A stretch of DNA of 47,294 nucleotides from a virus. Each line of letters starts with the position of its first letter. Position 1 is the first letter of the stretch. The translations under genes were made by a program, and so were the position numbers. The notes under the pieces were generated by a model. The model did no database searches and was not told the origin of the DNA. It saw only the letters and a list, made by a program, of their open reading frames with translations. Positions 1 through 47,294 of the stretch are shown here, piece after piece. The stretch lies in the IMG/VR virus record IMGVR_UViG_3300018476_000002, positions 1 to 47,294 of that record; one strand, written 5' to 3'.

Positions 1-123
1 GCGGCCCATGCGGACGTCCTGCTCGTCGAATCGCTTCTCGCGCTCGACGTGGTAGTCATCGCGGGCGACCTGTTCGACGACCGCCGCGAGGAGACCCGTC
101 GCAGCGTAGGCGAGCTGCGCCGC
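1..123. repeat. 123-bp terminal direct repeat, left copy
   Basis: Bases 1-123 are identical to 47172-47294. The odd length and the intact gene spanning the join fit the overlap left by a k-mer assembler on a circular or circularly permuted molecule. A true short terminal repeat is less likely because the repeat lies inside a coding sequence and far from the terminase genes. Confidence 0.9.
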
Positions 124-201
124 CGGCTGGATCGCTGCGGCACCCTCGTGATACAGGCGCTCTGCGCGATCGAGCCACTCCTGGGGTGTGGCGTTGGGCA
201 T
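1..201 (-). CDS. Hypothetical protein, N-terminal part of a gene crossing the contig join
   Basis: The start at 201 has a perfect Shine-Dalgarno, TAGGAGG, 6 nt upstream. The first 67 codons lie here and the frame continues without interruption at 47171, ending at 47055, for 105 aa in all. The protein begins MPNATPQEWLDRAERLYHEG and looks alpha-helical and soluble. No family is recognised. It is the last gene before integrase in the leftward early operon, and its stop overlaps the integrase start by 8 nt, so the two are probably translationally coupled. An intact frame across the join is the best evidence that the genome is circular. Confidence 0.8.
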   Translation of the reverse strand, partial: MPNATPQEWLDRAERLYHEGAAAIQPAAQLAYAATGLLAAVVEQVARDDYHVEREKRFDEQDVRMGR

Positions 202-211
202 GGTAATCCTC

Positions 212-589
212 CTAGATGTCGAGACCCGCGGTCACGCGACCGTTGGGCTGGGGCATGATCGCGAAGCCGAACGCCGTCGCTACCCGATTGGAGTAGACGT
301 CGAGAGCCCAGCGGCGATGACGCTCCCCGTCGTCGATCTCAGCCTGCCTGGGGCGCCGCCAGACCTCCACCGGGTCCATCCCCCACCGGCAGCAGAGATC
401 GTCCAGCAGGCGCCCCACGGCGGCCTCTCCGGCGGCACGCTGACGGGCGACCATCCGCCACCAGTCGACGGAGAGTGCCTCGTCGAGACCTGCGTTCATC
501 TTGGCCTGGACGGCGTCATGGAGCCGGTCGCCCTCCTCGGCCCCGAAGTGAGCGCGGTATTCGTCGCGGAGACTACGCACAGCACTCAC
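212..589 (-). CDS. Hypothetical protein
   Basis: About 125 aa, polar and rich in charged helices, with motifs such as LRDEYRAHFGAEEGDRLHDA and WWRMVARQRAAGEAAVGRLL. The start is uncertain. GTG at 589 overlaps the upstream stop by 17 nt, GTG at 580 overlaps it by 8 nt, and an upstream GTG at 640 would overlap by 68 nt with no ribosome site. The stop codon sits inside the TAGGAGG ribosome site of the next gene, so translation is probably coupled. No family is recognised. It belongs to the leftward early operon that starts near 4100. Confidence 0.65.
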   Translation of the reverse strand: MSAVRSLRDEYRAHFGAEEGDRLHDAVQAKMNAGLDEALSVDWWRMVARQRAAGEAAVGRLLDDLCCRWGMDPVEVWRRPRQAEIDDGERHRRWALDVYSNRVATAFGFAIMPQPNGRVTAGLDI

Positions 590-812
590 CCAGCGGAGTT
601 CGGTCGGCGCGAGTCGACCGGCGGGTGCGTCGGAGTGCACCGCAGGCCGAGCAGCAGATGTACACGCCTGGCCTCATCGTCAGGGGTCTGGACTCCAATA
701 CCTTGACGATCGGCGCCCCCTGGGAGACGGCGCGACTGATGTCCGCGTTGCTGAACGTGTCCGGCGTGTGCACGGTAACAGCCAGGACGACCGTCGTCTC
801 GATCATGCTCAC
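573..812 (-). CDS. Hypothetical protein
   Basis: About 79 aa from GTG at 812, which overlaps the upstream stop as GTGA and has GGGAG 6 nt upstream. ATG at 806 is an alternative. The N-terminal half (ETTVVLAVTVHTPDTFSNAD) reads like a beta-rich fold. A CCSACGALRR motif near residue 55 resembles half a zinc knuckle. The C-terminus is Arg-rich and unlike the rest, and it overlaps the next gene. Function unknown. Confidence 0.65.
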   Translation of the reverse strand: MSMIETTVVLAVTVHTPDTFSNADISRAVSQGAPIVKVLESRPLTMRPGVYICCSACGALRRTRRSTRADRTPLGECCA

Positions 813-1159
813 GAGCCACTCCCTTCGGGCGCTATGACGCGAGACGCCGCGCACTCTTCGGGCGTCCCGTTAAACCCGCAGGCGCACGACGGTGGCTCAC
901 CGGGCAGCGAGTCGAACCAGTCCGGGCCATGCTCGGGAGCGGGCGGATTGCTCGGCTCGGGCACGTAGCCAACGTTGTCGGCATCGACCTCCCACGGCGT
1001 CGTGGTCACGGTCCGCCGCAGCACGGGCTTCTGCTGCTCACGCGAGACGATCCGAGCAATCACGCCGTCGTGGTACGTCCAGACACCGCCGTCAGGTGAC
1101 TCGACGCCCCACTGGGTGATCGAGTCACTTACGGCCGATGGCTCAGCTTGCTCGCTCAT
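809..1159 (-). CDS. Hypothetical protein, acidic, Cys pair near C-terminus
   Basis: 116 aa starting MSEQAEPSAVSDSITQWGVE. The start at 1159 lies within the end of the upstream gene, a 17-nt overlap. A repeated aromatic pattern (ITQWGVESPDGGVWTYHDG) suggests a small beta domain, and CACGF near residue 93 could bind a metal. The 4-nt stop overlap with the next gene shows tight coupling in the early operon. No known family. Confidence 0.75.
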   Translation of the reverse strand: MSEQAEPSAVSDSITQWGVESPDGGVWTYHDGVIARIVSREQQKPVLRRTVTTTPWEVDADNVGYVPEPSNPPAPEHGPDWFDSLPGEPPSCACGFNGTPEECAASRVIAPEGSGS

Positions 1160-1460
1160 GGTCGTCCTCTCGGACCCGAGCGTGCTGCTCGAGCCACATT
1201 TTGAAAGTGACCCGCGGGACCGCGGCGTCGAAGTCGTCGTCCTCGAGCTGCATGAACGTCGCAGCCGACCCGTACGCGTGCGACGCCGGCACAGGAACGT
1301 CGGACTCGCGTAGGGCGTCGCGGGCGTCACGCTGGTCGTAGTACGCCTGCACCATCTCGCGGTGCAGGCACGCGGTGTGACACGAAGGTTGGCTCTCGGT
1401 TGGTCGAGGCATCCCACGCCGACAGCCGCCGCGGTACGGCTTCTCGGCGTCGTCAGGCAT
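1143..1460 (-). CDS. Hypothetical protein
   Basis: 105 aa. The start at 1460 overlaps the upstream stop by 8 nt. A His/Cys cluster (CHTACLHREMVQAYYDQRDA, about residues 27-46) lies in the middle of a helical segment. The C-terminal half carries VTFKMWLEQHARVREDDHER. No family is recognised. The coupled position among small early genes suggests takeover or regulatory roles, but nothing in the sequence proves it. Confidence 0.7.
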   Translation of the reverse strand: MPDDAEKPYRGGCRRGMPRPTESQPSCHTACLHREMVQAYYDQRDARDALRESDVPVPASHAYGSAATFMQLEDDDFDAAVPRVTFKMWLEQHARVREDDHERAS

Positions 1461-1614
1461 GGATCATCTCCTTGCACTCCTGGCAGTTGACGAGGTCTCG
1501 GTGGTTGTCGATCACGGCGTCGCCCGTGGCGTACTCCTCGCAGAGCCCCTGGCCGGGGAAGTACCAGTGGACGACGTCGTACGACGCGATCTCCTCGCGG
1601 GTCGGCGGCTTCAT
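1453..1614 (-). CDS. Small hypothetical protein with CxxC
   Basis: 53 aa, starting MKPPTREEIASYDVVHWYFP. The start overlaps the upstream stop as ATGA. An NCQECK motif near the C-terminus is a single CxxC, with another Cys near residue 25, so it may be a minimal zinc-binding domain. Short, coupled on both sides, in the leftward early operon. No function can be assigned. Confidence 0.7.
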   Translation of the reverse strand: MKPPTREEIASYDVVHWYFPGQGLCEEYATGDAVIDNHRDLVNCQECKEMIHA

Positions 1615-2036
1615 GCCCGCCACCACGGCCAGCAGCGGAGACACACGGGTGACGTGGGGAGGGGTTGCTCGGCTATCCCGTTGAGTCCACACCGGGTGTG
1701 GTGCAGGTCGATGACGTCACCCATCGGACAGGCTCTTCTCGGGTGGGATGGCGTCATCCCGTGAATGGGGCAGGTGGGGTCTGCTTCGACCCTGGTACCG
1801 AAGCAGCACTCGGCGCAGTGGGTCATCCCGTGGCCGTCGTCGCCGCGTCCAGGGCATGGCGGGCAGGGACAAGACCCGGACTCGGGCTCTGTCTTCTCGT
1901 GCAGGGCGACGGGGTGGTTGTGCGCGATGCGGTCGTCCAGGTGCCACCAACCCTGCCCGTCTTCCCAGCGAGCGGCGTCTCCTCCGCAGGTTGAGCAGCG
2001 CCCGAACACACGGTGCTGGGTGGTGAAGTTACCCAT
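1611..2036 (-). CDS. Cysteine-rich zinc-binding-like protein
   Basis: 141 aa with several Cys/His clusters: CSTCGG near residue 14, CPCPPCPGRG near 55, THCAECCFG near 71, CPIHG, and CLRCWPWW at the C-terminus. The spacing suggests two or three structural zinc sites. The start at 2036 lies inside the end of the winged-helix gene (8-nt overlap). No enzymatic motif is seen. Early actinophage proteins of this type are common, and mostly uncharacterised. Confidence 0.75.
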   Translation of the reverse strand: MGNFTTQHRVFGRCSTCGGDAARWEDGQGWWHLDDRIAHNHPVALHEKTEPESGSCPCPPCPGRGDDGHGMTHCAECCFGTRVEADPTCPIHGMTPSHPRRACPMGDVIDLHHTRCGLNGIAEQPLPTSPVCLRCWPWWRA

Positions 2037-2388
2037 CGGACAGCACCCACATCGCCTCGAGTGCCGCGGCGGCGTGGAGCATGTCGCCGCGGCACTCAGG
2101 GGTGAGCTCGAACGTGACGTGACCGGTCGTTGCGCCGAACCACGTATTCCAGATCACGGGGTAGCCGGGGTCGTTGACGGCGCCCTCCATGCTCGAGTAC
2201 GCCCGGCCCGAGCTGTGTGACAGCGCCCGGAGATCCGCGTAGATGCTCGACTGCCCGGTCGTCTTGTCGACACGCTCCATCACCTCCCGCATCGTCAGCG
2301 GCCGAGCGGAGTTGAACAGCACCGCCAGGACGCCGTCGCGCCGGGCGCGAACGCGGGCGTTGGCGCCGCGCCCTTTCCACTCGGCCAT
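2029..2388 (-). CDS. Putative winged-helix DNA-binding protein
   Basis: 119 aa starting MAEWKGRGANARVRARRDGV. Residues 20-62 (VLAVLFNSARPLTMREVMER, then TTGQSSIYADLRALSHSSG) have the pattern of a winged helix-turn-helix: helix, turn, a recognition helix with Ser-Ser-Ile-Tyr, then a strand. The C-terminal half contains a WNTWFG segment. The start codon shares one base with the HNH stop (TGATG). A regulatory role in early expression is plausible but unproven. Confidence 0.6.
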   Translation of the reverse strand: MAEWKGRGANARVRARRDGVLAVLFNSARPLTMREVMERVDKTTGQSSIYADLRALSHSSGRAYSSMEGAVNDPGYPVIWNTWFGATTGHVTFELTPECRGDMLHAAAALEAMWVLSDG

Positions 2389-2762
2389 CACGCGACCTCG
2401 GCGTACTCGCCGGTGTTCCGTAGGAGCGTCGGACCTCGGTCGACGACGTTGACCGGCACCTCCCTGGGGTACATGCCGGTTCGGACCAGCCACCCGTCGT
2501 CGTACGCCTCCTCCCGATGCGACTCGACCTTCGTGTGACAACCGCCAGGTGTGGTTGCGGACCCGCAGAGCAACACGAGGTTCGAGAGCTCGTTGAGGCC
2601 ACCGCGACCACGAGGGAGTCGGTGGTGGATGGAGTACGCCTGGAAGGCGAGATAGGTGCCGCACCGTTCGCAACGGAAGTGCGCGCGGGCGAGCACCGCT
2701 TCACGTTGCTCGTCGGTCGGCCCGGTGCGGTTGACCCTGCGCTTGATCGGCGAGCGCTTCAC
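2388..2762 (-). CDS. HNH endonuclease
   Basis: 124 aa. A basic N-terminus (VKRSPIKRRVNRTGPTDEQR) is followed by a Cys pair (CERCG, residues 31-35) and the HNH core SIHHRLPRGRGG (44-55), NELSNLVLLCG (57-67) and CHTKVESHREEAYDDGW (75-91), with the usual Cys4 zinc frame and catalytic His46/His47. Such stand-alone phage HNH nucleases nick or cut DNA, and some are homing enzymes. It starts at GTG 2762 overlapping the stop of an 18-codon ORF, and is coupled to the winged-helix gene downstream. A second, unrelated HNH gene lies at 29167-29496. Confidence 0.88.
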   Translation of the reverse strand: MKRSPIKRRVNRTGPTDEQREAVLARAHFRCERCGTYLAFQAYSIHHRLPRGRGGLNELSNLVLLCGSATTPGGCHTKVESHREEAYDDGWLVRTGMYPREVPVNVVDRGPTLLRNTGEYAEVA

Positions 2763-2815
2763 TGGGCGCCGCCCGCGATGGCTGCAACCTCGTCGACGAA
2801 TGCGTCCATGTCCAT
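2759..2815 (-). CDS. 18-codon miniature ORF upstream of HNH gene
   Basis: The frame reads MDMDAFVDEVAAIAGGAQ. It has AAGGAG 5 nt before the first ATG. Its start overlaps the upstream stop (TGATG) and its stop overlaps the HNH start (GTGA), so all three genes are joined without a gap. It could be a leader peptide that carries ribosomes to the HNH GTG start, or a real micro-protein. Function unknown. Confidence 0.5.
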   Translation of the reverse strand: MDMDAFVDEVAAIAGGAQ

Positions 2816-3054
2816 CACTCTCCTTCGGCTCGGCTCTCGAGGTGCTCGTAGGCGGCGGCGAACTCCTCGGCTGCGGGTCCGGACGGGATGAGCGCCCGGA
2901 CCCGCTTGCAGACGCGGTCCCAGTCGTGCTCGCCGATCTCGGGGTACTCGTCGCCCCAGAGGTCGCCAACCACGTCGGCGTCGACCAGATGGTCGAGCAC
3001 TCGGTGGGCCACGATGTCGACCGCGACCGCGACCGCGAGCCGGTCGTCAACCAC
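2815..3054 (-). CDS. Small acidic hypothetical protein
   Basis: 79 aa from a GTG start 3 nt after the upstream stop. It begins MVDDRLAVAVAVDIVAHRVL and continues with WDRVCKRVRALIPSGPAAEE. Predicted all-helical and acidic, without Cys pairs or membrane segments. No family is recognised. It is coupled to the 18-codon ORF downstream. Confidence 0.65.
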   Translation of the reverse strand: MVDDRLAVAVAVDIVAHRVLDHLVDADVVGDLWGDEYPEIGEHDWDRVCKRVRALIPSGPAAEEFAAAYEHLESRAEGE

Positions 3055-3057
3055 GAG

Positions 3058-3531
3058 TCAGCCCTCGCCGAACTCCGCGTCGAGCGCCGCCAGCTCAGCG
3101 CGCCGGGCAGCGCGCTTCTCGAGCGTGCGGGCGAAGGTGGCGGTCGACTTCACGGAGGCCGAGAAGTCGACGTACGGCATCGTGCGGGTGAGGTCTTCGG
3201 TCTCGACCGTCACCGACGACTTGCCGTCCTCGGTGGGCCGCACCGAGATCGACACGTCGTCGGGGCCCGTGACGGTGAGGTCGACGTACGCGTAGCCCTT
3301 GGGGAGCGACGGGAGGTAGATCCCGCCGACCTTGTCGGGCTCGGGCGGCGCGGCGGCGGCAGCGATGGCCTCGACGGTGGCCTTCTTGGACGGGTACGAC
3401 GTCTCGTCCTCGCGGCCGGCGACGTCGGCCTTGACGGGCTCCCCGTCGACGATGAACCACGCGGTCTTCGCCTTCGGTGGCGTGCCGGCGTCTTCGGCGC
3501 CGGGGATCTCGGGCTGGGTCTCGTCGGTCAT
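3058..3531 (-). CDS. Hypothetical protein
   Basis: 157 aa. An acidic, Pro-rich N-terminus is followed by a short beta segment (TAWFIVDGEPVKADVAGRED), a middle beta-rich stretch (YAYVDLTVTGPDDVSISVRP) and a helical C-terminus (ARTLEKRAARRAELAALDAE). AGGA lies 6-9 nt upstream of the ATG. It is one of the first genes in the leftward operon under the promoter at 4107-4135, so an early role is likely. Function unknown. Confidence 0.75.
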   Translation of the reverse strand: MTDETQPEIPGAEDAGTPPKAKTAWFIVDGEPVKADVAGREDETSYPSKKATVEAIAAAAAPPEPDKVGGIYLPSLPKGYAYVDLTVTGPDDVSISVRPTEDGKSSVTVETEDLTRTMPYVDFSASVKSTATFARTLEKRAARRAELAALDAEFGEG

Positions 3532-3659
3532 GTCGTGTCCTGTTCATCGGTGAAGGGGTGATGAGGGTGAGCAGTTTTGACCACGTGCTCAGGTGGACCG
3601 GTTGCTAATTTTCCCGATACTGCCTCGGGCGTTTGCGGGTGCAGGGCCCCTCTCCGCAT
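3528..3659 (-). CDS. Possible small ORF ahead of the 3058-3531 gene
   Basis: 43 codons, starting MRRGALHPQTPEAVSGKLAT. Its stop overlaps the next start as ATGA, the junction style used throughout this genome, which is the main reason to list it. Against it: the ribosome site (GAGG) is only 2 nt from the ATG, and codon choice is less GC-biased at third positions than in its neighbours. It lies in the 176-bp gap between 3531 and 3708. Doubtful. Confidence 0.3.
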   Translation of the reverse strand: MRRGALHPQTPEAVSGKLATGPPEHVVKTAHPHHPFTDEQDTT

Positions 3660-3707
3660 AGCCTCGGGTCGGTCACGCCACCGGCACAGACCTCTGGTTC
3701 GTGGGGG

Positions 3708-4100
3708 TCAGACGTCGACCCGTCGGGTGACCGAGCGGACGTGGTCGACGAGCCGCTTGAGACCGTCGGCGTGCTCCTCGATCGTGCGGGCGACGGTCGA
3801 GTCGTACATCTTGCCGGTGACGGCGGCCGGGTCGGCGGGCTCCTCGGAGGTGAGGATCGGCGCGAGCCGGTCGACGAGGACGGCGATGGCGACACTGAGC
3901 TCGCCGCGCTGGTAGTCGAGCGCGTCGAGCGCCGAGACGACGCCGGGCTGGGACGGCTGCGGGGTCGACGGCGCGAGGCTGCCGGTGTGGGGGCGTGCGG
4001 ACTGGTCCTGGCTCATGAGTATCTCCTGGGTGAAGGGGCAGGGCGCCTCTGGGGTCCAGAGGTAGCTCTCGTCGATGAAGGCGATCGTCCCTGCGGTCAT
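3708..4100 (-). CDS. Early protein at head of leftward operon; two possible starts
   Basis: 130 aa if translation begins at ATG 4100, 6 nt after the -10 box, which would make the message leaderless. A second in-frame ATG at 4016 has a strong AGGAG site and gives 102 aa (MSQDQSARPHTGSLAPSTPQ). Both may be used. The body is helical (ALDALDYQRGELSVAIAVLV, then ARTIEEHADGLKRLVDHVRS). No family is recognised. The 15-bp operator at 4099-4113 overlaps the first start codon, so a repressor bound there should block expression. Confidence 0.75.
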   Translation of the reverse strand: MTAGTIAFIDESYLWTPEAPCPFTQEILMSQDQSARPHTGSLAPSTPQPSQPGVVSALDALDYQRGELSVAIAVLVDRLAPILTSEEPADPAAVTGKMYDSTVARTIEEHADGLKRLVDHVRSVTRRVDV

Positions 4101-4135
4101 AGGCCAGTCCTATCATGCTCGATCCGGGTCCACAA
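4099..4135 (-). promoter_or_regulatory. Leftward early promoter with operator 5
   Basis: On the minus strand: TTGTGG (4135-4130), a 17-bp spacer, TAGGAC (4112-4107), then ATG at 4100. The inverted repeat ATAGG-CCAGT-CCTAT occupies 4099-4113 and covers both the -10 box and the first base pairs of the start codon. The same repeat recurs at four other promoters, so this is a likely repressor operator. The -10 box is weak; the operator match is perfect. Confidence 0.7.
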
Positions 4136-4194
4136 CCCTCCCGACCGAATAATTCCAATAATGGATCTTATCGGACATTCTTGCTCGCGCCCCC

Positions 4195-4232
4195 TTGACG
4201 AGGCGCGACCTGCGTGTATAGGTTCACGCTAT
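4195..4232 (+). promoter_or_regulatory. Rightward promoter with operator 4
   Basis: TTGACG (4195-4200), a 16-bp spacer, TATAGG (4217-4222), then ATG at 4231 with no Shine-Dalgarno, so the transcript is probably leaderless. The inverted repeat ATAGG-TTCAC-GCTAT lies at 4218-4232, overlapping the -10 box and the start codon. With the leftward promoter 60-100 bp away it forms a divergent, jointly repressible pair. The DNA between them is AT-rich for this genome. Confidence 0.72.
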
Positions 4233-4785
4233 GACCCAGCCCGAGACGCTCACCCAGCCCGAGAAGATCCGCCTCGCACACGCCATCGGCCACGTGAGCG
4301 ACGAGCCCGACTTCGACCACGGCACCTTCCTCCGGAAGGTCGCCGACGAGGTCGAGTCGATCATCCGAGATCGCCGCGCCGCCGTCGAGGTCGAGCTCAC
4401 CGACGCCGAGAGACAGGCGCTCGCCGACGCCGCTGTCATCCACCTCGGTGACGAGGTCGACGTGGGTGACATCTGCGACGTCGTGGCGGAGATCCTCAAG
4501 GAACGCCGCCTGGACCAGCCCGCGATCCACGTCCACGACCTCCAGCTCCCACCCGGCGGCGACGTCCGCGTCACCTACTGGCCGAAGACCCACGCCGAGG
4601 CCGTCGCCATCGTCCGCGACATCGACGGCGCCTGGACCACGGACCGCACCAGTGAGACCCTCGAGGCCATGAGGTGCGCACACGACGGCGTCGGCATCAC
4701 CATCTACCTATCCGTGCCCCGCAAGGAGCCCGAGGTCCGCACGCCGGCCGCCACCGCCATCCTCGCCGAGGCCCACGGTGCCTGA
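4231..4785 (+). CDS. Hypothetical protein, first gene of rightward 4.2-kb unit
   Basis: 184 aa, starting MTQPETLTQPEKIRLAHAIG. The N-terminal half is helical and acidic (FLRKVADEVESIIRDRRAAV). The C-terminal half alternates strands and helices (GDVRVTYWPKTHAEAVAIVR). No catalytic motif is evident. The start is set by the promoter: the ATG is 8 nt after the -10 box and lacks a ribosome site, so it is read as leaderless. Under operator 4 it should be silent in a lysogen. Function unknown. Confidence 0.75.
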   Translation: MTQPETLTQPEKIRLAHAIGHVSDEPDFDHGTFLRKVADEVESIIRDRRAAVEVELTDAERQALADAAVIHLGDEVDVGDICDVVAEILKERRLDQPAIHVHDLQLPPGGDVRVTYWPKTHAEAVAIVRDIDGAWTTDRTSETLEAMRCAHDGVGITIYLSVPRKEPEVRTPAATAILAEAHGA

Positions 4786-5083
4786 GCCATCGCCCGAGAG
4801 GGCTCGGAAGCGACCTGAGTCGTGGGAGGCGGTCGCGCGGGCGCTTGGTGACCGGTTGGAGTACCGAGCCGACAACTGCCCGGTCGGCTACTTCTCCAAC
4901 CAAGACAACCCCCGAGGCGTTGGCAGCTTCAACGGCGAGCCGGGTGAGCACCATGACCCCGACAAGGCTGCTGCCGAGTGTCCGTTCTGCGCCGACACAA
5001 TCGCCTATCGCCGGTTCGTCGCGCGCACCCGAGGTGAGCGCTACGAGCCGAGCGCTACGCCCGGAGAGGCGCGTGGCTCCTGA
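4778..5083 (+). CDS. Small protein with CPFC motif
   Basis: 101 aa from GTG at 4778, overlapping the upstream stop by 8 nt. Residues 33-36 (NCPVGYF) and the C-terminal CPFCADTIAYRRFVARTR form two Cys sites that might hold a zinc ion. Basic at both ends. Second gene of the three-gene rightward unit; its stop overlaps the next start (TGATG). No family is recognised. Confidence 0.7.
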   Translation: MPEPSPERARKRPESWEAVARALGDRLEYRADNCPVGYFSNQDNPRGVGSFNGEPGEHHDPDKAAAECPFCADTIAYRRFVARTRGERYEPSATPGEARGS

Positions 5084-5304
5084 TGGTCGCACCGCGCCGC
5101 AGGCGACGTCGACAGCGCCCGCTGTTCGACGAGCCATCTCGGCACGCGCAGGAGCAACTCTCCGGCATCCGCGCGACCGCTGACGGCGTCTGCTCGAAGC
5201 CCGGGTGCCCACAGGACGGCGTGGTCCTCCAGAATCAGCGGATCACGCGCTACAAGAACGGCTGGGCGCACGTGAGCTGCATGTCCGGCTGGGACGACGA
5301 GTAG
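5083..5304 (+). CDS. Small basic protein with zinc-ribbon-like Cys
   Basis: 73 aa. A strongly basic N-terminus (MVAPRRRRRRQRPLFDEPSR) precedes CSKPGCPQDGVV and a later WAHVSCMSGW. The three Cys and one His suggest a small zinc-ribbon nucleic-acid-binding domain. Last gene of the rightward unit; it ends 1 bp before the stop of the oppositely transcribed gene at 5306. Function unknown. Confidence 0.7.
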   Translation: MVAPRRRRRRQRPLFDEPSRHAQEQLSGIRATADGVCSKPGCPQDGVVLQNQRITRYKNGWAHVSCMSGWDDE

Positions 5305-5314
5305 CTCAGTCGTC
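5293..5314. terminator. Hairpin between converging transcripts
   Basis: GACGAC / GTCGTC arms with an inner GAG / CTC pair around TAG lie exactly where the rightward unit meets the end of the structural operon. It contains both stop codons. No U-run follows on either strand, so it is a plausible but unproven two-way terminator. Confidence 0.4.
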
Positions 5315-5497
5315 TTGGGGGACGAGAGCTACGAGGATGCCGCCCGTGAGCATCACGGCGGGGTTCACGAGGGCAGGGTCGAACAGCGGGCAGGGGATCG
5401 GCGCCGACCAGTCACCGCGGAACAGCTCGGGCTCACCCGGGTCGTCGAGGACGTCGCAGGGGATCGGTGGCGACCACTCACCGAGTGTCATGGTCAC
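5306..5497 (-). CDS. Small protein with internal repeat, last gene of structural operon
   Basis: 63 aa. Two similar units follow each other: WSPPIPCDVLDDPGEPELF and WSAPIPCPLFDPALVNP. A hydrophobic stretch (PAVMLTGGILVALV) ends the protein. GTG at 5497 overlaps the stop of the LamG gene (GTGA); ATG at 5491 is possible. Its place after the tail-tip adhesin genes suggests a small virion or tail-associated protein. Function unknown. Confidence 0.6.
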   Translation of the reverse strand: MTMTLGEWSPPIPCDVLDDPGEPELFRGDWSAPIPCPLFDPALVNPAVMLTGGILVALVPQDD

Positions 5498-6483
5498 GCG
5501 TCGGGTCCCGTCCGGATCAGGAAGTACGTGTACGCGGTGTCGGCGTCGAGGGTGGCGTCGACGTACGGACTGGTCTCGCCGGTCGCGATGACGGTGGCCC
5601 CGCTGATCGTGGTCGGATCGTAGCCGGGGTCGCCGAACTCGTCACCGGAGCCGTCCTCGGTGGTGAGGATCGGTACACGGAGGACGGTGACCCCGAAGTC
5701 GGCACCGAAGGGCTCGTCCCAGGTGATGGTCGCCGAGGTGTCGCTGGTGCGGCTCAGGTCGCCTTCGAAGGCGGCGAGACCCGGCACAGGGTCGATTCCG
5801 GGCGGGTCATCGGACCCGGTGGGCGCGCCGATCAGGGTGAGTGCGGTGCCGCCGATGAGCGCCGGCTCCGGGGAGTCCTCGCCGGCCAGGGGCCAGTAGT
5901 AGGCGATGTCGTCGGGCCGGACGTCGACCGCGCGAGCACCGCCTGCGAGGAGCGCGACCTCCTCGACGGTGACCGGGTTGTCGTCTTCGATCCGCCAGAT
6001 GCAGACGTCAGCGAGGTCGCCGTCGGCGAACAGGGCGGCTGCGTTGCGGGACATGAGGTTGAGGACGTAGTTGCCGAAGGTGCCGGTGTTCTCGAAGGTC
6101 TGCGAGTCGGTGAGGACTTCGGCGGCGCCGTCGACGTAGACGGTTTCGACCTCGCTGGTGTTGGGGTTGGCGAAGTCGGCGTTCCACAGAATGTGATGCC
6201 ACGTGGCGGACGACGGGACACCGGAGGGGAGGGATTCCTCGGCGTAGCCGCCGTCGCCGCGGACACCGACCTTGAAGCGCCCGGCGCCGGACTCGTTGCC
6301 GAGCACCCGGAAGGTGCCGGCGTTGGAGTTCGCGGTCGCGGAGAGTTCGGCGATCATGTCGTCGTCGGAGGCGAACGTGCTCTTGAGCCAGAAAGCCATG
6401 GCGATCCTGGTGGCCCCGGCGAGGTCGGCCAGGGAGGTGGCGGACTGGAGCGCCTGACTGGAGCCATTGAAGCTGCGGGACAT
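5494..6483 (-). CDS. LamG/concanavalin-like tail adhesin
   Basis: 329 aa. The N-terminal part (about 1-215) has the jelly-roll pattern of LamG/pentraxin domains: SRSFNGSSQALQSATSL, then MAFWLKSTFASDDDMIAELS, WHHILWNADFANPNTSEVET, VYVDGAAEVL and ADVCIWRIEDD. The C-terminal 90 residues (ATITWDEPFGADFGVTVLRV...TAYTYFLIRTG) resemble a fibronectin type III domain. AGGAG lies 9 nt before the ATG. Such proteins bind sugars at tail tips. Together with the adjacent beta-helix protein it is the best candidate for host recognition. Confidence 0.75.
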   Translation of the reverse strand: MSRSFNGSSQALQSATSLADLAGATRIAMAFWLKSTFASDDDMIAELSATANSNAGTFRVLGNESGAGRFKVGVRGDGGYAEESLPSGVPSSATWHHILWNADFANPNTSEVETVYVDGAAEVLTDSQTFENTGTFGNYVLNLMSRNAAALFADGDLADVCIWRIEDDNPVTVEEVALLAGGARAVDVRPDDIAYYWPLAGEDSPEPALIGGTALTLIGAPTGSDDPPGIDPVPGLAAFEGDLSRTSDTSATITWDEPFGADFGVTVLRVPILTTEDGSGDEFGDPGYDPTTISGATVIATGETSPYVDATLDADTAYTYFLIRTGPDA

Positions 6484-6495
6484 GTGAGGCGTCTC

Positions 6496-7503
6496 CTACG
6501 TGGTCTCGTTGAGCATGACGACGGTGTCGGACCGATTGGGCGTGAGGCCGTAGCAGTCCTTCCACATGTTCGGCTCGAACCCGTCGCGGTCGTCGATGAC
6601 CCACAGCACGGCCGACGGGTCGGACGCTTGGTCGGCAAGCGAGTGGACGACCTCACGGCCCTCGTCGGGGTTGTGGAGCGCCCAGTAGCGGGTGTACCCG
6701 GGGAAGGTGTGGCCGCCGAGCCAGTTGCCGTCGTACTGGACGCCGGTGACGATCTCCAGCTCCGTGTGGCCTTCGACAGGCTGGCCGTCGACGATGCTGT
6801 GGTAGATGCCGCCGTCGACGAAGCACTTCGTGACCCGCCCGCCGTGGATCTCACCGCCGCCCCAGGGCGCGAAGTTCAGCGGCGACGTCTCACCGTCGTC
6901 GTGGACCAGCCGTCCCCGTTCGATGACCCAGCCGTCCCCGGCGTACACCTCGACGAGGTCGCGGTGACCGCCCGGGTTGGAGGCGGCCGACGGCTGCTCG
7001 AAGAACGGTTCGATGAGTTGCCACTCGTCGCCGGCCGCGGTAAAGGCGTTCTCGCAGCGCATGACGTGTGGCCGGCGGATGATGGTCTGGTAGCCCTGGT
7101 TGAGGATGCCGACGTACGCCGAGACGCCTTCGGGGGGTCGGATGGTGATGCCCTCGACCTCGCAGCCGACGGCGCCGGGCTGGATCTCGAGGGCGATGGT
7201 GTTCTCGCCCTGCGGGGTCCATAGGCAGTCGCGGAGGACCTGACCTTCACCCGCGAGGTTGACTCGGCTGGTGAACTTGTAGCCCTCGAGCACGAGGCCG
7301 TCCTCGGCGAAGGTGCCACCGGGGCGCGTCTCGAGGTTGCCTTCGGCGATGCCGTTGTAGAACAGGCCAGTGTTCGCGTTGGACAGCTCGTAGCCGTGGT
7401 CGACGGGCCCGTTGTTCGGCTCCGGGTCGTAGTAGATGATCGACCCGTCGCGGAGATTGCGGACGCCGAGGTCTTCTCGGAAGTACCACTCGCGCGGCGG
7501 CAC
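6496..7503 (-). CDS. Beta-helix tail spike/fibre-like protein
   Basis: 335 aa. Short repeated strands with Gly and Asn turns (LFYNGIAEGNLETR, LVLEGYKFTSRVNLAG, CEVEGITIRP, VGILNQGYQTIIRRP, GEIHGGRVTKCFVDGGIYHS) mark a right-handed parallel beta-helix, as in pectate-lyase-like phage spikes that bind or cut surface polysaccharide. No catalytic site can be assigned by eye. The likely start is GTG at 7503, just after the upstream stop, with a weak ribosome site. Its place among tail-tip genes supports a receptor-binding role. Confidence 0.7.
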   Translation of the reverse strand: MPPREWYFREDLGVRNLRDGSIIYYDPEPNNGPVDHGYELSNANTGLFYNGIAEGNLETRPGGTFAEDGLVLEGYKFTSRVNLAGEGQVLRDCLWTPQGENTIALEIQPGAVGCEVEGITIRPPEGVSAYVGILNQGYQTIIRRPHVMRCENAFTAAGDEWQLIEPFFEQPSAASNPGGHRDLVEVYAGDGWVIERGRLVHDDGETSPLNFAPWGGGEIHGGRVTKCFVDGGIYHSIVDGQPVEGHTELEIVTGVQYDGNWLGGHTFPGYTRYWALHNPDEGREVVHSLADQASDPSAVLWVIDDRDGFEPNMWKDCYGLTPNRSDTVVMLNETT

Positions 7504-7505
7504 GA

Positions 7506-7832
7506 CTAGGCCACCGTACGGAGCCAGACGTCGACCCCCACGAGCATGCCAGGCGGCTGCTCCTCGCCGCCGAGCCATAGGACCGGGAGGTTGGTGCGGG
7601 CGGTCGGGCGGTCGGGCCAGGTGTCGCTGAACCAGACGCCGAGGAGGACGAAGGCGGGTAGGTCGCCGAGAGCGACCGGGCCGCCTCCACCACCTTCCTC
7701 GAGTCCGGCGACGAGATCCTGGGCCTGGGTGAGCAGGGACTCCATCTCGACCAGCGCCTCAGTGGTCGCCGTCGACGACACGGGACGCATGGCGATCTTG
7801 CCGGCGCCGCGTACCGCTACGAGCTTCGCCAT
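7506..7832 (-). CDS. Minor virion/tail-tip protein
   Basis: 108 aa with a clear GGAGGG site 9 nt before the ATG. It starts MAKLVAVRGAGKIAMRPVSS. Residues 25-45 form a helix (ALVEMESLLTQAQDLVAGLE), followed by a poly-Gly linker and a hydrophobic beta-rich half (PAFVLLGVWFSDTWPDRPTA). Probably a small structural protein of the tail tip, judged only by position. Confidence 0.6.
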   Translation of the reverse strand: MAKLVAVRGAGKIAMRPVSSTATTEALVEMESLLTQAQDLVAGLEEGGGGGPVALGDLPAFVLLGVWFSDTWPDRPTARTNLPVLWLGGEEQPPGMLVGVDVWLRTVA

Positions 7833-7834
7833 GG

Positions 7835-8233
7835 TTACGAACCCTCCTCAGCGGTGGCCGGGAATACGGTGAACGTCGATGCCGCGGGCGTCCACAGCGT
7901 CACGACGTCAGCGCCCTTGGTGGCCGTGGCGCGCCAGGGGTACGTCTGGATGGTTGATCGGTCGAGGACGATGGTCGCTTCGGCGGTTGCGCCGAAGGTG
8001 ATCCTGTTGGCTTCGTCGGCGGTCATCTCGAGTTCGAGCAGCACGAGGTCGTCGTCGTACGGGGCGAGGATCTCGCAGACGAACTCGACGCCTGCCCAGT
8101 CGGCGTCGAGGCCGGCAGGCGACTCCAGGATCCACCGCCAGGTCGCCCCGGCGGTGCCGCTGAACCCTTCGGTCCCGTCGGCGTAGAACGCCGGCTGGGA
8201 CTGGAGGATGACGTCGTCGAACGTGGCGGTCAC
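7835..8233 (-). CDS. Minor virion/tail-tip protein, beta-rich
   Basis: 132 aa from GTG at 8233 (GTGA overlap). It is beta-rich: TWRWILESPAGLDADWAGVE, FVCEILAPYDDDLVLLELEM, TIVLDRSTIQTYPWRATATK. The pattern resembles small immunoglobulin-like or jelly-roll modules that decorate virions or support a tail fibre. It follows the holin and precedes the tail-tip genes. No firm family. Confidence 0.6.
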   Translation of the reverse strand: MTATFDDVILQSQPAFYADGTEGFSGTAGATWRWILESPAGLDADWAGVEFVCEILAPYDDDLVLLELEMTADEANRITFGATAEATIVLDRSTIQTYPWRATATKGADVVTLWTPAASTFTVFPATAEEGS

Positions 8234-8556
8234 GTCAGGAGCTCGGGCTTGATCGACACTGATGCGACCGTCTCGTCCAAACCTTCGTCGTGTTCCAGTG
8301 AGGTCGGAACGCCGGTGGTCTCGATGGCCGCGGGTCCGGCCAGCACCTCGCCCTTGACGACCTGCACGGCCACCTCAGCGGACGGGGTCGTCAGGTAGCG
8401 CACGAGGGCCATGACGGCGCCGAGGGCGATGATGATGGCTCCGGTCTGCTTCTCGGTGAGCGGCACGTCGAACGCGACGAGGACGCCGAAGATGCTGGCA
8501 AGGACGCCGATCAGGAGTGCGGGCTCGCGGACGAGCTTGGCGATGAGCGCGGACAT
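8230..8556 (-). CDS. Putative holin, two membrane segments
   Basis: 108 aa. Residues 12-30 (PALLIGVLASIFGVLVAF) and 36-55 (TEKQTGAIIIALGAVMALVR) are hydrophobic helices with a short turn between them, followed by a charged C-terminal tail. This is the shape of small class II holins. TAGGAGG lies 6 nt before the ATG. It sits directly after the endolysin candidate, which fits a lysis cassette. Other membrane proteins nearby (9376-10579) could share or replace this role. Confidence 0.7.
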   Translation of the reverse strand: MSALIAKLVREPALLIGVLASIFGVLVAFDVPLTEKQTGAIIIALGAVMALVRYLTTPSAEVAVQVVKGEVLAGPAAIETTGVPTSLEHDEGLDETVASVSIKPELLT

Positions 8557-8566
8557 GGAGGGCCTC

Positions 8567-9190
8567 CTACTTGGTGGGGAACCGCTTGCGGGTCTCGCGG
8601 AGCTCGGCGAGGTCGACCTGGAGGGCGGCCACACGCTTCGGGTGCCTCCGCCTCTCGTGGTAACGGATCGCGTCGCGGATGGACTCGATGGCGTCGTCGA
8701 GGGACTTCCCGATGCCGGCGGGGTCGACGGGCTTCTCCGCGGGGCCGAAGCCGGGCAGCCAGAACCCATTGAGCACGGGCGCGGCGAACATGAACGGGAC
8801 GCCCCACTTGGTCGGGAAGAAGGAGCCGCGGACGAGGTCGACGGAGCCGGTGGCGACGGCGTCGTTGGTCCAGTTCAGCATCGCGTCGAGGTTGCGCCGG
8901 CCCTCACGGAATCCAGCGACGGTGGTGACGTGGTCGGACGGGTTGCCGTCGTCGGGACGGCCCCAGAAGGCGACCATGCCGCGTCGCACGTCGCGGAGGT
9001 CGAAGACCCGCAGGTTCTTCGGGGTCATCGCGGCTGCCGCCGCGGCCGAGGGCGCGACGATCGGGAGCTGGGCGGCCTGCCGGGCGAGGGAGAGGCAGAG
9101 GCGCTCCCACTTGTCGGGGCCGGCGTGCGCGGCGCGCAGGAACGCGAACTGCTCGGGCCGGGTGCCGGGGGACTTCTGGGTGACGGTCAC
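8567..9190 (-). CDS. Putative endolysin (CHAP/NlpC-like cell-wall hydrolase)
   Basis: 207 aa. Near the N-terminus WERLCLSLARQAAQLP supplies a candidate catalytic Cys32. The segment RRGMVAFWGRPDDGNPSDHV (about 69-88) matches the 'G-x-VxFW...H' core of CHAP/NlpC amidase-endopeptidases, with His87 as the candidate partner. A helical C-terminal part (SLDDAIESIRDAIRYHERRR) may be a wall-binding or oligomer domain. GTG at 9190 overlaps the previous stop. The neighbouring holin-like gene supports the call. The family assignment rests on motifs only. Confidence 0.6.
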   Translation of the reverse strand: MTVTQKSPGTRPEQFAFLRAAHAGPDKWERLCLSLARQAAQLPIVAPSAAAAAAMTPKNLRVFDLRDVRRGMVAFWGRPDDGNPSDHVTTVAGFREGRRNLDAMLNWTNDAVATGSVDLVRGSFFPTKWGVPFMFAAPVLNGFWLPGFGPAEKPVDPAGIGKSLDDAIESIRDAIRYHERRRHPKRVAALQVDLAELRETRKRFPTK

Positions 9191-9303
9191 GATGCACCGT
9201 CCTCCTGCTCACCAGCGGCGCCGGTGTAGGGGTTCTCGGTGTCGGCGTCGTTGACGAGCTCGCTGTCCTCGTCGGCCGGGATGGCGTCGGCGTGCGGGTT
9301 CAT
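9187..9303 (-). CDS. 38-aa acidic protein
   Basis: The frame reads MNPHADAIPADEDSELVNDA and continues to a Ser before TGA. GAGGAG lies 7 nt before the ATG, and the stop overlaps the endolysin start (GTGA). Strongly acidic with no hydrophobic segment. It may serve mainly to couple translation to the endolysin gene, or act as a small regulator of lysis. Confidence 0.6.
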   Translation of the reverse strand: MNPHADAIPADEDSELVNDADTENPYTGAAGEQEDGAS

Positions 9304-9375
9304 GGTGCGCTCCTCGTGGGCTGGGTCGGTGTGTCGTCACCGATCATCGCACCCTGGGCCCACGAAGGGCGGGAA

Positions 9376-9729
9376 TCAGCGCCGTGAGTGCGTCAGCGGC
9401 ACCGCAGAGGCCCCGACGCCCACGGGGCGCGAGAAGAGCCGCGGGAAGGTCAGCGCAGCGACGATGACGCCCACCTGGATGGCGGCGATGACGAGGGTGA
9501 ACTCGCTCGGCGGGGCATGCAGCGAGATGGCCCTGGCCTGCCCGAGGGAGCAGACGGCCGAGAAGGCGAGGATGATGAGGCCCCAGACGTGCAGCACCGG
9601 GGTGAGCCGGCCCCAGAACTGGCCGAGCCGGAGCGCCTGGGTGAACGAGGCGGTGAAGCCGAGGATGCCGGCGAGCCACCGGTATCCGGTCGGGTGGGCC
9701 GTCAGGAAGTCGAGCACGGCTTCGATCAT
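9376..9729 (-). CDS. Membrane protein, three predicted segments
   Basis: 117 aa. Hydrophobic helices lie at about 16-33 (YRWLAGILGFTASFTQAL), 43-61 (TPVLHVWGLIILAFSAV) and 76-95 (EFTLVIAAIQVGVIVAALTF), followed by a short basic tail. It starts at ATG 9729, overlapping the previous stop. Next to the endolysin gene, so a holin, antiholin or superinfection-type membrane role is possible. Confidence 0.65.
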   Translation of the reverse strand: MIEAVLDFLTAHPTGYRWLAGILGFTASFTQALRLGQFWGRLTPVLHVWGLIILAFSAVCSLGQARAISLHAPPSEFTLVIAAIQVGVIVAALTFPRLFSRPVGVGASAVPLTHSRR

Positions 9730-10343
9730 CGGTCGGTCTCCTTCTTGGTCTCCGCGATGCTGCATGTGAGATCCGGCGCCTTGTACGGAGCCATCTTGCT
9801 GTCCGGCAGGGCTCCGTAGGCGCGACGATACCGCGCGTCGGCTCGCTCGAAGGCTTCCAGCGCGGTGTCGAGATCCGCGGTTGTGGCCCGCGGAGGGACC
9901 GCGCGGAGCCGGGTCACGATGCGGAATACCTCGGCGAACGTGTCGGTGCGCTCGAGGTCGGCGGCGTCGAAGGTGGCCCGCTTGTCGCGGGAGACGTTGA
10001 TCTTCTCGGTCAGGGCGGTGCCCCAATCGCGCAGACAGCCGGCGTAGCGGGCGAATGCGGCAGCCTGCTCCTCGGCCTCCTGGGTGCGAGCCTGGGCCTG
10101 CTCGACCTTCGCGCGGTCGACGGCGCGGTCCGTGACGAACCACACCGTGCCGACGCCGATGACGAGGAGCGCGACGACGGTCACGATGGTGCGGGTGCCT
10201 GGCGTGTGCGACATGGTCGACCCTTCGTCGGCGTGCTGCATGCTCGGAGGCTTACCCCACCTGATGTACGACCAACCCACCCCCGCGCCCGCGCTCGCTA
10301 GAGCCGTCCCGAGGTAACTCAGCACGAGGATGGGCCAACTCAC
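9726..10343 (-). CDS. Membrane-anchored coiled-coil protein with possible internal start
   Basis: 205 aa from GTG at 10343 (GTGA overlap, GGAGGG 5 nt upstream). Two membrane helices: residues 3-25 and about 51-71 (TIVTVVALLVIGVGTVWFV). A charged coiled-coil follows (RAKVEQAQARTQEAEEQAAA). A second in-frame ATG at 10214 (MSHTPGTR) has its own GAAGGG site and would make a 162-aa form with one anchor. One anchor plus coiled coil is the layout of inner-membrane spanins, but the host type makes that unlikely. Function uncertain, lysis-associated by position. Confidence 0.6.
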   Translation of the reverse strand: MSWPILVLSYLGTALASAGAGVGWSYIRWGKPPSMQHADEGSTMSHTPGTRTIVTVVALLVIGVGTVWFVTDRAVDRAKVEQAQARTQEAEEQAAAFARYAGCLRDWGTALTEKINVSRDKRATFDAADLERTDTFAEVFRIVTRLRAVPPRATTADLDTALEAFERADARYRRAYGALPDSKMAPYKAPDLTCSIAETKKETDR

Positions 10344-10579
10344 GTCTTCCCTCCGGCTGGCGGGCCGTCGTCGTCGGGATGCTCCCGGCGGCGTAGGTAG
10401 TTCTTCCCAAGGTACCCGCCGAGCAGCCCACCGATGATCGTCGCGAACGGGAGTCCCTGTTCACGAAGAACGATCATCGCGTAGCCCAGATACCCGAGCA
10501 GCACCACGGTGACGAGGGCGTCGAGCCAACGCGAGGGGGCGTCCCTGGATGATCTGGGGCGGTGCCTGCCCTGCTCCAT
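10340..10579 (-). CDS. Small membrane protein, holin-like
   Basis: 79 aa from ATG 10579 (MEQGRHRPRSSRDAPSR); GGAGG is 11 nt upstream. Two hydrophobic helices, LDALVTVVLLGYLGYAMIVL and FATIIGGLLGGYLGKNYL, lie between a basic N-terminus and a charged C-terminus (RRREHPDDDG). It is the first gene after the tail genes and opens the membrane/lysis cassette. A TTG start at 10612 would add 11 residues. Confidence 0.6.
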   Translation of the reverse strand: MEQGRHRPRSSRDAPSRWLDALVTVVLLGYLGYAMIVLREQGLPFATIIGGLLGGYLGKNYLRRREHPDDDGPPAGGKT

Positions 10580-10624
10580 CGCGCCGCCACCCTCCGAGTC
10601 ACATTCAGTCAAGTCAGGGTAGCC

Positions 10625-10654
10625 GTCGAACTTCCGATTTTCGGACGGTTCGAC
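10625..10654 (-). terminator. Hairpin between baseplate gene and lysis cassette
   Basis: Outer arms GTCGAAC / GTTCGAC and inner arms CCGA / TCGG (loop TTT) form a two-part stem just after the 10655 stop codon. No U-run follows on the transcript strand. It may reduce read-through from tail genes into the lysis cassette. Confidence 0.4.
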
Positions 10655-11734
10655 CTAGGCCCCGAACTTCTTCTCCCATGCCGCACTGAGCACCTTGGCG
10701 ATCACGTCTTCCTGCGACCCATTGGACACGAGTCCCACCGGGTCGATGATGATGGAGTCCTGGCCGCCGACGTACTTGGTGCGTCCGATCGTCCAGTCGA
10801 CCCACGGCGAGGCGACACCGCCGATCAGGCTGACACCGAAGGAACGAACGAGTTGGCCGGCTCTGACGCGGCGGAGGTCGACCGGTTGGAGGTTGCGGCC
10901 CAGGAGGAGCCATCGGGTGGTCTCCACGGATGCGGTGTAGCCGGGCTTGGACTTGCCCTGAGCGAGGATGCCCTGGACGTGAGCCACGGCCTCCGGGGTG
11001 CTGATCTCCCCCAGGGCCGTGGCGTCGACGGCGGCCTCCTTGCGGTACGCGGCACTGGCGATCGGGTCGCCGTCGAACACGCTGGCGAAGACGCCGGTGG
11101 TGTGTATGTAGCGGAGCTGAATGTCGGAGGCGTACTCGTCGTACGAAATGGGCAGGTCGACGCTCTCGGGAAACAGGAAGTACGACGGCACGGTTGGGAG
11201 GCTCTCGAGCCGAAAGACTCCATCCTCCCAGACGGTCCAGAACTTCCCTGCGGCCTCCTGTGCGGCGTCGAGCAGCTCGCTGACGTAGGACGGCTTATTG
11301 AGGCTATCGTCGCCGCCGACGGCGGTGGAGCGGATGGTGGTGGGTCGAGAGCAGTAGGCGAGGGCACCGCGGGCGATGCCGGTGTCGACCGCGGTGTCGG
11401 CGACACCCGTGGGCGCCCCGGTGTCGTTCGACGCGTAGCACAGCGTCGTCGTGGCCTGCCGTCCCAGCCCGACGGCATGGATGGTGCCGGCCAGCCGGTC
11501 GATCTCGTCGATACGACCCTGGAAGGCGACGCTGCCGCCTGAGTAGACCCGGTACCGGGCACCCATCTTGAGGGCCTGATGTCGGTAGTTCGGGGGGATG
11601 ACGAGAGTGACGGACGACTCGTCGCAGCCACCCGCGGAGGCGCCGAACGACGTCGACCATTCAGGGAGGCTGTAGCCGACGCCGAGCTCGTCGACCCAGG
11701 TGTCTCCGAGACGGACAGTGAGTGGGGCCCGCAT
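10655..11734 (-). CDS. Minor tail protein, baseplate hub-like
   Basis: 359 aa, starting MRAPLTVRLGDTWVDELGVG. The N-terminal 100 residues (YRVYSGGSVAFQGRIDEIDR) match the 'property-G-R-I-xx-I' strands seen in phage tail hub domains. The middle (SYVSELLDAAQEAAGKFWTV) and C-terminus (GQLVRSFGVSLIGGVASPWV, then DWTIGRTKYV) resemble the DUF-type minor tail proteins next to the distal tail gene in many actinophages. ATG overlaps the previous stop (TGATG). It likely sits below the tape measure tip. Confidence 0.7.
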   Translation of the reverse strand: MRAPLTVRLGDTWVDELGVGYSLPEWSTSFGASAGGCDESSVTLVIPPNYRHQALKMGARYRVYSGGSVAFQGRIDEIDRLAGTIHAVGLGRQATTTLCYASNDTGAPTGVADTAVDTGIARGALAYCSRPTTIRSTAVGGDDSLNKPSYVSELLDAAQEAAGKFWTVWEDGVFRLESLPTVPSYFLFPESVDLPISYDEYASDIQLRYIHTTGVFASVFDGDPIASAAYRKEAAVDATALGEISTPEAVAHVQGILAQGKSKPGYTASVETTRWLLLGRNLQPVDLRRVRAGQLVRSFGVSLIGGVASPWVDWTIGRTKYVGGQDSIIIDPVGLVSNGSQEDVIAKVLSAAWEKKFGA

Positions 11735-13566
11735 CAGCCCTCCGGGTTGGTGTGGCCGCGCGGGTAGTAGCGCGCGACAGCGGCCGGGTCGACGGCGTCG
11801 GTGACCACGAGCACTCGGTTGCGACCCGGTTCGAGTTGGTGTCGCCCGAGCGCGTGGACCTTGGACCCAGGTGAGGCGTGATGAGAGGGGGTGCTGTCGC
11901 GGTCGCCAACCACGATGCTCTGCGCCGGCCAGTCGAACGTGGGGGACTCGAGGGCGAGGAAGTTCGCGTGGGCGGCGTCGGGGTCGTCGGCGGGAGTGCC
12001 ACCGCAGTCGACGATGGTGTAGGCGCCGATGTCGATGTTGAGCAGGTAGCCGTCGTCGATGACCGGCGCCTGCCCGGAGGTCAGGTTCTTGACTCGGATG
12101 AGAAGGCGGGCGTCGGAGTCGGCGGACACCTTGAGGAGGGGAAGGGTGATCTGGCCGATGACGTAGTAGTGGTAGCGACCGGCGTCGAAGGCAATGCTCG
12201 GGGTGAAGCTGGGGTCGACGACGAGGAGGGGGATGCTGTTCTGGTAGACCTCGGCGGTGACGACGGGGTGACCCCCATCGGAGTCCGCGGTGGTCGCGCG
12301 AGCAACGATGTCGTAGGTCCCGTCGGGCAGGGTCGCCAGGGGCATGACGTAGATGGTCTCGTCGCCGTTCTCGATCTGGTCGTGCCACCCGGAGGTGGTG
12401 TTCACGTCGGAGGTGCGGTCCGATGTGGAGTACGAGACGCGCCACGGGCCCAGTGCGGGCATGTAGGTCCCGTTGGGGTCGGTGAACGAGTACGTCAGAC
12501 AGGTCCCAAGTGGGGCGTCGTTGCTGACTTCGATCGACCCGCGAGCGTCCACGGCACCCTTGACGTCGAAGGAGAACATCTTCTGCCGGAGCGTCCCGAT
12601 GCTCGCTCCGGCGTCGATGGCGGTGAGGCTGATGTACACGTACTCGGCGCCCGGCAGCAGGAACGGCCCGAGCCACTCGTACTGGAAGGTCACGCTGTCC
12701 CAGACTCCGGCCGGAACTCGGTAGTAGATCCGATATCCACCATCGTCATCTGTGGGCACCACGGACTCGACAGTCAAGTTCGCCGTCGACCCCCCGCTCG
12801 AGCTAACCATCACGCTCTGCGAGTCCACCAGCGGGCCACTCACGAAGGTGGCATCGAGCACGAGCAGAGGGGTCACCGAAGCGTCGAACGTGAAGCCCGT
12901 GAAGACGATCCGGCCGATGCGTGGGCGGCCCTCAGGCGGAACTCCCGTGGGGGCGTAGGTGACGACCAGGTCTCCACTCGCGTCATCCATGGCGGCGGTG
13001 ATGTAGTTGCCCGACACGGCAGCGCCGGTCTCGGAGCCGGCGTTGAGCACTTCCTCGACATCTGCGCCTGCGGGAAGGGTGGCGACCTCTTCGTTCATGG
13101 AGCGCACCCACGCCCCGCACGTCAGGGAGATGACGTACTTCCGCTGGAGCAGCGTCTCCTCGAGATCGTTCTCTCCGAGGTCGCCGATCGCGAGGGCCGA
13201 CGCGGCGACTTCGAACACGGCCCACGGTGCAATGGCCCGCGGTGGGCGCCAGAACGCCAGGGTGGGGCGGTAGAGCACCTCCATGAGCTCGCGCTCGGCG
13301 CGTCCCAGGACCCGGTCGTCGTCGCCGGTGACCCACACGGTGAACTTCATCTCGCGTGGCCCTTGGCCGTCGCCCACGATGTACTGGAGATCGTCGAGGA
13401 ACGTGTCGATCACTCGGGTGATGGACTCCGAGTTACCGAGGGTGGTGCCTTCGCCGGTGACGTACATCTCGTACGGTCGGGTCGCGGGAGACTGGTCCGA
13501 GAACAGGCTGTAGGCCGTTTCGAACGTGTCCCCGATCAGTAGCCGCGGATCCGGGTCGGTGGTCAA
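11734..13566 (-). CDS. Distal tail / minor tail protein
   Basis: 610 aa from an unusual TTG start at 13566, supported by AGGAG upstream and a TTGA overlap with the tape measure stop. The first 150 residues (TRVIDTFLDDLQYIVGDGQG, then MEVLYRPTLAFWRPPRA) match the beta-sandwich core of distal tail proteins. The rest is beta-rich, with immunoglobulin-like repeats (YRIYYRVPAGVWDSVTFQYE; TYDIVARATTADSDGGHPVV) that may be carbohydrate-binding insertions. Position right after the tape measure is typical. It joins tail tube to baseplate. Confidence 0.75.
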   Translation of the reverse strand: MTTDPDPRLLIGDTFETAYSLFSDQSPATRPYEMYVTGEGTTLGNSESITRVIDTFLDDLQYIVGDGQGPREMKFTVWVTGDDDRVLGRAERELMEVLYRPTLAFWRPPRAIAPWAVFEVAASALAIGDLGENDLEETLLQRKYVISLTCGAWVRSMNEEVATLPAGADVEEVLNAGSETGAAVSGNYITAAMDDASGDLVVTYAPTGVPPEGRPRIGRIVFTGFTFDASVTPLLVLDATFVSGPLVDSQSVMVSSSGGSTANLTVESVVPTDDDGGYRIYYRVPAGVWDSVTFQYEWLGPFLLPGAEYVYISLTAIDAGASIGTLRQKMFSFDVKGAVDARGSIEVSNDAPLGTCLTYSFTDPNGTYMPALGPWRVSYSTSDRTSDVNTTSGWHDQIENGDETIYVMPLATLPDGTYDIVARATTADSDGGHPVVTAEVYQNSIPLLVVDPSFTPSIAFDAGRYHYYVIGQITLPLLKVSADSDARLLIRVKNLTSGQAPVIDDGYLLNIDIGAYTIVDCGGTPADDPDAAHANFLALESPTFDWPAQSIVVGDRDSTPSHHASPGSKVHALGRHQLEPGRNRVLVVTDAVDPAAVARYYPRGHTNPEG

Positions 13567-16500
13567 CGTGCTCTCCTCACTCCGGCACGAGTGCCCTTGG
13601 TGAATGCGCCGCCGACTCCCGCGACGATCTTGTCCGCGGCCCGGTCCTGGGAGCCCGCGATGGCGGCGGCGAGGTCGCGGACGTCACGTCGGAGGCCCGC
13701 GACACCATGTCCGAGGGAGCCGTCGTTGACGTCGACGGCGACCCGGTTGCCGCGTGCCGCCGACGCGTCGCTCTCGCGCTGGTCGTCGGACCGCTTGGAC
13801 TCTCGACCCTTCTTCGCCTTCTCGGCGCGGTCCTTGCGGTCCTCCTTGGCGTCGCGGGCTTCGTCGAGCATCTTCTCGTACCGACGCATGAGTCGCTCGA
13901 GGCTCCGGATGCGCTGGTTCATCCGCGTCACTCGCTCCCGGAGATGGCCCACAACCTCAGCCTGGTCGGCGATCTCGGCGTCGAACCGGATGCTGCCGGC
14001 TGTGTCGCCGGCTCCCTTCTGGGCGCCGGTCATGGCGTCGTACTTCGCCTGGTACTCGGCGAGCTGGGCCGGGGTGAACTTCGCGAACGCGTTGACGAGG
14101 TCGGCGTTGCCGGACGCGACGACGGACTCGAAGGCGCCTCCGGTCAGGTACTGGCCGATATAGGACTCGGCGTCCTCGAAGGCTCCGGCGGTGATGGTGG
14201 CGTCGACGATCGTCTTGATGATCTTGTCGAAGGAGGGGACGCCGGAGGGGGTCGCTCCAGGGGCCCACGGGTTGGTCTCGCCGGTGAACGGGTCGACGGT
14301 GAGGCCGGACTGGATGCCCTTGGAGAGGTCGGCCTGTGCGTTGATGAGGGCGTCGTACGCCGCCTGCTCCTTGGCGAGCTTCTTCGCCAGCTTGTCGCGC
14401 TCGCGGGTTTCGTTGCGGAGGGCGCGCTCGCTGTGGTGGATGGCGTCGCGGAGGCCGACGATGAGTGCCTGGAGTTGGGGCCCGCCGAAGTTGATGCCGG
14501 ACCCGAACCCGGCCGATCCTGCGAGCCCACCGTCGGCCATGCCAGGGAGGTGGCCGTAGCGGGACCACAGCATCGACCGGTCGCGCCGCACGAGCTCCTG
14601 AGGGATGACGACCTCGCCCCTGTGGACGATGCCGGCGACCTCGTGCTTGGCGCCGTCGCCGGTGTAGCCACCCTCGGCCTTGCCGGGTGCGGCGATGGCG
14701 ACGGGGATGACCATCCGTGAGGAGATGGCGGCACGGAGGGTGTCGAGCTTCGAGCGGGCAGAGGACGTGTCGGCGTCGATCGGGATGCTGCGGGTGTGGC
14801 CGGTGAGGTCGTCGAGGTAGGAGTCGAGGTCGGTGACGGCGCCGGAGGCGTCCTCGATCGGCTTCTTGTCGATCTTGGGTCGGATGGTCTTGCGGCCGAT
14901 GAGTCCGAGGTCGTCGGCGAGACCCTGGGCGGCCTTGCGGGTTTTGCCGGCGGCCATGGCGGCGTCGATGAATCCCCGTCGGGCGTTGGCGAGGAACTTC
15001 ACTCGGTCGAGCCCGCGGAGGTTGCGGGCGTACTTGAGGGCCGAGTCGGCGATCTTGTCGAGGGCCGCCTGGGTTTCGCGTCCCTCGTCGGTGAAGACGT
15101 TGAGTCCCCTGCCGTTCTCCTTCACGGTCTCGGAGAAGTCGGCGAGCGCTTGTGCGTAGTCGCGCAGGGAGCCGCGCTTCTCGAGGAGCGCGTTGATGGA
15201 GGCGAGGGACTCCTCGAACTCGGCGGCCGACTGGGATGCCACGTGGAACTGGTCGCTGGTGTAGTCAAGGCTGGGGCCCAGCAGGTTGTACAGCGCGTCA
15301 GCGCCCTCCTTGACGCCGGAGCCGACCTCGAGCCTCTCCTGGCGGATCTTCTCGCGGGCGGCGACGATCCGGTCCGCCATCCGCTCCTCGGCGGTGGCGT
15401 AGGTGTCGCCGAGTCCGATGGCCTCGTAGATGCCGTTGAAGAAGTCTTCGGCGCCGAAGTCCTCGTTCATGGTGGCGAGATCCTGTCGGCCGAGCTTGAT
15501 CGCGGCGCGGAGCTGTTCGATGCTGTCGCCCGCGTGCTCGACGTTCTGGTCGAAGGTCTCGACGGAGTCGGAGCCGGCGTCGAAGGATGACTTGAGGTCG
15601 AGCAGTCCACCGACTCCGGCTCCGACGGCGGCGCCCCATGGGCCGCCGAAGGAGCCGATGAGCGCCCCCGTGGCCGCGTTGGACGCCCCGACCTTGTCGG
15701 CGTAGCCGCTCACCACGGCCGCTAGGAGCGCCGTCTGAGCGACGGCGGGTCCGATGGACTTGGCGTACGCCGTCACCGCCCCCCGCGCCTCCATGGCTCG
15801 CGTCTGCTGCGCCAGGAGGGTCTTGTTGCCAGCCTCGGTGGCGTACGCCATCTCCTTCTGGATCTGCGCCGTGGAGCGACCCGAGTAGAGGACGGCGTTG
15901 CCGAGGTCGCGCCACGCGAACCGGGCCGCGGCCGCGGTCTTCGTGGACGCGAACAGCGTCTTGCCCATCCGGCCAGTCGTGATCTCGGCGAGGGCGACGG
16001 CGCGTCCGTAGATGCCGACTGCGGCGCCAAGGGCGATGAAGATGGTGCCGAGTGGGGTGTCGGCGATGGCGGCAATCACGTCGAACAGCGCGGTCAGGCC
16101 GGGGATGAGCACGTGGCCGATTGGGGCCGCCGCCTCCAGGAGTTGGATGATGGCGTTGGAGATCGACACGATGAGGTCGACGACTTCGGGGCCCATGGTG
16201 TGGACGTAGTCGAGGAACTCCTGGAAGCCCTGGTTGGTCTCGAGGTTGGCGGTCGCCTCCGCGAAATCACGAGAGAACTTGAGGAGCCCAGACGAGAAGT
16301 CTTGGGTGGCCGGGTCGAGGGCGATCATGACGTTCGAGATGCCGAGGACGAGGTTGCCGAGGGTGCGGCCCATGTCGAGGATGATCGGCTTGGCGTCGTT
16401 CTCCATGTAGTCGAAGAACTTCGTCCACCGTTCGGAGGCCAGGTCGGCGCCACCGTCGGCGGCCAGCTCGCCGATGCCTTCGGCGATGTTGCGGATGATC

Positions 16501-17006
16501 TCCTCGACCTGGGGCCCGCGCGCCAGGAGGCTCTCGATGCCCTCTTCGAAGCCGGGGAACATGCCCTCTCGGGCGGCGTCCTGGAGGTCGTCGACCACGG
16601 GCCGCAGAGAGTCGAGGAACATCGCGAACTGGGCCCCCGCCGGCCCCATGTCCTCGAGCGCCTGCTGCATCTTGACGAGGTTGTCGGTGGTCGGCTCAAT
16701 GCTGTACTCGTTGACTGCATCGAGAGCGTCGCCCATGCCGTCGAACGCCAGGAGCATCACGCCGGCAGCCGAGCCCGCCATGAACAGCCCGGTCGACAGC
16801 CCAGCGAGCATGGGGATCGCGGCGGCGCCGAGCGGCGCGATGGCTGGCGCGAGAGCCATGAAGCCCTGCGCCAGCCACGCGGTCCGGTCGTTCGTGGTGT
16901 TGATCTCCTCGCGCACCCCACGCACGGATGCCTTCGCGGCCATCATGGCGCGCTGGAAGTCAGAGACGTCGCCCTTGACTCGCGTCATGACGGTGCGGTC
17001 GGTCAC
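13563..17006 (-). CDS. Tape measure protein
   Basis: 1147 aa, the longest gene, starting at GTG 17006 (GTGA overlap). N-terminal MTRVKGDVSDFQRAMMAAKA and hydrophobic stretches (APAIAPLGAAAIPMLAGLST; GLFMAGSAAGVMLLAFDG) are followed by long helices. The GYTGDGAKHEVAGIVHRGEV / IPQELVRRDRSMLWSRYGHL block is a classic tape measure signature. The C-terminus is a coiled coil (VGHLRERVTRMNQRIRSLER). Known biology: length sets tail length at roughly 0.15 nm per residue, so a tail of about 170 nm is expected. Confidence 0.95.
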   Translation of the reverse strand: MTDRTVMTRVKGDVSDFQRAMMAAKASVRGVREEINTTNDRTAWLAQGFMALAPAIAPLGAAAIPMLAGLSTGLFMAGSAAGVMLLAFDGMGDALDAVNEYSIEPTTDNLVKMQQALEDMGPAGAQFAMFLDSLRPVVDDLQDAAREGMFPGFEEGIESLLARGPQVEEIIRNIAEGIGELAADGGADLASERWTKFFDYMENDAKPIILDMGRTLGNLVLGISNVMIALDPATQDFSSGLLKFSRDFAEATANLETNQGFQEFLDYVHTMGPEVVDLIVSISNAIIQLLEAAAPIGHVLIPGLTALFDVIAAIADTPLGTIFIALGAAVGIYGRAVALAEITTGRMGKTLFASTKTAAAARFAWRDLGNAVLYSGRSTAQIQKEMAYATEAGNKTLLAQQTRAMEARGAVTAYAKSIGPAVAQTALLAAVVSGYADKVGASNAATGALIGSFGGPWGAAVGAGVGGLLDLKSSFDAGSDSVETFDQNVEHAGDSIEQLRAAIKLGRQDLATMNEDFGAEDFFNGIYEAIGLGDTYATAEERMADRIVAAREKIRQERLEVGSGVKEGADALYNLLGPSLDYTSDQFHVASQSAAEFEESLASINALLEKRGSLRDYAQALADFSETVKENGRGLNVFTDEGRETQAALDKIADSALKYARNLRGLDRVKFLANARRGFIDAAMAAGKTRKAAQGLADDLGLIGRKTIRPKIDKKPIEDASGAVTDLDSYLDDLTGHTRSIPIDADTSSARSKLDTLRAAISSRMVIPVAIAAPGKAEGGYTGDGAKHEVAGIVHRGEVVIPQELVRRDRSMLWSRYGHLPGMADGGLAGSAGFGSGINFGGPQLQALIVGLRDAIHHSERALRNETRERDKLAKKLAKEQAAYDALINAQADLSKGIQSGLTVDPFTGETNPWAPGATPSGVPSFDKIIKTIVDATITAGAFEDAESYIGQYLTGGAFESVVASGNADLVNAFAKFTPAQLAEYQAKYDAMTGAQKGAGDTAGSIRFDAEIADQAEVVGHLRERVTRMNQRIRSLERLMRRYEKMLDEARDAKEDRKDRAEKAKKGRESKRSDDQRESDASAARGNRVAVDVNDGSLGHGVAGLRRDVRDLAAAIAGSQDRAADKIVAGVGGAFTKGTRAGVRRAR

Positions 17007-17473
17007 GTCCTAGCCTTCCTGGCTGGCCGGCGGTGAGCTTGAGCCTCATCTTCGGTCATGGTGCGAGCGAAGTAGTGGACGCCATCATCCCAGCCCTCGG
17101 GGAGTTTACGGCGTTCCGCGTCCTCGCGTTTCGCGCGCTTGAACCTCTCGACAGCCTTCGTGGCGTAGCAGGTCTCGGTGTCGATCATGAACACCTGGGA
17201 CTGGTGGGCGACCGCGCGTGGCAGACCGCATCCACACGAGCAGAGCCCTTCGTCCCACTCCGCGAGCGCGAGCGCCTGCCCGCGGGCAATGTCATCCCAG
17301 ACCGACTCCCGCATGACGGTGGTGGTGCCGGTGAGCACCCCTTCCGCGTCGCGGTGCTCGTGGACCTCCTTCGGCACCCACCCGTCTTCGAACTCGCGGA
17401 GCGTTACCCCGAAGCGCTCTGCGATTCGGAGGCGCCGTCGGAGAGCCGCCGAAGTGCTGACGGCAACGTCGAT
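17003..17473 (-). CDS. Tail assembly chaperone, -1 frameshift extension (G-T type)
   Basis: 156 residues in the -1 frame relative to the 17404-18033 gene, made only as a fusion. After slipping at CCCAAAA the product continues IDVAVSTSAALRRRLRIAER and FGVTLREFEDGWVPKEVHEH, with a Cys pair CSCGCG. In this frame there is no good independent start until GTG 17377, and the bases before it code for sensible protein, which supports the fusion. Fusion length is 343 aa. G/GT chaperones hold the tape measure and recruit tube subunits. The stop overlaps the tape measure start. Confidence 0.75.
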   Translation of the reverse strand: MDVAVSTSAALRRRLRIAERFGVTLREFEDGWVPKEVHEHRDAEGVLTGTTTVMRESVWDDIARGQALALAEWDEGLCSCGCGLPRAVAHQSQVFMIDTETCYATKAVERFKRAKREDAERRKLPEGWDDGVHYFARTMTEDEAQAHRRPARKART

Positions 17474-18033
17474 TTTGGGAGCTTCGTCACCACCCGGTTT
17501 GCCTCCTGGCAGGTCTTCTCCAGCTCAGCCCACTCGCCGGGGTTGACCTTCTCGGTGAACTGCTGCCAAGTCCCGCAGTCGTCGTGCTCGCAGCCCTTCC
17601 GCGTGCAGTCGGCGAAGACCGGGTCGTAGAGACTCATCTTGATGAGGTCGTCGTCGACAGCCTCGCGGTTGAACCCCATGTAGGTGTCGATCTGGTCGCC
17701 CGGCCGGGGCGGGCGCTTCGCGCAGATCGCGCGGTAGACGTCCTTGGAGACGGCGCGGAACCGGAACCACACGGCGGCGGCCGACAGGGGGCCTGCCTCG
17801 AACTCCTCGAGCTCCTTGGCGAGCTTCGTGGTCTTCGCCGACGCCTTGCCCTTCCCGAGACGCGGAGAGGCGGCGTCCTTCGCGATCTGCTCGGAGAGGG
17901 CCTCCTGCCGCTCCTGCCACTCGTCGAGGAGCTTGGGGGCCAGGATGATCTGGCAGGCTTCCTCGCGGAGCTCGAAGTTGCTGCCGAGAGAGCCGAGGAG
18001 CGCGGCGCCATCGACCGGAGTGGGGCCGCTCAC
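17404..18033 (-). CDS. Tail assembly chaperone, short form (G type)
   Basis: 209 aa from GTG 18033 (GTGA overlap). Key segments: NFELREEACQIILAPKLLDE, WFRFRAVSKDVYRAICAKRP and DLIKMSLYDPVFADC. The C-terminal ANRVVTKLPKSTLPSALRRL holds the slippery site. The gene lies between major tail protein and tape measure, the usual place for the chaperone pair. Most ribosomes should end at 17404 and make this form; a minority shift to make the extended product. Confidence 0.8.
   Translation of the reverse strand: MSGPTPVDGAALLGSLGSNFELREEACQIILAPKLLDEWQERQEALSEQIAKDAASPRLGKGKASAKTTKLAKELEEFEAGPLSAAAVWFRFRAVSKDVYRAICAKRPPRPGDQIDTYMGFNREAVDDDLIKMSLYDPVFADCTRKGCEHDDCGTWQQFTEKVNPGEWAELEKTCQEANRVVTKLPKSTLPSALRRLSDGASESQSASG
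17473..17479 (-). other. Programmed -1 frameshift slippery site
   Basis: The heptamer C-CCA-AAA is read in the 17404-18033 frame as ..CTC CCA AAA TCG... It fits X-XXY-YYZ exactly, so both tRNAs can re-pair one base back as CCC AAA. Codon phase was checked from the 18033 start (187 codons to the end of AAA). The -1 frame stays open for 156 residues to 17003. Confidence 0.8.
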
Positions 18034-18338
18034 GACTCGTTCACCGTGGCGCCAGCGGCCTCGACTTGGGCGCGCATCGCCTCGGAGATCTGCTCGCCCG
18101 GGATGGAGTTGCCGTCGGCGTCGACGAGGTGCGCCTTGAGGACGTCGATGCTGACGTCGAGATCGTCGATCACGATGCCGCAGGACAGGGTGATGCTGCG
18201 GTCGGTCGCGGCGGTGTCGAGGCCGGTGATCGCGAAGCCGTTGGCGAGGGTGCACTTACCGAGGTCAAGCTCGATCCCCATGTCCGTGGTGAGAATCACC
18301 GACAGGTCGCCGTCCTGGCGCTTGAACGAGAGATGCAT
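18030..18338 (-). CDS. Small tail protein
   Basis: 102 aa, starting MHLSFKRQDGDLSVILTTDM, with AAAGG 10 nt upstream. Beta-rich throughout (IELDLGKCTLANGFAITGLD; ITLSCGIVIDDLDVSIDVLK), with a helical C-terminus. It sits between the major tail protein and the chaperone, coupled to the latter. It could be a second tube protein or a chaperone partner. No firm family. Confidence 0.6.
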   Translation of the reverse strand: MHLSFKRQDGDLSVILTTDMGIELDLGKCTLANGFAITGLDTAATDRSITLSCGIVIDDLDVSIDVLKAHLVDADGNSIPGEQISEAMRAQVEAAGATVNES

Positions 18339-18379
18339 TGGGCTGGGCCTTTCGTTGTGGGCTGGGCTGGCTGGGTGAA

Positions 18380-18420
18380 CAACCGCTGCGCGACCCCAGC
18401 CCGGCGTCGCGCAGCGGTTG
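18380..18420 (-). terminator. 15-bp perfect hairpin after major tail gene
   Basis: Arms CAACCGCTGCGCGAC (18380-18394) and its exact complement (18406-18420) flank an 11-base loop, starting 3 bases past the major tail stop codon. The transcript continues TTCACC, a poor U-tract. Such strong stems after major tail genes commonly terminate part of the transcripts or protect the mRNA 3' end. Confidence 0.7.
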
Positions 18421-18422
18421 AC

Positions 18423-18953
18423 TCAGGATGCGTCGACGACGCCTCGGACCGGCCCCGCGTTCTTGTACGACGCGGCCTGCTGGATGAAGAACTCGGCGTT
18501 CTCGTCGGTGGGGTCGCCCATGTCGATCTGGGCACCGACCTTCATGTGGTGCGCGCGGTAGCGGTCGCCGGTGTCGAAGGGCTCGTCCTCGGCGTCGAGG
18601 CCGCGACGCTCGACGAAGACGACCTCGGTGCCGTCGACGAGGGCGTCGAACAGCTCGTTGCCGTCCGCGCCGGGCGCACCCTGCGGGTCGTAGACGTACT
18701 GGAGGTCGCCGAACGTGAACGTCGTCCGGTTGAGCTGCTCGAGGGTGACCTTGGAGCAGAGCCGGGCCGGCTTGTTGCCCTTCGCGGTGGACCCGGTCGG
18801 GGCCCAGCCGGCGGGGTAGAGGTAGCACGAGACGTTGATTCCCGCGTCGAGCTCGGCCAGCGTGATGCCGGTGAGGTCGTCGGGAATGTCGAACAGCGCG
18901 ACAACGCTGATGTTGCCGAGGGTCGGAGTGCCCTCGGGGTAGACAGCAGTCAT
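18423..18953 (-). CDS. Major tail (tube) protein
   Basis: 176 aa with a strong AGGAGGG site 6 nt before ATG. It starts MTAVYPEGTPTLGNISVVAL. Beta-rich segments (TFTFGDLQYVYDPQGAPGAD; VVFVERRGLDAEDEPFDTGD; YRAHHMKVGAQIDMGD) match tube proteins of long-tailed actinophages. Strong ribosome site, following hairpin and placement before the chaperone genes all fit a highly expressed virion protein. Confidence 0.85.
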   Translation of the reverse strand: MTAVYPEGTPTLGNISVVALFDIPDDLTGITLAELDAGINVSCYLYPAGWAPTGSTAKGNKPARLCSKVTLEQLNRTTFTFGDLQYVYDPQGAPGADGNELFDALVDGTEVVFVERRGLDAEDEPFDTGDRYRAHHMKVGAQIDMGDPTDENAEFFIQQAASYKNAGPVRGVVDAS

Positions 18954-18965
18954 GGGGTGTCCCTC

Positions 18966-19205
18966 CTAGGACGTGGTGGCGTCGCCGCCGGGGTTGGTGT
19001 TGGTCGTGCCGCCCTCAGGGGCCCCAGCGGGCGGGAGGGACGTCTTGGGCTTGAACCCGAGCGGCCGGCCGTGACGCGTGATCGGCTTGCCTTCGAGGAC
19101 CGGGTACTTCATGCGCTTCGCGAAGGCCCGCGACAGGGTGGTCTCGCCTCCCGACGGGAGCTTCACGCGGACCCGCTCGGACGGGTCCCTCTTCGACTTC
19201 GCCAT
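18966..19205 (-). CDS. Small basic protein in head-tail region
   Basis: 79 aa, starting MAKSKRDPSERVRVKLPSGG. The N-terminal half is basic and the C-terminus is Pro/Gly/Thr-rich (LPPAGAPEGGTTNTNPGG), so it is probably partly disordered. It overlaps the tail terminator stop (TGATG). Similar small basic proteins occur between tail terminator and tube genes in actinophages. Function unknown. Confidence 0.65.
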   Translation of the reverse strand: MAKSKRDPSERVRVKLPSGGETTLSRAFAKRMKYPVLEGKPITRHGRPLGFKPKTSLPPAGAPEGGTTNTNPGGDATTS

Positions 19206-19699
19206 CACGGGCCTCCCACAGGCATCCGGCGGCGGGACGAAGCGCCCACCGCGTACTCATCCACACCGTAGTAGACCGGTGACCCGTCGGGACGGATTGC
19301 GTCGTCGGAGCGCCAGATTCGTGGTGACGTCTCGACGCTGATGAGGCCCGTCGGGAGGTCATCGACCTGGAGTCGCCTCCCGGCGAGAGCGTCGCGGATC
19401 GCCTGGCCGGCCCACTTCGCCTGCCACCGGGAGCCGCCGACGAACTGGATGGCACAGAAGGTGGAGTTGCGGGTATGACGGCCCGAGAGTCGGAGGTTGA
19501 ACGGTAGGCCCACGTTGGCGGTGTAGACGGCGTACGGCAGGTTGTATGTGACGACAGCCTTGCCCTCGGCATCTTCGAGGAACGGCTTCTGTTCGCCGTC
19601 GAAGATAGCGACTCCCAGCGGACCAGGCTCGCCGGTGCTGAGCTCGGCGCCTGCCAGGATCTCGAGGATCACGTCGTCGATGGTCTCCACGGTGCTCAC
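19205..19699 (-). CDS. Tail terminator/completion protein
   Basis: 164 aa from GTG 19699 (GTGA overlap). It starts MSTVETIDDVILEILAGAEL. The strand pattern (GKAVVTYNLPYAVYTANVGL; NSTFCAIQFVGGSRWQAKWA; IRDALAGRRLQVDDLPTGLI) fits proteins that cap the tail tube and meet the head connector. Position, two genes before the tube protein, agrees. Confidence 0.7.
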   Translation of the reverse strand: MSTVETIDDVILEILAGAELSTGEPGPLGVAIFDGEQKPFLEDAEGKAVVTYNLPYAVYTANVGLPFNLRLSGRHTRNSTFCAIQFVGGSRWQAKWAGQAIRDALAGRRLQVDDLPTGLISVETSPRIWRSDDAIRPDGSPVYYGVDEYAVGASSRRRMPVGGP

Positions 19700-20085
19700 T
19701 CGCGCGTCCCCCCGAAGACGGCGTCCTCGGCCATGTCGGCGAAGTCGTCGAGGATGGCGGGGATCGCGGCATGCTGGCGGGCGCGGAAGTCGTACACGGG
19801 GCCGTTGTTGACCGACCCGAAGGCGATGATGTTGGCGAGCTCGCCCTGGCCCTCCTTGTTGAAGCCGACCTCGAGCTCGAGGGGTCCGATCATGTCGGAG
19901 CCGATCGCGTCCGGGAGGTGCTTGAGCTGGCGGTGGCCGGCGGCGTCCTCCTTCTGGATGCGGGTGAGCCGGCGCCGCACCGGACCCGCGAGGACGCGCG
20001 TGGCGCCGCGCTGGACCCGGCCGGGAGCACCGGAGAGGTCGGCCTCGAGCTCGCCGAAGCCCTCGTCGTAGATGTGAATGTCCAT
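19696..20085 (-). CDS. Head-tail joining protein, HK97 gp10-like
   Basis: 129 aa, AAGGAGG 9 nt before ATG 20085. It starts MDIHIYDEGFGELEADLSGA. The mix of a basic helix (GATRVLAGPVRRRLTRIQKE) with LEVGFNKEGQGELANIIAFG and a C-terminal helix is the HK97 gp10-like pattern, including the 'AxxxEFG' style segment (IAFGS) typical of these neck proteins. Confidence 0.7.
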   Translation of the reverse strand: MDIHIYDEGFGELEADLSGAPGRVQRGATRVLAGPVRRRLTRIQKEDAAGHRQLKHLPDAIGSDMIGPLELEVGFNKEGQGELANIIAFGSVNNGPVYDFRARQHAAIPAILDDFADMAEDAVFGGTRE

Positions 20086-20558
20086 CAGGCGACCGCCTCC
20101 TTCACTCGGAACCGCCGCTTGCTCGCGTGCGTCTTGTGGAACGGGCCGGTGATGGAGAACTTCCGGCCGACCATGTCCTCGTCGCTCGAGTTGCCAGCCT
20201 TCGTCCACTCGCAGACGTCGTCGGCTCGGACCGAGGCCGACGAGCCCTGGATGATCTCGACGCCAGGTAGTGGCCTGAGCGGGAGTTGCACCTGGGACGT
20301 CAGGTACGTCGACTCGTGGGTGCCGGGCGCCCCGGTCTCGACGACGTTCGAGTTAATGTCGGCGCGGACTTGCATCCGGCACGGACCCTCGTAGATCACC
20401 GTCGGAGGCGGCACGTCGTCGTACTGGCCCGTGGCGTCGTTGCGGACGCCCTTGCTTGTTGACGCCCGCGTGATGATGCACTCGTCGACGAACTGGAACC
20501 GCGAGGACATCTGGCCGGCGAGGGAGAGCTGGGTGAGCTGGGCGTCACCAGACGGCAT
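20085..20558 (-). CDS. Head-tail stopper-like protein
   Basis: 157 aa, starting MPSGDAQLTQLSLAGQMSSR. Core TGQYDDVPPPTVIYEGPCRM and QVQLPLRPLPGVEIIQGSSA, then MVGRKFSITGPFHKTHASKR, fits the small beta-barrel stopper/adaptor proteins of actinophages (DUF6093-like by pattern). It starts one base after the upstream stop and is coupled to the gp10-like gene. Confidence 0.65.
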   Translation of the reverse strand: MPSGDAQLTQLSLAGQMSSRFQFVDECIITRASTSKGVRNDATGQYDDVPPPTVIYEGPCRMQVRADINSNVVETGAPGTHESTYLTSQVQLPLRPLPGVEIIQGSSASVRADDVCEWTKAGNSSDEDMVGRKFSITGPFHKTHASKRRFRVKEAVA

Positions 20559-20559
20559 C

Positions 20560-21048
20560 TCACACCCCCGGCGGCAGGAACGGGAACCACGCCGCCTGAT
20601 GCCCGTACGGGTTGATCGTCGCGAGGTACTGGTCGAGCTCATCCTCTCCGCGGGTGGTGGAGATCGTCGACAGCCCGCCGCGGCCGGACGGCTTCACGTC
20701 GTTGAGGTCGGCCTGCTCCTCCTTGGTGAGGTAGATGCCGCCCTTGGCCTCATCCGACCAGCGCCGGGTGTAGTCGTCGTTGGCCTCGGTGGTGAGGCCC
20801 TGCGGGTTGATCCACACTCGCGCGGCGACCTGCACGGTGACCGACGTGACGACGTCCGGGATCGGCACCGGCGGTGCACTGGGGTCGCCGGTGTCGTCCC
20901 ACTTGTCGGTGGTCGTGGAGCCGACGTACGTCCGCACCCGGACAGAGGCGGCAATAAGGAGGGCCTGCGCGCGTCGGTCGTCCGCCGTGATGTCCTGGCC
21001 GACCCAGTCGGCGAGGTCACGGACGGTCGCGAAGGGCAGGTTTGCCAC
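20560..21048 (-). CDS. Head-tail connector/adaptor protein
   Basis: 162 aa from GTG 21048. It begins MANLPFATVRDLADWVGQDI, then ADDRRAQALLIAASVRVRTY and VTSVTVQVAARVWINPQGLT. A helical bundle with conserved VAARVWxNP is typical of HK97 gp6/gp15-like connector proteins next to the major capsid gene. Position right after capsid supports it. Confidence 0.75.
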   Translation of the reverse strand: MANLPFATVRDLADWVGQDITADDRRAQALLIAASVRVRTYVGSTTTDKWDDTGDPSAPPVPIPDVVTSVTVQVAARVWINPQGLTTEANDDYTRRWSDEAKGGIYLTKEEQADLNDVKPSGRGGLSTISTTRGEDELDQYLATINPYGHQAAWFPFLPPGV

Positions 21049-21078
21049 CTCAGGTCGCCTCTATCCGGGTGTCGTCGA

Positions 21079-22029
21079 TCAGGAGTTCTCGAAGAACTCG
21101 ATCGGGACGATGCGCCGGTTGAACTCGTTCGACGCCGAGTCCTCCGGGTCGACCCAGTCGTTGACCGGCTTGGCACCGGCGAACGTGTCGACGAGCGACC
21201 GGTCGGCGGGGCCGTCGGCGTCACGCGGGTCGTAGTCGCGGATATACCGCATCCCGAGGCCCTGCGTCTGGATCTTGGACCCAGACGAGGCGCCCATGGG
21301 GACGTCGGGGGCGAACGCGGCGAACGCCACGGCGGTCTTGTGGTACGCGAACGCCTGGGTGGGGTCAAGGGCGTTGGACTGGACCACGGTGAAGCCCGCC
21401 ACCCGGCCGCCGATCTGCGCCTCGCGCAGAGCGTTGTTGGCCTGGGAGTCGCCGATGTAGTCGGCGCGCTTGAAGTGGTCGTTCTTGAGGAACGCGGCCT
21501 CCACGGTGGACCCCATCACGAAGATGCGGTCCGACTTCGGGAGGTTGGCGTCGTTCATCGCCTGACGAGCGTCGACGAGCACGTCGTACGGGTCGTCGGA
21601 GGCGTCGAAGTTGATCGTGTCGAAGACCGACGCGGCGGCAGCGGCCTCGAGAGCCTCGGCGACGACCTCCTCGAGCTCCTCGGCAACGGCCCGCATCTCA
21701 GGCTGGAGCACCTGGGCCGCGAAGTCCTTGATGTCGAGGGTGAGGTTCTCGTCGGTGACCCGGATGCCCTTGTAGACGTGCTGGTCGACCTTGACGTCGA
21801 CGGAGGTCTCGCGGAACTCGTCGAAGATGAGGGCGGTCGCGGATCGCAGGGTCCGGCGCCGGGCCTTCATGAGGGCCGGCACGGAGAGCGTGACCGTGTC
21901 GTTCTTCGAGTACGCGAAGTCGTCCTTGCCGAAGTCCCGCCACACGAGCTGCGGGAGCACGATCTCCCGCTGGAGCAGGAGGCGAGACATGCGGATGATG
22001 GTCTCAGCCTTGATGACGGAGTTTGCCAC
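21079..22029 (-). CDS. Major capsid protein
   Basis: 316 aa from GTG 22029 with GTAGGAGG upstream. The N-terminus (MANSVIKAETIIRMSRLLLQ, then REIVLPQLVWRDFGKDDF) and the pattern TSVDVKVDQHVYKGIRVTDE, LTLDIKDFAAQVLQPEMRAV, RIFVMGSTVEAAFLKNDHFK and VAGFTVVQSNALDPTQAFAY match P22-coat/HK97-fold capsid proteins of actinophages. It follows the scaffold and precedes the connectors, the standard order. Confidence 0.9.
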   Translation of the reverse strand: MANSVIKAETIIRMSRLLLQREIVLPQLVWRDFGKDDFAYSKNDTVTLSVPALMKARRRTLRSATALIFDEFRETSVDVKVDQHVYKGIRVTDENLTLDIKDFAAQVLQPEMRAVAEELEEVVAEALEAAAAASVFDTINFDASDDPYDVLVDARQAMNDANLPKSDRIFVMGSTVEAAFLKNDHFKRADYIGDSQANNALREAQIGGRVAGFTVVQSNALDPTQAFAYHKTAVAFAAFAPDVPMGASSGSKIQTQGLGMRYIRDYDPRDADGPADRSLVDTFAGAKPVNDWVDPEDSASNEFNRRIVPIEFFENS

Positions 22030-22052
22030 GGTGACCTCCTACGGTCGGGTGA

Positions 22053-22085
22053 ACCGCTGCGGCCCGTGGCAGTGGGCTTTGCGGT
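22053..22085 (-). terminator. Hairpin between scaffold and capsid genes
   Basis: ACCGC / GCGGT outer arms and GCCC / GGGC inner arms lie in the 59-bp gap before the capsid ribosome site. It may stabilise or separate the capsid message from upstream RNA. No U-tract. Confidence 0.35.
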
Positions 22086-22088
22086 GCG

Positions 22089-22688
22089 TCAACGAGGGAT
22101 CTCGTTGGCGATCTTCTCAAGGTCGAGCTCCGGCTCGGACGACGGGTCCGTGCCGCCCCGGGGGGTGACGACGGGCTGTTGCGTCGGTCGCTGCCGGCTG
22201 TTGCCGGTGATGTCCTTCTCCGGGGGAGTCTCGCCTCCGGGAGCGGCAGCAGGGTCGGCCTTGGTGATGCCGAGCTCCTGTGCGAACGCTGCTCCGTCGG
22301 CGTGGATCTCCTCCGGGGTGTTGCCGGTCAGACGGTTGGCCTGGGCCTCGGTCAGACCGTGCGCGAGCCCGGCCCGCAGGCGGGCCGCTGTCAGCTCCAG
22401 CCCGTCCGCCCGAGCCTTCTCGGACTGGGCGGTCGTGCGGTGCTGGTCCAGCTCGCTCATCTTCGCCTTCTCGGCTTCGTCGAACTTGCGAGCCTTCTCG
22501 CGGAGCTCGGCTGCCTCACGGCGTCCTGCGTCGATGGCCGCCTTCGCTCGCGCCGCGTCGAACGGTCCGTCCCATCCGGTCGGCACCTCGGTCGCGCCCG
22601 GCTGTGCGGGAGCTGCGGGGGTGCCTGTCGACCCTTGGCCGGCGGGTGGGGCGGGGGTGACGATCGGCTCGGTGCTGGGCTGGGACAT
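22089..22688 (-). CDS. Scaffolding protein
   Basis: 199 aa, AAGGAGG 7 nt before ATG. The N-terminus is Pro/Ala-rich. The centre is a charged coiled coil (AGRREAAELREKARKFDEAE, AKMSELDQHRTTAQSEKARA), and the C-terminus is disordered with a final acidic-helical tail (LDLEKIANEIPR). This is typical of scaffold proteins placed just before the capsid gene. It guides procapsid assembly and is then lost. Confidence 0.85.
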   Translation of the reverse strand: MSQPSTEPIVTPAPPAGQGSTGTPAAPAQPGATEVPTGWDGPFDAARAKAAIDAGRREAAELREKARKFDEAEKAKMSELDQHRTTAQSEKARADGLELTAARLRAGLAHGLTEAQANRLTGNTPEEIHADGAAFAQELGITKADPAAAPGGETPPEKDITGNSRQRPTQQPVVTPRGGTDPSSEPELDLEKIANEIPR

Positions 22689-22736
22689 CGGGTTCCTCCT
22701 TGAGGGGTCCCGGCGCCTTGGCCGGGACTGTTGGGG

Positions 22737-23495
22737 TTAGCGTAAGCCACCATGCTCGCGCATGTACGCAAGAATGGCCCTCGTGTTGCGTCGGCCCGCC
22801 GGGAGATTCTTCACGGCGTCGTCGTAGAGCTGGGACCACTCGGCCGTCTTCGCCGGGTATTCGTACTCGAGGCCGGTGAAGACGGGGACCGCGACGCACC
22901 GGCAGTCGTCGTGGTACTTCTCGCCGAGAGAGCGCTTGCCCTGGCGTGACGGGCGCGACCCGGCGCCAGTGACGATGAGCGCGTCGCCCTGGCTGCGGTA
23001 GTCGGTGCGGGTCGCGAGCATCGCGCAGAAGGCGCACGCATCGTCCTGCGCGAGCCTCGCCCACGTGACGCCCGGCTCGGGGTCGAAGCTGACATTGAGG
23101 TCGACGGTGTCGCGGTGGCCGTAGCCGACGAACTTGTCGAGGACCGCGGCGGCGTCGATCAGCGCCTTCGTCGGCGACACGTAGGCGCCGGACCCGGCGT
23201 ACCCGATCTCGGACGCCATCGCCTCGGCGGTCGCGGTGGCCGCCAGGACGGTCAGGTACGACGTCTCGGCCTGCGCGTCCTGACGAAGCTCGGTGTACCA
23301 GTCGGCCGCCAGGAGTGCTGCCATCGACCCGTACTCGGCGACGAGGGCGAGCATGACGTCGGGGAGCTCGGCCTTGAGCTGGGGCGCGTCGTCGGCAGGT
23401 AACGCCGGCCAGAGCTCGACGAGCTCGGCCTTCGCGAGCAGGATCAGGTCGTCGAGGCCCTGCCGTTGCAGGTCGACGTCCTCAAGGCTGGGCAC
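22737..23495 (-). CDS. MuF-like / capsid morphogenesis protein
   Basis: 252 aa from GTG 23495, overlapping the portal stop by 14 nt. The N-terminal 110 residues are helical (AELVELWPALPADDAPQLKA). The C-terminal core CAFCAMLATRTDYRS and YHDDCRCVAVPVF is the Cys/His signature of the minor head (VG15/MuF-like) proteins encoded between portal and scaffold. It probably sits inside the procapsid with the portal. Confidence 0.8.
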   Translation of the reverse strand: MPSLEDVDLQRQGLDDLILLAKAELVELWPALPADDAPQLKAELPDVMLALVAEYGSMAALLAADWYTELRQDAQAETSYLTVLAATATAEAMASEIGYAGSGAYVSPTKALIDAAAVLDKFVGYGHRDTVDLNVSFDPEPGVTWARLAQDDACAFCAMLATRTDYRSQGDALIVTGAGSRPSRQGKRSLGEKYHDDCRCVAVPVFTGLEYEYPAKTAEWSQLYDDAVKNLPAGRRNTRAILAYMREHGGLR

Positions 23496-24891
23496 GTGAC
23501 CCGGTCCCGAGTCCGGCGGCGGTGATCACGCCGCGGGCCTCGGCTGCCTTCGCGCGGATGGCGTCGAGCCGGGCACGGGCGTCGGCCTTGGTGGCGAGCT
23601 GCTCCCAGCCCTTGACGTCGGACTGGGTGAAGCCCGGCAGCGAGGACCAGAGGGCCTCGGGCGGGATGCCGAGCATCATGGCGGCCTTGCCGAGGGCGTC
23701 GACGGCGGACGCCAGGGACAGGGTGTTGAGATCCTGCCACGTCACACCGGCGTCGTAGTCGGGCTCGCGTCCCTCGAGCAGCGCGGCGGCCCGGAGCGCC
23801 TGGTTGTGGGACTGGCCGAACGACGTCTTGAGGGTGAACTGGAGGAGGTTCAGCCCGGACCGGAGCTCGGTGATGGCGTCGGCCGAGAGGTTGGCGACCT
23901 TGCCGGTGAGGGCGGTGCCAGGAACCTGCCCGGTGCCGGCGAGCGACTCGACGTCGGAGTCCTTCGCCTTGATGAAGCCCTCGAGCGACGTCTCGTCGAG
24001 GGTGCCGAACTTCGTGTCGGCGTCCTCCGCGACGAGAATGTCCTCCTGGGACAGCTTGAGCTTCTGGCGGTTCGCCGCCTCCTCCGCGTCGGGCTCGGCG
24101 AGGCCGGAGATCGTGCGGACCTTCCACGAGTTGAAGTGCTGGGCGAGGAGCCGGTCGTAGTCGGTCTTCTCGATGCGGAGGGCGGTGGTGCGGTTGATGT
24201 CGACCACGCCACGGGTGCGGCCCTCGGTGTCGAGGTCGTAGGTGTAGCGGACGACGGGGCAGAATCCGTAGGCATCCTCGCCGGTCACCTCATCGACGCT
24301 GGGGATGGTCTCGATGTATTCGACGTCGTCGCCGGACCGGTCGTTGACCTTGAACTTGTACGTGTTGCCGTCGTTGTCGATCGCCTCGACGAGGAAGGCG
24401 CCGTCCTTACCGTTGGCGATGACCTCCATCGCCCACATCGGCCACTCGTCGTACGCCGGGTCGGCGTACAGGGTGAGCATCTGGCGCGGCGACCGCGGCT
24501 TCATCACGGTCGCCGGGTCGCCCTTGACGAGCCGGAGGTAGCCGACGCCATACCCCGCTGCGGCGCGGTGGATCGGGTTCTGGTTCTTCGGCATCCCGTT
24601 GGTGACCCAGGTCTTCCAACCGGGGTCGTTCTCGGCGATGGTCGGGGACCGGTAGCCGTCGACGTGGAGGCCCTGGCAGATGGCGGTGACGAGGAGCCCG
24701 AGGTACGGGGTGCGGGCGAGCTCGCGGAGCGCCTTGTGCTCGGTGGTGGCCTGACGTGGGACAGCGAAGTGCTCGTGCTCGTTGCGCCAGAGGAGGTCGA
24801 TCTTGTCGAGCTCCTCCTTCTCCTTGAGCCACGCCGGCCAGAGCAGCTTGTGGAACGCGGTGAGCGCGTCGGTCTTGTTGAGGACCGTCAT
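23482..24891 (-). CDS. Portal protein, SPP1 gp6-like
   Basis: 469 aa. Segments LGLLVTAICQGLHVDGYRSP, AAGYGVGYLRLVKGDPATVM, PRQMLTLYADPAYDEWPMWA and VNDRSGDDVEYIETIPS, then the long C-terminal helices after GTALTGKVANLSADAITELR, match SPP1-type portals. The portal ring is the DNA entry point and terminase docking site. It starts 3 bases after the large terminase stop, with AGGAG overlapping that stop, so coupling is likely. Confidence 0.9.
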   Translation of the reverse strand: MTVLNKTDALTAFHKLLWPAWLKEKEELDKIDLLWRNEHEHFAVPRQATTEHKALRELARTPYLGLLVTAICQGLHVDGYRSPTIAENDPGWKTWVTNGMPKNQNPIHRAAAGYGVGYLRLVKGDPATVMKPRSPRQMLTLYADPAYDEWPMWAMEVIANGKDGAFLVEAIDNDGNTYKFKVNDRSGDDVEYIETIPSVDEVTGEDAYGFCPVVRYTYDLDTEGRTRGVVDINRTTALRIEKTDYDRLLAQHFNSWKVRTISGLAEPDAEEAANRQKLKLSQEDILVAEDADTKFGTLDETSLEGFIKAKDSDVESLAGTGQVPGTALTGKVANLSADAITELRSGLNLLQFTLKTSFGQSHNQALRAAALLEGREPDYDAGVTWQDLNTLSLASAVDALGKAAMMLGIPPEALWSSLPGFTQSDVKGWEQLATKADARARLDAIRAKAAEARGVITAAGLGTGSRAQP

Positions 24892-24894
24892 CTC

Positions 24895-26667
24895 CTACCA
24901 GACCTTCCCACTGCGCTTCTTCTTCCGCTTCTGCCACTCCGGGGAGACGAGGAGATCCCGCCATAGCTGCCGGCCACCGATCAGACAGACGGCGAAGTCG
25001 ATCTTCTTCGGCGACTCGCGGCCGGTCTTGCTGATAGACGTACCGTACTTGTTCGGCGACTTCCGCGCGTTCAGAACGTGGCGAGTGAGCCGCGTGTCGC
25101 CGCCGTGCAGCAGGTCGCCGTTGTTGATGTCGACGAGGGTGCGCTCGCACGCCTCGGTGAAGTCCTTGTTGTGGGCGCGCATGTCCCACGCCACGGCGTG
25201 CGGGAATCGGCCGACGGTCGCGGGGATCAGGTACGACGATCCGTAGCGGGTGGCCCACAGGTCGACGTACGACTCGAAGTCGCGGACGTCGGCGCGGAAC
25301 GCGAGCACCCGGTACGTCTTGTGGACCGAGTCGACGACGTTGTCAACGGCCTGACGGTCGACCTTCCATTCACGGTCGGCGGCTTTTTCGTGGCGCTTGC
25401 GCTTCTTCCGCTTGCCGGTGGGATCTTGCTCCCACGCGCCGAGCAGGAACGGAAAGCCGTCGGAGCAGCGGATCGCGAGGAGGCCAGTGGAGTCGTCGGA
25501 CGTCGAGCCGTCGAAGAACAGGACGATCTCGTCGTCCTTCGCGAGCGCCGGGATCTGGCCGTTCTCGGCGCCGACGGCACGGGCGTTGAGCTTCCACGGG
25601 TTGCCCTCCTCGTCGCCGATCCACGAGTTGCGCGCGGCGGTCGGCTGGTTGAAGTAGTAGCGGACGGTCTGCTCGATGTCGACCTGCGGGTTGAAGAAAT
25701 ACCGGTCGACCATGCCGTCGAGATCCATGGCGTCAGCGAACGGCCCGTAGACCTCGCGGAGCGCCTCGACGATGTCGGTGCGGGAGTCGAGGTTGACGCC
25801 CTCCGGGGCCTCGCGGTGATCGAACAGCAGCCGGGTCTCCCTAGAGACCCCGTCGAGGATCATCTTGGCCCGCTCATGCGTGGCCTCGCCGACGGACTCC
25901 TCGCCCGTCTGGTACATCGTCGACGTCTGGAGGCCCCACGGTTGAGCCGACTTCCGCTTACCGAGGTTGCGCTGGACGGTGGCGAACATGTCGTGCAGCT
26001 CGGGCAGCACGTAGAGGTGGGTCTCGTCGAACACGGCGAACGACTCAAGGCCGCCGTCCTTCGATGCCGACGACGCGGTGCTCGGCCGGATCTCGCCACC
26101 ACCCGGCAGGAAGATGCGGGTGAGGCCGGCGGCGGTCGACGGGAGCCCTTCGGCGAGCGGCCCCTCGGTGAGGTTGTAGTACACATTCCGGTACGTGTTG
26201 CCGGCCTGTCCCTCCTCGGTGGCGAGGCACCGGATGAACGGGTAGGTCAGCTTCTTGCCCATGGGCTCGCCGGGCGCGTAGCGGTAGGTGAAGTCGCGGT
26301 ACTTGTAGACCTCGTTGCCCTTCGCGAAGCCAGCGAACCGGCATGGCCCGAACGCCTCGAACAGGACGATGAAGCCCGCGATCTCGGACTTGGCCCGGCC
26401 CTTGGCGCGCGAGAAGAACGCGTCGTCGTAGAGCCGCCGGCCCTTCTTGTTGTGGGCGTAGCAGTCCATGAACAGGCCATGGATCTCGTCGTCGAGCGGG
26501 AGTGGTTCCTCGTCGGGGACGTAGATGATCCCCTTGTGTTTCTTGAGGTGTCGCCCCTGGACGTCGCCCGGCCCGTGGATGCAGAAGTGTTCGATCCACG
26601 CCCCCGCGAGACCCCCGAGAGACAGCAGCCGGTCGTGACCGGGAGCGCGGATCAGCTCACGCGTCAC
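24895..26667 (-). CDS. Large terminase subunit
   Basis: 590 aa from GTG 26667, overlapping the small subunit by 11 nt. A divergent Walker A, SRAKGRAKSE (86-95), is the variant used by this terminase branch. Walker B plus catalytic Glu is FAVFDETHLY (Asp214-Glu215). The RNase H-like nuclease begins VLFFDGSTSDDSTGL (Asp386, Asp391/392). FWDMRAH-like WDMRAHNKDFTEACE and a C-terminal RKSPNKYGTSISKTGRESPK complete the nuclease half. It pumps DNA into the capsid and cuts the genome. Family order with TerS and portal is standard. Confidence 0.95.
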   Translation of the reverse strand: MTRELIRAPGHDRLLSLGGLAGAWIEHFCIHGPGDVQGRHLKKHKGIIYVPDEEPLPLDDEIHGLFMDCYAHNKKGRRLYDDAFFSRAKGRAKSEIAGFIVLFEAFGPCRFAGFAKGNEVYKYRDFTYRYAPGEPMGKKLTYPFIRCLATEEGQAGNTYRNVYYNLTEGPLAEGLPSTAAGLTRIFLPGGGEIRPSTASSASKDGGLESFAVFDETHLYVLPELHDMFATVQRNLGKRKSAQPWGLQTSTMYQTGEESVGEATHERAKMILDGVSRETRLLFDHREAPEGVNLDSRTDIVEALREVYGPFADAMDLDGMVDRYFFNPQVDIEQTVRYYFNQPTAARNSWIGDEEGNPWKLNARAVGAENGQIPALAKDDEIVLFFDGSTSDDSTGLLAIRCSDGFPFLLGAWEQDPTGKRKKRKRHEKAADREWKVDRQAVDNVVDSVHKTYRVLAFRADVRDFESYVDLWATRYGSSYLIPATVGRFPHAVAWDMRAHNKDFTEACERTLVDINNGDLLHGGDTRLTRHVLNARKSPNKYGTSISKTGRESPKKIDFAVCLIGGRQLWRDLLVSPEWQKRKKKRSGKVW

Positions 26668-27223
26668 CGGCCGCGAGGCGCTCGCGGCGCTCGCGCTGTG
26701 CCTGCACCTCGTCCGCCGCCGCCTCGTCCGCTGCGGCGGTCTCCTCGTCCTCGACGGAGGTGTCCTCGACGATCACCCAGCGGAGGTTCGCGAGTCCCTT
26801 GGGCGACAGGCCGAGCCGGTCGTCGAGCTCACGCATTTCCTTCATGAGTCCGAGCCGACCGGACGACATGGCCGCGAGCCGCTGGAACAGCCAGCGGATC
26901 GACTCGCCCTGCTCGAGCTGGTCGAGGAGCTCGGACATGTCGACGACGTCGGTGTTGGCCCGCTCCAGCGCGTCAAGGTCGTCCTCGAGCATCGCCCGGC
27001 GAGAGACGAGGGACTCGAAGCCGACGTTGGTTCCCCAGCCACATGCCTGGGGGGTGCGCCACGCCCACTTCCACCACTTCAACCCAGCCTTGTTGAGGAC
27101 CACCCACTTGGGGATCTCAGGAGGGGGAGTCGAAGGTCCGTTGGCGTTGAGGGTGACCGACGGGATGGTCGGTGCGTTGCGTCGCCGCTTGTCATGCGCA
27201 GGGAGCGGGCCGGGGTGACTCAC
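26657..27223 (-). CDS. Small terminase subunit
   Basis: 188 aa from GTG 27223 with AAGGAGG 6 nt upstream. The N-terminal HDKRRRNAPTIPSVTLNANG is followed by WWKWAWRTPQACGWGTNVGF, a signature of actinophage small terminases. A helical middle (LEDDLDALERANTDVVDMSE, then RELDDRLGLSPKGLANLRWV) ends in an acidic then basic tail. It should bind the packaging site and regulate the large subunit. Confidence 0.85.
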   Translation of the reverse strand: MSHPGPLPAHDKRRRNAPTIPSVTLNANGPSTPPPEIPKWVVLNKAGLKWWKWAWRTPQACGWGTNVGFESLVSRRAMLEDDLDALERANTDVVDMSELLDQLEQGESIRWLFQRLAAMSSGRLGLMKEMRELDDRLGLSPKGLANLRWVIVEDTSVEDEETAAADEAAADEVQAQRERRERLAAGDA

Positions 27224-27273
27224 GGTGGACCTCCTTGGGTCTCGGGACTCACCCTTGGTGAGACCGCTGGGAC

Positions 27274-27420
27274 TCAGGGTACGGCAGGCCCGGCCGACTC
27301 CACCGGACGTTCAGCCGGCGCCACGTCGTACACCGTGAAGCACGGGTGTTTGGGGCCGTAGAGGCGCATCCCGTTCGCCAGCGACGAGTGGTATGAGCAG
27401 GGCTTCCCCGACTCGCTCAC
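27274..27420 (-). CDS. Small hypothetical protein
   Basis: 48 aa from GTG 27420, overlapping the upstream stop (GTGA): VSESGKPCSYHSSLANGMRL and a Pro-rich tail. Contains Cys8, His11 and Cys28. No family. It ends 50 bp before the small terminase start; that gap holds imperfect inverted repeats. Confidence 0.55.
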   Translation of the reverse strand: MSESGKPCSYHSSLANGMRLYGPKHPCFTVYDVAPAERPVESAGPAVP

Positions 27421-27575
27421 GACGTCGGACCCTCGGCTGCGTGCGTCGTGATGTTGCGGCGCACGGCGCCGGAGTGAACCCAGATGGCGGCGGTCAGGCT
27501 GATGATGCGGGGGTGGCTGATGAGCACGATCTTGCCGCCGCACCGCTGGCACCGGCCCCGGTCGCCGAGCTTCAC
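27417..27575 (-). CDS. Small zinc-ribbon-like protein
   Basis: 52 aa from GTG 27575 (GTGA overlap). GRCQRCGGKIVLISHP then WVHSGAVRRNITTHAAEGPT has the CxxCG...H...H layout of the small zinc-binding proteins common in actinophage genomes. Function unknown; coupled to its neighbours. Confidence 0.65.
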   Translation of the reverse strand: MKLGDRGRCQRCGGKIVLISHPRIISLTAAIWVHSGAVRRNITTHAAEGPTS

Positions 27576-27853
27576 TGCTGGCCGTCCTTGTCGAGCACGT
27601 TGATGTCGAACGGCACGACCATCCCGTACAGCGACAGCCACACCGTGCCGCCCTCGCGGAGCTTCTCGAGGTCTCCGTCCTCGAGTACGAAGCGGGCGAG
27701 GAACCGGGGCGCACTGACGCCGTCGACGGTCACCTCGTCGACGAGCATCTCGGCCGGCGCGACCTCGGAGTCCAGCGTGCCGCCTGGTGGCATGAGGACG
27801 TGGCGCTCGGAGCCCGGCCAGAGGGCATCGTCGGGGATCGTGGTCAGGCGCAT
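27572..27853 (-). CDS. Hypothetical protein
   Basis: 93 aa, starting MRLTTIPDDALWPGSERHVL. Beta-rich with APRFLARFVLEDGDLEKLRE and TVWLSLYGMVVPFDINVL. It overlaps the upstream gene by 10 nt. Conserved-looking pattern of a small barrel, but no family is recognised. Part of the five-gene block ahead of terminase. Confidence 0.7.
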   Translation of the reverse strand: MRLTTIPDDALWPGSERHVLMPPGGTLDSEVAPAEMLVDEVTVDGVSAPRFLARFVLEDGDLEKLREGGTVWLSLYGMVVPFDINVLDKDGQQ

Positions 27854-28155
27854 CGCGCGCCGTCCATCCCGATCATCATGGCGACGATCCGCACGGCCGA
27901 CTCGGCGTCCTTCGCGAACGACGCGATGATCTCGGCGTTCTCAGCGAGCAGCGTCTCAAGCCGGGCGTGGTCCCGGCTGACGGGGTCCATGGGCAGGATC
28001 ACGATGTCCTCGCGGCGCAGCGTGAGCTTGGGGACGAAGTGCTCCTCGACCCACCGTGCGATGCGCGCCGAGCTGTCAGCCGCGCCGAGCACTGGCCTCT
28101 GGTCGCGAGCGTCGAAGGCGCCGAGGAGGTCGCGCTCGATGTCCTGCCAGCTCAT
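27844..28155 (-). CDS. Hypothetical protein
   Basis: 103 aa, starting MSWQDIERDLLGAFDARDQR (ATGA overlap with the upstream gene). Helical with a hydrophobic strand (LRREDIVILPMDPVSRDHAR) and a C-terminal SAVRIVAMMIGMDG. No known domain. Its place between the structural promoter and terminase suggests early-to-middle expression. Confidence 0.7.
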   Translation of the reverse strand: MSWQDIERDLLGAFDARDQRPVLGAADSSARIARWVEEHFVPKLTLRREDIVILPMDPVSRDHARLETLLAENAEIIASFAKDAESAVRIVAMMIGMDGARCA

Positions 28156-28436
28156 CGCTCGTCCACGACGTCGATACGAAAGATCCCCACGACGCCATCG
28201 TGGGAACGCTGACCCTCAAACCAGTTAGGGAGGTAGGCGTGGGGCGTCGGCGGGCGATTCATGACGACACCCGCAACGCCGTACGCCGACGCCACCGCTG
28301 AGAGCGCCGCCGCCTTCCGGTGGTAGACCTCCGTCGACATCACGGTCTTGCCATTGCTCGCGATCAGCCTTGCGTGCCAACCGGCGTGCGTGCGAACGAC
28401 TTGGTAGTGCCCGGCACCGCCGAGCTTAATGCCCAC
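28152..28436 (-). CDS. DUF1508/YegP-like small protein
   Basis: 94 aa from GTG 28436, one base after the upstream stop. GHYQVVRTHAGWHARLIASN, GKTVMSTEVYHRKAAALSAV and ASAYG match the short beta-beta-beta-alpha repeat of the DUF1508 (YegP-like) family: strand with aromatic W, turn 'NG', strand, then 'KAAAxxAI' helix. The role of this family is not known. Extra C-terminal residues follow. Confidence 0.65.
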   Translation of the reverse strand: MGIKLGGAGHYQVVRTHAGWHARLIASNGKTVMSTEVYHRKAAALSAVASAYGVAGVVMNRPPTPHAYLPNWFEGQRSHDGVVGIFRIDVVDER

Positions 28437-28437
28437 G

Positions 28438-28731
28438 TCACGCCGCCTGTCCGTGCCAGTAGTGGGCCTGCGACCGGGCACGCGTGATCCGCTTGCGGAG
28501 GTCGGCGATGGCCTCCGGGCTGAACAGCGCCCACGCGGTCGACGTGCAGATGAACTCGTCGACCGCCGTCGCGCGGCGGCGCGTCCACGCCCTGGCGAGC
28601 TCGAGCGGCAGCGAGATCACGTGACCCGTGACCTCCAGCTCGTACGACGTGGTGCCGTCGGCCGTCTCGTCGACCTTCACGATGGTCGGCTGCGCTCCGC
28701 GGATCTTCGTGCGTCTTCCGTGCTTCGCCAT
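28438..28731 (-). CDS. Hypothetical protein, first gene of leftward structural operon
   Basis: 97 aa with GAAGGAG 6 nt before ATG. It starts MAKHGRRTKIRGAQPTIVKV. An N-terminal beta part (TSYELEVTGHVISLPLELAR) is followed by a basic helical C-terminus (SPEAIADLRKRITRARSQAH). Possibly DNA-binding. It is preceded by a long structured leader and the promoter near 28962-28990. Confidence 0.7.
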   Translation of the reverse strand: MAKHGRRTKIRGAQPTIVKVDETADGTTSYELEVTGHVISLPLELARAWTRRRATAVDEFICTSTAWALFSPEAIADLRKRITRARSQAHYWHGQAA

Positions 28732-28763
28732 GACGACTCCTTCGTCGGGTGTCTGATCGGGAC

Positions 28764-28917
28764 GACTCCCCGCGACCTGCGGGGGTGCCAGCCGCGCGGG
28801 GAGTCGAGCGCCGGCCTCCCACCGGCTCGACCCGGCCGGGGAACGCTGTGGTGCTCGGCGCCGATCCCGACGGGCTCAGGCTTGGCCCCTGTAGTGCCGA
28901 GGAGAACCGGTCCTCGG
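28764..28917 (-). ncRNA. Structured 5' leader of the structural operon
   Basis: Three stems lie in the transcript between the promoter and the 28731 start. One is CCGAGGA / TCCTCGG at 28897-28917. The second is GTCGAG+CCGG / CCGG+CTCGAC at 28803-28831 with a 2-base bulge. The third is the perfect 11-bp GACTCCCCGCG / CGCGGGGAGTC at 28764-28805. The last two share bases 28803-28805. The arrangement could act as an attenuator, antitermination signal or packaging element. Confidence 0.45.
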
Positions 28918-28961
28918 GCTGGAGTTTTCGCGCGGTGCGCCTGGATGGACTGACCCCACAG

Positions 28962-28990
28962 ACCATAGCCCTACCCTATGCCCCGGTCAA
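28962..28990 (-). promoter_or_regulatory. Leftward structural-operon promoter with operator 3
   Basis: On the minus strand: TTGACC (28990-28985), a 17-bp spacer, TATGGT (28967-28962), the best sigma70-like promoter seen. The repeat ATAGG-GTAGG-GCTAT (28979-28965) fills the spacer and enters the -10 box, so a bound repressor would exclude RNA polymerase. The start point should be near 28955. Confidence 0.78.
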
Positions 28991-29166
28991 CCCCGAAACC
29001 CGTACACACCGCGAGCCGCTAATCCACTGGTTCCGCGTGTCGCGCGAGGAGGGGGTGCCCCCCAGGGGGTAAGGGTGACCTAACCTATGCCTGGATGCGA
29101 ACGGGTGTTCGATGGGTAGGGCAGACCGAAGCTCTGTTCGATTCGGCGCACCATGCTAGGGACGTG

Positions 29167-29496
29167 CTAGGCAGGCCGGCCGGGATGGCGTCGGCGCGGA
29201 CGCTGGGACCGGGCGCGCCGGGCTGCTACGCCTTCGGCGCTGGACTTGAGCGCGTGGCAGTGGGTGTTGAGCCATGCCAGGTTGGTGGGTGCGTGGTCGT
29301 CGCCCGCGGTGATGTGGTCGCACTCGCTGCCCGTGCCGTCGCACCGCTCACTGTGGGTGGGTAGGCCGGGGTAGGTGATGCCCTCACACCGTCCGTGTGC
29401 CCTGTCGCTGGTCAGCTTGGTCAGCTCGGTCCAGTCGGGGGGTAGGCGTGAGGCTCGGTCGCTGGTGTCCCATGGCACGTGCTCAGTGTGGGTCAC
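29167..29496 (-). CDS. HNH endonuclease, terminase-associated type
   Basis: About 109 aa from GTG 29496 (GTG 29478 also possible). PWDTSDRASRLPPDWTELTK, then CEGITYPGLPTHSERCDG, ECDHITAGDDHAPTNLAWLN and THCHALKSSAEGVAARRARS give the DH...N...H zinc-finger HNH core. This type is encoded beside the cos/terminase region of many actinophages and is needed for packaging cleavage in related systems such as HK97. No ribosome site was found. Leftward, it would read into the 28.9-kb control region. Confidence 0.85.
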   Translation of the reverse strand: MTHTEHVPWDTSDRASRLPPDWTELTKLTSDRAHGRCEGITYPGLPTHSERCDGTGSECDHITAGDDHAPTNLAWLNTHCHALKSSAEGVAARRARSQRPRRRHPGRPA

Positions 29497-29516
29497 ACGG
29501 ATTCTGTGGTGGGGAC

Positions 29517-29546
29517 TTGCGCATCGTCATAGGGTGTGCCTATAGT
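29517..29546 (+). promoter_or_regulatory. Rightward promoter with operator 2
   Basis: TTGCGC (29517-29522), an 18-bp spacer, TATAGT (29541-29546), then ATG 6 bases later at 29553, so the transcript is probably leaderless. The perfect inverted repeat ATAGG-GTGTG-CCTAT (29529-29543) fills the spacer and overlaps the -10 box. Confidence 0.78.
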
Positions 29547-29552
29547 CGGGCC

Positions 29553-30002
29553 ATGGACACCGCATTCCGCCTCAGCATCCGCGACCGAGTCATCCACAAC
29601 GGCCGACCCGCCATCGTCGCCCGCTTCCCCATGAACGGACCCGCACGTGAGGTGGGTATCAACTACACCGACGATGCCGCGATCCGCCCCCGGTCGACGT
29701 ACGCCCCCATCGGCGACATCACCCCCGCTACCTACACCCTCACCGTCGCGCACGACAACGGCTCTGCTGTGTGGGTACGCAACTCCCTCGACGGCATCAC
29801 TAACGGTCGGTTCACCATCTACCGAGACACCGACGAGACCATGCGCGCCAACGGAGACCAGCTCCGTCGCTACCCGTGGTCACTGTGGGACTCGGGCTCT
29901 GGCGTCGCCGTCCACTACGGCCTCAACTTCCGCACCGTCGCCGACGCTAAGGCGCTCGTGACTGACGCCGTCGGTGTCCTCGCAACCAAGCTCCCCGCCT
30001 GA
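29553..30002 (+). CDS. Hypothetical protein, first rightward early gene
   Basis: 149 aa, starting MDTAFRLSIRDRVIHNGRPA. The start is fixed by the promoter and lacks a Shine-Dalgarno. The N-terminal half is beta-rich (YTLTVAHDNGSAVWVRNSLD), and the C-terminus helical (FRTVADAKALVTDAVGVLAT). No family is recognised. As the first gene behind a repressed promoter it is a good candidate for an immediate early takeover or anti-defence protein. Confidence 0.75.
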   Translation: MDTAFRLSIRDRVIHNGRPAIVARFPMNGPAREVGINYTDDAAIRPRSTYAPIGDITPATYTLTVAHDNGSAVWVRNSLDGITNGRFTIYRDTDETMRANGDQLRRYPWSLWDSGSGVAVHYGLNFRTVADAKALVTDAVGVLATKLPA

Positions 30003-30033
30003 CCCGTCAACCGATTCACAGGAGATGAACACC

Positions 30034-30609
30034 ATGACGACTATGACCCGCAAGCGCGCCGAGGAGATCCAAGCCGCACGTGAGGAGCTGCGCGCGATGC
30101 TCGCCCCCGGCGACGTCGTCACCGTTCTCAGTCGGCACGTGGCCCGGTCGGGCATGACGCGATGGCTCGACCTGTACGCAACCGTTGACGGCGAGCTGGT
30201 GAGGATCACCGAGCCCGCCGCAACCGCGATGGGTGACCGGACCTACTACCTGCGCAGCGAAGGCCTGTGGATGGTCAAGGCCGAGGGATGCGGCATGGAT
30301 ATGCACTTCGCCACGGTCTACAACCTCTCCCGCTCCCTGTGGCCCCATGGCTACATGTGCACCGGTGACAACGACGCCCCTCGGAAGCGGTGCGGGTCCA
30401 ACGACCACGCCAATGACTACGGGGCGTTCGCCCGTGAGTACGACGAGAGCCGCCGTCACGCGGCACTGTTGGCCGAGTGCGACCCCGCCGCCCGTGAGAG
30501 CTACGTCGCGGCACGTCAGGCGTACGTGTCCGGCAAGCTCGCGACGTCGTACGACCCGTCCCGCGTCCACTCGGACGGCGGGTACGCCCTCACCCACCGG
30601 ACCCTGTGA
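30034..30609 (+). CDS. Conserved phage protein with SGMxR / GCGMDM signature
   Basis: 191 aa; AGGAG is 9 nt before ATG 30034 and too close to the in-frame ATG at 30025. LAPGDVVTVLSRHVARSGMT, RWLDLYATVDGELVRITEPA, MVKAEGCGMDMHFATVYNLS and RSLWPHGYMCTGDN carry the signature shared by a family of phage and prophage proteins. CTG-CxxxCG type Cys (residues 117, 129) and a C-terminal GGYALTHRTL are also typical. I recognise the family but know of no assigned function. Confidence 0.75.
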   Translation: MTTMTRKRAEEIQAAREELRAMLAPGDVVTVLSRHVARSGMTRWLDLYATVDGELVRITEPAATAMGDRTYYLRSEGLWMVKAEGCGMDMHFATVYNLSRSLWPHGYMCTGDNDAPRKRCGSNDHANDYGAFAREYDESRRHAALLAECDPAARESYVAARQAYVSGKLATSYDPSRVHSDGGYALTHRTL

Positions 30610-30893
30610 TGTACGCCCACGTCACCACGTACCGGCTCGGAAACTCGGCCGAGACCTGGGCGGACATGGCTGAGGCGGAGACGTTTGACGGGGTGATCTC
30701 AGACCAGACGGCGCGCACCATCGCCTCGTGGTGGCAGGCGCCCGCACAGTCCGCCATCGTCGCCCTGTCTCACGGCCTGCCGTTTGACACTGACGAGCTG
30801 CGCGACGAGATCGGCCGGGGGATCATCGGTCCGCCCGACGCGGAGGCGTTGACCGCGTGGCTTGACGAGCTCGAAACCCTGCTCTCCGTGTGA
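30609..30893 (+). CDS. Hypothetical protein
   Basis: 94 aa from ATG 30609, sharing a base with the upstream stop (TGATG). MYAHVTTYRLGNSAETWADM, then ARTIASWWQAPAQSAIVALS and a C-terminal acidic helix (AEALTAWLDELETLLSV). No family. Coupled to the GCGMDM gene. Confidence 0.65.
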   Translation: MYAHVTTYRLGNSAETWADMAEAETFDGVISDQTARTIASWWQAPAQSAIVALSHGLPFDTDELRDEIGRGIIGPPDAEALTAWLDELETLLSV

Positions 30894-30896
30894 CCT

Positions 30897-30986
30897 CACG
30901 ATGGCCCGTACGCCCTCACGGGGTGCGGCCCGTCGCGGGACCATCCGGCGCCCGATTCACACCTCTAGCGGGAGATGAACCTGATG
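30897..30986 (+). repeat. Gene-start-associated repeat, copy A
   Basis: It shares most of its length with 31667-31752: CACGATGGCCCGTAC, GGGTGCGG, CCGTCGCGG, CCATCCGG and CCCGATTCACACCT occur in the same order, then a G-rich ribosome site and TGAAC. GATGG and CCCG pair with CGGG and CCATC, with a bulged A, so the RNA can fold just upstream of the next gene. A shorter relative (CCGATTCACAGGAGATGAAC) lies at 30011-30030. Confidence 0.7.
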
Positions 30987-31307
30987 TCCAACACCCGAAC
31001 CGTCATCGTCGCCGTGCTGCTGATGCTCGCAGCCTTCGCCGCCGGTGCCATCGCTGCACACCCCGACGTCGAGTCCGGCCCCGACATCGCGCACATGTCC
31101 GCGCCAACCCAGCGCCCTGACCTCGCGACCTGGCAGACCAGGCCGTGCAAGACGGAGGACAGCGTGAACTGCCGCTACATCTCCACCAACCCCGGCGGCC
31201 ACACGTTCTCCGTCCGACTCCTGCCGGGCCGTCAGCGGATGGTGTGCGTCTTCTACGCGGACCGTCGCTACGCGGCCTCTCACGACTACTGCGTTACCGC
31301 CCGGTGA
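30984..31307 (+). CDS. Small membrane-anchored or secreted protein
   Basis: 107 aa from ATG 30984; GGGAG is 9 nt upstream (ATG 30975 is too close). Residues 6-25 (VIVAVLLMLAAFAAGAIAAH) form a membrane anchor or signal peptide. The outer part has four Cys (PCKTEDSVNCRYISTNPG, RQRMVCVFYA, YC) that could form two disulfides. A cell-surface role, for example superinfection exclusion, is possible. No family recognised. Confidence 0.65.
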   Translation: MSNTRTVIVAVLLMLAAFAAGAIAAHPDVESGPDIAHMSAPTQRPDLATWQTRPCKTEDSVNCRYISTNPGGHTFSVRLLPGRQRMVCVFYADRRYAASHDYCVTAR

Positions 31308-31657
31308 TGGGCGCCGTCAAAAACGCCGTGGCCCGCGTCGTCGAGCACGCCCTACAGAGTGAGGGACGGGACTCGGTAGACGCGACGCTCGGCGTGTTGC
31401 AGGAGCTTCCGGTAGACCTCGCCGACGCCCTCACGGTTACCCGCCTTGCGGCCGTGATCGAAGCGTGGCTAGAGGACCAACCAAAGCCACCCGCGCCGGT
31501 GGATTGGCGCGCGGTCGCCGTGGCGGACCTAGCGGCCCTGGAGTTGGCGGACTGTGGATTCTGGGCGTGCGAGGGGCCGGACAACCCCCCGCGCGGCATG
31601 TCGACCTGTCACAGATGTTGGCGACTTGGCGAGCTCCGCGCGCTCCTCTCACCTTGA
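31307..31657 (+). CDS. Hypothetical protein with C-terminal Cys motif
   Basis: 116 aa, coupled to the upstream gene (TGATG). Helical N-terminus (MGAVKNAVARVVEHALQSEG; LTVTRLAAVIEAWLEDQPKP). Near the end FWACEGPDNPPRGMSTCHRC provides Cys-x(12)-CxxC, a possible zinc site. No family. Confidence 0.65.
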   Translation: MGAVKNAVARVVEHALQSEGRDSVDATLGVLQELPVDLADALTVTRLAAVIEAWLEDQPKPPAPVDWRAVAVADLAALELADCGFWACEGPDNPPRGMSTCHRCWRLGELRALLSP

Positions 31658-31666
31658 CCGATGCTT

Positions 31667-31752
31667 CACGATGGCCCGTACCCGATGAGGGGTGCGGGCC
31701 GTCGCGGTCCATCCGGCCCGATTCACACCTTCCGAGGAGCTGAACCCCGATG
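31667..31752 (+). repeat. Gene-start-associated repeat, copy B
   Basis: Second copy of the element at 30897-30986, ending in GAGGAGCTGAACCCCGATG, which supplies the ribosome site and start of the next gene. The hairpin is kept: GATGG pairs with CCATC, and CCG pairs with CGG, with one mismatch. Retained folding despite base changes suggests selection on RNA or DNA structure. Confidence 0.7.
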
Positions 31753-32328
31753 AGTGTCACGATCCGCGAAACCATCCACCACGGCGGCCACCACGCCGAA
31801 CGCGACGTTGAGCTAGAAGACCTGTCGCCCGCGAGCGTCGCGGCGATGCTGCGCGATGCTGACCCCGGCTACGTCAGGAACGCGACCGGCGACGTCGCTG
31901 CACAGCTCGCCACGCGAGGCGAGGCCGAGCGCGGTTGGGTTCGGTGGGTGATCGTTGACCCCGTCGAGGACGACAGCACCGGGCCGCGTTTCTGCGCGGA
32001 GTGCGGGACCAAGGAGGCGACAACGTACGTCGTCACGACTCTCGACCCCGACGACATCAAGGGCACCACGACAGAGGTGTGCCTGCCGTGCCACAACGCC
32101 GTGACTGACATCGTGCTGGCGACCATCTCCACGGGCTCCTACGTGTTCGCGGTGGTCGCCGCCACGGAGGAGGCCGCGGACACGGCTCTACGGGATCAGT
32201 GGGCCGTGCACGTCGCCCAGACGGGAGCCAACCCGGACATGATGGCCGAGGCGATCGAAGACGGTGACGTGAACTACTCGACCACGGTTCACGGCGCGGT
32301 CCTGCGGGATGGGTCGGTGTTCGCATGA
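31750..32328 (+). CDS. Zinc-ribbon-containing hypothetical protein
   Basis: 192 aa, ribosome site GAGGAG 11 nt upstream. Central FCAECGTKEATTYVVTTL and EVCLPCHNAVTDIVLATI give CxxC...CxxC, a zinc ribbon. The C-terminal half contains VFAVVAATEEAADTALRDQW. Function unknown. Its stop overlaps the methyltransferase start (ATGA). Confidence 0.7.
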   Translation: MSVTIRETIHHGGHHAERDVELEDLSPASVAAMLRDADPGYVRNATGDVAAQLATRGEAERGWVRWVIVDPVEDDSTGPRFCAECGTKEATTYVVTTLDPDDIKGTTTEVCLPCHNAVTDIVLATISTGSYVFAVVAATEEAADTALRDQWAVHVAQTGANPDMMAEAIEDGDVNYSTTVHGAVLRDGSVFA

Positions 32329-33542
32329 TCGGCGGCGTGCGCGACCTGTTCGCAGGTCCGGGCGGCTGGGATGAGGGCCTGCGGCGACTCGTCGGAGCCG
32401 CCGACGTCGTCGGGCTGGAGAACGACCCCGCGGCGTGCGCGACCGCGGAGGCCAACGGCCACCGCCGCGCGTGCGTCGACATCGCAGCGGCTGACCCGCT
32501 CGACTACGGGCGGCCAGGGGAACTTGCAGGCGTGATCGCGTCGCCGCCGTGCCCCGGTTTCTCGGGTGCTGGCAGTGGTCTCGGGCGGAAGGATCTCCCG
32601 ATGCTCGCGGCGGCGATTCAAGAGATGGCGTACGGCGCTGACCCTGACGTCGTGCTATCGGAGGTGCGGGCGAAGCAGCACGATCCGCGCTCGGCGCTGA
32701 CGCTGGAGCCGTTGCGTTGGATCATGGCCCTGTCGCCCGAGTGGTTCGCCCTCGAACAGGTGCCCGCCGTGCTCCCGCTGTGGGTGGCCTACGTTCCCGC
32801 GCTCGAGGCGCTGGGATACGACGTCTGGGCGGGCTACGTGACCGCCGAGCGGTTCGGGGTCGCACAGACCCGCAAACGGGCCGTAGCGCGCGGCTCACGA
32901 CGCCTCAGAGGCATCGGGGAACCCGTGGCGGTCGCGTCACGGTTCCACTCACGTTCGCCGGAGCGACTCGACCCCGACATGCCGCGCTGGGTGTCGATGG
33001 CCGAAGCTCTCGGGCACGGCATGGTTCGCGAGCTGGACGCCGGACGTTGGCGGCAGAGGTCGAACTACTCGACGGGCTCCAGCGATGGCCGGACCGCCGA
33101 GGAGCGCGGGCGCACGACGCGTGACCTTGACCAGCCGTCAACGACGATCACCAGCAAGGGTTTCCAGTGGGAGGAAGTCCCCGACGCCATGGGCGACGTT
33201 GCCAGCTCGCGCGGGTGCGTCCGCGATATCGACCAGCCCGCGCCCACCGTCCACTTTGGCGCGCGGATGAATCAGGTTGACTGGACCGATGAGGAGACGG
33301 CCCGCCTGCCACGCACGGGGGCGACGCCGGACGAGCGCGCGGAGATCGCGCGGAAGTCGACGCGCGTCACGGTGCAGGAAGCTGCCGTGCTCCAGTCGTT
33401 CCCCGCCGCCTACCTCTGGACGGGGACCAAGTCCGAGCAGTATCAACAGGTCGGTAACGCGGTCCCGCCGTTGCTCGGCGCGCACATCCTCGCGCCCCTC
33501 ATCGGAGTGGACGCACCCGAGCTGACCCGAGGGCCGTGGTGA
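32325..33542 (+). CDS. DNA (cytosine-5) methyltransferase
   Basis: 405 aa. Motif I is DLFAGPGGW (7-15). Motif IV is SPPCPGFSG with catalytic Cys76. The ENV motif is replaced by EQV (144-146). Motif VIII is QTRKR (181-185). Motif X is QQVGNAVPPLLG near the C-terminus, preceded by QEAAVLQSFPAAYLW. All catalytic blocks are present in order. No restriction endonuclease partner lies nearby, so this is probably a stand-alone enzyme that protects phage DNA. Target sequence is unknown. Confidence 0.92.
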   Translation: MIGGVRDLFAGPGGWDEGLRRLVGAADVVGLENDPAACATAEANGHRRACVDIAAADPLDYGRPGELAGVIASPPCPGFSGAGSGLGRKDLPMLAAAIQEMAYGADPDVVLSEVRAKQHDPRSALTLEPLRWIMALSPEWFALEQVPAVLPLWVAYVPALEALGYDVWAGYVTAERFGVAQTRKRAVARGSRRLRGIGEPVAVASRFHSRSPERLDPDMPRWVSMAEALGHGMVRELDAGRWRQRSNYSTGSSDGRTAEERGRTTRDLDQPSTTITSKGFQWEEVPDAMGDVASSRGCVRDIDQPAPTVHFGARMNQVDWTDEETARLPRTGATPDERAEIARKSTRVTVQEAAVLQSFPAAYLWTGTKSEQYQQVGNAVPPLLGAHILAPLIGVDAPELTRGPW

Positions 33543-33544
33543 CC

Positions 33545-33652
33545 ATGGACCAGCACACCGACTCACCGCACCGACCGACCATCGGCGGCCTGGGCCGACG
33601 GCGTACGTCTCCCGCACCATCACCATCCACCTCCAGCCGGGGCGGTGCGTGA
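33545..33652 (+). CDS. Possible 35-aa ORF
   Basis: It starts MDQHTDSPHRPTIGGLGRRR two bases after the methyltransferase stop. Its stop overlaps the next ATG (TGATG). Pro/Ser/Thr-rich and likely disordered. No ribosome site is clear. It may only couple translation. Confidence 0.4.
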   Translation: MDQHTDSPHRPTIGGLGRRRTSPAPSPSTSSRGGA

Positions 33653-33894
33653 TGGCCGGCGGCAGCAAGCTCCGTCACCTCCGGTTCCACGACGAGCCGT
33701 GGGAGGCGTTCTGCGCCAGCCTCCCGCCGGGGAAGTCACCCACGGCCCGGCTCGAGGAGCTCATGGCCGCGGACGTCGCGCAGCCGCCGCAGACAGTCAA
33801 GCCCACGCGTCCCACGTCGGCAGGGCTGAACCGGACATCGGCCCGCGATCCCTACGACCCGGAAGGCTTCCCGCGGCGGCCATGCGGGTCGTAG
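33652..33894 (+). CDS. Small basic protein, possibly ribbon-helix-helix-like
   Basis: 80 aa. KLRHLRFHDEPWEAFCASLP, then GKSPTARLEELMAADVA, has the strand-helix-helix pattern of small ribbon-helix-helix DNA-binding proteins. The C-terminus is Pro-rich and disordered (PTRPTSAGLNRTSARDPYDP). The first copy of a T-rich 17-bp repeat begins at its stop codon. Confidence 0.55.
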   Translation: MAGGSKLRHLRFHDEPWEAFCASLPPGKSPTARLEELMAADVAQPPQTVKPTRPTSAGLNRTSARDPYDPEGFPRRPCGS

Positions 33895-33910
33895 GTGAGA
33901 GGTTTTTTTC
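33895..33910 (+). repeat. T-rich repeat family, copy 1
   Basis: GTGAGAGGTTTTTTTC directly after a stop codon; it matches copies at 33949 and 34979 with one extra T. Seven Ts in a row are exceptional in this GC-rich genome. Confidence 0.7.
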
Positions 33911-33948
33911 CGTTCTAAGTGCACCCACCAGATCTACCCCCCGATGAA

Positions 33949-33965
33949 GTGAGAGGTTTTTTCTC
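33949..33965 (+). repeat. T-rich repeat family, copy 2
   Basis: GTGAGAGGTTTTTTCTC immediately before ATG 33966. Its GAGAGG can act as ribosome site, 8 nt from the start. The same 17 bases occur at 34979-34995 inside a coding gene on the other strand. Confidence 0.75.
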
Positions 33966-34292
33966 ATGCCGAACAAGCGGGCTCACGTGCTGACGAAGGT
34001 CTCGAAGCCGGGCGCCTTCGAGCCCCGCTTCGACGTGTCCGGCCACCCCGACGTGCAGGTGCGTGGCATCCCGTCGGAGACCAGCAAGAAGATGCAGCTC
34101 TGGACGCTCGTCGACAACAGCGTCCTCGACTACTGGGGCATCCCGCCCCGGTCGAGCTCCGGCAAGAAGTGGGTGCTCAAGGCCACCGAGTCGCTCACCG
34201 ATCTCCGCGACTGGATGGACGAGTTCCTGCCGCCGACCGCACCCGAGACCCGAGAGGCATTGCCATGCCCGGACCCACCGCCAGCTCCATGA
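33966..34292 (+). CDS. Hypothetical protein
   Basis: 108 aa, starting MPNKRAHVLTKVSKPGAFEP. Mixed alpha/beta with VRGIPSETSKKMQLWTLVDN and a C-terminal helix (ESLTDLRDWMDEFL). No family. It ends 28 bases inside the next gene. Confidence 0.7.
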   Translation: MPNKRAHVLTKVSKPGAFEPRFDVSGHPDVQVRGIPSETSKKMQLWTLVDNSVLDYWGIPPRSSSGKKWVLKATESLTDLRDWMDEFLPPTAPETREALPCPDPPPAP

Positions 34293-34513
34293 CCAACCTC
34301 GCCTCGCTCACCGACCGCGACCTCGAGCTGATCGATGTCGCCCTCGACTCGGCGGCGAACTCCGTGCAGGCGGGCGCGACGCTGCGCAACCGGCGCGGCC
34401 TGGACCCCCTGGCAGCCGAGTACCTCACGGCGCTCGAGCACGTCCGCGCGGCGAAGCGCGTCAGGGTCGCTGACGTTCCCGCTCATGCCGGCGACGGATC
34501 GGTGAGTCCGTGA
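34265..34513 (+). CDS. Hypothetical protein, last rightward gene
   Basis: 82 aa from ATG 34265 with GAGAGG 7 nt upstream. ASLTDRDLELIDVALDSAAN and YLTALEHVRAAKRVRVADVP are helical. Its last 53 bases overlap, tail to tail, the end of the glycosyltransferase gene on the other strand, so there is no room for a separate terminator. Confidence 0.65.
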   Translation: MPGPTASSMTNLASLTDRDLELIDVALDSAANSVQAGATLRNRRGLDPLAAEYLTALEHVRAAKRVRVADVPAHAGDGSVSP

Positions 34514-35156
34514 GGATCGGCACCACCTTCTGCGGATCACCGGCCAATGGCCCGACACGTCGAGCTCGGCGCACACCCTGGGGCAACGACCGGCCGGCGA
34601 CGACGGGCTTGTCGTCGCGGTGGTCGACCAACGCCGGCCACGTGTACAGCACCGGCTTACCCTCGCCCATGACGGCGCGCCAGCCGCGGCCGAGGCGAAT
34701 GTCGTACGGCCGGTTCGACTGGCGCACCGCCTCGAGCATCGGCTCGATCCTGCCGGCGGGCATGAGGGTCGCGACACCCCAGGAGAGCTCCCGGTAGGAC
34801 AGGAACATGGCGCCGAGGTCGTCAGCCTCCTCGGTGGCGACGGTGACGGCTTCACGGTGCGGCCGGTGGGTGCCGACGTAGAGGCCGATCAGGTCGTCGG
34901 GGCGCAGCACCGAGAGGGCTTCGAGGTACGGGACGAAGCCGTCGACGGGAAGTGCGTCGTCCTGGATCACGCATACATGTGAGAGGTTTTTTCTCGCTGC
35001 GGTGGTGGCCGCCCAGCGTAGGGCTCGCTCATGGTTGCCCCACTCGCCGAGGGTGCCGTCGTCAAGGAAGACGTGCGCGGCCTTGGTGCGCTCGAGCAGT
35101 GGCTCGAGGAAGTGGGTGCGCTTCACGTGGGCGACCACCACCGTCAGCACGTTCAC
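34461..35156 (-). CDS. Glycosyltransferase (GT-A-like) 1
   Basis: 231 aa from GTG 35156 (GTGA overlap). LTVVVAHVKRTHFLEPLLER opens the nucleotide-sugar fold; VCVIQDDALPVDGFVPYLEA has the acidic pair that serves as DxD-type metal site. FLSYRELSWGVATLMPAGRI and LGRGWRAVMGEGKPVLYTWP follow, typical of phage GT-A transferases. It could glycosylate virion proteins, DNA bases or surface glycans. Its 3' end overlaps the opposing gene. An in-frame 17-bp T-rich repeat encodes ARKNLSH. Confidence 0.75.
   Translation of the reverse strand: MNVLTVVVAHVKRTHFLEPLLERTKAAHVFLDDGTLGEWGNHERALRWAATTAARKNLSHVCVIQDDALPVDGFVPYLEALSVLRPDDLIGLYVGTHRPHREAVTVATEEADDLGAMFLSYRELSWGVATLMPAGRIEPMLEAVRQSNRPYDIRLGRGWRAVMGEGKPVLYTWPALVDHRDDKPVVAGRSLPQGVRRARRVGPLAGDPQKVVPILTDSPIRRRHERERQRP
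34979..34995. repeat. T-rich repeat family, copy 3
   Basis: GTGAGAGGTTTTTTCTC on the + strand, identical to 33949-33965, but inside the glycosyltransferase gene of the minus strand, where it encodes ARKNLSH. A 17-base identity is not expected by chance. Confidence 0.7.
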
Positions 35157-35524
35157 GACGCGGGCAGATCCTTCTCGAGCTGGACGTCCTCGGCGAACCA
35201 GTACGCAATCCGGACCAGCGGGGCGCCGAAGACGCCAGCACCGTCGCGCAGGAACTTGATGCTGCCGAGGTCGCCGTTGAGCTCGATGGTGTCGGCGTCG
35301 ACCGTGGTCTGGTCGAGCACGCCGTCGATGCAGGTAACGACGGTCCACTCGCGAACCTTGACGCCCGTCTGCGTGGGCAGTTCGGCGAGGCCGAGGGTGC
35401 TGCGGCACCAGTGGCAGTTGATGTCGTCGTTCTGCTCGGACGTGAGGCCTGTCGGGTCGAAGCCGGGCGGGTGATTGACGGCTCGGCGGCCGAGCAGTTC
35501 CTCGGATGCGTGGACGGTATCCAT
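35153..35524 (-). CDS. Hypothetical protein
   Basis: 123 aa; GAGGAG is 6 nt before ATG 35524 and too close to ATG 35530. CHWCRSTLGLAELPTQTGVK and WTVVTCIDGVLDQTTVDADT give CxxC plus a beta-rich part, ending in FGAPLVRIAYWFAEDVQLEK. No family. In the glycosyltransferase block. Confidence 0.65.
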   Translation of the reverse strand: MDTVHASEELLGRRAVNHPPGFDPTGLTSEQNDDINCHWCRSTLGLAELPTQTGVKVREWTVVTCIDGVLDQTTVDADTIELNGDLGSIKFLRDGAGVFGAPLVRIAYWFAEDVQLEKDLPAS

Positions 35525-35526
35525 GG

Positions 35527-35823
35527 TCATCTCCTCTTGAGGGCTTTCTTGATGCGGCGCTTGATCGCCGCATCGTTGGTGGTGTAGTCGCGGTCGCGGT
35601 CAGGGTGGTCGGCGAGGAAGTCCTGGTAGGCATCTCGTGTCTTCTTGTTCACGTCCTTCCGGTGGCCGAGGTGGATCGCCCCACAGGGGCACGGGTAGGG
35701 CCACGTGTGGCCGTCACCCTTCCCGTCGCGCTCGAGGGACTGGAGGTGGCGGAACGCCGCCGACATCGACCAGTGGGCCGTCTTCTCCGGGTGGGGGCAG
35801 TGCTGCCGGGTTGGGCGGCTCAT
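35527..35823 (-). CDS. Small basic protein
   Basis: 98 aa, starting MSRPTRQHCPHPEKTAHWSM; ATGA overlap with the upstream glycosyltransferase. YPCPCGAIHLGHRKDVN gives a zinc-like CxCG...H site, followed by a basic helix (AIKRRIKKALKRR). Possibly nucleic-acid-binding. Confidence 0.65.
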   Translation of the reverse strand: MSRPTRQHCPHPEKTAHWSMSAAFRHLQSLERDGKGDGHTWPYPCPCGAIHLGHRKDVNKKTRDAYQDFLADHPDRDRDYTTNDAAIKRRIKKALKRR

Positions 35824-36578
35824 GGTCGCCCCTCCGGCCACCTCACCCGCTCGAGCTCGTCGGCGGTGCCGGCACGGCGGTACTCGGCCCACAGGTCACG
35901 GTTCGCCCGGTAGCCGGCGTCTCGTGACCTACGGAGGTCCGCGGCGGGCCTCTCGTGGTCGAGGTGGTAGACGGGGCCCGGGATGCGCTCGTAGCCGCCC
36001 CTGGCGCGCTCGCACATGCGGTGGAACGCGCGGTCCTCGAAGCCCCACCCGACGAACCTCTCGTCGAAGCCGCCGACCTTGTCCCACAGGGCGGTGGGCA
36101 CCACGAGCATCGACGACACCGAGCCCCGGACCACGGCCCGGGGACGGAGGTAGCTGCCGCGTCGTACGCGCTTCTCGTTGATCGGCTCACCGGCCAGGAA
36201 ACCCGTACGTTCATGGGTCTCGACGTTGAGCCACCGGTCGTGCGCGACGGTGAGGCGACCGGTGACCCTGGCGGTGCGAATGGCGCGGGCGAGCTGGTCC
36301 TCGCCGACCATGGAGTCGGCATCGGCGACGATCACCACGTCCACGTCGCGACCGAACACGCTCCACGCGTAGGCGTCGTTGAGAGCGGCGGACCGGTTGA
36401 AGGGTCCGGTCGGCCCTTCGGCGGACACGAGCAGATGCCAGCCAGCCCACATCGCCTTCTCGACGAGCGCCCAGTTCTCCTCCCTGGCGCCACCGTCGGT
36501 ACGCCAGGGGACCAGCACAGGGGTGGACCACATGGCGGTCGTGAGTGCGGCGGCGACCCCGTACTCCCCGATGCTCAC
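35820..36578 (-). CDS. Glycosyltransferase 2 (GT2/galactosyltransferase-like)
   Basis: 252 aa from GTG 36578, GGGAG 6 nt upstream. VVIVADADSMVGEDQLARAI supplies the DxD motif (ADADS). SMLVVPTALWDKVGGFDERF then VGWGFEDRAFHRMCERA is the 'GGFDExFxGWGxEDxxF' acceptor block of GT2/GT7 C-terminal transferases. The pair of motifs makes this the best supported of the three. It moves a sugar from a nucleotide donor to an unknown acceptor. Confidence 0.88.
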   Translation of the reverse strand: MSIGEYGVAAALTTAMWSTPVLVPWRTDGGAREENWALVEKAMWAGWHLLVSAEGPTGPFNRSAALNDAYAWSVFGRDVDVVIVADADSMVGEDQLARAIRTARVTGRLTVAHDRWLNVETHERTGFLAGEPINEKRVRRGSYLRPRAVVRGSVSSMLVVPTALWDKVGGFDERFVGWGFEDRAFHRMCERARGGYERIPGPVYHLDHERPAADLRRSRDAGYRANRDLWAEYRRAGTADELERVRWPEGRP

Positions 36579-36841
36579 GACCCGCTCCCGTCGGAGACGC
36601 TGGGCAACGCGGTGCAGCCTTCGACGTGGCCGCGACCGGGTGGCACGTAGCGCCCATCGCCAGGACAGCCATCGGTCGAGCAGGGGAAGCGATGCGGCGC
36701 CGGCCGTGCGTCGTCGACCGTGAGCTCGAGCCGCAGCCACCCACCTCGCACGAGCGTCAGGATCGCCTCGGCCTCCTCGGCGGTCGGCTTCCTGCCGGGT
36801 CGATCTACATGAACGAGTTCGTTCGAGTCTTCGCTGCTCAT
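36575..36841 (-). CDS. Hypothetical protein
   Basis: 88 aa, starting MSSEDSNELVHVDRPGRKPT (ATGA overlap). A helix and strand (EAEAILTLVRGGWLRLELTV) precede a Cys-containing C-terminus (FPCSTDGCPGDGRYVPPGRG, then EGC). Possibly a small zinc-binding protein. No family. Confidence 0.65.
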   Translation of the reverse strand: MSSEDSNELVHVDRPGRKPTAEEAEAILTLVRGGWLRLELTVDDARPAPHRFPCSTDGCPGDGRYVPPGRGHVEGCTALPSVSDGSGS

Positions 36842-37521
36842 CGCTTCACCGGCGGCTTGCGCTTGAGCACGAGGATGAAGTGGTCGGTGCCCTTGCGGCG
36901 GATCTTGAGCAGCCGCACCGGACCCCAGCCCTCGGACCAGCACGTCACCATCGGCTTCGCGCCGAAGTGGTTCGGTGCGCCGATCTGGTGAGCCCAGAGG
37001 TCGGGGTCGGCGTTGCAGTCCCACATGCCGATCCACCGGACCATGAACTTCGCCCTGGCGCGCCACCGCCGGGCGGTGCCGATCGCCCGCCGGGCGGACT
37101 GGACGGCCTGCTCGTGCCGGCCAGTCGAGGGGAGCGCCGCGTGGCCGACGATCACCCGGACCCGCTTGCGGCGCCGCACCGACGTGTCGCGGATGGTCGT
37201 GGTCCGCTGATAGCGGGCCTGGACCTTGTGCCCGGCGTCGGACATGACGTCGAGCCGCGTCGACAGCACCTTGAGGCCAGGGCGGCGTCGTACGGCAGTG
37301 ACCGACCCCGCCTTGGCTGCCGACGAGAGATCCTGCCGGACGTCCCACTCGTCGCCGAGGATGGCCTGGACGTCGAGAGGCTGATTGTCGGCAGTGCGAG
37401 CCTCCTCAATCCCCATGACGTCAGCGAACTTCGCGATCCACTTGAGGAGCTCGGCGTCGCCGCCGAGCTGCCACGCCATGTTGACGTTGACGAAACGCGG
37501 GCTGGGGATCTCCTTGCTCAT
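36838..37521 (-). CDS. Putative endonuclease/exonuclease/phosphatase-fold protein
   Basis: 227 aa. VNVNMAWQLGGDAELLKWIA at the N-terminus, VRVIVGHAALPSTGRHEQAV in the middle and RWIGMWDCNADPDLWAHQI follow the strand order of the EEP fold, where 'GDxNxxP' is a key block (here WDCNADPD). ATGA overlap with its neighbour. Motifs are degenerate, so nuclease activity is uncertain. Confidence 0.45.
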   Translation of the reverse strand: MSKEIPSPRFVNVNMAWQLGGDAELLKWIAKFADVMGIEEARTADNQPLDVQAILGDEWDVRQDLSSAAKAGSVTAVRRRPGLKVLSTRLDVMSDAGHKVQARYQRTTTIRDTSVRRRKRVRVIVGHAALPSTGRHEQAVQSARRAIGTARRWRARAKFMVRWIGMWDCNADPDLWAHQIGAPNHFGAKPMVTCWSEGWGPVRLLKIRRKGTDHFILVLKRKPPVKR

Positions 37522-38249
37522 GACTCAATCCTTTCGGGCGGATTGCTCAGATTCGCCAGGGTCGATACGGCCTCGTTGATCGTGGCCGCGCATCGCTCTG
37601 CGGACTCTCCGGAGGTGGGGTAGCCCTGCTCATAGGCGGCGAGATGAAGGGCGCCAGCGCGGACAAGGTTGCTGATTGGATCGCGAGGCTTCCACGACTC
37701 TGGCGTCCAAGGCCACCGCGTAGGAACGCCCCATCGCAGGTAGCCCTCGAACTCATAGGCCGTCGCGGCTTGACTCAGAGCAAAGCCGCCGTGCTCGCGG
37801 TCATGGTCGGGCGTGTAGCCCTCAACGTCAATCTGACGCTGCCGCTCGGAGCGGATCAGGGCCATGCCGTCAGTCTCGGCCGTGGACTCAGGCATCGTCG
37901 GCCTCCCGACCGGTCGTCGGGGCGGGCGGAGAGCGGGCGTTATGGCGGGATCGTGAGGACACTCGGCTTCGGTCGATCCACACACGTCGCACGCCGCGAA
38001 CCCGCCGGGCGGAATGCTCAGCGCGTCGGACAGGTGTGGGTGGTGCCGCCACCCATCAGCGACCAGCGCCTTCGCGACGTGCTCGGCGACGTGAGCCTCG
38101 AACTGCACGAGGCCGCTGACCTGCGGCTCGGGGAAGATGCACGGGCGCACCGTCCACCCACACTCACAGCGGGAGCGGTTCGTCCAGCGGTGCTCCGCGA
38201 GTGCATCGGTGATAGCGCCACTCTCGGTCGCCTGATCTTCGTCCGACAT
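37518..38249 (-). CDS. Two-part protein: Cys-rich N-terminus and conserved phage C-terminal domain
   Basis: 243 aa with AAGGGG upstream. Residues 1-120 contain CECGWTVRPCIFP, a His-rich stretch (VAEHVAKALVADGWRHHPHL) and CDVCGSTEAECPHD, so probably zinc-binding. From about 129 on, ALIRSERQRQIDVEGYTPDH, DREHGGFALSQAATAYEF, WPWTPESWKPRD and NLVRAGALHLAAYE match a common phage domain ('RERQRQIxxEGxTxxHD...WPW...WKP...LxxAGAL') with no assigned activity. The two parts usually occur separately, so this looks like a fusion. Confidence 0.65.
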   Translation of the reverse strand: MSDEDQATESGAITDALAEHRWTNRSRCECGWTVRPCIFPEPQVSGLVQFEAHVAEHVAKALVADGWRHHPHLSDALSIPPGGFAACDVCGSTEAECPHDPAITPALRPPRRPVGRPTMPESTAETDGMALIRSERQRQIDVEGYTPDHDREHGGFALSQAATAYEFEGYLRWGVPTRWPWTPESWKPRDPISNLVRAGALHLAAYEQGYPTSGESAERCAATINEAVSTLANLSNPPERIES

Positions 38250-38250
38250 C

Positions 38251-38991
38251 TCAGTACCCCTTGGAGTGAGTGCCGCGGGTGGTGCCAACGTGTTGGGTGA
38301 ACGCACCGTGGCGCCCACCGGGGACCGGCATCCACGCGAACCGGTAGTCGCGGGCGACGAGCGTGTTGCCCATGACGGTCTCGGTCCACTTCCCGTCGGG
38401 CCAGTCGATGTCGAAGACCGCCTTATTGAGCAGCGACGGGTTGCACGTGAAGCCCGCGTCGTGGGACCGGTAGGTGTGCGGCCAGTCGTGCCAGACCCAC
38501 GTGGTGTGCGCGCGGCCGGCGGCCTTGCGGTCGCCGTCGACGCGCTGCTGCTGGGCATCCATGACCCCGCGGGCCAACTCGACCGGGTACCACGGCCGCC
38601 GGAGGAGCGCAACCTGTGCGAGCCGCTTGTTGGCGTCGAGGATGTCGTGGAGCCAGGAGATCTCGAACCGCTCCACGAAGACGAAGTCCTCCTCGAGCAG
38701 GAAGACCCTGGAGTCCAGTTCGCGACCGAGCTCCCACACCCGCTGCATCGCGCGGGTGTAGCCCGCCGGGTGGTCGTCGACGGCGTGGACGGTGAGGCGG
38801 TCGCCGAACTTCGCCAGGAGCAGCGCGCGCCACGCCGGGTCGCCGGAGTCGTCGACGACGTGGACGTCGGGTGCCCACGAGTCGCTGGTGTGCTCGCCGA
38901 TCGACAAGACGGCCTGCGGGAGGTACTCGCCCTTCCGGTTCGACAGGATGATGAGCGGGGTGGTGTCGACGACGTCGACTGCGGTGGTCAT
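38251..38991 (-). CDS. Glycosyltransferase 3 (GT-A-like)
   Basis: 246 aa, starting MTTAVDVVDTTPLIILSNRK. VHVVDDSGDPAWRALLLAKF is the first nucleotide-binding unit. RVFLLEEDFVFVERFEISWL contains the acidic EED that replaces DxD. VALLRRPWYPVELARGVMDA and TYRSHDAGFTCNPSLLNKAV follow the order of phage GT-A transferases. ATGA overlap with its neighbour. Donor and acceptor are unknown. Confidence 0.78.
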   Translation of the reverse strand: MTTAVDVVDTTPLIILSNRKGEYLPQAVLSIGEHTSDSWAPDVHVVDDSGDPAWRALLLAKFGDRLTVHAVDDHPAGYTRAMQRVWELGRELDSRVFLLEEDFVFVERFEISWLHDILDANKRLAQVALLRRPWYPVELARGVMDAQQQRVDGDRKAAGRAHTTWVWHDWPHTYRSHDAGFTCNPSLLNKAVFDIDWPDGKWTETVMGNTLVARDYRFAWMPVPGGRHGAFTQHVGTTRGTHSKGY

Positions 38992-39224
38992 GATCGTTCC
39001 GCCTTGAAGATCACGGAGACCCAGCCGTCGCCGAGCCTTGCGCTGCGGCCGATCTGGATGCTCGTCGGGTCGGCCTCGAAGCCGCCCTTACGGAAGTTGA
39101 CCACCTCCTCCGTGACACGCTCGACGATGTGAGCGAGCGCCTCCTCGAAGGTCAGGTCCGGGTTCCTGTCGACCTTGGCTCCGGGCGGCCCGACGTAGAC
39201 GTCGAACTGGGTCACGACGCTCAT
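38988..39224 (-). CDS. Small hypothetical protein
   Basis: 78 aa, starting MSVVTQFDVYVGPPGAKVDR, coupled on both sides by ATGA. Helix (TFEEALAHIVERVTEEVVNF) then strands (SIQIGRSARLGDGWVSVIFK). No family is recognised. Confidence 0.65.
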   Translation of the reverse strand: MSVVTQFDVYVGPPGAKVDRNPDLTFEEALAHIVERVTEEVVNFRKGGFEADPTSIQIGRSARLGDGWVSVIFKAERS

Positions 39225-40234
39225 GCCTGCCACCTCGTCACCGCGATAGCGCCGGCCACGTCGGGCTCAACGAAGCGGACCCACCACGCGGCGTCGTCGT
39301 TGCTGACGCACGGGCAGATGATCTTCTCGTCCTCACCGAAGTCCTCCGGGTCAGTGGTGTCGAGGCACTCCTGCTGGTGCGGCGTGGCGAGCATCCACAC
39401 CCGGTCGACATCTTCGGCGTCGAAGTCGTTGCCGTACATCGCGTCGAGGGCGGCGACGAACTTGTCGGCGTCGATGGTGTGGCCGAGCGTCAGCTCGAGC
39501 TCGGTGTCCTCGCCGAGGGTGATGAGCGGCACGCCGTCCTGCATGTTGGCGTACGACCCGACCTCCTCCGCGGTGAGCGGGGTGTTGTCCATCGCGGCAT
39601 AGGCGGCGATGCACCGCTCGCGCCACCGGACCTTCGCCAAGAGCTTCTCGATCAGCACGCCGCGGAGCTCGAAGATCTGCGGGAAGTCGTCGGCGTAGCC
39701 GCGCATCTCCCTGTCCTGCTCGGCGTAGCGGGCGGCCACCTCTGTCGACGACATGCCGAGGTCGAGCAGCGTCTTGCCGTCGTTGAGAATGTGGCACAGC
39801 TTCGGCAGCACCTTGTCCATCGCCTTGACGTACCGGGCCTCCGGCACGTCAAGAGCCTCGTAGCTGCGGATCGCGTTGGTGACCCATGGGAGCGCCGTGG
39901 TCTCGTCGGTGATCCACCCCAGCGCGCGCTCCTCGCGGCGCTTCTTCTCCTCGGCCCCGGCGGGCGTCAGGGCACGCGTGGTGGGTGTGTCACCGGCGTA
40001 GACCTCGGGGAGGTCGTGGACCAGCGCGTAGCGGGCGACGAGGCCGAGGTCGAGGTGCATCTCGGGGTGCTCGGCGGCGAACGCGCAGGCGATGAGTCCG
40101 AGCATGACCGTGTGGTCGGTGTCCGACTCGAGGGTCTCGCCGTCATGGTGGTACGTGACGCGGAGGACCTGACCGAAGTCGAGCGAGATCCTGGCGAGGA
40201 CGAGGACGGCCTCGGGGATGGTCTGGTTTCTCAT
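39221..40234 (-). CDS. HD-domain phosphohydrolase, YfbR-like
   Basis: 337 aa; GGAGG 6 nt before ATG. LESDTDHTVMLGLIACAFAA gives His41, and YALVHDLPEVYAGDTPTTRA gives the metal ligands His73-Asp74, Glu77 and Asp82, the pattern of HD_3/YfbR 5'-deoxynucleotidases. A second part (200-337) with ITLGEDTELELTLGHTIDAD is unknown. It may dephosphorylate nucleotides, altering dNTP pools during infection or removing signalling nucleotides. Confidence 0.8.
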   Translation of the reverse strand: MRNQTIPEAVLVLARISLDFGQVLRVTYHHDGETLESDTDHTVMLGLIACAFAAEHPEMHLDLGLVARYALVHDLPEVYAGDTPTTRALTPAGAEEKKRREERALGWITDETTALPWVTNAIRSYEALDVPEARYVKAMDKVLPKLCHILNDGKTLLDLGMSSTEVAARYAEQDREMRGYADDFPQIFELRGVLIEKLLAKVRWRERCIAAYAAMDNTPLTAEEVGSYANMQDGVPLITLGEDTELELTLGHTIDADKFVAALDAMYGNDFDAEDVDRVWMLATPHQQECLDTTDPEDFGEDEKIICPCVSNDDAAWWVRFVEPDVAGAIAVTRWQA

Positions 40235-40267
40235 GCGGTGCCTCCGGGCTGGGAGAGGACGCCGAAG

Positions 40268-40468
40268 TTACTCCCCGGCGTCGGCGAGGTACCGGTCGAC
40301 ACGCTCGTCGGCCGGATCGTGCTTGGTGCTGATCGGCTCACAAAGACGGCAGAGACCGATGGTGCCGCCGTGGATGCAGGTCCGAGCTCGGGCGTGAGCG
40401 CGAGCCGTCTGGAGCAGAGCGCGGGCCTCAGCGATGCGGTGGCGCGCCTCGGGCGAGTGGCCGGCCAT
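40268..40468 (-). CDS. Small protein with HxC..CxxC motif
   Basis: 66 aa, GAGAGGAG 6 nt before ATG 40468. MAGHSPEARHRIAEARALLQ forms a helix, followed by ARARTCIHGGTIGLCRLCEP, a compact zinc-binding-like site. First gene after the presumed origin. Function unknown. Confidence 0.7.
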   Translation of the reverse strand: MAGHSPEARHRIAEARALLQTARAHARARTCIHGGTIGLCRLCEPISTKHDPADERVDRYLADAGE

Positions 40469-40524
40469 GACGTGCTCCTCTCTGCGGGTGCGGTCTGTGG
40501 TTGAGCTACAAGCGCGATCCGGTC

Positions 40525-40555
40525 GGGGCAAGGGGTAAGGGGTAAGGGGTAAGGG
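40525..40555 (+). repeat. G-run tandem repeat, possible G-quadruplex
   Basis: Five G-runs separated by three-base loops: GGGG-CAA-GGGG-TAA-GGGG-TAA-GGGG-TAA-GGG. The heptamer AAGGGGT is repeated in tandem. The G-rich strand is the template for leftward transcription. It meets the usual quadruplex rule (four or more runs of at least three G, loops 1-7). Confidence 0.85.
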
Positions 40556-40692
40556 AGTTCAACTTCAATCGCTCGTGCAATCGAAGTCCCATCGCTCATT
40601 GCTTGACCGATCGAACATGGATTCGAGTCTGATTGTATCCCGGATTGCATGATGTATTCCATCGCCTATTCAATCCCCTCGGCTGTGGATAA
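40556..40692. other. Candidate replication origin
   Basis: An AT-rich stretch for this genome with repeated short units (TCAATCGCTC, GCAATCGAAG, CCCATCGCTC, CTGATTGTAT, CGGATTGCAT, TCCATCGCCT, TTCAATCCCC) and, at 40684-40692, TGTGGATAA, a perfect match to the DnaA box TTATCCACA. It overlaps the end of the initiator-like gene and adjoins the G-run repeat. No direct proof of origin activity. Confidence 0.5.
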
Positions 40693-41167
40693 CGGCTTGC
40701 TTCGCCATGACTCGACGCCACAGCTCCGGGTTCTTCTCCTCGATCCCGACGAAGCCAGCGAGCCCCGGCTCGTCGAGTTGGAGCCGGGCGAGCTCGACCA
40801 CGATGGCCTCGACCAGCTCGAGCGACGTGACGCGTCCGATCGCGTCGACACACGCCTTGCCCATGTTGCGGCGGATCAGGACGTTGTCGTGGCGGATGAA
40901 CGTGCGCAGGAGCACCTCGGAGGTCTCGGTGTCGAAGACCACGAAGCGCGCGTCGATCAGCGTGCTCACGGCCCCGTAGACGGCGTCCTCGTCGGTGTCG
41001 GCCGCCAGCTTCGCGAGCCGGTTCGGCCACCAGTCGAGCACGCCGGCCCACGTGAGCGTCGGCTGCGAGCCGAGCACGAGGTACATGCGCTGCGCAGCCC
41101 CTGGGAGCTTGCGGAAGTCGTCGTTGGCCCAGATGCTCGTCTTGAGCCGGAAGTGGTCACGTGCCAT
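40670..41167 (-). CDS. Replication initiator-like winged-helix protein
   Basis: 165 aa, starting MARDHFRLKTSIWANDDFRK. LPGAAQRMYLVLGSQPTLTW, AGVLDWWPNRLAKLAADTDE and AVYGAVSTLIDARFVVFDTE form a winged-helix domain like that of phage O-type and DnaD-like initiators. The C-terminus is helical. The gene ends in the candidate origin and lies downstream of the recT-like genes, a common layout. It could load the host helicase; no helicase or polymerase gene is found in the phage. Confidence 0.6.
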   Translation of the reverse strand: MARDHFRLKTSIWANDDFRKLPGAAQRMYLVLGSQPTLTWAGVLDWWPNRLAKLAADTDEDAVYGAVSTLIDARFVVFDTETSEVLLRTFIRHDNVLIRRNMGKACVDAIGRVTSLELVEAIVVELARLQLDEPGLAGFVGIEEKNPELWRRVMAKQAVIHSRGD

Positions 41168-41345
41168 CGGTCGGCGCCCCCTCTCGCGTGCCGGCGGGTG
41201 TCTGCATCTTCTTGAGCCACGTCGCTCGGACCGTGGTCCCCATCGTCGGGTGGCCGGTGCGGTCGGTGTGGCCCTGGGCGAGCGACGCCTTGGCGTTCTC
41301 GGTGCTGCCAGCGACACACGTCAGGCAGTACCACCAGCTCAGCAC
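41157..41345 (-). CDS. Small protein with CLTC motif
   Basis: 62 aa from GTG 41345 with GGAG 7 nt upstream, overlapping the upstream stop by 7 nt. MLSWWYCLTCVAGSTENAKA is the N-terminus; a later TTVRATWLKKMQTPAG is basic. One CxxC only. No family. Confidence 0.6.
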   Translation of the reverse strand: MLSWWYCLTCVAGSTENAKASLAQGHTDRTGHPTMGTTVRATWLKKMQTPAGTREGAPTDGT

Positions 41346-41662
41346 GCGACGCTCCGAGGTGTCGCGGAGTACGGGGCGCGCGGGTGGGCGACGGAGTCCT
41401 CGCGGCGCTGGCGTTCCCCGAGGGTCTCCCCGAAGCGTGCGACCTCGTTTCTGCGGAGCGCCTCCCACAGGTCGGAGCGACCAGCGTTACCGAGGCGCTT
41501 GCTGACGGACTGAGCCCGTACACCGAGGCGACGTGCGACGTCCTCCGTGGACTCCCCGGTGTGCGCCATCCACTCGACGTCTTCGACGAACGCGTCACGC
41601 ACACGGGCCTGTCGCTCAGCTTCGATGCGGCGCTTCCGTTCGAGCAGCGTCTCGTGACCCAT
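41339..41662 (-). CDS. Helix-turn-helix DNA-binding protein
   Basis: 107 aa; GAGG 8 nt before ATG. MGHETLLERKRRIEAERQAR is basic and helical. VEDVEWMAHTGESTEDVARR then LGVRAQSVSKRLGNAGRSDL is a clear helix-turn-helix of the kind found in small actinophage replication-region proteins. The C-terminus is basic and disordered. May act with the initiator gene that follows. Confidence 0.75.
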   Translation of the reverse strand: MGHETLLERKRRIEAERQARVRDAFVEDVEWMAHTGESTEDVARRLGVRAQSVSKRLGNAGRSDLWEALRRNEVARFGETLGERQRREDSVAHPRAPYSATPRSVAC

Positions 41663-41665
41663 GGC

Positions 41666-42637
41666 TCATGCCTCGGGGTCGTCAGTCGGCTCGGGCTCGA
41701 TGCGGAGCTCCTCCAGCACCAAGTCGAGCTCGTCGCTGGAGAGCCCGGCAGCGACAGCCGGGTCCATGGGGATCTCGCGGCCGATGATGGTGCGGATGCG
41801 GTTGCGCCGCGAGACGTTGGCCGGGTACTTGAGCCTCTTGAACTCCTCGGCGATGGCGTGGTACCTGGGGTCGACGGCCAGGGCGGCGCCGAGGTCACCG
41901 GCGTCCTCGTCGGGCTCCTCGGTTTGCTTCACGACCTGCCCCTCGACGATCGTGGCGCCGGCCGGGTTGTCGGCCTGCCCCATCTCCTCGTCGGTGTAGA
42001 TCCCGGACAGGTCGAGCGGGAACGCCTTGCGCAGCGCTAGGGCCTCGGCGCACTTCGCGAGCTGTCCGGCGCCGCGCGTCTTCCACGTGCCGGTCAGGAC
42101 GATGTCGTCGTTTTGCTTGCGCTTCGTCTGGGCGTACTCGACGAACAGGGCGACCGCGGAGAACCGCTTCCCGTCGCGGAGGACCGTGACCTTCGCGGCC
42201 GACGGCGACGAGGTGGCGTCGAGCCACACGTCGCGCCAGACGCCATCCTGGCCGCACCACTGGGCGTCCTCGTACTCGAGGGTCGCACCGGCCTTGTCGG
42301 CGGCCCGACGTGCGATCACCCGGTAGCCGTCGATGCCGGTCTGGATCGTCGACTTATAGACGTCCTGCCACTCGCCGTTGACGAGCCCGCGGTCCTTGCG
42401 GGCCACGAGGTAGATCTGACGGGAGAACGGGTCGAGTTGGGACCGCTTCGCGACGTGCAGGAAGATGTCGAGCTCGGCCTGGGTGGCGTCCTCGGAGACG
42501 CCCATGGCGTGCAGACCGGAGATCTGCGCTGGGGTCCATGACGTCTGCTCGTCGACGATTACGAGCTCGGCGTGGGTGGGCTCCTCGACCGTCTCGATCA
42601 CCGGCTGGTCCGGTGCCTTCTCCTTGGCTCTGGGCAT
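41666..42637 (-). CDS. RecT/Bet-family single-strand annealing protein
   Basis: 323 aa. LDIFLHVAKRSQLDPFSRQI, YLVARKDRGL, STIQTGIDGYRVIARR and LTGTWKTRGAGQLAKCAEAL then ALRKAFPLDLSGIYTDEEM are the family signatures. A Glu/Asp-rich C-terminal region includes EEFKRLKYPANVSRRNRIRT. It anneals complementary ssDNA and usually works with the exonuclease encoded just upstream. AGGAT upstream of ATG is modest. Confidence 0.92.
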   Translation of the reverse strand: MPRAKEKAPDQPVIETVEEPTHAELVIVDEQTSWTPAQISGLHAMGVSEDATQAELDIFLHVAKRSQLDPFSRQIYLVARKDRGLVNGEWQDVYKSTIQTGIDGYRVIARRAADKAGATLEYEDAQWCGQDGVWRDVWLDATSSPSAAKVTVLRDGKRFSAVALFVEYAQTKRKQNDDIVLTGTWKTRGAGQLAKCAEALALRKAFPLDLSGIYTDEEMGQADNPAGATIVEGQVVKQTEEPDEDAGDLGAALAVDPRYHAIAEEFKRLKYPANVSRRNRIRTIIGREIPMDPAVAAGLSSDELDLVLEELRIEPEPTDDPEA

Positions 42638-42638
42638 G

Positions 42639-42893
42639 TCAGATCCTCTCTGTGACTGCGATCTGGGCGTACTGGAGGTCGGGGTTGGGGTGGACCTCGA
42701 GACCCATGAGCTTCGGGAATGGCGCGGCGTACACGAAGATCGGGCCGTCGGGGCAGAGGCGCTCGAACATGGCCGGGGAGACCTGAATGACGCCAGGCCG
42801 CTTGAACTCGAGCAGCAGCGAGTCACGCGCCCGATGCACGGACGCCCGGATCTCGTCGAGCGCGCGGTGCTGCTCGCGCGTGATCCCCTCCAT
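42639..42893 (-). CDS. Small hypothetical protein between exonuclease and RecT genes
   Basis: 84 aa from ATG 42893 (TGATG overlap). MEGITREQHRALDEIRASVH is helical; GVIQVSPAMFERLCPDGPIF and VYAAPFPKLMGLEVHPNPDL contain strands. Coupled to both recombination genes, so it may assist them. No family. Confidence 0.65.
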   Translation of the reverse strand: MEGITREQHRALDEIRASVHRARDSLLLEFKRPGVIQVSPAMFERLCPDGPIFVYAAPFPKLMGLEVHPNPDLQYAQIAVTERI

Positions 42894-43756
42894 CACGTGA
42901 CCGACTTCTCAAAGAAGTGATAGTCGGGGATCTCGACCTGGGCGTAGGTGTCGGGCTGGATATAGCCCGGCCAGACGTCGGCCTCCTTGCAGTCGCGGAG
43001 AATCTCGAGCCCCTGGGTGTACCGCTTGCGTCCGAGCTTGATGGATCGGGCGCCGAGCTGGATCACGGACACTGGGTAGGGCGGGTTCTTCTCGATCACG
43101 ACGAACGCGAACGCCTTGGCCGGGTGGCCCAACGCGCGGAGTACGTCGAGGTAGTAAGGCGCTTGTATGAAGTAGCCGTACTCGGCGGCCCGCTTCTTGA
43201 AGACGTCAGGGTCGGCGGACTCGGCAGTCTTCACGTCCCCGAGCACCTGGGGGTGGAGCCAGTCGACCCGGACCCGGCGGCGCTGCCCGGTGACCTGGTG
43301 CTCGAGGTAGCCAGTGACCTCCGGCTTGCCCTCGGTGAGGATCTCCATGGCGAAGGCGTGCCGCTGGAGCGACTCGGCCATCGCCTCGGCCTTGTCGATC
43401 TCCTTGCGCAGCAGGGGAATGTTGCCGGCGGCGCGGATCTCGGCGGCGTGCGCGCGTGTCGAAGGCGACCGCATGTCCTCGGCCTCACCGAGGTCGGCCT
43501 TCGTCTTCGGGTCGAACCGGTGCGGCACCTCCGGGTGGGAGCCGACGCCGAGGATCAGGGTGTGCGCGACGTGGCCGAGGTCGTAGGTGTCCTTCGGCGG
43601 CGGCGGGTGCGTCAGACCCCAGTGGTAGAGCGCCGGAGCCGTGAGCAGCGTCTTGATACCGGTCTGGGAGATCGACTCGACGTCAGCGTGGTACGCGGCC
43701 TCGGCGATGTCGTCGTAGAGCCCGTCGACAGTGGGGATCTCAGTCATGGGTGGCAT
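42893..43756 (-). CDS. RecE-like PD-(D/E)xK exonuclease
   Basis: 287 aa, GAGGAG 7 nt before ATG. SQTGIKTLLTAPALYHWGLT and LGHVAHTLILGVGSHPEVPH match RecE-type N-terminal blocks. RRRVRVDWLHPQVLGDVKTA gives Asp165 and Asp174-x-Lys176, the metal-binding core, followed by EYGYFIQAPYYLDVLRALG (Gln198). Paired with RecT this makes a complete phage recombination system: it resects dsDNA ends so that RecT can anneal them. Confidence 0.88.
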   Translation of the reverse strand: MPPMTEIPTVDGLYDDIAEAAYHADVESISQTGIKTLLTAPALYHWGLTHPPPPKDTYDLGHVAHTLILGVGSHPEVPHRFDPKTKADLGEAEDMRSPSTRAHAAEIRAAGNIPLLRKEIDKAEAMAESLQRHAFAMEILTEGKPEVTGYLEHQVTGQRRRVRVDWLHPQVLGDVKTAESADPDVFKKRAAEYGYFIQAPYYLDVLRALGHPAKAFAFVVIEKNPPYPVSVIQLGARSIKLGRKRYTQGLEILRDCKEADVWPGYIQPDTYAQVEIPDYHFFEKSVT

Positions 43757-44354
43757 CGGGCTTCTCCTCGACCGGGGTGATGGTGAACGACACCTCGAAG
43801 CGGTCGTCTGGGCTGGGGTACTGGACCTCACCGAACGTGACATCACGGTGGGTGCCGTCGGGGTGGTGCAGGCGGACGACCTTCCCGGCAAGCTCCTCGG
43901 GGTCGAGGAGGGCGGGCGTGGCCTCAACGTGCGCGTCGTACGGGAACCTCGGCATCGCGACTGGCCTCAGCATGAGGTCGGCCGACATGTTGCGCAGCCG
44001 CTCGAGACCCTCGATCAGCGAGGCCGCGGTGGGCGCCTCGTAGTCGGTGGGCCATGCGACGGTGACGGGCTGGGTGAGTGCGCCGTTGATGATGGCCTCG
44101 AGCTCCTCGTCGTCACCCGGCAACACGGTGTCGGCAACGCGCGGGCAGTGCTCGCGGCAGTGCCGGCCGGGGCACTCGCGGGGGCCTGTGGCGTCCTCCA
44201 CGATGAGGTCGATCTGGGTGGACACGCTGCGCGCCGTCCTGCTCGCTTTCCCGACGCTGACGCGGGCTGGGGCGGCGGGGAATACGGACCCATTTGGACG
44301 GTCGAGGACCATGGCCGCCATGTCGCAGAGCATGGTCTCCCACGCGACCGCCAT
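43740..44354 (-). CDS. Hypothetical protein with CxxxC cluster
   Basis: 204 aa; GGAGG 5 nt before ATG 44354. MAVAWETMLCDMAAMVLDRP is helical. RECPGRHCREHCPRVADTVL is a metal-binding-like cluster. The second half is beta-rich (RFEVSFTITPVEEKPDATHD). It overlaps the exonuclease gene by 17 nt, so it may be a recombination accessory. No family recognised. Confidence 0.65.
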   Translation of the reverse strand: MAVAWETMLCDMAAMVLDRPNGSVFPAAPARVSVGKASRTARSVSTQIDLIVEDATGPRECPGRHCREHCPRVADTVLPGDDEELEAIINGALTQPVTVAWPTDYEAPTAASLIEGLERLRNMSADLMLRPVAMPRFPYDAHVEATPALLDPEELAGKVVRLHHPDGTHRDVTFGEVQYPSPDDRFEVSFTITPVEEKPDATHD

Positions 44355-44647
44355 CACAACCTCCGAATGCCGGGGTGGATCCGCGGGCCAGGGCAGCGGC
44401 GCCGACGGGCCAGCGGCGAGTAGGGCTGCTCGCACACGACACAGTCGACGACCTGACCGATAATGTCGGTCGCGGCCGGCCACCCCTCCTCGGCGTCGAC
44501 GTCGGGGTCGGTGGCGACCTTGTCGAAGTGGTTGAGGAAGTCGTCGCCGATCGTCCTGATGGTGGTGATCGCCCACAGGTGCTCGTTCGACTTGATGGCG
44601 TAGACGACCTTGGGGTTGAGCTCCGGCTCCGGGGTCTGGTCGCTCAT
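44354..44647 (-). CDS. Small hypothetical protein with CxxC and Arg-rich end
   Basis: 97 aa, starting MSDQTPEPELNPKVVYAIKS (ATGA overlap). WAITTIRTIGDDFLNHFDKV, then DCVVCEQPYSPLARRRRCPG gives CxxC plus a third Cys in a basic context. Possibly nucleic-acid-binding. Function unknown. Confidence 0.65.
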   Translation of the reverse strand: MSDQTPEPELNPKVVYAIKSNEHLWAITTIRTIGDDFLNHFDKVATDPDVDAEEGWPAATDIIGQVVDCVVCEQPYSPLARRRRCPGPRIHPGIRRL

Positions 44648-44763
44648 CGCTTGCCCCGGTGGTGCTTGATGGCGTCGCCGAGCAGGACGACGACCACGCT
44701 GATGCCGAAGGCGATCAGGATGAGGCCGACCATCCACATGCCGTCGGCGGTTCGCTGGCTCAT
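44644..44763 (-). CDS. 39-aa single-span membrane protein
   Basis: MSQRTADGMWMVGLILIAFG and SVVVVLLGDAIKHHRGKR; residues 9-28 form one membrane helix with a basic C-terminus. The stop overlaps the next start (ATGA). GTG 44784 would add seven residues. First gene after the tandem hairpins below the repressor. Might act at the membrane early in infection; unknown. Confidence 0.65.
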   Translation of the reverse strand: MSQRTADGMWMVGLILIAFGISVVVVLLGDAIKHHRGKR

Positions 44764-44822
44764 TGCAGAGGTGGTGTGATCCACGGTGATACCCTGCCCT
44801 CGTCTGGTTGTTTGCTCCTGCT

Positions 44823-44854
44823 GGGGCCGTCCTTCTCGTCGGGGGGACGGCCCC
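44823..44854. terminator. 10-bp perfect hairpin downstream of repressor gene
   Basis: GGGGCCGTCC / GGACGGCCCC with a 12-base loop. A T-containing stretch (TTGGTGTTT) follows on the + strand, none on the minus strand. It would separate the repressor transcript from the recombination genes. Confidence 0.6.
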
Positions 44855-44865
44855 TTGGTGTTTCA

Positions 44866-44916
44866 CCTGTGGCCCGAGGTTTGAGGCTTCCCCTTCCTCG
44901 CCTCCCGGACCACAGG
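44866..44916. terminator. Second hairpin downstream of repressor gene
   Basis: Outer CCTGTGG / CCACAGG and inner CGAGG / CCTCG arms, beginning 6 bases after the repressor stop. Together with the hairpin at 44823 it makes a tandem terminator-like element. Confidence 0.5.
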
Positions 44917-44922
44917 AGCCTG

Positions 44923-45153
44923 TCAGCCGGTCAGCTTCGTGACCGTGGTGTCGAGCTTCTCGGCGACCTTGGTGAGCTCGCCGATGCGGAACGCGACGCG
45001 TCCCTCGAGCCGCTGGTGGACCTGCGGCTGGGAGATGCCGAGGAGCTGACCGATCGCCTCCTGGCTGACGCCCTCGGTGCCCATGCGCGCACGGACGCGC
45101 CGGCCGATGCGGACGTTCTCGGCGTCGAGGATGGCCTCGGTGTCGCTGCTCAT
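44923..45153 (-). CDS. Xre-family regulator, candidate immunity repressor
   Basis: 76 aa. RVRARMGTEGVSQEAIGQLL and GISQPQVHQRLEGRVAFRIG form a standard HTH_3 (lambda repressor-type) domain with recognition helix SQPQVHQRLEG; the last 15 residues (ELTKVAEKLDTTVTKL) complete the bundle. There is no separate dimer domain or LexA-like peptidase. ATG 45153 has no ribosome site and lies 7 nt after a -10 box, so it is probably leaderless. Operator 1 overlaps its promoter, implying autoregulation. The same operator marks four lytic promoters. Confidence 0.75.
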   Translation of the reverse strand: MSSDTEAILDAENVRIGRRVRARMGTEGVSQEAIGQLLGISQPQVHQRLEGRVAFRIGELTKVAEKLDTTVTKLTG

Positions 45154-45157
45154 GGGG

Positions 45158-45189
45158 ATAGGTCTACCCTATATCCGCGCGGCGTGCAA
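45158..45189 (-). promoter_or_regulatory. Repressor-gene promoter with operator 1
   Basis: On the minus strand: TTGCAC (45189-45184), a 17-bp spacer, TAGACC (45166-45161), then TATCCCC and ATG 45153. The perfect inverted repeat ATAGG-GTAGA-CCTAT (45172-45158) covers the -10 box. The promoter lies in the 3' end of the upstream gene and could be active in lysogens. Confidence 0.7.
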
Positions 45190-45592
45190 GGGCTTCGAGG
45201 TGAGCCTTCGTGTTGACGTACCGCCGGATCGCCCGTGCCTTCTCCGGCATCGGCTCGTCGATCAGGTCGCGTGTCTTGCGGTGTGCGTTCACCTTGACCG
45301 TCTGCGGAGCCGTCGACTCATCATGCGGCCCGTAGTCGTGCTGATGCCGGCGAGCCTGCGGGAGCGCCGGTGCTGGCGGCTTGTAGCCCGGCGAGCGCGG
45401 CCCGACCGCCTTGCCGTTGAGTGCCCGGCCGAGACGCGACGTCGTCTCCCGCACCCGGAACATGTCGATATCGGACTCCTCGTAGAACCACTCGCCCCGC
45501 TTGTCCATCCTCATCGGATGAACACCGGCCGCGCGCGCCGCGTTGACGGCCGAGACGAGAGCCCGCCCTGGCGCGGAGGTCGTTCCCGACAT
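45164..45592 (-). CDS. Putative DNA-binding protein, excisionase-like HTH
   Basis: 142 aa from ATG 45592 (weak AAGG); ATG 45532 or 45526 would avoid the 82-nt overlap with the upstream gene. ALVSAVNAARAAGVHPMRMD and KRGEWFYEESDIDMFRVR follow the 'VSVAEAARxxGVHPxTVxR-wing' pattern of MerR/excisionase-type domains. The rest is basic (QARRHQHDYGPHDES, EKARAIRRYVNTKAHLEALA). The neighbourhood of integrase and repressor makes a directionality factor plausible. Evidence is by pattern only. Confidence 0.5.
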   Translation of the reverse strand: MSGTTSAPGRALVSAVNAARAAGVHPMRMDKRGEWFYEESDIDMFRVRETTSRLGRALNGKAVGPRSPGYKPPAPALPQARRHQHDYGPHDESTAPQTVKVNAHRKTRDLIDEPMPEKARAIRRYVNTKAHLEALARRADIG

Positions 45593-45699
45593 GCCGCGTG
45601 CGCCTTGAGGAAGGCGCTGTGCTCCCGCTGGGCTGCGGGCGCCCAGTCGTTCGACACGGTGAGCCTCGCGCCGCATGAGCATGTCGTGTCGATGGTCAC
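45511..45699 (-). CDS. Small protein with CxCG motif
   Basis: 62 aa from GTG 45699 (GTGA overlap with the methyltransferase). MTIDTTCSCGARLTVSNDWA and REHSAFLKAHAACRE give a Cys/Cys...His...Cys set as in small actinophage zinc-binding proteins. The last 23 residues are basic and overlap the next gene by 82 nt, which is unusual here. One of the two starts may be wrong. Confidence 0.5.
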   Translation of the reverse strand: MTIDTTCSCGARLTVSNDWAPAAQREHSAFLKAHAACRERPPRQGGLSSRPSTRRARPVFIR

Positions 45700-46247
45700 C
45701 GGGTCACCGCCGCTGCGACCGCGCCCGACCCGCTGAATAGATCGTCGACGACATCTTCTTCCGGGCTATAGCAGAGCGCGTCTAGCACCCACCGTGTCCA
45801 CTCTGGAGGCTTGGCTCCCTTGAAGCCAATGCGCGGCGCATTGGCTGTGAGGACGTCGCTGATCGCGCCGCGCCCGCCGCGGTTTGATCGTCTCCCCGTG
45901 GCGGGGTAGAGGATCACCGGTTCCCACATCGACCGCAAGCGATGAGCGCCGGGTTGGGCATTGGGCTTCACCCACGCCATAATTCGACAGGCGGCCGGCA
46001 GAGCGCCATACGCGGCCAGCCCGTCAGGTGACGTGGCAATAGCCCAGCCGTCGTACTCATCGGCAAGACGTTCGAGAAGAAGTCGATGCTCGGCCGGGTC
46101 GTCCCAATGGTGCGCCTCCGGGTGAAAGTCGGCCACCACGTCCTTACGGGATCGCTGTCCATCCCCGTACCAACGGGAGGCGCGATTCTTTCGACCCCCA
46201 GATCCGACGAACGGCGGGTACGGCGGGTCGGCGATGGCGAGCCTCAT
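45696..46247 (-). CDS. DNA methyltransferase, DPPY type
   Basis: 183 aa. Motif IV, ADPPYPPFVGSGG (6-18), is at the N-terminus. ACRIMAWVKPNAQPGAHRLR and MWEPVILYPA are the core strands, and the AdoMet motif I, VDDLFSGSGAVAAAV, ends the protein, so the order is IV then I as in beta-class enzymes. Shorter than most, with no target-recognition domain seen. It likely methylates A-N6 or C-N4. Its 3' end repeats 19 bases of the integrase 3' end. Confidence 0.82.
   Translation of the reverse strand: MRLAIADPPYPPFVGSGGRKNRASRWYGDGQRSRKDVVADFHPEAHHWDDPAEHRLLLERLADEYDGWAIATSPDGLAAYGALPAACRIMAWVKPNAQPGAHRLRSMWEPVILYPATGRRSNRGGRGAISDVLTANAPRIGFKGAKPPEWTRWVLDALCYSPEEDVVDDLFSGSGAVAAAVTR
45700..45718. repeat. 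19-bp direct repeat, copy at methyltransferase 3' end
   Basis: CGGGTCACCGCCGCTGCGA is identical to 46248-46266 and encodes the C-terminus AAAVTR in both genes. Confidence 0.85.
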
Positions 46248-47062
46248 CGGGTCACCGCCGCTGCGATCAGGTCGAGCGACTCGTCGGCGAGCTGGGCGTA
46301 CCGCGACGTCGTGTTCAGCGACGCGTGCCCGACGGCCCTGGAGACGCCGAGGAGGTCGCCCGTGGAGGCGAGCGCGACGGTGACGTACCGGTGTCGGAAA
46401 CAGTGGTAGGTGCCCTCGACCCCGGCGGCATGGATGGCCCGATTCATGCGCTTCTGGAAGGTATTCACGTTCGGGGTCGTCGCCGACGCGGTGACGACGT
46501 TCTCGCCGTGGGTGAGCGCCGGCCCGATGAGGTCGAACAGCATCGGCGACAGGCCCACCATCCTCGTCTTCGAGCCCTTGCCGGTGACGCGCATCCGGTT
46601 CGTCTCGAGGTCGATCTCCGGCCAGTTCAGCGCGACCGCTTCCTCGATCCTCGTGCCGCCGTACGCGCCGAGAGCCGAGGCCCGCAGGAGATCCGGCTGC
46701 TCGCGGACGTACTCGAAGACGGCGTCGCACTCGGCGCGGGAGAACGGGCGCGGCAGGCCCGACGGCATCTTCGGCCCCTTGAGCCGGCGCGTCGGGTCGT
46801 CGAGCCGGTGCTCGAACAGGTCGGCCCACTTGTAGAACGACCGCAACAGCGACAGGTCGGCGTTGCGGGTCGCGGGCGACAGGTAGGCCCGCTCGGCGTA
46901 CCAGTCCTCCAGCTCCTCGCGGGTCGCGGTCGCCGCGGTGGCGACGTTGGTGAGGACGCGGCGCCGGGCGGCCAACGTGTTCGCGGGCTCGTTCTGCTGG
47001 ATGCACCAGCGGAGGTAGATCTGGGAGAGCTCGTCCATGCCCTCGAAGGTGATGTCACCCAT
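46244..47062 (-). CDS. Tyrosine recombinase (integrase)
   Basis: 272 aa. N-terminal SAM-like core-binding part (QIYLRWCIQQNEPANTLAAR; LSPATRNADLSLLRSFYKWA). Catalytic set: Arg138 in YGGTRIEEAVAL, Lys162 in VTGKGSKTR, His220-x-x-Arg223 in YHCFRHRYVT, His246 in AVGHASLNTT and nucleophile Tyr255 in SRYAQL. All residues are present, so it should be active. It makes the phage able to lysogenise. No attP core could be matched to a tRNA 3' end by eye. Start overlaps the upstream stop by 8 nt. Confidence 0.95.
   Translation of the reverse strand: MGDITFEGMDELSQIYLRWCIQQNEPANTLAARRRVLTNVATAATATREELEDWYAERAYLSPATRNADLSLLRSFYKWADLFEHRLDDPTRRLKGPKMPSGLPRPFSRAECDAVFEYVREQPDLLRASALGAYGGTRIEEAVALNWPEIDLETNRMRVTGKGSKTRMVGLSPMLFDLIGPALTHGENVVTASATTPNVNTFQKRMNRAIHAAGVEGTYHCFRHRYVTVALASTGDLLGVSRAVGHASLNTTSRYAQLADESLDLIAAAVTR
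46248..46266. repeat. 19-bp direct repeat, copy at integrase 3' end
   Basis: CGGGTCACCGCCGCTGCGA, same as 45700-45718. The 548-bp spacing exactly brackets the methyltransferase gene. Confidence 0.85.
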
Positions 47063-47294
47063 CGACCGGACCGTCGACGACGTTCACGAGGAGGTCGACG
47101 ATCTCCTGAGTGGGTATCGTCATCGCGCCCCGGAGTTGGTAGCCACGGACCCTCTCGAGCGCGTCCACCGAGCGGCCCATGCGGACGTCCTGCTCGTCGA
47201 ATCGCTTCTCGCGCTCGACGTGGTAGTCATCGCGGGCGACCTGTTCGACGACCGCCGCGAGGAGACCCGTCGCAGCGTAGGCGAGCTGCGCCGC
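47055..47294 (-). CDS. Hypothetical protein, C-terminal part of the gene crossing the join
   Basis: The last 38 residues (SVDALERVRGYQLRGAMTIP, then TQEIVDLLVNVVDGPVDG) lie at 47055-47171, and bases 47172-47294 repeat the start of the window. It joins residue 67 of the part at 1-201 without frameshift. The stop TGA overlaps the integrase ATG within ATGGGTGA. Confidence 0.8.
   Translation of the reverse strand, partial: AAQLAYAATGLLAAVVEQVARDDYHVEREKRFDEQDVRMGRSVDALERVRGYQLRGAMTIPTQEIVDLLVNVVDGPVDG
47172..47294. repeat. 123-bp terminal direct repeat, right copy
   Basis: Identical to 1-123. See the left copy; it should be removed once when the genome is circularised. Confidence 0.9.

Follow-up and report, generated by a model that had tools for sequence, protein, structure and literature searches.

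The repressor gp33 of the mycobacteriophage BPs binds palindromic sites in five regulatory regions and controls four promoters, and its operator OR is located between the -35 and -10 boxes of the early lytic promoter (PMC4557955). This is the closest functional precedent for the system described here, which also has palindromic sites at several regulatory regions across one genome. In BPs the core reads CGACATATGTCG and the half-sites are paired, whereas our dyad is ATAG-N7-CTAT, and the BPs binder is an integration-dependent Rep encoded beside int, whereas the candidate binder here is Cro-like and no Rep was seen. The stoperators of L5 and cluster A and the repressor sites of phiC31 are likewise served by one repressor with sites dispersed over the phage genome. 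These L5-type and phiC31 systems have 18–30 dispersed sites (PMC4557955), against five in our genome, which are near-identical and spread over the genome at promoters. Sites of the L5 type lack symmetry, being 13-mers to which a monomer binds, and many lie inside operons, where they block elongation, whereas those described here are symmetric and lie at the heads of transcription units.

Butters (a cluster N phage) and Meyran (a Gordonia phage) encode homologous small XRE proteins, the Cro/'excise' proteins gp39 and gp35, with 29–40% identity to the XRE protein of our genome. In both phages the cro homolog is the first gene of the early operon, as is our XRE gene, and in Butters RecE/RecT follow, again as here. 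The immunity repressor of both is encoded divergently from cro, however, whereas none is found beside our XRE gene. The Butters cro palindrome (AATTTCTCtgtGAGAAATT) is also unlike our dyad.

The DNA analysed, referred to as the window, is the entire virus record IMGVR_UViG_3300018476_000002 (47,294 bases). It carries a 123-base terminal direct repeat (1–123 = 47172–47294) and, judged by this terminal redundancy, is apparently a complete genome. Since it encodes an integrase (PF00589, 3e-16; phrog_1, 1e-35) and RecE/RecT-like proteins together with a terminase large subunit, portal, major head protein and tape measure, its gene content is that of a temperate tailed phage of the siphophage type. 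No phage record matched it at the megablast level, and its terminase shares no more than 42% identity with those of Gordonia phages. 400-genome scans within the Mycolicibacterium palauense phylum turned up no close prophage or host. The only relative found with the operator set is IMGVR_UViG_3300020122_000137 (47,592 bases), referred to as G001, whose DNA, in the blocks that align, has 68–95% identity to the window.

The initial annotation of the window reported the inverted repeat ATAGS-N5-SCTAT at five positions. All five were confirmed, and there is no other exact match in the window:

4099–4113, minus strand: operator ATAGGCCAGTCCTAT, heading the unit from 4016 to int; weak promoter boxes; identical to G001 27287
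4218–4232, plus strand: operator ATAGGTTCACGCTAT, over the -10 box of TTGACG-18-TAGGTT, with an ATG at 4231; one mismatch to G001 27168
28965–28979, minus strand: operator ATAGCCCTACCCTAT, over the spacer and -10 box of TTGACC-17-TATGGT, heading the structural-gene unit
29529–29543, plus strand: operator ATAGGGTGTGCCTAT, over the spacer and -10 box of TTGCGC-18-TATAGT, before a probably leaderless gene at 29553
45158–45172, minus strand: operator ATAGGTCTACCCTAT, with the XRE start codon 4 bp downstream; identical in G001

The annotation's estimate of well under one chance match was borne out, with 0.00 matches expected and none in 100 dinucleotide shuffles. Allowing up to two mismatches adds three near-sites in the window as compared to 12 ± 3 in shuffled sequence, and there is thus no tail of near-sites, let alone many equally good matches, inside genes. 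As a guard against post hoc bias, all perfect dyads whose arms are 4 or 5 bases long and whose gaps span 0–14 bases were counted in an unbiased census. ATAG-N7-CTAT came out at the top (5 seen, 0.009 expected), with an uncorrected p of 4e-13 over 3840 tests (4-mer half-sites × gaps 0–14). The window contains 42 ATAG/CTAT words in total, 10 of them inside the five sites. The full operator is a 23-bp dyad, GGTCATAGS-N5-SCTATGACC, with half-sites of 8 bp. Four of the five sites are intergenic, while the one at 45158 shares bases with a small gene's stop codon.

Gene calls made with a simple codon-bias gene caller divide the window genes into five blocks with one site at the head of each, which upholds the proposal that the sites head transcription units and the XRE gene:

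4016 leftward, past the ends of the contig, as far as the integrase and 45164, minus strand: leftward unit, headed by the 4099 site
4231–5304, plus strand: short rightward unit, headed by the 4218 site
5306–28731, minus strand: structural unit with TerL, portal, capsid and tape measure, headed by the 28965 site
29553–34292, plus strand: rightward unit including a C5 DNA methylase (32325–33542), headed by the 29529 site
45153 leftward to 34461, minus strand: XRE unit including RecE, RecT and a replication initiator, headed by the 45158 site

Nearly all window genes belong to these units, the one clear exception being an HNH gene (29167–29496). The early unit also encodes an HD-domain protein (PF13023, 39221–40234) and has glycosyltransferase-like genes at 38251–38991 and 35820–36578. 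An AT-richer gap at 40460–40690 (GC 0.55) contains tandem GGGGTAA/TTACCCC units at 40532, repeats that are missing from G001; lying beside a replication-initiator homolog (40670–41167), this gap is a candidate replication origin.

The annotation further held that all five sites overlap promoter boxes. Compared with a control in which the 15-bp motif was kept and the flanks were randomised, this stood for 4218, 28965 and 29529 (p 0.001–0.009), where the operator covers the -10 box of the pairs given above. It did not stand for 4099 (p 0.26) and 45158 (p 0.42), where the -35/-10 pair does not rise above the control. The -10 box does not have a fixed place in the dyad, as some sites have it in the left arm and others in the right.

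The XRE gene and the features around it are as follows:

46244–47062, minus strand: tyrosine integrase, 272 aa (PF00589, phrog_1)
44923–45153, minus strand: XRE/Cro-like DNA-binding protein, 76 aa, the presumed binder (PF13560, phrog_4583)
44790–44922, minus strand: strongly structured gap after XRE with a 10-bp GC stem (z -2.83), near-identical in G001 and a possible terminator or attenuator ahead of the early genes
41666–44784, minus strand: early operon after XRE, with RecE (42893–43747) and RecT (41666–42637)

The 76-aa protein belongs to the XRE family by its matches to HTH_31 (PF13560, 30.1 bits, cut-off 27) and HTH_3 (PF01381, 25.1 bits, cut-off 23). Its AlphaFold2 model (pLDDT 93.9) has the five-helix XRE fold, with SQPQVHQRLEG as the recognition helix, and the best Foldseek fold matches of this model are C.AhdI, C.BclI, ClgR and lambda CI, with P22 C2 also found. 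Among named phages the best matches are Butters gp39, Redi gp39 and Meyran gp35. In a small comparison set the protein is closer to Cro than to Rep (phmmer, Butters gp39 3e-12, Meyran gp35 7e-11), and no Rep protein of the phages in this same small set was reported at E 10. XRE opens the early operon to which RecE/RecT belong, and the gene order is int-...-cro-...-recE-recT, so that by descent and gene order it is Cro-like. No divergent immunity repressor adjoins it at 45153–46244, and it was therefore filed as Cro-like and not as a member of a cluster N-like switch. Near int, where BPs has attP inside its repressor gene, no tRNA-type attP or rep gene was recognised.

XRE is the only window regulator named as such by Pfam or PHROGs, and these recognised no second repressor among the conserved genes. 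Another gene, 41339–41662, is 95% conserved in G001 and matches the DNA-binding phrog_11615. Upstream of XRE, gene 45164–45514 encodes a 116-aa protein that is 94% conserved in G001, and it ends inside the XRE operator. A winged-helix Xis was suspected from its sequence, the start of which is wing-like, but the model is too poor to use (pLDDT 55). Immediately after the integrase lies an N6/N4 DNA methylase-like gene (45696–46247), which is missing from G001.

G001 keeps all five sites together with the XRE gene, the product of which is 95% identical to that of the window, so the motif is not absent from the orthologous promoters of this relative. There are five exact ATAGS-N5-SCTAT matches in G001. 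Of the five window sites, 4099, 28965 and 45158 are identical there, 29529 differs in the spacer only, and the ortholog of 4218 has one mismatch (ATAGTGTGAACCTAT, record strand). ATAG-N7-CTAT is also first in the G001 dyad census (6 seen, 0.006 expected). A weight matrix built from either genome finds all sites of the other at 19–28 bits, with the next best match at ≤10.0. The 59-bp block at the 28965 promoter is an exception to the general divergence in being fully conserved, and this promoter-operator module is kept although the adjoining sequence has been replaced. Similarly, the 29529 promoter-operator is kept though the following gene has been replaced by a different one.

G001 has a sixth site at 37267 (L012 1267–1281), without a window counterpart, which covers the start of an unrelated, probably leaderless C5-methylase gene and carries TTGACG-17-TAGGGT. 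Its 23-bp dyad, GGTCATAG-GGTCACG-CTATGACC, is perfect, and because the following ATGACCCAGCCC is common to the 4218-type promoter, the site looks as if it were a copied regulatory cassette. The genes behind 4218, 29529 and G001 37267 are probably leaderless, since their ATG coincides with the expected point of transcription initiation. A reading of the dyad as an RNA element was rejected: there is no Rfam match, and where promoters are leaderless, transcription would probably begin downstream of the dyad.

The annotation had not recognised the operator from a described phage, and among the phages searched we likewise found no carrier of this operator and its Cro-type protein other than G001. 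A scan with the 23-bp dyad returned G001 plus single matches in contigs that differ in composition (GC 0.45–0.55), apparently mostly inside genes. RecT relatives lack the motif, save for one chance-level match, and no ATAG dyad occurs in those parts of Butters and Meyran that were examined. When IMG/VR was scanned for paired sites, 15 unrelated contigs were returned, some of which have similar dyads in clusters; no significant Cro homolog was found near these clusters. Eight unrelated virus contigs (L031, L032, L035, L036, L038, L040, L044 and L045) have 3–9 ATAGG-N5-CCTAT-like dyads within a few kb. As far as searched, the operator sequence thus seems private to the lineage of the window and G001, and the motif is carried by only two genomes, too few to reveal co-variation of XRE and motif. 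The dispersed-operator design is already known from other phages, while the operator sequence is, as far as searched, new.

We consider it probable, at roughly 0.68, that the five sites are the operators of one dispersed repressor regulon and are bound by an XRE dimer that occludes the promoters. A homodimer of the 76-aa protein would bind the 23-bp dyad, whose half-site centres are 11 bp apart, or about one helical turn, a distance that would fit two XRE recognition helices, and the symmetry of the dyad would likewise suit a dimer of a small XRE domain. That XRE binds the motif is suggested by position, fold and spacing. Because one dyad arm is itself the -10 hexamer (TATGGT, TATAGT, TAGGTT), bound XRE would keep RNA polymerase off the promoter. 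XRE would in this way repress jointly, in trans, its own gene with the RecE/RecT early operon, the structural operon, the integrase unit and the two rightward units. Autoregulation of XRE is likely, given the operator located 4 bp ahead of its start codon. We infer that XRE represses these units and that its physiological role is that of the phage's general, self-limiting repressor, which may also silence the prophage. The repressor regulon of the initial annotation is in line with the dispersed operator set and the copy before the XRE gene, but XRE is nearest to Cro/'excise' proteins. Counted against our reading are also the weakness of the promoters at 4099 and 45158, the occurrence of the motif in only two genomes, the different dyad at Cro homologs and the presence of other conserved DNA-binding proteins (41339–41662).

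The 'immunity system' of the annotation was not established, since the nearest relatives of XRE are the Cro/'excise' proteins of cluster N and Gordonia phages and not their immunity repressors. It is conceivable, at somewhat less than even odds, that XRE acts solely as a Cro-type lytic regulator and that a separate immunity repressor without a recognisable HTH family, encoded elsewhere in the genome, occupies these operators in the prophage. Cro kinship and gene position point this way, as do the divergent rep gene beside cro in L048/L049 and Butters and the many conserved small genes without a family; yet Pfam and PHROGs recognise no second repressor, and no divergent gene adjoins XRE. That XRE is itself the immunity repressor, in an autoregulated one-protein switch where the structured gap stops read-through into the early genes in the prophage, is a tentative proposal that falls a little short of an even chance. 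It would account for XRE being the sole recognised repressor-type gene, for operators on every unit and for the structured gap after the gene, but it sits poorly with relatives that are Cro and not Rep and with a gene that shares the early operon. Both proposals are sub-cases of the physiological role in the regulon reading, and confidence in them therefore overlaps with confidence in that reading. It is doubtful that the 76-aa Cro-type repressor is the sole transcriptional switch protein, limiting lytic expression and maintaining lysogeny by way of one operator on every transcription unit, structural genes included, and with no CI-type partner.

It is unlikely that the dyads are bound by some other protein of the phage or the host, or that they serve as activator sites. 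The 41339–41662 product would be a candidate binder, being 95% conserved with a match to a DNA-binding PHROG, but its gene lacks its own operator, and the overlap of site and -10 box is better explained by repression than by activation. It is very improbable that the motif is a mere promoter element made of symmetrical -10 boxes. Each arm is indeed -10-like (TATGAC, TATAGT), but the N7 spacing is fixed, the symmetry reaches 8-bp half-sites, the -10 box changes arm between sites, and promoters on the opposite strand are weak.

With 11 sites in two genomes, this is a compact and fully specified operator set from a phage lineage without described regulation, and it pairs a minimal XRE protein with a candidate operator in a form that is directly testable. 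The extra G001 operator before a methylase gene suggests how accessory genes get recruited into a phage regulon. If it is true that a single Cro-like protein also silences the prophage, this would be an unusually simple lysogeny switch.
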